NCBI GenBank assembly: GCA_033032175.1
Contig: CM065332.1
Location: 853,501-917,500, forward strand
Source of the DNA: Saturnia japonica
Lineage: Eukaryota > Arthropoda > Insecta > Lepidoptera > Saturniidae
Length of the DNA stretch: 64,000 nucleotides
Direction of reading: 5' to 3'
In this document: positions 1-64,000 of the stretch, piece after piece
Numbering within the stretch: position 1 is the first letter of the stretch
How the letters are laid out: each line of letters begins with the position of its first letter
Notes under the pieces: model-generated
What the model saw: only the letters and a program-made list of their open reading frames with translations
Told to the model about the DNA's origin: nothing
The model's database searches: none
Translations under genes and position numbers: made by a program

Positions 1-3000
1 TGTATGATTTTGGTAAGATAACATTACCTGCGGTTTGAACGAAGTCCATTGGATCGACAGCCACGTCGCACAGTTCACGAACCTTGGACAGCGATTCAGC
101 ATATTTCGCAAGGAGAGATTTATAACTGTCTATAATTGCCTGCGAACATAAACCACATTTAAATTTATTCTATACTAACTAAAAATAATTTTGATTAACA
201 ATTCAGTACTAAAATAGTGGTCATCAAGTAACAGACAGTTGTCTTAACTTCAAATAGTTATGACGATATCAAAAAGCTGCAATAAAAAAAATACTAGGTA
301 CTCCATACGTCTAATCGTATTAATAAAAATTATTTAAAAAAAAATATATAAAGAAGATAATAGTTATCTATATACATCATATCAGTATCTCGCTTACTCT
401 TAAATAAATTATATCGGTGCGAGCAGTACAATTAAAATTCTACATTCCGACGATCGTATCATTCAATCCCTTCAAACTTATCATAGCAGATTTTATTCCA
501 AGCTACAAATCTAATACTGTACACAGAGTATATGAACTGCAATATTCTTAAGAATGAACTTATGTTATTAAAACGAAATATTTAAATATAGAGATTTTAG
601 GGCGTAGAGAAATCTCTACTTAAGGCAGCCCGACCGGCTAAATACCTCCAAAATTCATCAAAAAAATAAATTAGGGAATATCGCACCAAACTGTTGTCTT
701 GTGCTCCTGCGATGAGTAGGTCTAGAGCTCCTCAGGGATTGGGGGCTCAAGAGTCGGTAACACGCTAATATTACAATCAGGATACGGTAACCGTTTACCA
801 TTTTACCATGCGTTTGTTTACTACCGTAGTTGTATAAAAAAGTATAAATAACTTACCTGGTCATTTGGTTTATTGATCCTCTCCTGTGCTGCCTTTACTA
901 ACAACGGAGCTAGGAGTTCCGTCTGAAAGATAAAAAGAATAATTTAAATAAATATTCAAATATCAATAAAATAATCAACAAAGTTTTTAACGTGATCCAC
1001 CTGTTCACTGCATTGGATCAGATCTTGATTGAGGCTCGGGCTACCGGAGCCAGCGTCTGCCACGAACCTGGCTGTCTTCGTCACCCGTCCTAATTGCGCC
1101 AGCAGTTCCGCTATCTTTTTCTCCAGCAGGTAGTTACGCTTAGCCGCATCTGTACAAGTTTAAAGAGATTTATACAGATGTCACTCTAGAAAATGTAGTG
1201 TTATCAAAACATTCGTTAAGTTATTTATAACATTTATGAGCCACTCATTCTAGCAACTAGACTTTTCTTTACTGAAGTACAAATAACCGCATTTAGAAAA
1301 AATGTTAAATAAGCAAACCCAGTGTTTTTATATTAGTATTGTATACTGATGATTACTGCCAAGACATAAAGATCTATAGGGATCATCAATGGCAAGCTGG
1401 TCTATCTAGGTTGACCTTAAAACACTCGACAATGAAATAGTCACATGAAAAATCACATTTTAGTCAAGTTTAAATATCCTACTATTTTGCTAATAGGTTT
1501 TGACCAATTCCTGATTTGTTGTTGAGTTAGGTGTAACCAATTTACTGCAAGTAAATGATTAGCTGACTTAGTTTTGTAAGATGGTATTTAAAATAACATT
1601 TATCTTTTACTATCTCTTTTTTTTATTTTCCTAGGAAATTATAACTTATTAAAAGAAAAGTTACCTTTCTCTACATCAACAAGAATCTCGAGGTCTTCCA
1701 GTGGTGCTTCTTCCTCGATCAAGTCTTCAACAACTCTGGTGACCATACCACGTTCTATTGCTTTCTTCAGCTCCCTCAAACGGTCCTTAAGAGCACTGAG
1801 AATGTATTGTTAAGGTTAATTTAAGTAACACAATGTGAAGATCATGGCTACGATTTGAATCGTATGTAAATTCTGTGTTATTGAAAAAACTCGGATTCAC
1901 AATCTACCAACTAGGTAAATAAATATATCTAAATATATTATTTGAATAGAAGATGAAAAACAGTTTGTCTAGTAGGTTAATTAATATTAGAAATGTATGA
2001 AGCTATACTAAAACTTGGAACGATCTGAATCGATTTACCACTTCATATTGTTCACCACCATATAAATAAATTAATACACAGTATTAATACTTAGTTATAG
2101 AAATTTCCATTTATTTAACAGCATAATAAATGAAACCAAATAATAAAATGTTTGTGCAACCATGTTTTGCGGTAGGTATTCTATTGTTATTAAAAAATGA
2201 CCACAATATTTTTAATTTAAACTAAAGTTTAAAGTAATACTGTTCTATACATTGTCAGAAAGCTTAGGTTTTTTTTTTTTAAATACAATCATGTAAATAT
2301 GTATTTCATCAATGGATTATAGAATCTACACAATTAATAAAATTGAAGTGTCTGTTTGTAATGTCAAAAAACAGCTTTTTACTAAATTCATATGAAAGTA
2401 TATACGACGATTATAACAAAACACCCATTTTTTTAATTTTTGTCTGTCTGTCTGTTTGTTCCGGGTAATCTCCGACCGATTTTGACGGTACTATCACTGA
2501 TAGATAGCTGATGATATAGGAAGTAACTTAGGTTAGTTTTATTTTAGAAAAATAATTAGGGTTCCGCACAAATAAATGAAAACTGATCATGGTGAATCAA
2601 TTCGGGCGTTTAAATGGCTTATGCTGAGCAAACCATAAGAGATATATCAAATTAATGTACTACATAATTATAGGCATTAAAAATACCTACAAAAAAGTAC
2701 GGTAAAGTATTCATCTATCTTCTAAGGAACACCCACAATAAGCATTTTTGTCTTTAAAATAACCGGGGGCGGGGGAGCAAGATTCGCACGGGCAATCTGT
2801 AGTCCACGTAAGCGAAGCCACGGGCACAGCTAGTTAGTAATATAACAAACCTAGAAATATAAAATTTCGTTTTTTACGCTTATTCAACCCAACAATTTTT
2901 AGAACCAGAAAGCATTTTCAGCATAATTTTGCAATCACTGTGTCTAAACATTACAGATCTCTTCATTTTATTCCGTTAAATGTTGCAATGTTTGATTCTT

Positions 3001-6000
3001 TTTTTAATATTAGATAAATATATGGTTTAACTTAATCTCTAAACTTAAGACACGTTATCGTAAATTGCGCTTTATCAGCATCCATTGAGATTTGAGTCCG
3101 TTTAATAATCAGATCATCGTTATTTGTGACCCCAACAAGTCTTCAGACAGTTAAATGGTCTTCCCACATTAAACCGAAACACTTTTACGCTAATAATAAC
3201 ATACCTGTATTTAGCATTGTCCCGCTTGACTACGCAATCATCCAAAAGCTGTTCAGATTCAACAATCAACTGCTGTACATCTTCTTTCTCGTTTTCTTTC
3301 ATATCTTCACACATCTGTAATGTTACAAATCAATTAGTTTATTACAATAAATACAGTAAATATTATTTCTACTATATAAATAATACATTTCTACACTAAC
3401 GTACCTTTTTAGCGAACATAATAATTTTTTTCGTAGCCTCTTCCCCAGCTAATTTCTGATTCGGTTTACAGATTGGATTCTGGAGCCACTTATTCGCAGT
3501 TTCCACTCTGAAATCAGAAGTATCTAGATTACTTCTACATTAAATAAAGGTATATTAGCAACGTCTGGATAAAGGCGTCAATCAATATACTGTATTTTGC
3601 TTAATAGAAACGAATTCAAAGTTCATAAGCATTCTTAGGGTACCTGAAAAATCAAAGTAGCTGCTTTGCTACTACAAGGTCTCCTGCCTTTCCAACAATT
3701 TCAAAAATTGACAAATTTAAATAGTACTCTTAAAATCAATATTGACTTACTGTATTTGTACGTTGCTTTTATTTACTGCTCCAAGATCCTGAAAACAGAA
3801 ATATTGTTTGAAATATATTGAGGATTTTCAATTCTTTTTCTCGTTGTTCATTAATAAAATGGAATGCAAAATTACCTCTTCCAAATCTACCGCACCGCCA
3901 TCCAGCATACCAGCGCGTTGTCCATTCACTCTGCAAATTCACGGAATAATTACTATGTACGTAATAAGTACCCAATTCTATCCGTGTCTATTTGTTTAGC
4001 GTTTCAGTACTATCTAGGATTCATCGCGGTAAAATTTGTGGGAAAGAGAGAACTTACTGAACGCTTTTCAGTAAAGCGTCGAACACTTCAAGCACCTGGT
4101 TTCTATTGTTGAACATAACCCAGGTCATCATATCATCATCCTCAGGTGATGAATTTACTTCCTTAATCAGCGCTTGAGTCTTGGTTATCAGCGCCCTAAA
4201 AACACAAATAGCTTCAATCTTATTTGAATATTGTTTTAATTCATGTATTTAATCAAGTGTATTTAAAAATGAATACCTACCTTGAATGATTCATAATTTC
4301 ATCGCATCTTGTTCTAGTTTCGGCGGTCATGTTTGTAACTTGAGGAACTAACGTAGGCTGATCGACCAGAGAACTGGTGCTTTCTAAAGTACCAACCAAT
4401 TTCATCGCTAGTGGAGTTAATTTATCCTGAAATCAACCATCCTAAGAAGCACTTCGCAAATATAAGATCATCCACCTTAAATAAATCTATTTTCCAATTT
4501 CAACTAATTCACCGTGACGTACGTAATTTAAAATATTTTTATTTTTTCCTTTGGAAAAATCAATAGAGTGACTTAATAATGCAGAGAAATGTAAAATCAT
4601 CAAATTTCCTTGCAAATTATTCTCAGTAAGCTAAAGATCATGAGATCTATGTACTTATCATATTTTTTTTACCTTCGTACAATCTTCACCCAAAGAACTG
4701 GATAGAATAGTCGCAGCGGTATTAACGTTGCGTCCACACTGCGTCAGTTGTTGCTTTAAACTTTCCTCTTTAGCTTTCCCGCTAGCTTCGTCCAGAGCTT
4801 GCGTAAGTGTTTGTAATTGCTCTTGAAGCTTCGGTATCTCTTCTCTAGCCTGTTACAGAGTTTTTTTATGGTCACCTCTATAAATTTGTATTTTTACAGT
4901 TATATAAAAAAAAGCATTATAGAAAAGTCTATACGAAAAAGCTGTTCGATAGAAAGTTTACAGCCCTGAATTTCAATATTGTGAAAAAAGTAATTGTATG
5001 TAATTCATATCAGGCAGAACTTCAGATAACTATAGATAAGTAAAACAGTGAATAGCAGTTCTCGAAAAATTTATACGGTCTCACAAAGCCTATTGATTAG
5101 CAATTAAGTACGCAAAGTTTTCGTATAATATTTTATGACTTTTGCAATTTACTCACGTCTTCTACATGACCAGAGCGCATTATAGCCATACACGTGTCTT
5201 GCATGGACCCGATCGCTCTGTGAATCTTCGGTCTGTCCACTAAACCTTCTTTTGCTACTTCTTTGTTCTGCTCTGATATTGATATCTGTAAACAATAGGT
5301 ATTGTATTAGGTAATAATTTTTTTGTTACAATGACATTTTTCGTTATCTCAACATAGTGAATGTTTCTACATTAATATTAGTAAGGATTTACATTGACAT
5401 TGATACGACATTTAGACGTGTTGCATGCGTTCCGGGATGTCACGTCCACCCTCTCTAGCGGCAACCCAAGCCTAGGTCCGTTCCTCGGTGTGAAGCCCTT
5501 GGGTCAGGCAGCCGCCCGCGCGATACAAAGTGACACTATACGTGCAACACTTAGTTACCCACACACAACATTACACACGTATGAACACACACACGTGCAC
5601 ACCACACAGGTACATAGGTTCTGTAAGGGACCTTTTTTTTTCTTTTTTTGCGCTAGTTAGACTAATGCGCTAGTTAGTGTAGAAAAACCATTCCGATTAA
5701 CAAATACACATACGCATGGTCCACTCCTTCCTCCCAGGAGGAGGGGAACGTGCATATGAGTATATATTAGTTAGCTCGAATTCTCCTAAGATTAGGGAAT
5801 TAGTTAGATCGCGACTTTTTCGCATTCGCGACGACCGCCCGAGCCGAGGTTCGGCCACTCTGGCACCCTCGTGCGGGTCGTCACAAACTTTCGCGGAAAA
5901 AAAAAAAAAAAAAAAAAAAAAAAAAGCGTTCCGGGATCAGTCGGTGTACATGGTTCGCGATCGATATACACACGATGATAAACTTGTCACAACGACTTTC

Positions 6001-9000
6001 TTTGGTTCATGGAGATTCGGGATCAATCTGTATATATCAAGCTGTCAAGAGGCTTGCTAACCGGCATGACAACGATGAACAACAATAGCATCGGGCATAA
6101 TATTATAACTTTGCTGTCTATGACATTATTAGTATTCGGTAGCAAGGTCAAATTGTTCGTGAAGGGGTCAGTCGTCTACATCACCCCAACTAGTCCGGAC
6201 TAGTAATGGCTCAAACACTTCGCAAGTGGAGTTATTGTGATGAATATTTGTTAATGCATCATTTATTAATCATCAATAGAGACACACGATTGAAGCTAAA
6301 TTGGCGACTTCGAAGTGATTGTCCCAATTTTACTGGTTTCATGTAAATAAAAATTGAATCATTTCAAACCAGAATCGTATAATCACGCCTGTATCCCTGA
6401 AGGGTTAGGCAGAGGTGTCTATTATGTACACCCACAGATCGCCGTGTATGTTTTTAGGTCCCATGTATATTGCCATTAATCGGGCACAAACCCTAACTCC
6501 GAGCTGCTACTGAGAATTTCATATAAAAACCCAATAACACTTTGCTTGACATAGCAATCGAACCCAGAACCTCGATCATAGCAGTCGAAAAAACATTAAA
6601 TAGAAATATTACCAAGTAAGCACACTGCGCCGCATATTCCGCACTGTTGGCAACAGACGACGTTACATAATGAAGATTCTTTGCAAACTCGTCTCGAGGC
6701 ATTTTCTTATCACTCTTTAGTTTTTCTGGAAAATTATTTAATACTTCAGTATATCTTTCTTCGATTTTCAATTATGCATGTAGTTTATTTCCGTAATTAT
6801 CCCCTTCAATAAATATAGTCAAAGGCTGAATTGCATCTTACTCAGAGTAACTTTTCCCTTGCAATATTTGTAAAGATTGGAGCAATCAATATTTAAATGG
6901 AGACTTTATTACATTAATAAAAAAATCGTTATCTTTTCTACTTTATTTCTCTTTTACAAACATATATTCCAAAAAATGATCGTAACAGAACGAGAAATAT
7001 AATCTATACGATCAATGGAATAAGGAACATTTCATGATAAATAAAAAGTATCTATCTTTAATTACTTATCTCTATCCCAATCAAAAATGGCAGTATATAA
7101 AAGGAATAAAGAACCCTTTTATTTATTTCACCTATAACATCCTGCTGGGAAGCGAGTGCATCTCTACAGGCAGAGTATGGTAAAGCGCAATGAGGTCTTA
7201 GCGAGCCGGCCATCACGCTCTGCTGTACCTGCAGACTGCGACCCAACTCTCCGCACTCCTGCTGTATTGACCTCTTGGGGCACGTCGTACGGATCTGCAC
7301 CACAAAATCCATATTTTATAAATACGCTTAATATTTTAATTAGAAACATGATGACAATTATGCTCATCACACAAAAGTCAATCATGGGCGGAGATCGAAC
7401 CGGCGACCTCTCGGCTCAATAATAGGGTTTACTATCACTGCGCTAATAGGTCTGTCTAACCTGTTATTTATCAAATACAAATACAAATACAATCTCTTGC
7501 GGGGAGTAAAGATTGTGCCATGATTTTTATCAAAGGTACCAGGTCAACTTAATTCTGCTCGTTTTTTGCAAACAGGGGTTTTTCTAAATTCTTTTGTATT
7601 ATATTCTTGAAGATTAGCACTTATTTGCTACAAGGTAGCAAATTACATTCAATAAATTGATACCAAGAAACTAACCAGTTTGTTGACTGAATCGTTGAGC
7701 TGACGTAATGCTTCCAGGAGTCTGCGTCTGCATTCAGAGTTATTTGGGTCCTGTGACACAGATAAACATCAGTTAAAACATATTGTATCAATTACATTAC
7801 TGAGTAATTTTACTACAGCGAATAAATGTGTTAATTTGAACCGTATATTTCAGACCCTTTTTACTTTCAAACTTATTAAATGTAAATACCACAAAACCAT
7901 CCATTATTTTAAAATGTCTATTACTTCTTTTTCTTTATTATAGCAATCCATCCTCTTGATTGAAGATTAATACTATCATTTTCCAGTGGGGAGTTGTTTT
8001 GTACTTATTATGTACGTACATAAACAAGTGATCTTGATTTAGTAAAATGTTGGAAAAAGAAAAAGATTTGGAAAAAGGGGTACTAAGTCCACGAAATTAA
8101 CCAATAACCTTTTGTGGTGCTAACCAGAAATGCAATTTTAAACTCCTTTAACTTCCCTCACTTGTGCTTCTAATATAAATTATGAGATCAAAAAAACAAG
8201 CGTTAGATAACTTGAAAATCTTTATCCCGAAAATAAATCTGAATCAAGACATCTCCTTGCAAACTGTCATCGAGAAGTTCCAATTGTCAATTATTCGTAT
8301 TACTTCCTAATATTATCTTTTGCAATAATATAATTGTAATCTAAGTTCATCCTCTTTTTTATTTACTTGCTAATTTTAATGCTTTTTAACAAATGCAGTC
8401 TTCAGACTTGAAAGCAATAAAGATCAACAAAAAATGATTACCTGACTAACGTATTCAGATGTTTGGAGTAAATGATAAGTTGCATAAGACATTTCCAATG
8501 CACTCTCTTCAATCTTCTTATTCTGTATGGGATTCTGTAAACAAGTATTTCTCTTATAAATTTTGCTTCATTAATTGGGATGTGTTGTGGATAATCGGAA
8601 ATAAAACTTGATTTTTATAATTATGTAATATGTGTTCTTTAGGTGAATCGTTTTTGTATTTCAAATTTAAAGAGATGTCAGAAAAAATATAGGAAGAAAA
8701 GTAGACACGTAGACACTAGAAATTAAGAGAGAGGTCCAATAAATAATTTTGTTTGAAGACGAACCTAGAAGTATTATTTATTACACGATGAATTACTTTT
8801 CGATACTTCAATGGTACAGTTCCAATGACATTTACTAACTTTTAGTGCCTCTCCATAAGCCTCATCTATCGGACTACATGCATCGAATCGCAAATAACCA
8901 ATTGAGTGAACGACCTTTATATTGTAAATGTGTTTTGTTTGAAATACGTAACATTTTCAGCTCATAACTAGCTTGCATCAAAATCCAATAGATGCCTTGA

Positions 9001-12000
9001 AAATTTAGATAGCAGGAGATATAAAGGAAGAAATATATATAATAAATAATAGGGACTTGCAACAGCAACTACATAGATCCATATACCTACGTTGTAAGGG
9101 ATAAAATCATTAAACACACTCTGTTGTCCATATTAATATATCTATGAAAAACATCGTTTCAATCCTCATAGTTCAGGATAAATGTGCAAACAACTGTAAA
9201 TATGCCATGATTATGAAATTAATAGATAACCTTTTAAGACCAACAATTTAAAGTATTTAGTCTGATTTGAACCTGGTTGTTCTTGAGAGATCGCGCCAGC
9301 GCGGCAAGATTCTTGGCGCAGTCCAGGGTAGCGACCACGCTGCGACTTAGCGATTCAGGCTTGCCCACACTTTGTACGATATTGCTGCTCATCATCATTA
9401 ACTTCCCACCCATCTGCTCCAACTTCTCCTCTAGCTGCCTAAAATATATCCAGTTCTGGTGAGACTTATCTGTGAAAGCTATGATACATTTCTAGGTGGA
9501 AATTAATTTGCAATATTACCTATAATTTAAATTTATTATTAGCCCGCAGTACAGTGTGTGGGAATGTTAAAAATAGACTAATTTAAATTACTATAATGGC
9601 ATCTGATATATAATAGATTATACTCTTCTAATGCATTATTTGGATTTATATAGACATTTGAAATAAGAGAAGAAGTTGAAGGGTTATAGGCTAGTGTAGT
9701 ATGGGAATTTCATAAGGAGGGATGAAAACTCATATAACTAGAAGAATGTTAAGTATGAAGGTGGATGGATATAGGAGTAGAGGAAGGACCGAAGAAGGTA
9801 TGGGATGGATTGTGTGAAGAATGATATACGTATAAAAGGTGCTGAATACTGAGATGATATTTGATAGAGTAGAATGGAAGTAGAAAACATGTTGTGCCGA
9901 CCCTACATAAGCAGCATAATGGTTAAAAAAAAGAATAGACAATTGTAAGTAAATCAATAAGTTAAGAATGGTAATGGGATAGCCCTGTTACATAGAGTTG
10001 TCGAAAAGGCTCAAAAAACGTAGTAATGATTTTGAGCGTTATTTAACTGGCATAATGGTTAAAAAGACGAATAGACAATTGTAAGTAAATCAATAAGTTT
10101 AGAATGGTAATGAGATAGTCATGTTACATAGAGTTGTTGAAAAGACTCAATTTAAATTACTATAATGGCATCTGACTACGTATAATAGATTATACTCTTC
10201 TAATGCATTATTTGGATTTATATAGACGATTTGACAATTGTAAGTAGAAGAAGTTGAAGGTTATAGGCAATGTGTAGTATGGGATAGTCCTGTTACATAA
10301 GGAGTTGATCGAAAAGGCTCATATAACGTAGTAATGAATGTTAAGCGTTATTTAGGTGGATGGATATATGAGTCAGAGGAAGGACCGAATAAGGTATGGG
10401 ATGGATTGTAAGTGAAGAATGATATAACGTTTAAGAAGGTAGCTAATACTGAGATAGATCCTGTTACATAGAGTTGTCGAAAAGGCTCAAAAAACGTAGT
10501 AATGATTTTAAGCGTTATTTAACTAGCATAATGGTTAAAAAGACGAATAGACAATTGTAAGTAAATCAATAAAGTTTAGAATGGTAATGAGATAGTCCTG
10601 TTACATAGAGTTGTCGAAAAGGCTCAAAAAACGTAGTAATGATTTTAAGCGTTATTTATACATTTTATTATAGAAATTGAATTAAAAATTAGAACTTTAA
10701 TTTAAGGCTAGAACTGAAGAGGAATGCAACGGAACTAGAGGCGAACTGAATGAAAGCTAAGAAAACATTCGCTCAAGATCAAAATATACTGATAAAAGTA
10801 TATAGAAGTGTCAACAAGCGATAATGAAATTTAGATCGTGTAGGCATAATGCCATACTTCTTAGGGATAATATTATGTTTCATGCAAAAGAAGTCCACTA
10901 TACCTACAAGTGCAATCACTGTGGTGATCTTTGAGGGGAGGTATACTAGTCCAATGCCTTACGGTGTTCTTATCCGAAGAGTTTCCCACAATCTTCACCA
11001 GGTTATCCGTCTTCTTTGTGCGAGTTTACTCACCGCAGGTCTAATACTTCAGTTCAATAAATTAAACAAAATGGGGACAAACCTTTTCAAAAACCTCTGC
11101 ACATATTTTTTTTGTAATTGTATCAAAAGAAAACTCAGACAATAAACATCACATAGACCTTACAGTAGCAATACTTAAAGTTAAGCTCTTTTAAAAGTGC
11201 ATCTTCTTGCAGTGACTCATCAGCTATTGCAGGTAGGAACTCAGACTCTTTTATCATGCAGTATCCAGAACAAGCTATTAGAATTTCCATTATAATGTTT
11301 ATTTGCAGCTATACAAATAGGGAATAAATTTCAATGGTAGTTTTTTAATCGCTTTCCTCTTTTTCTCAATTGGCATATACTTACTGTTTATCTCCTGCAA
11401 TCTTCAAACCTTCATTAGGAAGCAACAATTTGTTCGCATCCTTTGCATTTAACAGCTTAAACCGAGGTTTATCTTCAGCAGCCAAATCAATTTCTGGATA
11501 TTCCAATTCCTTAAAAGGTAAACAAAATTAATACACGTACTTATAAAATACACACTTTTGTGTACATTTTTTTTATGCAACGGAGGTAGCAAACACGCAT
11601 ACAGTCCAACTCATTTTAATGATTATTTCAACCCCTGAATCTGACACTTCATCCACATTAAAGGTGTGATGAGAATATAGGAGAATAAAATTTATCCTAT
11701 TTACCACAAATTTCCAAAATTTCTACTGGAATAATCAGAAAGAATATATCTCCATTTCTATATATTTTTGCGTATGAGCTTTTCTAATTTCTGTCTCGTA
11801 TGTTTTAATCCTGTTGTGTCAATTCTAAATATTATGTTTTACCTTTCCTACGACAAGTATCACCCCTTTAATTAATTTGATACGTATAAGGCGGTTTCAG
11901 TTTCTACGAATTTTATACGGAAATACTTGGCTTTAGATTAACTGAGTACCTATTATAGATGTTCCACCCTCTTATTTATATCCTAAGTCATAGACCCTTA

Positions 12001-15000
12001 CTTAAGAAATAATCTTTTTCAATTCATATAGAGACCTGCAAAATTTTCTCCGTAATAACTGCCACTTCTGGATGATTAACTGGTTGCCACATCGCGACTC
12101 TCTTGTTAGTGGTGACCGTCAGAGTTTTCAGCTGGTGGACTAATTTGTTGAGATGTTTTAGCAAACTGAAAACAATGAACCGGTGGCTCAGTGGTTAAAT
12201 ATTCAGAAACCATGTCGATCGATAAAAATAAAAGTATGTTCACTTGAGAGCCATTTTCTCTAGGCCTATCATGTAGGCTTAGGCCTTAGGCTACATAATC
12301 ACTTAATATTAGGTAAGATCGAGGTAAAATCTGTAAAGAAGTTAGAAAAGTGAATGGATAGAAATGGTGAAATGGCGATACAGAACTTAATTATTTTGTA
12401 ATTAAGGTGTTGGTAGCTTGAGACTTGAAAAATCTGCTTATTCCGGCGTTAGATTTAAATCCTAATTGGAAAGAAAACCTCATCCCAAAAAAAAGCGTAG
12501 CTAAAATTAAAACCTTAATTACAGATCTTGCAGTGGCCGAATACTGATCAGAGTTGAACCATTGACACTACAGAAACAGACGAAAAAGAAGCAGCATTTG
12601 AGGTTTAGTGTGCCACTGTGTTTGAGCATATTCATGCCAAAACAACAGCTATTGTTCACTACGTTTTATGTTTTCAGTACTGTGATGCTGTGGGAACTGT
12701 CTCCCGACTAGGGTGTTCCTTCTTTCCTACAACATGGAGTCCTTATGGCATAACGTGAAGAGACATTTGAACAGGCTGGCTTAACAGTGAAGACTGACGA
12801 TGGGTTGTAGTAGATTCCACGGTAGTCGCCAATGTTATCGGATCATACATTAGGTACAGTGTAGTCACTTTGTCGTGTTACGATAAAAGCGTTAAATGGC
12901 GATAGCGGGGTGGTAGGGATGACCAGTTCGACTAGGTCGCAATCACCATGCATGTGGTGAAAAGTCCGTAATAGTGACTCACTTTTGCGCGTCGCGTTTC
13001 GGGATGAGCCTGTGCATATCCAATTAAATTATTGCAGGCCAGTATGACAGTGGTGACCGTCGTTTGTTTACGATCTCTCTGTGGTTGTCGTTGTGTTAGA
13101 ATTGTACTGTGTTTACAATCAGGGGCAGTACCGTCAATAAAAAAAATGCTAACTGGGCAGTAAGCAAAAGTAGGAAAGTAGTGATTGTAATAAATACCTA
13201 ACCGGAAAAAGTATATGAAGGTAGGTTTTTAGGCAACACCAGATAGAGACTACTTTTACGTAAGCCCACTACACTTATTAACAGGTAACATGTAGACATT
13301 TTGTCGAGCTTGATGAAAAAATTGAAACCAACCGGTCCCTCTCTTCAGGAGCGGCGTTTTGCGCCCGACACGCTAGCTGTGCAGCGTAAGCTGTAAAAGC
13401 AGCCGGTAGCGGTTGCGAATCTGCACTCCCTGCAGCGCCAGCCACTGCACCTGCCAGTCTACTCCGCGCCCAGGGTTGCGCAGAAAGACCGCCGACGTTT
13501 TGCTTCTACGGAAAACAGCACGAACACTACTCAATTCCCATTTTTTAACACACATGAACTTCATCCACTATATTAGTTTCTTATTAAATCATTGCTACAA
13601 ACATAACAATATACCATAGCACCAATCTCCGAAGGGCTAAATACAGGTGTAATAACGTACACCCACAGTTTGCCGGGTATGTTTTTAGATTCCATATAAT
13701 AGGGGGCGAGTCTATTGCTATTAATCGCATACAAAGCCAAACTCCGATCTGTTGCTGAGAAGTTCATGGAAAACTCTGGTAATCGAACCCAAGATCAAGC
13801 ATAGCAGTCGCTCTTATGACTACTGGCCTAATGAAGCAGTTATAAAAAGATAAGTTATTAAAGATTATTCTAAATTATGCTTCTGGAATAGTTACCCTGG
13901 TTATAATAGCCTCGGATTCAGTATCAGGCACCAGTGACTTGATTACTTTGGTCTCTAGATTATCTAAGTCGTTTAGGGTTTCATCAAGAGATGCACTTTG
14001 TGCTCCTGATAACGCACTACGCGTGGCAAATCTACAAACACAACATACAACACATCTAAAATCTATGAAAACAGAACTAATAATATAGTTAAATTAGGCT
14101 CTAAGAGGACACTAATGAAATCAAAAGTTAAAACTTATTATTTAGAAAAATAAATATAGAAATTAGTAAAAACACTTCAACTGGAAGATTCTAGATACTT
14201 ACTGCAAAGACATTTAATATACAAATAACACCACGAACTTATATAAGAACAAAAAAAAACAATAAACAAATGGTTCAAATATAAATAAATAACTTAAGTT
14301 TATCGAATAGTAAAGATACAAGGGGCAACCTTACGAGTATATATTGTAATGTATGAGATTTTAATCTGTATAAAGCAAAACTCACCGCAGAAGATCACAA
14401 CTCTCGTTTAGTTGATGAACACGTGGCTGCAGCTCACCTTTTGCCTTCTCGTCTTCTAATTTCTCACTAGTCAATTTTATATGCTCAGCTCGTGACTCGC
14501 AATCCTAGAATGTTTTAGGTTTGTTATTTATCAATCTAATTAGTCTGTAAATATGTGAGAGTAAACCACCTTTTTACTTCCCGGCTTCGGTTACCATGCA
14601 AATACTGCTCTGTCCATCTTCCATTTTCACGCCTTGACATGTGTAAATTGCAAGCGCCGAGAAATATTGTGGTATATTATGTACAAAATTTTGGCATTTG
14701 ATGTTAAGTGCGTAACTCTTCAAAACAGAACATTGAACAATGAGCCCAAGTACTGTTGCTTTTGCGGAAGAATCTTGTGTGATAATGGGTGGTAGCCAGT
14801 TTCTAAAAGATATTTCATGAAACAAATTTAAAAAAGAAACTTATTTTACAAATAAATTCATGAATGATATACCTGAGCGAAGTGATCCATCTGAAGCAAG
14901 CCTTCCAGTGATGTTTCAACAATGTCATCTTCTTCCGGATTCATCAGTTTGAAGGCATGCTCGTTTATTTTGTAGCAATGTTCTTTAATATCCTGTAATA

Positions 15001-18000
15001 AGTAATCATTATCGCAGTCTGAATACAAAGATTAATTAGTACTAGCGATCGCCCTAAAGTCGAAATTCAACCAGCGACTTTTTGATCATACACTATTTTC
15101 TGTTTAACATTTACAGTATTCATTATATTAGTAACCGATATTATAGATAAACTTTAGCTCTCTGCACTCTTTCTCCATATAAACTTTAACCATGCCAAAT
15201 CTACCAGTCTTCCGTGCACGCAATACGCTTAAAAAGATTATAGATGACTTCCTGAACCAAACACATGGCCGACCCTTTTCCATTTCATATGAGGGATTTA
15301 TGAAAGGAAGTGTCATAAGATTAGCAAGCTCACCAAAACAAAAAAAAATAAAATAAAGCGCAATCCAAGAACAGCGTCGGCCATAGAGTATTGTCCAGCT
15401 ATAATATCCAACAGGGACCTCGCACCAAATTAAAGATCAACGAAATACAATAAGTAGTTAGATGAACAATGACTGGTTCTGGATCACAAACAGAGTCACT
15501 GTGACGGGTTATACCCACATACATACATACATGGCATCTAGCATCTGAATAGCAACTCTTAGCATTTCGTTCTTCAGCAAGTTTATTTGTGGACTTTATA
15601 TAATTATATTTACAACATAGAACATGATATTATGTATAAGTTTCCATCGGTAGTAAAAATTCTTAGATGTTTTGAAAGTTTCCAAAATTTTTTCTAATAA
15701 TTTAGCAATTTCTATATAGTATTGACCAAAATATTTACCCTAGAATTACAGCCATGGAAAAAGTCATTACAGTTAAGGCTATAGCCATTCGCTAGTCTAT
15801 ATTATAAAAATATGAAAGTTATAAATAAGTAATACCTCTATTTTTGATTGTTCTTTTGTTCCTTTTATTTCATTAGCTCTCTCGAGTAGTTTGTCTGCCT
15901 CCGTTGACACGTCTTGGATGAAATCCTAAGACAATCACACATATATGTATAGATCACTTTAAAACAAACACTAATCTTACCAACTTCACTGCAGAATTTA
16001 GATAATAATCACAGTAAGCTTATAACCATAATTTTTTGTAAATGTGAGATACTCATAAAAGATGAAAGCGATGACTGTTTTGCGATTTTTGATGAAGCAT
16101 AATAAATTTGATCATCAAATTAATATTAGTATCCGTTCTTAGATTTCATAAAGAGGATGGTATACACTCTATTTGTGGTTTATATCGGTTAACGCAGACA
16201 CAAAAAAACTGACTTTCACAACGCTACTTGCACTTCAATAAAGTTATAAAACTCAAGCTACAAATATTAAGTTTCCTCGCGATGCTTCCTTTCGCTGTCA
16301 GTTTATGTATTTATGAATAAAAAGTTGATTCTGATAAACTCGGTTGAATGATGAGACAGTTGCTACATCGGTATTTAACTGATCTTAACTGTTCGAGTAC
16401 ATCGACTATAATTAACATATTTAATAGTTACCCTCAAATCCACAACGTTAGATTGTTCTTGTCCTTCACGTTTCGGCCTGTACTGCAATAAAACTGTTTG
16501 CAGATTCTGAATTGCATTCTCCAAATTTCGCCTCTTGACTGTGTCCTAAGTTTTAAAAGATATAATTAAAATTTGTTGTTTGTTCTCTAGACCCCCTTAT
16601 AAAAAGCATATTTAACTGCGATTCTCGAAAACTGTATCTGCTGGCGTTATCATTACAGTTTGCAAATATCACGGCAAAATACTTTTGGTTGAATTGTATG
16701 ATAGTAAACATATAATTTTGTTCTATTCTGAAACTGCTAAATAGTCTTCTAGTTAGCAACGATAGCCCTTTGCTAATAGTTAACAGTAGCCTGTACTTAG
16801 ACCTGTAGTCCTAATTGACGCTAGTTACTAATGCCACGTCCCTTTTCACCGTCAATTCCAAGTTTAAAGCTTGTCATCTTTTATAGCAAATTCGTTAGCC
16901 TAATATTTATTTATTTATTATTTTATATTAAATCAGTTACAATTATTATTATTATTATTTTTACTTTAAATATTTATTGTTATTAACTTATACTTTATAT
17001 ATTTAACTTATACTAGTAGATATAAATAAAACACTTCATGCATAGTATGTATTTATTTTAAACACAGCGCAACACATAACTCTCTGGGCATTGAGTGAAA
17101 ATCAGCGCTCGAGGACTCAACCCCCTCCAGTATATATGCTGACTCGAGGCACTTTTGCTACACACACATGTATTCCATTAATTATTAAATTTTGTTTTTT
17201 TTCTTTCTACCTTTTTTTATTTTCTTTTGTTTTGTATGTGTAACAAATAAATGTCTTACTTTCTTTCTTAATTGGAATGAGTTGTAAGAGATCGGATGTC
17301 AGTAGAAATTTCTAACCACTGCTGAGCACTGCTGCTTCTTTGAAGATATGTTTGTCAGTGGTGCTAACGCAGTGAAGCCTTGCACAAATTCTAGATCTCC
17401 TACGTGAACTATCAGTTGGAGTACAACCAATATCTCGAGCTCGTATCCAATATTTGTATCTATAACGAATGATTGACAGACCTGGGGAGCACGACGGGAC
17501 GTATGCGCGGCGAGGTCAGCCTGTGTTAGCGCTTCAGAAAGCTGTTTCGCGTAGTCGTTGTATTTGTTACGCAGGCTCGCCGGTAAATCCATACACTTGG
17601 CCGTTTTCTGAAAGTTGTAAGCGATATTTCAATTATAAACAGTCACCAAGTTTTACAGATTTCTACAAACATCGTGAATATAATAAAGCAAGGTATTTTT
17701 TACTATTAGCTTGATTAATATTCATCCTCAAGTTGAACCTCTTTAACAAATACTTAGCAATGTATTGTCCTCTTTCTAGGTTTAGTTTGTAACCTAACAA
17801 TGACCTAACAATACAACATCGAAATTTTCGGTTATACTAAAAAGATTACCTTCGCATCGTCCATAATTTTGCAGGTCATATTCCTCAGCGGTGTATCTTC
17901 CACCACCAACTTGTCCAACTCACACTGCTGTCCTATATTCCCTCCCGTTACTTCCTTCTTTAACTCCTGTACCAGCTTCTCCAGGTTGTTTGTTTCTCTT

Positions 18001-21000
18001 GCTAATTTCTCGAATGACTTAGCTTGGTGAGGATCAGAGCACTGCGATTTCCACGAATCGGAAAACTTTTGCAAGTAGCTGGAGAGATCGTCGGCTGATG
18101 CTGTGAGAGCATCTTGACAAGTCTGTTTGTATATTGACGGAGACACCAACTGAATAAAAAAGTAATTATTTTAACACTAAAATAACAATAACTGTTAAAT
18201 GTTTTATAGTACCACGGCAATGTGGTGGTACTGTACTTGCTGGTAAGCACAGTACAATCGTAAAACAACAGTGACCACAAAAGGATCGGTAATCCATCGA
18301 CAGTCACCGATAAATGCTGGCCTACAAGCTTCTCCGGATTTGAATATACACTAGCTGATCCCAAAACCTGACAAACCAAAACGAAGTCACTGTGACGGAT
18401 GGTGGTCGTAGCCCAGTTGGGTACATATTTTTACCACTCCGATTATATACTAGTGTTACACTTGGTATATGGTGTCTCGATCCAGTCGGATAAACTTTTC
18501 TTTTCCATCACCCAACAAAAAATATGGACGCAATTTAGAAAAAAAAGAAAGAAAGAAGAAAAAAAAATAGAAAAAGAAAGGATGGGAAATCTTTAAATAA
18601 AAAAACGAAAATTACCATTAACAAAATTTAGACCTCGATAACTGCGTTACGTATTAACCAAAACTGTTTCATCTTTTAAATTGAGCCAAATTATAGATAA
18701 TTACGACATTTGATCAAAATCGGTTCAGTAGTTTCGGAGTTTATCCCGAACATACGTCGTGACGCGGGATTTTTATATACATAATATATATAAGATATGA
18801 CAATGTTTTTTTTTTAAATAAACATGATCGTTGAGATTAACTATATACTCGGACGCCACAACGATCGATATGAGCATAATAGCTTACATTGATATTTTGG
18901 TGAAAGGAAATATCGTGATCAAACCATAGCACCGTGGTAAGTCATTTTTTGGCTATCGGCTTTCCTCCAAGTTTAAAATGATGCCAACTTTGACAACAAC
19001 AAAACTGGTGGAGTTTAAGATAAAAACCTACCGTATAAATGGATTATAGAAATACATGTGACAGGAGCACCAAAAGCTAATGCTCAAAGTCGAAAATTGT
19101 AATAATGGAAAAAAATATTGATCCAGAAGAAAAGTTTGTCATAAATACAAAATTAAAACTCTATAATCTTTTATTTACATTATATTATTTTTTAAAATAA
19201 AAAAAAGTTACTGGCTGTAAATAATGCACATCAAGGTAAAGGGGGAGGTAATCATTAATCGGCTATATTTGGGTTTGTAGATCGTCGTCTCTTTCACACG
19301 TAGCACTAACAGTGCTGGAAAGCAGTAACGATACTGTACAGAGATGTAGACTTTTATTATCGTTATGTGTTTAGCGTTGTTGCCACAGTCTCACTAATCT
19401 TAAGTGACGATGTGGCCCAAGATGGTAACATGCTAAGTCTAGACTGGCTCTCAAGTGCAGCTGCTGGAATACATCTATTGGTGTTTGTCAACAGATTTTC
19501 TACTTCCTTCACCGAATGCTCAGGCTCATTGCAGGGATTCGAACTCACGTTGATCGACGCGGAGTCCGTATACTATCAACTGAGCCATAATTGCTCTTCA
19601 GCTCGATGTGCATTATTTACGACCGATAACTGTACTTAATTTTTGAGATATCATTGTTTCATGCAATTAACTTCATTATACATAATGTAGACAAGTTATC
19701 ATAGAAATGAATTTATTTTCGTCCTACTTAGCCGAATATACCTTTGCAGTATAAAGCAAATTGGTGGCTGCATTTACGGTGTCGACTCCTGCGGCCCACA
19801 CACCTTCCCACGTGGTCCTGCTCTCTCCCTCTCTCGTCAAGGCGTTGGCAGAGACATCCGTCGCTTGTACAGCTAACCGCGATGCGCTGTCACCTATCTC
19901 CTTCGCGCGTAGTATTATCTAATAGTTAACCAAAAATACCATTTACATCAGTAATGTTTACATTTCTCGATGGTCCATTTATCCATGTTCATGTCCATGT
20001 TATTTTTAATTTTACATTTCACTCGTACGTAATAAATAATTTTAAATGAAAACTATGCGTGAGGAAATGTCTTTTCCCAGAGATAAAATGTGAAGGGATT
20101 GAAAAACAACATAATATAAACATTTTTTATATTACCTCCTTTTGCAATGCAGCATCTGCATCAGTGCTGACGAAATACAATAATTTGGCAGATTCATTTC
20201 CAAAGACGATCGCAGCATCTTTAAGTTTCTAAAAAAAAATGGGCCGATAATTTCCTTATCCATACACTTACAGAAAGCAGAAATTCTTAACTTTACTTTT
20301 CAATAACTTAAAATGTGTTTATCATAACGTCTGAAGCAATAATCTACTATATCTTTGAATGTATTTTTTTTTTGTTTTTGCAGAAATTCGGTCTTGAAGG
20401 TGAACATGTATAATAGATGTACTTTAAATAAAACTAAACGTACCTCTTTGTCCTTTTTTGCAGACTCACAAACTTTAGCTGAAGCATCGCATAATCGCAG
20501 CATATCCTCCAAAAACAATTTCCTTTCTTCGTTGTTTAATGACGAACTAAAGGACTTACCGTCTGAAAAATTATACCATTTTAAATATCATGGACTCGTA
20601 AAAACACATTTGTTGAATACGGAACAAGAACAGAGTTTGATAATTAAAAAAAAAACATACGAATAAGGAATGCCGCATTTAATATATATATATATCTATT
20701 TTTCTATTTTGGATGAAGCAACAAATAAAGTTCCACTTTTTTTTATTTATTAGCGGGGCAAAATATTTCAAAATGGATAATTAGTACAAATCAATTCAAA
20801 ATGTAACGGCATTTTAGTCAGTATATTTAAAAAATCTATTTTGAGTAGAAATTATTTAAACGAAATACATATATGCCGTTTACGATAAATCTATTTAGAT
20901 GTCATCTGATATTATGTTACCTTCCACAATTGAAGTCATAAGTTGAGGTAGAGTAGTCATCGACTTGCACGCGTTAGGGTAATCTAATTTTTCAGCATCT

Positions 21001-24000
21001 GTAATATTATCCATTATTATTCTTCACTTACAGGAACTATGTATGACTTATTATTAGAAAATTATCTCTTTGGACCTTTTATTTTCGTTTACACAGTCGA
21101 CCAATAACCAAATACTTTTATAAATCGCAAAAAATTATAAGTTGTTTAACCTCGGTAAGGTTTTAGATTACAGAACTTAGCCTCAGAAATTGTTAACGTA
21201 TCATAATAATTTCCATTAACCTAAACTTTGATTACATAACCAAATGTGTTTTCATGTAATAGTAAGTATAAATTCATATTTCAAAGAAGTAATAATGAAA
21301 TTCAACTCGTAGAAATTGTGAACAATTTACTTACGGTTAGCAGTAATCAGTGATGCCACTTCCACGCCAGCCAAAGCTAGCTTATCTTCTATTTGGTCTT
21401 GTATATTTACCGCTTCACTAGTACTCACAGTTGGTCCAAGAACTGACTTATTTTCATATTTACACATCTAAAACATAGTTTCTAATTAAGACTAGAAATT
21501 GAGATGATAATGTGTTTTAGAGATATACACTCCGTGTATATCTGTCATGTATCAGATACAGGCCAAGCTCACAATGTAAACGAAAAATTCAAAAAAGATA
21601 ACATTTCTTAGTATTTAGAAGCCATAATAATTACTAATTGTTCTATTAATGAACCAAATGACCAAAAACCGCCTAATAAAATACAGCTGATGAAAAGACA
21701 CAACAAAGATGATTCCGTGAATATTTCCTAGAAGAAATCATCTTCCAAATAATAGAAAAAGAAGATGAACAAAAAGAAGATATTTACATTATTTTGAATG
21801 GTTAATTTAACATTATTTTATTAAAATAAAGTTTATGTAGATATTCTTGAAAGTAGCAACTCATGCATTATTCCAGATATCAAGTTATCATAGCAGTCAG
21901 TGGCCATACAAAATCAACCTCAAATAGGAGTTGTGTTCTTTATAGTTATTAAAAGATACTCCTAAAATTTGAAACGTTAAAACCTTCAAACCGAAACATG
22001 GCTAGTGATCGCATAATGGTAATGAATCAGCAACTCGCAATTTTGTTACTAACCGAAGTAATAAAATACTTACATTCTTCAAGTCGTATGCGGCCTTCTG
22101 TATAATCTTCTCTGCTTCATCAATAGACTGGACATACTGTTGATGAAGTCGTTTCTCCTTGTCATCGACACGCTTCGGTGGAATAGGAGGTGCGGGTCTG
22201 GTTTTATTTATCGAAGCGTTTGGTGCTTGCGTTTGAGCTGAGAAAGAATAAGAAAGATTCATCATCCGCTCATTAATGCCTGGTTCCTATAACAAACGAG
22301 TCGTCATTCTATATTCGCTACCATTCGTTTTTGAATTTATCGCAACGAGCTGTTACAGACGATCCTAAAACTTTTTACGTCTGCTACCAGCGACTAACGG
22401 TTGTCGGTTCGCCCGCATACCGAAGCCCTCCGAGGCGTCATTGCGTTTTGTTGTTACAGACAAGTTTATTTTGAATACAAATTTAATATAATGTACAAAA
22501 TGTTATATTTAATGCAAGTATACAAAAAAACGAAAATATATTGTCATTATAAAAAAATACTACTTTTTGGCGCTCGCTCTGTAGTGACCGAAACGCAACA
22601 ATGTCCAACCAAATAAACGAAACTTTCTCTTTCCTGACACTAATTACTTGTACTTACCCTAAACATAAATTTTGTAATCTTCTTATTGCATGTGCTAGTA
22701 TTGTATTGGTAGGTAACTTACATACATACCTAATTTAGTTCAAAAAATGTCAAATAAATTAAATACTCAATAAATTGGACTGATATTCTATTGTATTTGT
22801 TAATTAAATTATACAAAACTTAAAAATGTATGATCAAATACGAAGTGGCTTTACTAGTGGATTTAATACAAAGCAATCTAATAATTACTCGTAAGAATTC
22901 CGTCACCTCCAAAAACATAAAAGATATATTACCGATAAGGATTTCTTTGATAATTTTATTTAACGTCAAAAGTCGAAGTTAAAATAGGACAATTTAAGAA
23001 AGGCAGACTGAAACAATGGGAACAGATGTGTATATTTGAGCCACATTGTTTAAAGGAAACAAAAGGTTTTTTAATATGTTTAAGGTAAAAATAAGGCAAA
23101 CCGATTATACATTTAATTAAAGTTTATTCCAATATATTATGTATTATATAGTATTTTATTTAATATAACATTTATATGCAGGATAGGCATTGCGCAACCA
23201 ACACTACAAGATTCCAATAAATGCTAAATTCTTGTTTGGTCATTTCGTAGTAACACCACATTCTTCATCATAACTAGAAACTTCAATATAATTAATAAAT
23301 ATTAACGAAAACACGTAAAACAAATAGTCAACCGGCCGATTTCGGTCGGTAACCAAATCATAAACGTCTAGTAATTTTAACAACTTTTCGTTGTGTCAAA
23401 ATGTTTATGGAAACACTACAAGCGGTCATTCCCATACATTTTCCCTACTAGCCGTTATTCGTATCCCTCCCAACCATACGAAGCACGTCATTGGTAACTT
23501 AGCTGTTAAACCGCTTTCTATAGGAATGCTTTTAGCGTACGCCTGGTCGAAAATACTACCGTTGGTAAGCAAAACGAATCTTTGCTTATAGGAACCGGCG
23601 GTGAGTTGTGTTATCAATGTTAGAGTTTTTTCTAAATTGATAAACATTTTTTTACTCTGATTTACAATCTTCGTTATTATAATGTACATACCTTGGGCTT
23701 CTTCCAAACGCATGTTATCCAAGAAACCTTGGGTAAGGTCAACATTTTTTGCCTTACCAGGTATGGGATGCGCTATTAGCTTCGACGCTATAGCTGGTTT
23801 TACTTTGACACCAGATACACCAGCTGGAAATGATGTTGATGAATAAGAAAGATTCGGAAAATTAGCTGGTCTGCTATTTTGTTTTATAATGAAAAAAAAA
23901 ACACAAGGAGCAGTGGATAATATTGTAGGGGTTTTCTTCATTATGATAAGGGACAATTATATTAATATCTATTCTAAGAGTAGAAAACTCAAGAATGGGG

Positions 24001-27000
24001 CGTGGTTAGCTGTTTCACGTCGCTGCAAGCTCAGAGTGGTCGGGGAGGAGGTTGAGGTGGCGGCGGGCGCAGCGTACTCACCGCCTCGGTCACTTCGTTC
24101 TTGGCTTCAGGGATAGACGAGCGTTACACACTCGCGTAGTGATCTCGTAGTTACTAGTTATCCAATTTTGGTCGTTTAAGGATAATTGTTATTTTAGTTT
24201 GTTTTAATTCTATTTTTTTATATCTTCAGTTTTAATTTCTAATTCTATATAAATAAAACGATAACAGACTGACTGCCAACATATCAACACACAGCCCAAA
24301 CTACTGGGGCAAGGGCCGTTAAAATTTGCATGAAGCTTTCTTTTACACTGTAGCTGAGCACTAAGGAATAATTTTAAGAAATTCAACCCCTAAGGTGGTG
24401 AAAATAGAATGAAATTTTGAATGAAAACCCGTAATTTTAAAGACAGATCTATGAAAATTGGTATTTGGTGAGTGGTAGGTAGTGGTGGCATGATAAATTA
24501 ACACTAAATTTATGAACACGATAAATGACCCTAAACGCAGAATAATTGACCCGATTTTGGCTTACTTATAAACGTTGATAGCTCGCAGAAGAAACAGTTA
24601 TTGAGCCAGTGCATATTATCACAGCTTAGACTGGGTTATAATAGGGAAATATGTCTGGCTGTGATAATTACACTTTCGAACCTTGCACAGATTCTGTCTC
24701 TCTTGTAATAATGAAGTCAAAGAATATCAGAATAAAGTTAGGGTTCACCTGGTGGAATGTCATGGTACGATTTCCTAATCTTATTCAACATGTCTTCTAA
24801 ACGTCGTAGCTCTGTATCTAAAGCTCGACGCTGCTGGTTATCCGGTAACTTGCTCCATGATCTCGACAACAACTGACTTGCTGACCACAAACCATCTACA
24901 GAAGACAGTAAGGCCGACTGGCACTGAGGATCTGAGATTGATGGAGCCATCACCTAATACCATAAAAAATATGAAATTTTTAAGGGCTTAATGTAAATGA
25001 ACAAACAATTGATATTTAGTTGTTTCCGTGGTAAATGTAAGGTTGTATCATTTCTTAAGGATGTAGTAATTTTTAAATCGTATGAAATCTTAAATGCTGA
25101 GAGATGTACAAACATTAAGCCTGCCTTAAATTATAAGAGGAAAAGCATACTACTGTTTACACAATCTACGACTATGATTCAGTGTTTCCCGATCAAGTTT
25201 CTTGTCGGTTCTTCTCGATGGCTGGGATGTTTTCTGAACCTGTGGTAGTATTTTGACGTTTATTCATAAGTGCCTTCTTAGAGCTAAATTGTATAAAGAC
25301 TGTTATGATTTCGATTTAGTTAACGCTCGAGCTCGAGTTTTAAATTCTACTACGTGTTTATTATCCATCTTCAAACCGAACGCCTTTGCGAAGAATCTGC
25401 CGGTGTATTTCTGTAGTTGCACTTGAAGGCCGTTCTGGACTTTAACAATTTAACTGTATAGAATCTTTACCAGAAAAACAAAATATTATTAATAACCTGA
25501 GAAGCAGACAGAAATGCTTGTGTAGCATCAGCGACTTTTCCTCCCTCAGTATCCAGCTCCTGTCTTGTGTCTGCATCAGACTGTACTGCGAGCTGTTGTA
25601 CACTCGTTAACAGCTGGAACGCTGCACCGCAAGCACCCATAGATAAATCCATGATCTAGAAATTTTGCAGTTATCTCGATGTGTATTTATTATTCATAGT
25701 AGCATGGCAAATTGAAGATGCTGTTCCTGATGGTAAGTACAGTACAACGATGGTTGCCGCTGTCATGCCAACCTGCATAAATTTAAATGAATATGCACAG
25801 GCTGATCCCATAACGCGACATGCAAAAGCGAGTCAATATGATGGACTTTTCACCTTATGCGTGATGGTCACGACCCAATTGAAAAAACAACCCTACCACC
25901 CCGCTATCGCCATTTTGGCGATCCTCGTTCGTTACTCAGCAGAGTGCACAACGAGCAGGTGGGGATGACTAGAGCGTCCCGGTTTTATAGATGTAACTGA
26001 ACACTTTTAAGTAGAAATTTTATGTTACAAATATGCAAATTAATTAGAAAAATAAAATCATGCTATTTAACTGACCTGCTGACCCTTATCGACGTCTGCC
26101 TTAAGAGGCGGTCTGAACGCGTAAGTTAAGTTTCCTGATGCTGCAGCATACTTCTCCGCAGAGTCATTCAGTTCCTGGATAATATTAACAATAACATGAG
26201 AGGACAATCTCACACACGTCTCACGATAATTATTAAACTAATCATGTAAATGACGATTATATTATATCGTCCCGTGTTTTCATCGTATGTACTATCTCCA
26301 GGATTTTTTTACTGCGAGGCGTGTATAGTTTTTTTTAATTGACTTCAACAAGTGGCCGAGGTTCTCAGTTTGATTGTATTTTTTTATGGATGTTCAGGCA
26401 TAACTTCTTTGTTTATAAACTGTTTTAGATTATTATGTTTATTAGTTGGAAAGGGGATACCTCAAGGCGGTCCCATTTTAATTTTATTGGCCTTTGAATT
26501 TCAAACACGAAGATACACCAGGGATCTCTTCAAAATCATTGTAATTGGTTTCCTTTTTTGTTAAAAATTGTCTTGTTATGCTTAGCGTTTGATTGCCATC
26601 TCACCTGATGTTAGATGACGATGTAGTCTAAGATTGTAATCGACCGGAAGAAACCTATAAGGATTAGAGACAGATTTTTCACTTCAGATTTTACTAAATC
26701 TTGTCCTGGAAAGCGACGAAAGAAAGTAAGAAGCTAATTGTAAGGGAGAGGAGAAAACAATGACTTCTTTGATATCATTCCATTGTAAGGTTTTGGCTTT
26801 GTTTTTTTTTTCTACAAATATTGAGCTCCCCTGAGCTTCTTGGAGTTCAGTTAACATCTGATCTAAAAATGGAGCGTACGATCGAGATAAAGGTGAGAAC
26901 AGCTGCCAAGAAATTGGGGATACTCTTTAAGTTTAGGCGGTATTTCAAACCGAACCAGTTTCTTAGCTTGTATCAAGCACAGGTACGCTCTTGTATAAAA

Positions 27001-30000
27001 ATATTGCTGTCACCTATGGGATGAATCAGCCAAATATGAATTGGCCGCTCTTGATTCCATTGAGTGCCGAGCTCGTCGAATTGTTGGCGATGAAGCACTG
27101 ATGAGGGCAAAAAGCTCATTCTAGAGCATCGTCGCAAGTTAGCTTGCCTCTCAGTGTTTTACAGGTGGAGAGTGTGCACAGAAATTGCACGATTTAATTC
27201 CGCCCAATCCGCTCCATCATAGGACAACTAGACGCCGTGAAGGATTCCACGATTAGGTCGTGGAAATTCCACTGAATCTCATGAAACGTTATGCTTCGTC
27301 GATCATTATGCGAACGGCAAAGGAGTGGAATTCACTCCCGTCGTCTGTTTTCGCATCCACCTATAACTTAGGAGTCTTCAAGCGAAGAGCGAATAGGCAT
27401 TTAATAGGTAAGCGCGATACGTCGTCGGCCTCATCTTTACTTTCCATCAGGTAAGATCGAAGCCAAGCGCATACCTGTATTGCATAAAAAACCTCAATTT
27501 AAGGTTCATCAAACATCCTAGCAAAACATAAAATAACCACTTTTCTATTCATTTTAACCAACAATGTGCTTTGGTCTTCTGGGCTATTCCTATTTCAGAT
27601 CATTATTTTTAACTTTTACTAATTTGCAGTATGATTTCATTCACCTTATTGTGAGGTCCAGCGTTGGCACAAATTGCTTTACTGGCATCGCAGAGGGAAC
27701 GGATGTGATCCAACATGGCTCTACGTTCTGCTGGTTCCATTGTAGAACTCAACGCCTTCGAGTCTTGAAATATAGATGAATATTTTATTGCATTTATAAA
27801 AAGAATTGTATGAATGTCCTGCGTATCAGATGTTATCTATGACCAATCAGTTTCTATTCCTAGAGATCTATCAAAATAATAGTGAAAAAATAACGACACA
27901 TTAACTGTGCATCAGACTGGAAACTGAAATGAACAGAATTTCAAGACGCATTGGAATAATACAGCTTACATAACGGAATATAGAAAAAACCCTGTATGTA
28001 TTATACCCTGTTGCTTTGAATCATCACATGATACAATGAGCTGACTACGAATTTCCAGCTGCTGAAATAACATAACAAAAAACGAGTAATTAAAACTTCA
28101 TCACCAACGATAATTAGTCTGTTTATGGAGTACTGGTATTAAGTTTCTGACCTTGCTAAGACTCACCTTTGATAACATCTGGAAGCAGCAGGGTGACGAC
28201 ACCGACTGCCTGTTCAGCTGTTGCATAATCAGGATTCAAACGATCTGGTAATTAGTTTAGATTTTAGTTTTGACAACACTTGATGTTGCGCATTTGGGCA
28301 TTAGTGTAGTGATGCTCCAATAGTTCTCCGAAATAGACTGTTGAAATCTCATCCATTTCTTTAATTTACGTACAATAAGTTTTTCGAATTTGATTAGTTC
28401 AGATCAAGATCACCACTTTAAATAAAATACAAAATTTTGTTATACAAGGAATAGACAGTGTGTATCATCTCCCGCGAAGAAGCTTCTAAATAACAATTTC
28501 GGCTCAAATTTATCAGAACTGTATGTATTCGGAGTATCGAGACAATTTCGAACAAGATATTACCTTAATTTGAAATTTGGTTTTGTATCGATGGTAGTAT
28601 TATATTTGAATTACTCACTTGATGTGGCTGTTAGGAGAGAAGCGATTGCCGCATTTAGTTGTGCTAATTTCTGTGACAATTTATCTTTCAATATCGCACC
28701 GTCTTCTTTCTTTATTGGTGTACTGGGAGCTGGCTGTTGTAAAATCCTATCTTTTAGAACTTAATTAACAAACTTCATATAAAGATAAAATTGCCAATAT
28801 AAATGAATATAAGTAAACAACATAAAGACCTAAATACCAAAACACAACTTTTACGACGATATAGTCAACTCAGTTTTGCAATAATGATATAAGTATATCT
28901 TAAAACTAAAAATCAGAGAAAACCTATATCTTAAAACAATAAAAAAATGTATGAACCCAGCAGTCACTGGAGAATCAACAATAAGCCAAACATTCAATCC
29001 ATAATAAATATTAGATCACGTATCAAGATTATAACTGCAGACTCTCAAGAATAGGTATCATCTTACCTTTTTCAGCTCATCGTCGGCAGCTTGCAGCCAT
29101 TTCTGTGCTTGAGCCATTGTACTAATAAACTTCAAACGCTCTGTTTCTTGAGGTGATGGCGCTTGGAACTCCAATGTTGCTAATTTTCCTGATATAATGA
29201 CAACATAAATAAAAAAAAAAGTTAATCGTAAGCTTAAAATAAAAAAAGCGATTATTAAAAAACCCTTATTTTATAATTTTAAGTTTTCACTTCTATCAGC
29301 AGTCCTCAATTACTGTTTTTTATATACAGTTCATGTCTAGTTTACCTTCCAGTAAATATACTCATTCAATATTTTGGTCTAATATCTTTGATCGCGTAAC
29401 CTTAAGAAACTACTCTATTTATTCCAATGAAACTAGGATCATAAAAGTTAATTACGTCACGCCTCTTTCCCAACGGGGTAGGCAGAGACCATATCCTTTC
29501 ACATGCTACGATCTTGGCATACACATCTTTCGCTTCTTCAACATTCATCAATCTTTTTAGGCATGCTCGTTGGTTTAGAGTACTCTTGGCCTAACTTTTC
29601 TTTAGAACGTTAGCGATTTGATCGTGGAACGTTCGTCTAGGCTTTCCTCTTCCAACGTTTCCATTCACAGTTGTCTTATAAATCTATCTAGGTTTTCTTC
29701 TTTCAATCAACCTGTCTACATGCCTAAACCATCTAAACATCCCTTTCTCAATCCGTGTATCAATCTCTTCTCTTACACCACAACGTTCTCATGTCACATT
29801 ATTTTTTATCCTGTCACTCAATTTCACTCCTATCATACTTTTTAATGCTCTCATTTCTACTTCATTTAAAGCTATTTTCATTCTTTTTCTGCTACACCCA
29901 GCTTTCACTTCCATACATGAGTGTTGGAACTAACACTCTTCTATGTACATAATTTTTTTATTTTAAGTCATGTGGATACGGCTCATTCAGGTTTTATGAA

Positions 30001-33000
30001 CAACAGTCCTTTGGTAGATACTAGAATCACACAAGCTTTCTTAACCCCACCAATTAACATATGAATATTAATTTAATATATTTATCCATTTTATTATATG
30101 GATAGCAGGTTGTATTCGAATAAAATTTGTCTATGTATAAGCAGAAAAGGAAAAAAGAAACCTTTACTTTTAGGAGTGCTTCGACAGGCATGTCTTATTT
30201 CATCCAGTAAGTCCTCCAGCTGTCTCTGCTCAGTCTCCAACATTTGACGCTGATGGTTACTTGGCAATTGGCGCCAGTTATCGGCTAGTTGATGACTAGA
30301 TGATGACAAGGCATCCACTGCTGTCAGCAGAGAAGATTTGCAACGAGATTCCATGATTGTAGGAGCTGTTATCTGTTATAATGAAACAAATGCTAAAATA
30401 GTAGCAAATCTTGTTACGTTAAGGAAAATGGTGTAGAAAATAGAGCAACGGAAAGTCCTAAGAATAATGAATGTAACTTAGAAGAACTAACAAAATCTTA
30501 GAAAAATCTTGGCACCGACGAAGAGTGTAGATGTGACATGGAGGATCATCAAAATTACGAAAATCGAAGATATTATAATAGACAAACCAATTATTAACAG
30601 CGAAATTAAAGCGCACCGTCACCAATAACTCGGTCATATTGAGAGAATAGGAGCGGATCGAGCGACCAAAAAAGTGGGAGTAATAACTGGGGGAAGAACC
30701 GTCAAGCGTCCCAAATACAGATATTGATCCAATGTTGTAGAGAAATACCTAAGAGAATGTCAAGCGAATGAGTGGTGCGAAATGAAATATTTTCTTACTA
30801 ATAGTTAAATACCTTACAATGATCCTTTTCAGTGTCCAATTTGATCTGATTGTTTTAAAATGTTATGTACAGAAACTTATAATATTATATAAGTAATAAT
30901 ATGTAAATAAAAAGCAATATAATGTTCAGCTTTATTTTTAAAAAATCTTTACAATCATTTTGCACAGCTAATGAAAAATGATCAGAAGAGTATGGAAATA
31001 TGAGTACTGTCTAACAGCCGTTTTAGTTAGACCAGCAATTTCCTAATATTTTTTGATATCTGAAGAATACGGTTACAGTACTTTTGAAATATTAGTCACC
31101 TGTGCAGTAGTAAGTAGAGTTTGTGCGGCATCTGCAACTCTGGCACCTCTGGAGTCCAACTCTTGTCCCATATCTCCATCCATTTGTACAGCGGCTTGCT
31201 GCACATTAGCTAGCAACTGCGATGTTTTACCACATGCAGCGGCTGATAAATCTAATATCTAAATATAAATTAAATAATTACTAACTGACACATGCGAATA
31301 TTTCGCAAATTATTGAAAGCACATTTTAGATAGATGGCACCTTCTATATTTTTTTTATATTGATTACAAAGTCTTTTGAAATATTTTTAGCGCGAACAAC
31401 GCCTTAAGTCATATTAGAACAAAATCAAACATAATATGAAATAGGTGCCTTACACATTGAAAAACGTCTAGAATTGGCACTAACGTAATACAGAAAGTTG
31501 AGATCCACTTACCTCCTTTTCCTTGTCTATATCCAATCTTGTGCGGAGGCTTGAACACGTATACCAACTTGCCTGAAGCATCAGCATACTTCGCTATCGA
31601 ATCATTTAATCCCTGGAAGACAGAATTACATAAGTTTGTATAATTTGATGATATCCAAGCCAGAAGAAAAAAAAATATTTATATTTACTTTTATATAATA
31701 CAATAGTTAGAGTAAAAAACCTTAATTCCTCGAGGTAACAAAATCTCATAGTATAAAAAAGTCTACGTCAAATTTCCAGTATATGTCAGTACATAATGGA
31801 GATGGAAGCATACTTAGACACGACTGGTGAGCGATCGTCATTCAAAACGTACCATTCTGAACCCACTTTGGGTTCACCTAGTATATTTTCATATATTAAG
31901 TAGATTTACTATAGCAATTACAGGTCAGCATGTTTTTTACTCACTATTATGTGAAGTTTATGGAAACTTTTTTATAAAAAAAAACTTACCTCACTGTTGA
32001 CGTCTGCGTTTGTGCATATAGCTTTACTAGCTTCACTCAAGGCACGGATCTGATCCAAAAACGCTTTGCCTTCGTCCGGCCCCTTGGTAGTGCTGAGCAC
32101 CTTCGCATCTAGGAGAGAAAATACAAATACTTATATCAACCTTGGTTGTAACACTCTCATTTATGTTTTTTCAAGATTATAGTTAAAATATTCGGTAGAA
32201 CAATGGCGAAACCCACAAAGATGTAAAAAATAAAATGAACAGGTGGCAATTGATAAGGGAACCATCAACAATAACTTGCAATACATGTGTCCACTGATAT
32301 GGCGTTATATTAGAATGAACTGTTTACCTTTAACAACATCGGGTAGTAGTTCTGATATATCGCTAACGGCTTTCTCAGCTGCAGCGTAGTCTGGTGCCGT
32401 TCGATCTGCCATACAATTAAAATTACCAAATTATTATCAACCAAACAATTTGACGTCTACGCTCTTAAATAAGTTTTTTTTATGTAGCAGTTTATATTCA
32501 ATACTAGCTGCGCCTGCGACTTCGTTCGTGTGGTATATTTCGTGAATGAAAAACAGAAAAAAAAATAAAAACCTCATCTATCCTCAATTTCACCATACGA
32601 TATTTGGCCAGTATAAGCTTTGAGCATACCCAACTAAAATAATTTTAAATTTTTTTATTCGACATTGCGCTGTATGAGTACATCACATTTAATCTTCTTT
32701 GTTCTCTTTCTTATTCTCTCTCATATAACACACCTATCTTCTTACTCATTCACACACAAATCTGTAGGATGCGTGTAACCTCATGTCTGGAATATTTAAA
32801 TTATTCAACCGGCACGTCCAACGGGTTAGGTCCGTTCCTCGGTGTGAAGCCCTTGGTCAGGCAGCCGCCCGCGCGATACAAGTAACACTATACGTGCAAC
32901 ACTTAACTACCCACATACAACACTACACACGTATGAATATACACACGTGCACATCCACACAGGTACATACATGGCTTCTTTATGGGACCTTTTTTTTCTT

Positions 33001-36000
33001 TTTTTGCGCTAGCTAGTCATGCGCTAGTTAGTGTAGAAAAACCATTCCGATCACTAAATACATATACGCATGTTTCCCTCCTTCCTCCCAGGAGGAGGGG
33101 AACATGCATATGAGTATATGTTATGTAGCTCGAATTCTTAGGAGTAGGGAATTAGCCAGATCGCGACCTATTCGCATTCGCGACGACCGCCTGAGCCGAA
33201 GTTCGGCCACTCTGGCACCCTCGTACGAGTCGTCCAAAAACTTTCGCAGCTGAATGCCCTAAGCGCTCCCCCCCAAGTTCGGTGAAGCTGTAAAAGCCGC
33301 AGCGGCTCTGTTTTTGGATAGGGCCCCTAAGGCTAACAGTGTAGTCAGTTCAAACGGGCAGTCAGCCTTCCACCACGAAGTCGAGTGATCGCATTCGGTC
33401 CGTCTCTAAACTTTTCGGTGAGTGAACTCTTTTCATTACGCGAACCCGGTCCACGCTCGTAGGGAACTCTATGCACATTACGCCTATAGGGTGCTCGAGA
33501 GTGTGTTGTTAGATAACTTTATTTTTATAAACAACATAAACTTGAACAATAAAACTTTATAGTATGCCTGTTTAGTGTATTATAATAAAAAAGAATGTAT
33601 GTTTAAGTAATTTTCTAATATATTTAAAATATTTAATGAAACAAAGTGAAAAGATACCACATAAATCTTGATAGCGCAAACACCAATTAATTATTTTAAA
33701 CAATTGAAAATAACATTAAAATCGATCTAAAAACGTTTAAAAATAATAATAAAAGCCTAGCCAAAAAATCAAAAACAAAATAATCTTTATTCAAATTAGG
33801 CCCTAAGTTCTATTGCTTGTTCGGAAAATATCCCAGACATCGAGAAGAACCGGTAAGAAACACGATCGGGTTTCAGTCTTTCATTTGTTTTTTCCTCATT
33901 ATTTTTTTCTTTGGCGTTGCTTAATTACCGCACAATGGAAAACATGAAATATCGGTATATTTACGAGTACGAGTTCTACCGTGACACCAGTGCTGCAGAA
34001 ACAGCTCAAAAGATTAATTATGTGTACGGCGCTGATGTCGCAAAAGAAAGCACGGTACGTGTTTGGTTTCAACGTTATCGTTCTGGAAATTTCGACCTTC
34101 AGAACCAACCCCGGGACGGCCGGAGGCTAAAGTAGAAAATGAAGAATTAAAGGCTATTCTGGAAGCGGATCCATCACATAGCACTTCAGAGATAACTGAA
34201 GGCTTCGGGGTAAGTTATAAAACTGTATTAATCCACTTGAAGCAAATCGGGAAAGTAAAAAAACTTGAACGATGGGTACCTCATGAATTGAGTGAATCGA
34301 ACTTGCAAACACGCGTCTACTGCTGTGTTACATTGCTTAACCGACACAACAATGAAGGGATTTAAAATCGAATCATTACTTGTGATGAAACGTGGATACT
34401 GTACGATAATGGGAAGCGCTCGTCGCAATGGCTGAACTCTGGAACCCAGCCAAATCCTGCCCTAAACGAAAATTGACTCAGAAAACATTACTTGTGAATA
34501 TTTGGTGGACTAACGCCGGTGTCGTTCACTACAGCTTTCTAAAATCTGGCCAAACGATTACGGCAAATATCTATTGTCAGCAACTGCAAACTATGAAGGA
34601 AGAACTAGCTGCTAAACAACCGAGATTGGTCAATCACTCTAGGCCACTGCTGCTTCACGACAACGAAAGACCACACACTGCACAAAAAACAACCACTAAG
34701 TTAGATGAGCTATAATTGGAATGTCTGCGACATCCACCGTAATCCCCAGACCTTGTTCCAACGGATTACCATTTTTTCCGGAATTTGGACAACTTCTTAC
34801 AAGTAAAAAAATTCAACTCCGATGCGGGAGTCCAAACCGCCTTCAAAGAGTTTATTGATTCTCGCCCCATGGTTTTTTTAGTAAACGGATCAATGAACTA
34901 CCTATGAGATGGCAAAAATGCATAACAACGGTGCATACTTTGATTAATGAAATATATTTTACAAAAAAAAAAATTACTTTATATTCCTCCCGTACAAAAC
35001 GCCAATTTCATATGTCCGGACCTAATATTAGTAGATGCACAGAGAGGGAGTCAAGGACTTTAATCTATACAATTATTTACTAAATGCATATGAAAGTATA
35101 TTCGATACCTATAACAAAAACCTCCTTTTCAAAATTTTTGTCTGTCTGTCCATCTGTCTATCTTTCTGTTTGTTCCGGGTGATGAAGATTTCGACTCATT
35201 ACTCTTTTATTATAAGTATAGATGATCATAGTAATTAGTAGAATTACGATTTTAGAATAATATAAGATAAGGGATGTGAAGTGTGAGAGTGATATAGGAA
35301 GGAGAGTAAATGCCGGTAATATGGTGCTTTATGAATTATGCTCCTTTATGAATAGCCAGAGGATTTCTATGAAAGCTCCTATGGCTGTGCATAGAGGATT
35401 GTTGGTTCCAACACTCATGTACAGAAGTGAAAGCTGGGTGTGGCAGATAAATCATGAAAGTAAAATAAATGCAGTATAAATGAGAGCGCTAATAGATATG
35501 TTAGAAGTGAAATTAAGTGACAGGATAAGAAATAGTGTGATAAGAGAACTTTGTGGTGTGAAAGAAGATATAATCACTCGGATTGAGAAAGGGATGCTTA
35601 GATGGTTTGGGCATGTTGAGAGGATGAAAGAAAGAAGAATGACTAAACAAATTTATAATGCGACTGTGAAAGGAAACGTTGGAAAAGGAAGGCCTAGAAG
35701 AACATTCATCGATCAAATTGGAGACGTTTTGAAGAATGGTCAGGTCTCCGATTTGGCACAAACAAGTACTTGGTAATAACCTAAATAGTATGTCCTCGTA
35801 AACATGGGTCAAATCCTCAACATCCTGCCAAAATACTGTATTTGAAAGAAATATAAAGTCACCTGAAGTAGCTGTTAGGAGAGAAGCGATGACCGCGTTC
35901 AACTGCGCCAACTTATGTGACAATTCTTCGTGTAACTTTGCACCGTCTTCTTCTCTTATCAGAACACATGTCTCTGGCTGCAACGTATTTTGTGCTAAAT

Positions 36001-39000
36001 CCTAAAGTTATTTTTATAACCAAGCAAACCAACGGATAATTTACTTTAATAAACTACCATAAAAATTATTAATGTTCCATTAATACAAAAAACTGTCTAA
36101 GTGGAACCAACATACTTAAATCACATATAAGAAGCTGATACAAAAAACTTACTACTTAAACTTAATACTTGCTAAACAAAATTTGTAACTTTGACATTCA
36201 GTTAATAGCAATTAACAAAAAAAAATCTGTCGAATCACATTCTGCACCAATAGTACCTTATTCAGCTCACTGTCGACGGCATCCAGGCGTTTCGTGACTC
36301 CGGACACTGTTTTAATGAACTTCAGACGCGGGCTCTCTTGTGACGATGGTTTCTGGTCTCCAATTAGTTCCTTATCACCTGATGAGAACAGAAATTGGTT
36401 ATCTTAATAATATATTTTTAAGCTAATTTTTGTGTCCTTAGCCTTCTCATAACAAATTAAATTAAAGGATCTTTATTGATGATCTTTACATAACACAAAA
36501 TAACTGGATTATACTAGAAACGTCATATTTTCTATATCACCACCATGATGTCATATCAGTTCTCAGAAAACCAACCTTATACAATTTCCATTTCTTTATT
36601 TTCTCGATGACAGCTCCTGTGAAAACTTGAACGAGCATCTTTTTTATATTATGTACGCATTATTTTATAAAAAATATGACGTTTACACACGTACAAGGTT
36701 ATACCAGAGTCGGAGAAACTGATAGGGATGGAGCTATATCGAAAAACGTAACACGATAACAGACCCGATATTTTTTTACAAAATGTAAGAAACTAAACTA
36801 CTGCCGGATACTTTTGTACAAATTTATTAACTAATATTATATTTCATTACAAGATGTTACACGTATTAATTCTTGATTGATAATGCCAACTTCTTAAAAA
36901 TTTTCGAAGCTGTTGTAAAATAAGTAGGTATAGGTAGGTACTAGACAATCAAACGAAATAATTATAACGACAGGTAATCTTTATTTATTTATTTTAATGA
37001 AAATATGATGGGTCGTCACTGTCATTCGATGGTTATTACTTATTTGGTCACAACACTACAACTATCAAATTAAAACTGTCATCGAGAAAATAAAGAAATG
37101 GAAATAATATAATGATAATATTTCTTACATTATAAGTTATGGCTGCTGTTGTGTATCTGATTGACAATTTCAAATAAAGAATACGTTGCCTATAATAATT
37201 CATTTTAATGGCTGAAAATTTTGAAGGAATATTATGAATTCAGTTACCTGAAAATCTCCATATTTTAATCGAAAATACTGTTTAAGACGCAGTCTAATTT
37301 TATATTACTTACTCTGTACGGATCCAACATTATGATAAATTAAATTAGTTTTTAACCAACCTATTGAGATATTTTGGCAAGCCTTTCTGATCTTATCCAG
37401 CATATCTTCCAACTGTTTCTGCTCAGTCTCCATGGCTTGTCTTTGAGGATTTCTTGACAACTGTTTCAAACCATTAGCTAGATGATTATTTGATGATGAC
37501 ACCGCATCCACAGACAATAACAGAGCAGATTGGCACTGTAGCTCCGAGATGGAAGGAGCTGTTATCTGTGAGGAAACCAATGGAAAAGAATATTATGTGG
37601 AAAAAATTCCAACTATTATTTTTCCTGAAAACATTCGTTTTTTCAGTTTTTCATGATAATTAGGTTAATCCACCTTTCTATAAATATTTATTTTGCATTA
37701 GCCTTTTACTGCAATTTAAAATATAAAATTATACTTTTTGACTATGAATACCATATAAACTAAAAAGTCAGCCATTACCTGCGCAGTAGTTAGAAGAACC
37801 TGGGCTGCGTCTGCGACCTTAGCACCTCTGCAGTCTAGGTCCTGCTCCATATCTGCATCCAACTGAACCGCGACTTGTTGCACGGTGGCTAGCAACTGAG
37901 ACGCTTTTCCACATGCACCCGCAGATAAGTCCAGGATCTGAACGTATTAAATTAACTTTTTGAGGTTTAGTTTGTTTTTAATGGCTACCAAGCGTGGACC
38001 GTTACTCCGGTCTAAGATTTTTTTTACATTTCAACGTATAGCTCTTTTCATGGCAATTTTCTTCACAATCGAACAATGCTTTAGAGCGTTTCTAAAGTAC
38101 TAAAATTTACAAATCAAAAATAGGTATACGCAGTGTCTACATTAATGGTGGAACTACCCATCAAAACACATTTGCTATAATATTTTCCCCATTTGAAGCC
38201 ACTTTCACTGCAAACATGGAATTTCAAAACTTGCTACCAATGGAACAACAAACTACAGAGCGTATTGATAGCGAACTGATCTCGTAAATGGATGCCAAAT
38301 TAACACCAAAAGTTGCAGCGTAAACTTTTTTATTTCATAAAATGATTAGCTGTATATTTCGTGACGGCAAAAATCTAGCAAAAAATAATTATAAGTTTTA
38401 AAAACGCATTTATTACATTACATTATACGGTAAATTTTAACAATATAATAACTTTATTCTTAACTATTCATTTACGATGAGACCGAAAGGTAATCGCCTC
38501 CATATCGTAATTTGGCTACTACTGGTGCTCTCCGACTTTTCGTGGTAATCTAACATGTATTTGCGATGATAGTTTGACGTCAATTTAAGATAAAGTTTAG
38601 TGTCAATTTGCTAAGAAATGATACACAAAATTGTAACTGTTGAAGGCAATATTAACTGTATATCTTAGTTAGTTTACCTGCTTTTCTCTATCGACGTCGA
38701 TCTTACGGGCCGGTCTGAAGACGTACTCTAACTTTCCTGAGGCATCAGCATACTTTGATACCGAGTCACTCAGACCCTGGAAGATAGAGTAAAATAAGTT
38801 CCTCCGACTAACTATGAACAGGGTGGACCAGAAAGGTGTACGATTTTAAAAACACTCTTGCATTTGAACCTTATGAGCGGGGGCTGCACGGGTGGTGGGG
38901 ATGAGGAGCTCGGTTCTCGGAAATTTAGTCGATATGGATCGCTTAACCGGAGCGCAGCGTGCATTCTGTGTTAAACATTATTATAAAAATGGCGATTCTT

Positions 39001-42000
39001 GCGCTATTGTTCGACGTTTATTTCGGCGTGAATTTGGATTACATGACGTAAATCAGTATCCGAAGGAAAGTGTGATTCGATCGTGATCAACCCGTATAAA
39101 ATTCAACTTGTGCAAGAATTACTGCCAAATGATCCAATTTTACGACGAGCTTTTCTTGAAACAATGTTGGAACGCTTTCAGAGTTTCAACAATATTCTGT
39201 TCTCCGACGAAGTCAATTTTTACTTAAATGGCCATGTCAATAAACAGAATTGCCGTTACGGGGCTGCAGAAAACCTACGTGCAAAACATTAAAAGCCTCT
39301 GCATTCGCCGAATGTAACCGTTTGGGCGGCCATATCAGTACACGGAATTATCGGACCCTATTTCTTTGAAAATCAACAAAGGCAATCTGTCACTGTAAAT
39401 TCCGACCGATACATAGCCATTTTAAGGAATTTTTTCTTTCCGCAACTGCGACAATTTGAAGCTTCTAATCGTGCGACGTGGTTTCAACAAGATGGTGCGA
39501 CACGCCATACATCTAATGCTTCGTTGACGGCCATAAACGAGATGTTTGATGGGAAACTGATATCGCGCCGAGGTGACATTGCATGGCCGTCTAGAAGTCC
39601 GGATCTAACGCCACCGGACTTTTTCATGTGGGAATACCTAAAAAGTAGAGTCTACTCCAATAACCCTGCCACAATTAACCAGTTGAAGATAAATATCCGA
39701 GAAGAAATGGTAGCTATTCCTCGTGCAATGTTAAAAATTTCCCAGATGTCTATTTTAATTGAAATAAAGATGTGTATGTGTATTGTACTTAGTTTTTTTT
39801 TTTTTATTCGCAAATTTTTCTGACCCAACCTGTATATCTCAATCAGACGTAAAAATGTTTTTCTGTAAAATACATACCACACATACATCATGCCTGTATC
39901 ACCGTAGGGTTAAGCATAGGTGTAGTAATTTACACCCACAGTTTGCCGGGTATATTTTAGGCCCCATGTAATAGAGGATGAGCACACACACTCGCACATA
40001 CAATAATACACACACTACACACACACACACTTTACACATATAATAATTTAATAATTGATTGCTTGATGAAGTCTTAATTTATCGACTTAGTGAATTTTCA
40101 TAGCATAAAAAAATAGAAAATAGTAACAACAAATATTAACGCAATGTAATTATATTGTTCTATAATTTATATGAAAGAATTCACAATTCTCGAATTATCT
40201 GTAAAGGTCTATAATCTACTACAAACATTGAGTATTTATTTGTAGGTAACATTGGGTATTTATTTGTAGATAAGAAATGCATTGCGGAACATGCACAGAT
40301 TCAAAGTTTATTAGTCCGATTATGTAAGTCAACAAAAATATCTAAAAATAGTAAACTTTCTTTTTTACGAAACAGTAAAGCGTTCAACATACAAAATCTG
40401 TCATAGTAGGTACGCTTCGGGATCAGCCACTATATATTATCCAGATACATAATGGATTACGTTGTGCTAAATATAAGTCAGTATGGTTATTTACCATCAT
40501 GTGAAGGGTATTAATAAAATATATAAAAAGAAAGCCTACCTCACTGTTGTCGCCTACGCTGGCGCATATGGCTTTACTGGCTTCACTAATTGCACGGATT
40601 TGATCCAAAATCGCTTTGCACTCTGTCGGTTCCTTGGTAGTGCTTAGCACCTTCGCATCTAGTAGAGAAAATACAAATTCTTATTGCCCTTAGTTGATAC
40701 CCTGTCATTTTTGTTTTTTTAAATATTCTACTTTAAATATTCGGTGGGACAATAGCCAAACCCACAAAAAAATTGTGCTGTATTTGTTTTTGCCTTTAAC
40801 CTTTATTATTTCGTTGGTCTGATTGTTTTGATTCAATTTACTTGAAGTAACTAGCAATTAAGTTAAATACCGAAAAGGTATCAAGTACTGTCAGGTTTTG
40901 ACTATAACATAAAGGGCACCTTTGCAATCTTTATAATTAGGCAAACTATTTTTTTACATCAGATGAGCAATGGTTATATTATGTTTATGTTAAAAAGTAA
41001 TTTTAATTAAACCTTTACCTTTAATAACATCGGGTAGTAAATCTGATATATCGCTAACGGCTTTCTCAGCTGCAACGTAGTCTGGTTTCGTTCGATCTGC
41101 CGTACAATCAATATTATCGAATTACTCTTCATTTAATTTAAAAACTTAGACAAGAGACTTTGATTTTTTTGAATGTATTACTTAAAAAAAAATTTGATTA
41201 GTAAAATTAGAATCTTAGAGTCATATGAAAGTTTATTAAGAAGAATTTCAAACTAGTCTTTCCGTCTTTATACAAACAAGCACAGAAATATCCTAAATAA
41301 CACATTGTAAACGTAGGTCTCTTCTGAATACTCATTCAAAATATTGTATTTATATATTATATATGTTATATATTATATATGTAATCAAACTCATTTTCAC
41401 CTGAAGTAGCTGTTAGGAGAGAGGCGATCGCCGCGTTCAACTGCGCCAACTTATGTGACAATTCTTCGTGTAATTTGGCACCGTCTTCTTCTCTCATCAG
41501 AGCACATATCTCTGGCTGCAATGTATTTTATGTTAAATAACACCCTTGTATAAATGAATCTTATACCAAAAAAAAAACTCTTGCTAAACATACTACTTAA
41601 CCCTGAAATTTAAACATGATAAGAAACAATTGCGCCTGTATTCCTGAAGGGTTAGGCAGAGGTGTACTTATGTACAACCACAGTTCGCCGGGCATGCTTA
41701 GGTCCCATGTAATAGGGGGCAAGCCTATTGCTATTAATTGGGCACAAAGCCAAATTCCGAGGTGCTACTGAGAATTTCATAGAAAACCCCAATAACACTT
41801 TTCTCGACTTGGGAATCGAATCCAGGACCTCGACTATAGCACTCGCGCTTAGGATTACTAGGCTAATGAGGCAGTTGAAATTGAAAAATTAGCTGTTAGA
41901 AAATAGCAACAACCATACATTTCTGTTAAACAACATCTTCTAGAAATAGTACCTTGTTCAACTCTTTGTCAACTGCATCTAGACGTTTCTTAGCTCCAGA

Positions 42001-45000
42001 TACTGTATTAATGAACTTCAGGCGCTGGCTCTCTTGTGGCGATGGTTTCTGATCTCCGATGAGCTCCTTATCATCTGATGAAAATAGGATTTGAAGACTA
42101 AAATTATTTTTGTTAGAAATTACATTAAAGATTACATTAACGATCATCTACATAACAGAAAATACCTAGGTAATATTTCAAAGATTACAGTTTCCAGTAA
42201 GAGTAAAAACCAAAACCTTAGTGACAATATATAAATTATAGCTGTTGTCGTGTATCTGCTTGACGATTGCCAAGGAAGAATACGTCGACAACAAAAATTA
42301 ATTGCTTGTTAACCGCTGTAATTTACTAAAGGAAATTTTTGAGCTCAGGTAAGTAATGTAAGTCTCCATACTTCAAACGAAAATACTGTCCAAATTTTAA
42401 TTTCTGACCAAGTATGGACCTAATATTATGATAAATAAAAAATAAGTTTTAACTAACGTGTGGAGATATTCTGGCAAGCTTTTCTGATCTTATCCAGCAT
42501 GTCTTCCAACTGTTTCTGCTCAGTCTCCATGGCTTGTTGTTGAGGATTGCTTGGCAACTGTCGCCAACCGTCAGCTAAGTGGTTACTCGATGATAACACA
42601 GCATCCACAGATGATAGCAAAGCAGATTGGCACTGTAACTCCGAGATAGAAGGAGCAGTTATCTGAAAAGAAATCAATAGTCGTGAACACTATATTGTGT
42701 TATAAAATATTATTTAGCAGTTTTCCACAACAGTATTTTAATTAAACATTGTTTAAATCATTAGCCTATTACTGCATTTTAGTAGGTAATAAAGTAATAG
42801 TGGGTAAAAATACCAATACAATTACCTGCGATGTAGTGAGTAGATCCTGTGCTGCATTTGCGACCTTGGCACCTCTGTAGTCTAGGTCCTGTCCCTTATC
42901 TCCATCCAGCTGAATCACGACTTGTTGCACGGTGGCTAACAACTGAGACGCTTTTCGACATGCACCAGCAGATAAATCTAAGATCTGAACGTTCAAATAA
43001 ACATTTTGAAGTTAAATTTTTAACTACTTGTCCGTCATAACTGTAACTTTGTTCAAAGAATAATAGCGATCACTAAGGTCATATAAACTTCTCTAAAACA
43101 TGACAAGAACCATTTTTATATCATTATCTATTTACTATGTTAACATTATTATTTATGTTATAATTCCACATTGACTTTTTCTAATATTTTAAATCATAAT
43201 TAGAATATTACTTAAATAATATGTTTATAAGGTTTAATTAGATAGTCAGGTTTAGTAATTGCAAATAAATCAGAACTTGTAGCAAACCGGCGCAATTTAT
43301 ATAAGTGATCAATCTTAACTTTATAAATATATTTTAATATATCGCAACCTAAATCTACAATCTTTTTCCTACTACCAAAGCTACATGAAGTCAAAGTTGC
43401 ATTTCTCTTGTTGTAAAGATATTGCATAACACGACTGACTTTTTATTTTGCGATGGATTCGAACTGTGTATATTTCCAGTATAGTTATGGTTTTAGAGTC
43501 TTCCACGAGTAGTTTTGTATCATAACATATACAGGTCTTCTTACGAAGTTTTCCTTCACCACCGACGGTCAACTTAGTCCAATTTTAAAACATCAAGAGC
43601 TAAATTAAAAAAGATAATCTATTTTCTGGTTGTTTGACCTTTACATTTGGTTACGTCAGTCTAGTTGTTTCCATGCATTATTTGAAGTAACTAGGAATAA
43701 AGTTATATAATGAAAGGGCATTAGTACCGTGAGATTTTGACAATATAATACGGAAGACACTTACATTCCCTATATTGATACCAAGGTTTTCCCTTCTGTT
43801 TTGTTCCAGTCACATTCCATCAATACATGATGCAAAAATATTAGTTTGCAGCATCCACATTAATGGTGGAATTGATTACGTGAAATTATAATTGTTGATT
43901 GGAACGTTAACTCTAAAGTCAAAATAACTTACCTCTTGCTCTTTATCGACGTCGACCTTTCGGGCTGGTCTGAACACGTATACCAACTTCCCAGACGTAT
44001 TTGCGAACTTTGCTATCGAATCACTTGGAACCTACAACATGATATTTATTTTATCATGTTTAAATAAATCCTTTTGTAGCCGTTTTAAGTTTAAGTAGTA
44101 TAAGCTCATAGAATATAATTATAATGATACGGGAAGTGAGTACAGAGATGGCGAGTGATATGCTGGAATGGAAGAAGAAGACGTGCTGTTCCACCCCCTA
44201 GTATGGGATAAGGGCAGGTAAAAGAAAAAGATCTGCTTGAAATTGGCCTCTCCTAAAGATTGCTACTGGACCTGATCTTCGGTCCTTCGCGTTCAGTCGA
44301 AGTCCCTGCGCAGGTCATCGCTCCATCCATTATAATAACCGATTACAAAATATTATGGTTATGAATATTATAGTAGATGATCAGCCAATAAGTAATGTAG
44401 TATTCGTTTCTATAGTAAAAGGGTCTTGTGCAAAAGTGGGACGTTAAAAAGACTGATAAAACTAAGTTCTGCTTTATGCGTTTTCTCGGTATATTCTCAT
44501 TATTACCTTTCTCGCTTAGCCAGTACCAACATTACTCAGTTTAAATATATAAATAAAAATGGTACAGGTCAAAACAAAGAAAATATCAATAATTATGGTA
44601 TAAGAATTTAAAAAAAATGACACTTTAATAATTGAATCGAACTAACCTCCTTGCCGGAAGCTGAGTCAGAACAAATAGCTTTACTAGCATCACATAAAGA
44701 GTGGAGCTGATCCATAAGTGACTGACATTCCACTGGATCTTTGGTTCCGCTGAGTATTTTCGCATCTAAAAGTGGAAAGTAGTATAACCATAATATAAGT
44801 TTATTTTTTATTATTGAGCAACTGATTACATAATACTGAATCTTTGTTGCAGCTACCGGACCACGCTGATAGCTACTTGACAGTAAATAGATGCACATAT
44901 TTCATTTCCTTCAGCTAGGTCTCAGACTTATTGTAGAGTTCAAATTCACACTCTCTGTAACGGTATTCATGCGCACGCTTTAAAATAGCCGACGCTTATA

Positions 45001-48000
45001 ATTATAAATCTATTAAAGTATTTTTTTCCTAAATGTACTAGAGCAAAAATGTAAGACTTACCTTTGACGAAGTAAGGTAGTAATGTTGAAATGGTTGTGA
45101 CAGCTTCCTCAGCTTTACTATAGTCGGGATTTGTATGATCTAATATTGGAAAAACAAATTATTAAGGCCGAATTGTTTTTTTATACCAAGTCATAATCTA
45201 ATTGTCAATATATTATACTCACCTGAGGTAGCTCTGAGTAGAGATGCAATGGCTGCGTTCAACTGCGCCATCTTCTGAGACAATTGTTCCTGTAACTTCA
45301 CACCATCTTCTTCTCTCATCATGCTACAAATGTACGGCTGAAATTGAAAGTTTGTCAAGATGTATATTACCTGAGAATGAATAGATCACAGATGTTCCAA
45401 AATATTCACAAATGCCTTCATCTATTGAAATATCTAAGCTTAGAGTCTATAAGTTTCTTTGTATATACCTCACATTTACTTAAACTGTCTCTTCTAATAC
45501 GAGAACGGGTGCAACAAATAATAGATTACAGAACTAGTGAAAAAGAGGGAATTTAATTCTATGGATTGAGTTGGATCCCGACAACAGCGAAGGATTCTAG
45601 AGTAGAATCCCGAGAGGACCGTTATTAAATTTAAATTTTTAGCATTGACTGCGAGAAAACATCTTAGGCGGTGATTAATTGAGAGTGAAATTTCAAGGAC
45701 AGGTAAGGTTTAAGGTCATTTTGTTACATGAGAGAGAAGGTAGATATAATATAGAGTAATAAAGCGAGGTAGTAAATTATCCCAACCATCATGCAAATAG
45801 TGATAAACCCATTACTAATTTTCGTTTTGTTTGTCGCGCTTAGAGATCAGTCGATGTAAATGCGGTAATGAAACTGGTTATAAAGAGAGAAAGAATGAAA
45901 GAAAAAAAAAAAGAAGGAAGGAACGAAAGAATGAAAGAAAGAAAGGTAGAAAGGAAAAAGAAAGAAAGGAAGAAATAGATTGCGACCACTTTACACATAG
46001 TTATAACCCATCTCTGATTTTTATTTCAAGAAGTTTCACTTCTCTCATGTCTACGTGCGATTTTTTTATACATAATTTATATATTCGAGCTAAAAAGTTT
46101 TTATTCTCCTGTGAGTAAAATAGTGTTTTATTCACTGCTATTATTGATGAATAAAATACCCTTTTTCGAGTGGCAATGTTAATAAAAACCATTTAAGCAG
46201 AAGAGTAATATAGGTGGATCAACTACAAGTTAACCTATGAGATTATTGTTATAAAGTACATACCTTGTTTAACTCATTTTCAACAGAATCGAAACGTTTT
46301 TTAGCTCCCGACACCGTGTTGATAAATTTCAGTCGCTGACTCTCTTGTGGTTTCTGGTATCCTTCTGGCTCCTTATCGTCTAAGAGTAAATCAAATACCT
46401 TACAAACTATAAATTGTGATCTATCCGAAAACTCTATTAATCTTTCTTTAGCAAATAGCAATGAATAAAAATAATAACTAAGCAAAGAATGTTTTCCCTC
46501 AGCAATTAAATTTTAATTTACTAACCTGCAGGCAAATCTTGACAAGCTTTCCGAATTTTATCCAACATGTCTTCTAGTTGCCGCAGTTCAGTCTCTACTA
46601 TTTGTTTCTGAGGATTATCAGGCAGCTGGCGCCAGCTGTTTGATAACTGCTGACTCGTCAATGCTAAACCGTCAACTGATGACAGAAGAGCTGACTGGCA
46701 TCGAGGTTCACAGATAGATGGACCTGTCACCTGCATTTAGAAAGATTTTGCTTGACTATCTTCACAAAAATATAGGAGTCTAATATTTTAGGTTAAGTTC
46801 AAAGTTTTATGTAAAGTTTCAAGCTATTTAGATAACTGAATAATGTGTGCCAAAGTTCTCACTCGAGTTTTAGTCAAAGAAAATGTTTATTATTATTAGT
46901 GTAACCTTGACTTTTTAAATTTTTCTGGTACACATTTCTTATACTTTATTACAATAAATGTTACGATCTTAATAAAAAAACAGTATTCTCGAAAGATCTG
47001 GAAAGTCTAAAATCTGCAGCAAGTATCGAGTACGTATTTGTAAGTGAGAAAAGGCATCGCAGAACACGCACCCATTCAAGGATCATCGGTCAGATTACGT
47101 AAACAAACAAAATTCGTAAATTGTATTTGTAAATTCGTATATCGGCTTTCTAGGTACAGGCTCAGCCTAGTTTGGCAATCACTGTGTAAATGTATGTAAA
47201 TTTTATGTATAGTGAATAAAATTTGTTTTTTTTTTTTTTTTTTAAATAACACACGTCATCTTTCTTGTTAATGGTGTTGATATACTAAAAATCGATCATG
47301 ATCACTCTAGGAATTTCGACCCCCTTGTTTTATTCGGATAAAAAAGCTAGTAGAGCAGTTACAAGAAGCCATAAGAGGAAGAAATCTGCAAGAGAAATAC
47401 AACCAGAGAATAGTGTAGGCAACAGAGACTGTAAGTACAATCATAGTGAACACATCGAGTTCTCTTAACCAAGACTGCGGCTGAGAACACCTAAATAGTG
47501 AATGTGTTCCATTTTAGTCTTATTGATAACGAATAAATTTTTTTAGCAAAAACAAATAGCATTCTTTTACCCGTGGGTATAAAATAATATAGAAATATCT
47601 GCTACCTGTGCTGCAGTGAGAAGTGCCTGTGCAGCATCAGCGACCTTGCCTCCCTTAGTATCTAACTCCTGCCTGGTATTTGCATCAGACTGTACTGCGA
47701 GTTGCTGCACGTTCGCTAACAGCTGTGATGCTGAACCACAAGCACCAGTAGATAAATCTAGAATCTAAAATAAAATAATAAATCCTAATACAGAAATTAT
47801 TAACTGATTCAAAAATATTCAACATAATTATTACTGCAACATAATACTTAGCGGTAAGTAATGTACAGTAAAAAATAACGGAAGAAGAACTTACGACAAT
47901 TTTTTTACTCACTTTTAAAAGCTTTTCCATAAGTAGTTTCCATAAGCTCGTACTCTACCCTCTATAATTAATCTATTTCTCTATAATTCGTATCATTGTG

Positions 48001-51000
48001 TCATCAAGATTTCTAAAATGTTTTGTGTATTTAAGTTTATTATTATATTTTGATCTATCATTTCATGTTCGGCAACATCATCAACGAATCATCAGTTACT
48101 TATTATCATTCATGATCAATAATTTCATGGATTACAGTAACAGATGATAATTTTATCAAATCATAAACATCTGCTATTTACATATATCTATCATTGTTCC
48201 ATATCAACTTAACCACAGCATCTCGTAAATAATATAAAAATTTATGAACAAACGCAAGAATGTAAAAACAGAAACTAATAATTGTGATAAGTTTATTGGC
48301 ATATCTGCGACGATTGTAATATTACAAATAAAGGGGGCGCGTGTCTCTTTGGCAGCTGAATTTAAGAACCAGTCTCCTTTAGACCATATCGTGATTTAAT
48401 ATCAATTAAGATTCTTCTTTAGCGCTTTAGGTTTACATAAAAAGTCATCATCTGCTCCTAACCGTTTTCGGTTACAGTGACCACTTGAACTCTTCATTCA
48501 AACAGTCTGACTGTTCCGCCGTTTCGTGTGCACGTACACGACTGATGTACCCTATCTTCGCCGTAAACGTGCGGTCACACTTGGTGCAAATCAGAACACC
48601 ATCACAATAGTTATAACTTACAGCTGCAGGTAATCTAGTTTTCAGTTTATAAGGCTTTTTGTCCAGCTCTTATTTTCTTCTATCCTCAAAAGTGTAAATT
48701 TTTTGGTTTAAAAAGTTCCTCAACTCTGAACGTTTCTCAGCAGTTGATAAAATTCATGTGAAGTTGGTACAAAAAGAGGAAAAAAGAACATCAAAGAATT
48801 GTACCTGCTGTTCTTTGTCGCTATCCACCTTTCGTGTAGGCTTGAAAACAAATACTAATTTTCCTGAAGCGTCCGTGTAATTTGCTATCGAGTCATTTAA
48901 TCCCTGAAAAGAAACAGTCGATCTATAACATTACTGGGTTATATTTTAATTGTGTATCGAGAGTTCGTGTCTTAGAATTATTCAAAGAATCTTAAAGTTA
49001 GTAATAATTCATAATGATAATAGAAACCATCACAAATGTTAATAGTATAGAATTTGAAAAAAAAATTACCTGATTTCCAACACCTGCGTTAGCGCATATC
49101 TCTTGACTAGCATCAGATAAAGCGCGGATTTGATCCAAGAATGCTTTTCTTTCAGCTGGATCCTTAGTAGAACTCAGGGTCTTTGCATCTTAAAGGAAGA
49201 CGAGATGATTATTGAAAACGAATACATAATAGTTGTTATTTTTTCTATAGTAGCACACCAAAGAAACTGCATGCCTGATGGTAAGCACATTACAATCTAA
49301 AAATAATGGTGACCACTGAGAAATCCTGTGATCCATCGCCCGTCGCCGCTGTCCTGCCTGCGGGCAAGCCGCTCGACCACTGCTATATGCTAACTGATCC
49401 CGAAACGCGAATAACATTTAATTCGTTGAAAGAGACAAGGGAACACGGTCGCGCGGATCACGCACACATTGAAATATATTCAGTCCCATTAAACCAATAA
49501 ACAATTTCTAAATCAGCATGCTTCGAAGTTTCTCCCTTCCTTTAAACGTTATCAGTATGTCCATACATCAATTAAATTCATTCTCGACATTGTGACTCTA
49601 CAATCTTATCGAATATATAAGCAAGCCGCATTCCAACACAGAACAGTTCTATCATGGACATCAGAGCAAATACAAGAAGTGATGAATGAAAGAAATGTAA
49701 TTTCATCGTAGTTACCCAGAGAATACTACTATATCTATAGACTTTTCCTATGGATTACGACTGCGACTGAGAACACGTACTGCAAACGATAGATATTTTA
49801 CTACCGATGGGTGTAATAATATAAAGAAACATTTAAAAAAATGTCTCTACAACTTACCCTTTATAAGGTCAGGAAGTAGTTCGCTGATAGTGTTGACTGC
49901 TAGTTCTGCTGTGATATAATCTGGATTTTCTCGGTCTGAATAAAATAATAGAAATAAGTTCAATTAATCTTCAAGATTCAGTTTTAAATCGGTCAATAAT
50001 GACCACTCTACTAAATATGAAAAAATTAAAAGCAGATAAAAATTATAATTTTTCTTCCTCATAATGGTAATAAAATCCTTTTTTACTTAATATTATATAG
50101 GATAACATTGTAAAGTGATTTTTTTAAAGATGAACGTGAATTCTGTAAGGTAAAATGTAGTAACGTATGAAAAAGAGTATCACGGTCGATAGTGTACAAT
50201 GATATAAGCTCCAGTTATTGCTTCCTCCTCGGTTGCAAGTCTGTCATGTATCGATAGTCAAGTTCTAAATTATTTATCTCCTTTACCCCAATACAGACCG
50301 CAATAAATACCTCACGAACCACAGAGTGCAGATAGATTTATACAAACAATAGAGGTAGTGAGTCTACCTTAATACAGTCTAAAGTGGCTACCCTGAGAAA
50401 AATGTATCACAAATAATATTCAACATACTTTAAAATAAATCTTAAAGGTATGATAATAAATTCTTATTAATGCCAGACAAACATTACCTGAAGTGGCTGT
50501 CAGCAAAGATGCGATGGCAGCATTTAGACGCGCCAACTTCTGTGACAACTGGTCTTGCAACTTCGCACCGTCTTCTTCTCTCATCGGAGCACAGATATCG
50601 GGCTACAATTACAACGTAAGTTATTGCGTTAAGTGAAATCTCGTCACTAGAAAAACACGCAACACATGCAGATAAACTCTTCGCAGTCAGTCTTTTTTAG
50701 TTTATTGAGTTTAGGGATCAGCTGTTGAGTACCCAGCTGGCGAGAAGCTCGAAAGAAAATAAAAAATTAAGCTAAAAAAGCATTTAAGTAAAGCGCTTAA
50801 AATAAAAATAATCTCTTGGAGAAAAATAAAGAATCACTAAGATCTCCTACGAGATTACTAAAGAATTTCCATAAATGCCATGTAGCGACATCTCTCGCCA
50901 CAACTGACGCATCAACGCATCGACACAACTACGTAGCGACACATAGCAACATCTATCGAGCCACATAGGATGCATCCCTACTATCCTACATTGCGCTATA

Positions 51001-54000
51001 GAAATTCACTCTATCGTTGAGTATATATACAAGAACCCGACTACAACAGTCGGGGCAGCTGCCCGCCAGACATAGCACCCGTCTGGCCGGAGGATCCTCC
51101 CTTTTCTATGGCGGATGAGGAACTTTACTCTCTGTTCCTCACTTCCGCTAAAGCCAAAATTACAAAATTTCACTGTATTTCATTCCGCTTTAATCACATT
51201 AGATCAAAGCTCTATTAAAGATAATTGGAATCTTCATAAAAATTGACACGTAAAACTTAAAATATAAAAAAATCCATAACAGCTCGACTGTAAATAGCTT
51301 TAGATTACCTTATTCAACTCATCGTTAGCAGCTTGAAAACGTTTCTTGGCTCCAGAAGTAGTCTTGATGAACTTGAGCCGTTGTATCTCCTGTGGAGATG
51401 TGATGCTGTCACCAACATCTCCATCATCTTCGATTGAAAAAGTTAAAATAAGTAAAAAAAATTGTCACATGATTTGTAATAAAGTTTCAGTAATGTCGCA
51501 CACGGAGCATAAAAACACATTAAGAGATAGCAATGGGGAATGCTTCTCTCGCGCGGATTGGATAACCGGATTGAACCTTTGCATGATTCTACAGTATTTA
51601 TCACCGCCATACCTTCTTCTGTAATAAAAGACCACTGTTTGCACTTTTATGTTTTGTTGTACATGGCAAACACAATTGATAACACAAGCTATCATATCAG
51701 CTGTTACATAAAAAGAAATTGCGCGTGAATCACAGTACACGTGATAGAAGTGAAACTTCTTAAAAGGGAGATACGGTTAGCCTAAACTATGTATTTGATA
51801 TACAATCATAGCCCTCTTTCTCCTTCTCACTAGGTATATTAAATCTTTCTTCTTTCTCATATAAAGAAATATGCCTAAATGTGACGCCTCCTTGAAATTT
51901 CGCTTTCAATTCTCGTCCAATTATCGAATCTAAGAAGTTTCACAAAATAGAGTTACGAACCTGGTAGCCGGCAAGCATTGTTGAGCGCGTCGAGAGCCTC
52001 GGCGAGGGTGGTGGCTCGAGTGCGCAACTCTTGGGCACGTTGGTGATGGTCCGGTAAATGCAGGAGTGGACGGCAGGAGGAGACTACGCGCTGTGCTGCT
52101 CCCGAAACTGACTCGGAGGCAGCTGCCAGCGCACCCACACATACAGGTTGCCCTGATCTTCCAGCTGTCACCTATACAAAAACACACCTGTATCTGTGTT
52201 CATCTACAATTCTGCCAAAGTGAAATAAACAGAATATAGATCAATCTTATAATCGTCCAATACAACCCTAACAAGATGGCGGCTTGCTTGTTGGAACAGT
52301 CCAAGGTTAAAGTAGGTCCAAACTTAAAGTACGTGTTCCTATAATTTCACGTCAAATGCCGACAAAATTACATAATATAGAAAGAAATAAGATTATTTAT
52401 ATGTATTAAAATAAAAACCACCAAAAAACAGATCAAGATCCAAACAAAAACTCAGTCCTTTATCCTAACTATTACAGAATCTCTCTATCCAACCTTATTA
52501 ATCTATCTTTTTAAGGTATTAAAATTCAATGCAGATCCACAAATATCCAGTGGACGGGGAGTCCACGAGGAGTCAGCGTCCAAATATTATAGTGTCTAAT
52601 AAAGTTAAATAAAGAATTACAAGCTTCAATATAGTTAAAGAATGTAATTTTATATGGGCTAAATATTTAACATAAAAATAGAAGAACGTGAAGAAAATTT
52701 AATAAGAAATCTAAAATATGGTTTGCTTTTAGTCAGGATAATACCAGACTCTTAAAGAACAGATAATATTACAATAACAGAAGCTACGCAATCGGATGGT
52801 TTACATAATCATATTACGCGTGCTTTACAAAATATTTAAATCAAAATAAAAAATATTTTAATCAATTTAAGCCCTAAGAATCCACTCATATCAATTCAAC
52901 ACCACCGGTTCATAAATCATCCCAGTTATCGATTAAAGCCGGCAAAAAGCTCGTGATAATCACAATTTTTTTTTCAGTATTGTTTTTATACACTATATTG
53001 TTTTATTTATTTATTTATTTACACACTATGCGTTAAATACGCAATGGCGGACTTAATGCCTAAGGCATTCTCTGCCAGTCAACCATTAGGTGATGCAGAG
53101 ATAAATGTTGGTAGGTGTAAAAAGTAAGGGGGGTTTTTGAAATTATGTTTAACCAATTTAATATCACAATATATAAATAAAATATCAACACCAAAACATA
53201 ATATATATAACACATATATAATACATATATACTACACATATACAATATGTTTTACAGATATCATTATTAGTAGATGATGTACAGAGAGGGTGTTCGCTTC
53301 CAGACATCACTATAATTCACGTTATGATAGACCCTATAAGGCCTTTCCACAATAAAACATTCTTTACATGATTCTTGAACTTATTGTCCGGAAAATCGTA
53401 CAAGAAGTTTATTATAGGACCTAACACCATTTTATTTGTCTTACTAAGCCTAAATAAAATAAAGGTTTACTAATTTTCTATTTTTACGATAGAAATTGCG
53501 CCTTTCGCTTAAAATCAGTTAGTCAGTGAATCAGTGAATGTAACTATTTTTACCTAATCTACTGTTTTAAACATTGCAATCTAAAATGAAGACTATTATA
53601 TAAACCTGAGCACAAGCTAATAAGTCCTTAGCGCAGTTAAGAGCGTGAGCTTCGGCTTCTTCAATGTCCTTAGATGTAGGCTCGTCAGCATGACCTCGAA
53701 ACTTGTTTGCCGTCATTACCAGCGCTGATGTATGATCTCCTACAGCCTTAGCCAGGTCTATTATCTAAAATATATATAATTATATATATATATAACGCAA
53801 CAAAACACATATACAAAAGAGTTACAATTATGTTACTGTTTAATTTAAGATTTGATCAAATATTTTAAAATTACTTATCTTTCATCTAGCATCATAAATT
53901 CATCAGCTTTAGTTCATGTAAGAAAAAACATTGAAAGACCACAAAGAGTTACGAATAGTAACTTTATTTGACTTACTTCATGTTCTTTCTCAGGATTTGC

Positions 54001-57000
54001 GCTACGTCCTAAAGTAAATACCAGCTTTCTTGATGCATCAGCATATTTGCTTGAAGCTTCTTGCATTTTCTGTGAACAATACTTAAGTGTTAGCTGAATT
54101 TGCTACATTATTAATTTTGTAATTCTGTTCGTATACATGTTTTCGTGATAGACATCTTCTAAAGAATAATGATCACGAATACGATATTTTTTTGTCTGTT
54201 TGTCCCTCCAGTATTTCTGTCCATATTTAACACAAAACCAAATGGTAAATAGGTTACAAGAATTAAACTCAATAACGATTAGAATTTTATAAACATAAAA
54301 TTAATTCTCAACTAATCTTGTTAAAGTGTTGTAAACGGAAAGTGTTTGTTATTCCTCAATTGAGATAGGTTATTAGAATTCTCAATAATATAAGTAAATA
54401 TAAAATTACGTTAAGAAACTAATCATTTTGAAATAAATACGTGTAGCCGTAAGGCATCGCAAGTAATATCAAGAAATTGATTAAAGGTTTTCAGGTGTGT
54501 TACTCATACTGTGCCAGCATATTCGTATATCCATAAACGAATCGCCTTCTTAAAACTCTACTGGACATTATCAGAGCGGACTCTCAAGTTAGGGCCCACC
54601 TTTTACACAATTTATCTCAGATCCAGTAAATTTTATCTTCGAATGAACAACAGTTAGCCTTAATACAATTTTGGATTTTGCTGATCTAAGTAAAATAGCG
54701 TATAAATACCTCATGATCCTCACTTCCAGTAACCGTGCATGTTTTTTTCATAGAATCACATAGACCCCTGAGTTCATCAAGCAGCTGCTGTCGTGAACAA
54801 CCATCTTTGGCACTGCCTAAAGCTTGTACGTCTGGAATAGACAATGTACCATGAAAAGTAGCAAGAGTACTTACTTACTTATTAAGCTCATTGACCTCAC
54901 TGACCTTAAAATAGCTAGGATTATTAATTTTTTTTTTGCTATTTTTTAGAATGTATCCCGTATTGATAAAAAATATAGTAAGACAAGATAAAGATATAGT
55001 AAGTTTAAAGTTTCGTTCAGAACAGAAATTTTTTACTTTATTGATATTAAACATCTATAATGTGGCAGGTCAGACCAGTTGTTGGCATGGCGACGTGTTG
55101 GTCCCAACGTTGGCGACTGTTGGCGTGGCGACGCTTTGTGAAACCGAGATCGTTTTTTAAATAGACAGACTAGATCATTTAAAGTTTCATGTTAAAACAT
55201 GGATAGATTAAAAGTGGTTGGTAGATATCACGACCACCATACACATAGTAACTAAATAAACATCTTCACGTGACTTTCTTTTGCTTTGTTGTGTTTCGGA
55301 ATCACCCAGTTGGTTTTTATTCATACTTTTTTTCATTTATTTTTGTATATTCAGTAAGATGTTTCACGTCTGCCGAGCGTTCCGTTGCGGCCAACTTTTT
55401 TATCATTCAATAGATAGACATATTTAATAAAAAACTTGAACATTAACTCATTTAATTCCTTTAAAATAATATACATTTAGTTTTAATATAACATTGATAC
55501 CTTAGTGGCCATCAGTTTATGTTTTTTGAGCTAATAACGTAAAAGTGCGAATTATAATTGATTATGTTACAAATTAAAATGTGCATATCTACTAATGAAA
55601 GAGCTTGGATGTAAATACAAAAGTTTTACTTACTATATTGAAAAAAAATGAGATTAATAATTTCCAAATAATAAAGACATACGTACCTTTAACCAACTCC
55701 GGCACTAATTCCTTGATAGTGTTCATGGAGTTTACCGCTGTTGAATAGTCGATCACTTTCGGATCTGTAATTTAATTGAATCTTAACCCGTTTGCAAAAT
55801 CTGCTAGTGGCAAAGCAAACTAAAAGTCTTTTTCTTTTATTGAAAAATGTATTGATGTCGTAAAAATATATGGCGATAGATTTCTAACTCTATTTAGAAC
55901 TAAAACTTTAACAATTATACCTTATTTTGATTTCGCTATTTTGTTTCATTATTAAGTAATAATCCATCAAGAAAGAAAATAATTAAAAATATTGCATTGG
56001 GTTGAACGTGGAAACTAAATCGCAACATTTTTTTCACTGCAAATCAAAATTTTCACCACGCTCATTCATCGTAATTAAATTTTCTTTTGAATTTATCTTC
56101 ATAATTCCAAATAATGGGGCGGGAAATGTAAGTTTATAAATTCAATACCGTAACCAATTTATTAACATTCTCATTACAATGCGATAACATACCAGAATGA
56201 GCTGTCAGATAAAGCGCTACAGCGGCATTCAGTTTTCCAATCTTGTCAGCCGCTGCTCGCTCTGTCTCCTCAAGCTTCTCCTTGTTTAGAGCTGGTCCTT
56301 TATATGTCTGAAAAGTAATTACTTGTTTATCTCTTTTAACCTTAATTCTCATTGTCAATGTAAAAATAAAGCTTATTTTCGAAAGTTCAAGTGCAATATC
56401 TTTTCAAACTTTATCAATAATTAATCCAGTGGTTCTTGACTTATTGAAAGTTTATTCTTCTTCTACTATTTCTCCAACTACTGCAGATTAAAAATCACCT
56501 ACATACCAACTGTGTTCATTGGTCCCAATACAGTAACATTTTTCAACAGCTTTGTTATAAGTCAAGTAAGACTAAGTAGTAATAAGTAGTAGTAGTAAAT
56601 AATAGTAGTAGTAGTAGTAGTAAAAGTAGTAATCAATGCATCCTACCGGTCATGATCTATGGAGCCAAAACGTGCAAACTCACGGTTGAACTGGTTCACA
56701 AATTTCAAGGTATGAAAATAGATATTCCCGGGGTTTCTTTGAAGGATACAATCAGAAATGTAGTATTCAGACAGATAACTAGGGCTATTGACATAGCTCA
56801 AAGGATTAGCTCGCTGAAGTTGCAATGGGCTGGTCACATATGCCAAAGAACTGATAACCGATTAGGTAGACGGAGTTTAGGAGTGGAGACCGCGTTTATA
56901 TAAACGAAGTGTGTGACGCTCTTCTACAAGATTGAGCAACGACCTGCGCAGGGTGGTTGGATTCGACTGGATGAGAAGGACTGAACATCTGGTCCAGTGT

Positions 57001-60000
57001 CAATTTTTGAGCAAGGCCTATGTTCAGCAGTGGATAGATACAGGCTGATAGTGATCCTCAATCTGGCAACTACTCCACCAGTAAATAGTTGTAATATGTA
57101 GGTGAAGATTCAAGGTTGCATATTCAAGATTTATAAAAAAAAATCATAACAATAAGGATAATGATTCGACTTTCTGTAAATGTACAATATGAAACAAAAT
57201 ATAAAATGCCTGTACTATAAAGATTAGGTAGTGATTCGCTGTTCTGAGTATCTATATTGTGAAAATCCATGTCTATCGGGATCGTGATTACCTGATAGAC
57301 GTCTCTGTCAGCGTCATCGAGTATGTGTAGTGCAGTGGAAGCTGCTGCTATGAATGATGCTCTTCGGAGACTTGAATCGATCCTTTCGTCTTCTTTGAAG
57401 CTTTTACGAGAACGCTAAAAATGTTGATACGTTAGTTATATACTTTTAAAGAAAACATATTATAAAAAATATATATTACTTTAAGCTCAGAATACCTGGC
57501 TTACTCTTAACACCGAAGATGTTAGAAGTTTAGGCCTTACAAATTTAATATGGGATTTTTATTGGCAGTATACTAACATTCAGAAGATCGCTTCGTCGTT
57601 TAGTCCTCGGATCCATAGAGAAATACATTTTTGTCGTCAGGTCTGCTATATTCTTCGCAGCATTTTCAGCGTCATGTGGATTCTAAAATGAAATTTATGT
57701 CTTACTAGCGTTTGGAAAAAAAATATTACGATAACTTATATACAAAGTAAAAAACAGTAAATTTTATTATTCACAAAATCTATTAAAAGGTTAACCCTAT
57801 GGTTGCCTATGCACATCTGTAGAATTCAAATACGTTGTTTAATTAGATTAGAATTAGATAGAATTTAAGTTGATAGAAACCATGTAGAATTTACATAGAA
57901 AAGCGTCTCTATAATAACTCTTTTAAACCGCTCAGCGTCGTACTTTACTGTTTTCTTTAGGTCAGAAGAATTAAGTGCAAATGAAAGAGGTTTTTATACA
58001 TTAGCTATTAGAAGTAGCCTTGTTTGCGACTGATCTCATAGAGAAATAGTTCCTAACAGGGCCTCAAAATTTTTGTTTAATGTTCACCAACTTACAACTT
58101 TCCCAGTAGCTGTAGAATCTGTCAACGTCTTAACAAATTCAGATAGGTCCTGAAGATCATTCAATAGCTTCTGCTTCTCTTCTTCGGTGGATTGCTTCTC
58201 TGCGGTCTTCGTTATACCTAAGTAAATTATATTCTATAAGCAGTAAACACATGTATGCCCAATGTCTACCCAAACTAAGATATTTTATTAACTAAATAAA
58301 AACATTGATAAAAACTGAAAGGCCTATGTCACAATGTGACTTTTGTAGCGCGTAGTATTTGCATGATCAACTAATAACGATTCTTGTTTTAAAGTGATAA
58401 GGAATCCTATCCTGTTGTATTCCGCAGATATGCTTGTGTTGAAGAAAAAAAAATTTCAGTAGCAGCGTGTACGGACTCTACGTTGATCAACATGATTTCG
58501 AATACTTGCAATGAGCCAGAGTTTTCGATAAAGGAAAACATCGTGATGAAATCATGGTATTTTCTAATACCCTATTTTCTAGATATCACCCTCAAGTTGT
58601 AAATCTGTCACCAAGCATCTATAGGTGTGTTCCGGCAGCTGCACTTGAGAGCCAGTTTTTCACTAGGCTTGGCGTGTTACCATCTTTGGTCACAACGTCG
58701 CTAACGGTAAAGCGGTGTAAAATAGTAAATTAAAAAAAATATATTCACAGAAAGGCTGTTACTCTAATGAAATACTTACCAACGTTCAGCACCGGCATGA
58801 TTTCCCTGTTTATAGTATCAACAGTTCTTTGCACTTCTCTTATATTCTGCTCATTAGGATCTGAAACATTAAATTTTCGTTTTAGTATATTCAAAGATGA
58901 AATATTATCGTTGGATGACAGTATGTTACCATATTAATTTTTAAAGATTTTTACAGGCATTGCATTCCTTATAGGGTGAGCATATACGTCTTGAAAATCA
59001 AACGATGTAAGTTCAAAACATAACCTTTGTTGAAAGAAAACACCATGATGTGACACTAGTGTCTTCGATTTTATAATCATAATTTTTAAACGCAAACCTG
59101 GACCAAAATAAAACAAATCTAAAAATAATAAATATTACGTACCCGTTAGTAGAGTAACTATGCTAACTGACATAGTGTTCAAACGATTTAGCCGCCTCAC
59201 GCAATCCATTGGCATGTCGGTACGCATTGGTACTTCACCTTTCTGAGCCATGAGAAAATTGTATTTTATTTTATACATTAACAAATCTTGAAATTCACGA
59301 TGTGCCTGATTTATTTTATGCATATAGTAATACAACCATACGCAGTATTATTACTTAACAAGAGATTAGATTGTGTTAAAAGGCATTGTTATAATAAACT
59401 GAATAAGCTACTGTGCTTCAAGTATAAAATTATTTTGCCTTACTATTAAGAAGAAAATAATGAAGAAATGCTAACAGTCTATTGGAAAATGAGTCTACAT
59501 AAATATATTGAGGACTACCTTAAAAACACCGTAGGTACCTTCATCAGGAATAATTGGTTAAAATTCAAATTCTGCTATATCCTTTATTAGAGAATTAGCT
59601 ATTTAAGGCTGGCTATACTTTGAAGCTAGGGTAGGAGCTATGAACATCTGCATGAAAAAGATCCACGATAACTCATTGGGATTCATCAGCGTCGGTTAAA
59701 TCATTGTGTAACAATATCATTTAAACTAAAAGAAATGAGCAATTTCATACAATCGATTTTAGTCTAAACTTAAGACTTATAGTATTAGGAAATTTGATAA
59801 TGATTGAATATACTTACGACAGCTTGCTGCTGCTTATTGACCTGATCAGCGACAACAATTTGGTGCTTGTTGACTATTTGGGCCCCTCCTTGTAATACAT
59901 GCTCTGTAAGAAGCATTTAATGTATGCAATGTAAAATCAATTTGTGGATACTCGTCAGAAATTCTCCTTAGTCGAATGGATTGCAGCAACTGCTTTAAAA

Positions 60001-63000
60001 TTTAATGGCATATATTAGTTTTATTAAAACCTAGCATTTATATATTTAACTGCAATTTGCACTGGAATATATTCATAACATATTACTTTTGAAATCAGAT
60101 CAAATAGGTAGTTCCAGAGATTAGTATGATCAAATAAATAATCTCTCTCTTACAATAATCCAGGAAAAAAACACCATCATTATAAATTCTAATATGTGTT
60201 ATATAGCTGGTTCTTTCAAGACTTATATTAAGGAACTATGAACTTCTCTTCTCTAAATACCTGGATTCTTTGACATCACGTGCTGAGCTTCAATGAAACA
60301 TTCAGATACCAGCTTTTGAGGGTTGTTCGACACCATCTGGATCACATTGCCTCTAAAATAAACAAAAACGTCTTACAATGTCTTTGGGTAAAATTATTTT
60401 TCTGTATAAATAAGGATGCTGTTTGGGTTATGTGTCATTAAGAGTATTTTATTTATTTATTTTAAATAAATAAAAATGGGTAACTTTTCACAAAGAAATC
60501 AGCGGAATGATGGAGTAAAAATATATCCTATCAAAACATTATGATAATTCGTTTAATCTTTTACACAAATCAAGTTATGATCTATTTAAGTTCACCGTTT
60601 CACCGCGTCAATAAATATCTTCCTCTCAGCGGTAGCCACCCTTCATAGATTGTAAGTTAATATTTATTATTAGATATTTTTCGGTTTGATTATTGAATCT
60701 GTACTAACAACCTACTGTTTCATGCTTTACTATTGATCCACACTATTGGCTGGGTGTGACAGCAACAACTGTCTTTTAGGTACAATCTCGATCAGCCCAA
60801 ACCTTCGCACATATCAAGAAAATCTTTAAGTAAATTATCCTAGCCGCCACGTTAGTGCGCAGGTAGAGACCTCATGATATCCATCCAAGAGATGTTGAAT
60901 GAACTAGCAACCAACCCAAATATGTAAACAAATAGACAACCATCACAAAAAAGCCCCCTTTTTAAAGAAAATCAAGACACACCCGAGAATACCGAAGTCG
61001 CAAGAATGCCACCTATAGAAGGAAAAGCCCTAGAGAGGTAACCCCACGTGCTCAGTGTATAAGACGAAGACTCGTCTTGACGGAACAGTGTCGATCGAGC
61101 TATCGGACAATTTATCGTAGTTAGTACGTGATTTGTTGTCTGTTATTCATGTCCAGGACAGTGTTCTTTTCTATGCTATTATAATTTTCAATAATGTCAT
61201 TTAAGACAATGCCGTATTATCTTGGTTCACTAACACTTCAGCAAAATTAATGATTCAAACATCGTTTTAAAGCTTTTCGTTACCCGCAATTAATGAAAAA
61301 TACACAAAACTAATGTCTCCGATTATATTAAAAAACTTCAATTAATTCAACATATTATGGTATTTGTAATAAAAATAATTATATTCAAGTAACATATAGG
61401 AGGCGCCATTTGTTAACAAACATGAAAACTCTTCATGTGTTTACATTCCAGATTTTGTAAGATATCCGAAGTATTACAGTCATAATGCTACTGAACCAAA
61501 ACAAATAAATATATAGGTGCAGCAAATAATGATGTAGGCACATTAAAAAACAAATAAAAATTAAATACATACTTGGACGCTTCCACATTATCCTGATAGA
61601 TGATGATCCCTTCATTTCCAGGACTGCTATCCTTCGCTAGCATCCTCTTTCGTATGATATCAATATACCCTTCCAGTATGTCGCGGATACGGTGAGCGTC
61701 CCGTGTCTTTACGCTGTACTCTTTCTCACTAAAATAATGTAAAAGTTCTTTCTTAGCTTATTGGTTGTTGTTTTTCACCAATGTTAGGTAATTGAAGTGA
61801 TTAAGAATCAGTGCTAACATGTTCAGATAGCACATTGATTGAAGATAAACATTATGAGTAAAGCATAGAACGGTGATAGATTATTTTCTAACACCTACCT
61901 GGCTAGCTATTAGCCCTAAGGAAAAATCTATCACCAGGAACTTATTGGTATATTCTGGTAGCTGCACTTGAGAACCAGTTCTCCGATACGCTTACTTTGA
62001 TATGATCTTATGCTACAGATAAGCATTTAGATCAAACGCAAAAATATAAAACATTACATTTGGGATTTTCCGAAAAAATTTCAGACCTATCTTTGTTTAT
62101 TATTTTGTAAAAACTCGGAACATTGACGGAACTGTCCTTGATGGCAAGCACAACAGCGACCACCAATAAATCTAAATCTATCAGCGACTGTCGCTGTCAT
62201 GACGGAGTGAAAGAACCCGATATCGTAAGGTGGGAACGTACTGGCCGGGAGAAGATTTCATAGCTTTAGAGAACGATAAAGATAAGCCAAAGATAACTAT
62301 TTACGAGGAAAGGGAAGTTGAACATTTGGTAAGTATTAGGTGAATGTATCTATGGGAGCGGAAAGTTTTGTAAAGTAAGATTTCAAAATTCACTACCTAT
62401 AGTCACCAAAGTTGAGAGTAAATGTTTCCGATTTCCCAGCCTGGTAAGTCTTGACGTGAGTGAGAGGCCACACTTGCAGGATCTCCTTGGTTACTTCATC
62501 CAACCTGAGGATTGACTCCGAATTGATTCCAAGGAGGCGAGGTACAAGTTTCTTTTTTCCTTTTTGTTTCTCCTACAGAACGAGACAAAAACATTGAACT
62601 TTAAATTTAACCTCATAACCAATGTGTAACTTAGTCAAGATTATTTTAATTTTTTTTTTACAGCTGTACTGTAACATGTTAGAATATTTTTAAGAGAGAT
62701 AGAACACAGAACCATGTTAGAGCTTGCATATTTCTTCATAACTTTTCCTACCTCAGCTACAATAAGCGCCATCTACAAAAAAAAAGACAAAAACGTGTCG
62801 CCTCACAGAGCGCATAAAACTATTGCGTCTCCGTCGCAAATTAAAAGAATAAATCAGATAATAGTTAGGCTCGGACTTCACAAACCCCCCCGAGGTTCCA
62901 TAGTGCTTCAACAGTGCGTGATGTGCAGTGCACAGAAGCCACGAAAATTAACATCAGCACGCCCGAGGGATCTCTAGGGAGAAAACATCTAAAACAATAC

Positions 63001-64000: not shown

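Follow-up and report, generated by a model that had tools for sequence, protein, structure and literature searches.

A Probable Talin-Vinculin Fusion Gene in Saturnia japonica

The 64,000-nucleotide stretch of Saturnia japonica DNA analyzed here (the window) very probably contains the greater part of a lepidopteran fusion gene in which, judged from its sequence, a talin duplicate continues into the C-terminal portion of a vinculin duplicate. This gene exceeds the window at both ends (Table 1), and its parts follow each other in the order FERM head, seven R1-R2 units, rod to R7-R8, vinculin D3, and a C-terminal, presumptively actin-binding tail. It is a second, diverged talin, with vinculin D3 and tail sitting where talin has R9-R13. 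The original prediction had taken the window for the rod of an ordinary talin; this reading had to be abandoned, since ordinary talin, with a single R1-R2, is encoded on another contig (C28) and the window gene terminates as vinculin.

Table 1. Features of the fusion gene, with positions in the window except where the contig C29 is named
Feature	Position	Strand	Remarks
Exon of FERM F2 lobe	63629..63797	-	head extends upstream of window to ~C29:937077
FERM F3 exon	62397..62572	-	KTY in place of RRW of canonical talins
F3 end and linker start	61573..61728	-	
Linker exon, 92 nt, phase 2 to 1	60261..60352	-	resembles canonical exon C28:10638949-10638858
Linker exon	59818..59903	-	
"Cassette 0", degenerate R1-like segment, four exons (100, 81, 122, 105 nt)	57578..59242	-	
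R1-R2 cassette 1	51961..57414	-	G 57414-57292, F 56307-56193, E 55764-55687, D 54831-54710, C 54069-53977, B 53764-53606, A 52171-51961
R1-R2 cassette 2	46526..51427	-	G-A: 51427-51309, 50602-50488, 49935-49858, 49188-49070, 48903-48805, 47764-47606, 46730-46526
R1-R2 cassette 3	42458..46379	-	G-A: 46379-46264, 45337-45223, 45139-45062, 44765-44647, 44031-43933, 42984-42826, 42662-42458
R1-R2 cassette 4, 897 nt	37361..42074	-	G-A: 42074-41953, 41515-41401, 41096-41019, 40658-40540, 38776-38678, 37937-37779, 37565-37361
R1-R2 cassette 5	30168..36378	-	G-A: 36378-36257, 35977-35863, 32405-32328, 32108-31990, 31612-31513 (out of frame), 31258-31100, 30372-30168
R1-R2 cassette 6, 897 nt	24749..29188	-	G-A: 29188-29067, 28733-28619, 28244-28167, 27763-27645, 26174-26076, 25655-25497, 24953-24749
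R1-R2 cassette 7, long variant, 1064 nt	17850..22237	-	G-A: 22237-22074, 21467-21335, 20998-20921, 20562-20444, 20228-20136, 19918-19742, 18149-17850
Remaining talin-like rod to R7-R8, 16 exons	4058..17607	-	
Vinculin D3-like exons	28..3507	-	3507-3405, 3314-3205, 1795-1665, 1149-1001, 922-857, 139-28
Vinculin tail, outside window	C29:849684 to ~846715	-	same gene, beyond window end

The Cassette Array and Its Identity with Talin R1-R2

We searched for exons with AG/GT borders and phase imposed, and then assembled the cassettes. The predicted array of seven tandem seven-exon cassettes was borne out, and the low ends foreseen for the B exons were reproduced in all seven (Table 1). Exon lengths also agreed with those originally proposed: E measures 78 nt throughout, F 115 nt in six cassettes (133 in cassette 7), D 119 nt in six (122 in cassette 1), B 159 nt in six (177 in cassette 7), and C 99 nt in four (93, 100 and 93 in cassettes 1, 5 and 7). 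The summed exon length is 897 nt in both cassette 4 and cassette 6, and 901, 894, 891, 898 and 1064 nt in cassettes 1, 2, 3, 5 and 7. Each of the 49 cassette exons has AG and GT at its borders, and the frame is kept in 48 of them; the exception, the 100-nt exon C of cassette 5, carries one base too many. This exon, the degenerate cassette 0 and the continuation of the gene past both ends of the window to a vinculin terminus did not figure in the original prediction. The cassette exons also cluster in an all-against-all BLASTP comparison of minus-strand open frames, and the direct-repeat families of the window are 60-92% alike at a spacing of 3.8-8.7 kb. With 6442 nt, the array encodes 2147 residues versus 305 in ordinary talin, and the extra length of about 1,840 residues is of the order predicted. 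Head, two linker exons and seven cassettes, minus exon C of cassette 5, translate into 2612 residues with zero stops.

The cassettes align end to end with residues 482-786 of human talin, in keeping with the proposed likeness to R1-R2. In a profile search the best PDB sequence match of a cassette was 1SJ8 (E 1.1e-14), Pfam Talin_middle matched cassette 4 at 2.9e-8, and a nine-helix model predicted for a cassette matched the fold of talin 488-784. These sequence and model comparisons identify each cassette as a talin R1-R2 double bundle placed after the head; R1-R2 is present once in ordinary talin, as the original prediction stated. In a cassette tree, cassette 1 falls into a clade of first cassettes and cassette 7 into a clade of last cassettes.

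Talin and Vinculin Parts of the Gene

The assembled head contains a FERM domain including the F0 lobe (Pfam FERM_M 4.6e-26, FERM_f0 7.8e-25, IRS/PTB 2.7e-24; FERM_N also matched). In a tree, the paralogue heads cluster together and separately from canonical talins, with a support of 100/100. R358 and W359 of talin F3 have a role in integrin binding; both are absent from all ten paralogues, whereas RRW is present in nine of nine readable canonical insect talins, two further canonical rows being unreadable because they lack that stretch. Since these two residues for integrin-tail binding are replaced, the receptor preference of the head may have changed.

For domain assignment, we compared human talin and vinculin domain sequences with 66 related proteins at a cut-off of E<1e-3. 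The R1R2 probe matched all 66, and the R7R8 probe 60 of them (2.1e-17 against residues 3545-3831 of P0003). A tail profile matched human TLN1 670-1653 at 6.7e-48. By sequence, then, the rod is assigned as present up to R7-R8, with R3-R6 counted together and not individually. Neither the R9 nor the R13 (I/LWEQ) probe matched any of the 66 proteins at that cut-off, and PF01608 was not found in P0003 or P0006 at E <= 0.01. Two observations oppose the absence of R13: P0002 bears a precomputed PF01608 label, and P0003 3430-3567 matched TLN1 2399-2537 at 8e-5 in a BLASTP search without composition correction.

Pfam Vinculin matched the tail model at 1.4e-14 and the tail exons beyond the window at 8.6e-50; in the related proteins it reached 2.9e-66 (P0006) and 3.9e-65 (P0003). 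The D3 and tail probes each matched 57 of the 66 proteins, and a profile match covered VCL 488-796 at 2.7e-19. The D1 probe matched none of the 66 at E<1e-3 (best E 0.65, in P0003), and neither did the D2 probe; D4 was missed by its own probe in all 66, yet lies inside the longer profile match. The fusion tail is 61% identical to vinculin from the same genome and 49% to human vinculin. The gene thus ends in vinculin D3 and the vinculin tail, for which actin binding is predicted. Since the Pfam vinculin match begins one to three exons before the border given by the domain probes, the exact talin/vinculin border is unsure.

Ordinary Genes, Origin and Distribution

Some 22 kb upstream of the fusion, on the same strand, is a vinculin gene that shares all five compared intron positions with it; this adjacency was seen in one genome. 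This position directly upstream hints at the origin of the fusion, which would have arisen by DNA-level duplication beside vinculin. A further gene, on C31, is presumably catenin-like, given the resemblance of one exon.

We found the fusion in 34 named lepidopteran species, where databases name it as ordinary talin or vinculin; the names include "talin-1-like", "talin-2", "talin-B", and "Vinculin". One orthologue search returned 34 matches, 26 of them with Pfam Vinculin. Another returned 53, many being isoforms of one gene; all 53 carry Pfam Vinculin, and the 51 named ones are all from Lepidoptera. Among the best 120 of 3053 matches listed, both the fusion and a canonical talin-1 with I/LWEQ occur in Manduca, Bombyx, Spodoptera frugiperda, Vanessa cardui, Pieris rapae, Aricia agestis, Helicoverpa zea, and Trichoplusia ni. 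Plutella, early-branching Lepidoptera and Trichoptera were absent among the matches listed, which had passed length and word filters and in one case were the best 120 of 3053.

Relatives carry 4-10 cassettes per fusion, and in the three species whose annotated isoforms were compared, these differ from one another by entire cassettes. Skipping of most cassettes in transcripts had been named as a finding that would count against a lengthened rod; annotated isoforms of relatives do leave out one or two cassettes. These isoforms are annotations by others; in Bombyx and Spodoptera, with cassettes 92-99% identical, they are possibly read-mapping artefacts.

Among the matches listed in the open PMC literature (titles and abstract starts; preprints outside PMC and closed papers lay beyond reach), there was no description of a talin-vinculin fusion or of repeated R1-R2. 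In the parts of the reports available, single-cell data from Bombyx mark plasmatocytes by "talin-2", a name under which databases list one of the Bombyx fusion isoforms (PMC13373240); Heliothis hemocytes yielded one "Talin-2-like" contig with its best match in Bombus (PMC4553588), perhaps an ordinary talin; and a lacewing has an ordinary talin-1 (PMC12192672). The words "Lepidoptera" and "insect" were absent from the examined text of PMC12686525.

Alternative Explanations

The FERM head and the R1-R2 identity of the cassettes would also suit an ordinary talin gene whose rod was lengthened by tandem duplication. We regard this as very improbable, given the single-R1-R2 talin on C28, the lack of R9 and R13 matches in related proteins that end as vinculin, and the separate grouping of the paralogue heads. 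Marginally more weight, though still very little, falls to the view that gene prediction merged two separate genes, with a truncated copy of vinculin next to a talin paralogue. The junction is deduced from genomic exon chaining, and an earlier chain with narrower limits and other anchors broke at one exon. However, the present chain, in which the Manduca protein guided a script in its choice of nearby splice sites, crosses the junction with its frame open and its phase kept; the last exon before it (4197-4057) is 65% identical to Manduca, and in all 53 matches of the second search the vinculin part lies within the same annotated protein.

It is equally hard to credit that the locus is a pseudogene in decay or was expanded during assembly. 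Two exons of the gene, one being exon C of cassette 5, are out of frame in the present assembly; but the ordinary talin of the same assembly also contains one frame-breaking exon, which favors assembly errors as the cause of these shifts without proving it, and 48 of the 49 cassette exons are in frame. dN/dS amounted to 0.08-0.21 in seven of ten pairs among cassettes 2-6, computed after removal of exon C of cassette 5 and, pair by pair, of exons that differ in length; dS was saturated in the remaining three. Adjacent cassettes are 27-75% identical in protein. Since the copies have diverged and are under purifying selection, the array is no assembly artefact; the expansion that had been named as a possible refutation is excluded by this divergence together with the vinculin-bearing orthologues in the 34 named species. 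A more serious, though still rather doubtful, alternative concerns function: the repeats may be mainly docking sites and not a spring, as R2 of human talin binds RIAM, and three helices within its R1 and R2 bind vinculin (PMC9997659, available in part). Against this, visual inspection of the alignment shows polar residues in the R1 helix-4 motif of the cassettes at sites that are buried in human talin.

Proposed Function

We favor the reading of a talin-vinculin fusion whose array would act as a spring. In textbook mechanosensing, force opens the talin rod and vinculin then binds talin. The fusion would instead be a pre-assembled membrane-to-actin tether with an extensible rod of adjustable length. 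Since the vinculin tail is covalently attached, force-dependent recruitment would be unneeded, and since D1 is lacking, the tail should not be held inactive. The R1-R2 array may work as a row of mechanical switches and an extensible buffer, its length being set in whole units by evolution and perhaps by splicing.

The fusion resembles talin (human TLN1, lepidopteran talin-1, Drosophila rhea) in FERM F0-F3, the R1-R2 fold, the intron phases around R1-R2 and the rod to R7-R8. It differs in having seven R1-R2 units (4-10 in relatives) instead of one, in its vinculin part and undetected R9 and R13, and in the replacement of RW in F3 by T/S-Y/F. With vinculin (VCL), it shares the D3-like region, the tail, the C-terminal WVRK and tail intron positions; unlike vinculin, it has no detected D1 or D2 and is joined to a talin head and rod. 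Titin-like modular springs likewise have foldable units in a row between two anchors, their number tuned by splicing, but their fold is unrelated and their cellular place is another. Human TLN1, for which R1-R2 mechanics have been described, has an exon 17b isoform in which alternative splicing alters these mechanics; there, 17 residues within one R1-R2 are affected, whereas whole R1-R2 units come and go in the fusion (PMC9997659, in the part available).

We put the chances at about even that the protein is a natural chimera uniting both partners of the classical force-dependent clutch, devoid of the vinculin head that would recruit and restrain the tail, with a rod whose length lineage-specific amplification and cassette splicing adjust in steps of R1-R2 units. 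It would then form an adhesion spring that is tunable and permanently engaged; it may belong to plasmatocytes, which are adhesive blood cells, and its receptor may differ from the usual integrin tail. The fused gene offers a natural experiment on whether adhesion needs recruitment, or just a talin head coupled with the tail of vinculin. Head and tail are well conserved while the number of R1-R2 units varies, which is a natural experiment on rod length versus force transmission, and the fusion is found, alongside the ordinary genes, in the tractable Bombyx, Manduca and Spodoptera.

The Window Gene Is a Second Talin with Seven R1-R2 Cassettes

The seven-exon series that the original prediction had placed seven times on the minus strand was recovered by an exon search demanding fixed length, AG/GT borders and matching phase. 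The expected exon clusters also emerged from an all-against-all comparison of the minus-strand open frames of the window, and direct repeats, 60-92% alike, were spaced 3.8-8.7 kb apart. Where an exon of cassettes 1, 2, 3, 5 or 7 (a cassette being one series, G-F-E-D-C-B-A) had another length, its borders were taken from splice-site lists and gene prediction; in the final set AG and GT flank 49/49 exons. Head, two linker exons and cassettes join into 2612 residues with zero stops when exon C of cassette 5 is omitted, which at 100 nt instead of 99 is out of frame. Exon C has phase 0-0, so that skipping it would preserve the frame. Four extra exons immediately ahead of cassette 1 encode an R1-like remnant, and most full-length relatives show a corresponding partial match there. 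Cassettes 2-6 begin and end in phase 1, and gain or skipping of a whole cassette thus leaves the frame intact; phase 0 is found at the start of cassette 1 and at the end of cassette 7.

The window also holds mobile-element-like sequence. Mariner/Mos1-like transposase pieces (Pfam HTH_48, 3.6e-14; Transposase_1, 5.3e-18) lie inside the 3457-nt F-E intron of cassette 5. Open frames in the D-C intron of cassette 4 appeared transposase-like by eye; a Pfam search of part of this intron (39293-39820) gave zero matches. Elsewhere, a repeat is present in several copies, with a translation containing a 20-letter protein string.

Features of the fusion gene and related loci (window positions unless a contig is named; C29, contig of the window; C28, contig of the ordinary talin)
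Feature	Position	Strand
Seven cassettes	57414-17850	-
R1-like remnant, four exons	59242-57578	
Exon C, cassette 5	31612-31513	
Transposase pieces	33857-34132; 34410-34712	+
Open frames, cassette 4 D-C intron	39047-39820	+
Multi-copy repeat	9752-10655	-
23-exon chain	17607 to past window end	
Exons bracketing the Manduca junction	4195-4058; 3507-3405	
Exon preceding vinculin tail	C29:851944-851780	
Vinculin tail of fusion	C29:849684 to about 846715	
Neighboring vinculin gene	C29:958952-984397	
Frame-breaking exon, ordinary talin	C28:10589665-10589422	

While the reading of the series as R1-R2 repeats in a talin rod held, its assignment to the ordinary talin was rejected. The Talin_middle matches of this genome lie on C28, where human talin-1, in the C28 stretch initially compared, matched across much of residues 1-2114 and the gene model continues to the I/LWEQ domain; little of human talin apart from the head matched the window gene. 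A tree of 22 heads placed the 10 paralogues in one group (100/100), separate from the canonical talins. The window-gene head is 77% identical to the Manduca paralogue, and the C28 head 96% to the Bombyx canonical talin. The C-terminus of the window gene, moreover, is vinculin.

The Predicted Fusion Protein Ends in Vinculin

Pfam Vinculin was detected in 26/34 relatives found with the cassettes and in 53/53 found with the Manduca tail. Taking both searches and a further listing together, the vinculin-bearing fusion is present in at least 34 named species, all Lepidoptera, belonging to the Tortricidae, Pyralidae, Crambidae, Noctuidae, Erebidae, Bombycidae, Sphingidae, Lasiocampidae, Papilionidae, Pieridae, Nymphalidae, and Lycaenidae. 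A profile of 21 tails matched 670-1653 of human talin (6.7e-48) and 488-796 (2.7e-19) and 962-1130 (6.2e-67) of human vinculin. Domain probes (E<1e-3) applied to the 66 relatives from the cassette and tail searches detected talin R1R2 in 66/66 and R7R8 in 60/66, and vinculin D3 and tail in 57/66 each; talin R9 and R13, and vinculin D1, D2 and D4, were found in 0/66. The presence of D4 in the fusion protein is doubtful.

By these probes, R7-R8 of the Manduca fusion extends to residue 3831, with vinculin D3 beginning at 3863; Pfam sets the vinculin start slightly earlier. The window species has an open, in-phase chain of 23 exons over the talin/vinculin junction; under narrower limits the chain broke at one exon. 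The fusion tail is 61% identical to the vinculin of its own genome and 49% to that of human. Arithmetic on exon lengths gives a predicted whole protein of about 4,000 residues; the longest Bombyx and Manduca isoforms among the matches listed have 4,060 to 4,647. Separately, P0002 (Anticarsia gemmatalis) is an isoform with nine full cassettes, without the vinculin part and with a precomputed I/LWEQ label.

The exon preceding the vinculin tail changes frame midway, and an exon of the ordinary talin in the same assembly also leaves or changes frame. Together with exon C of cassette 5, these breaks point to assembly errors as the probable cause.

Origin and Evolution of the Fusion Gene

The exon structure of the cassettes points to descent from talin: the borders G/F (phase 0), F/E (1), D/C (0) and C/B (0) coincide with those of R1-R2 in the ordinary talin in place (within a few alignment residues) and in phase, whereas E and D are merged in one exon there and separate in the window gene. 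Besides the fusion's own tail exons, Pfam found vinculin-family genes of this genome on contig C31, where the gene resembles alpha-catenin, and on C29. The C29 gene is vinculin by its N-terminus, proline-rich stretch and C-terminus; it lies upstream of the fusion on the same strand, with about 22 kb between its end and the fusion's first coding exon. Within the tail, vinculin and fusion agree in position and phase for 5/5 introns compared. On the evidence of this one genome, the simplest reading would be a tandem vinculin copy that received, by insertion, the front portion of a duplicated talin.

Full cassettes number 4 to 10 per protein among the 66 relatives, which include fragments and isoforms. 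A tree was built from human R1-R2 and 63 near-full-length cassettes of ten genes. In it, first cassettes fell into one group (10/10; 96/100), as did last cassettes (8/10; 94/100), those of Vanessa and Pieris lying outside; middle cassettes clustered mostly by species. Between adjacent middle cassettes, identity is 53-75% in the window gene, 51-81% in Manduca, and up to 97% and 99% in Bombyx and Spodoptera. In each of eight annotated isoform pairs, drawn from three genes, one member lacks one or two cassettes of the other (Manduca, 289 or 578 residues; Bombyx, 286 or 572; Spodoptera, 296, 592 or 580), and the two otherwise differ at a few single residues at most. In near-identical arrays such differences may be annotation artefacts; the Manduca isoforms are less suspect because their middle neighbors are less alike. 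Two observations concern single species: P0001 (Mythimna separata) carries more than 10 tandem copies of a half of exon B, about 39 residues long, within the final stretch of its array (residues about 3361-3889), and a single contig yields at least 17 Spodoptera frugiperda proteins (P0039-P0055; 8 to 10 full cassettes), whose isoform numbers reach X49.

Possible Function

As judged from its domains, the fusion would be held at the membrane side by the talin head and at the actin side by the vinculin tail. Since D1 is absent, neither D1-mediated recruitment nor head-tail inhibition would apply, and the link would be always on. R358 and W359 of human F3, a FERM lobe, are known to be needed for binding integrin tails; at the matched positions, 10/10 paralogues carry T/S and Y/F, and 9/9 readable canonical insect talins have RRW. 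The receptor of the fusion, or its affinity for it, may therefore differ. For human talin, unfolding is reported near 15 pN (R2) and 25 pN (R1), with about 115 nm gained on R1R2 unfolding (PMC9997659). If they behaved likewise, seven cassettes could provide extension on the order of 800 nm.

Talin-2 is the database name of P0006, the longest fusion isoform of Bombyx, and the Bombyx canonical proteins among the matches listed are named talin-1, a name also given to other Bombyx fusion isoforms (P0010). In a Bombyx pupal-wing single-cell study, plasmatocytes were labelled with 'talin-2' (PMC13373240), and this marker may be the fusion gene.
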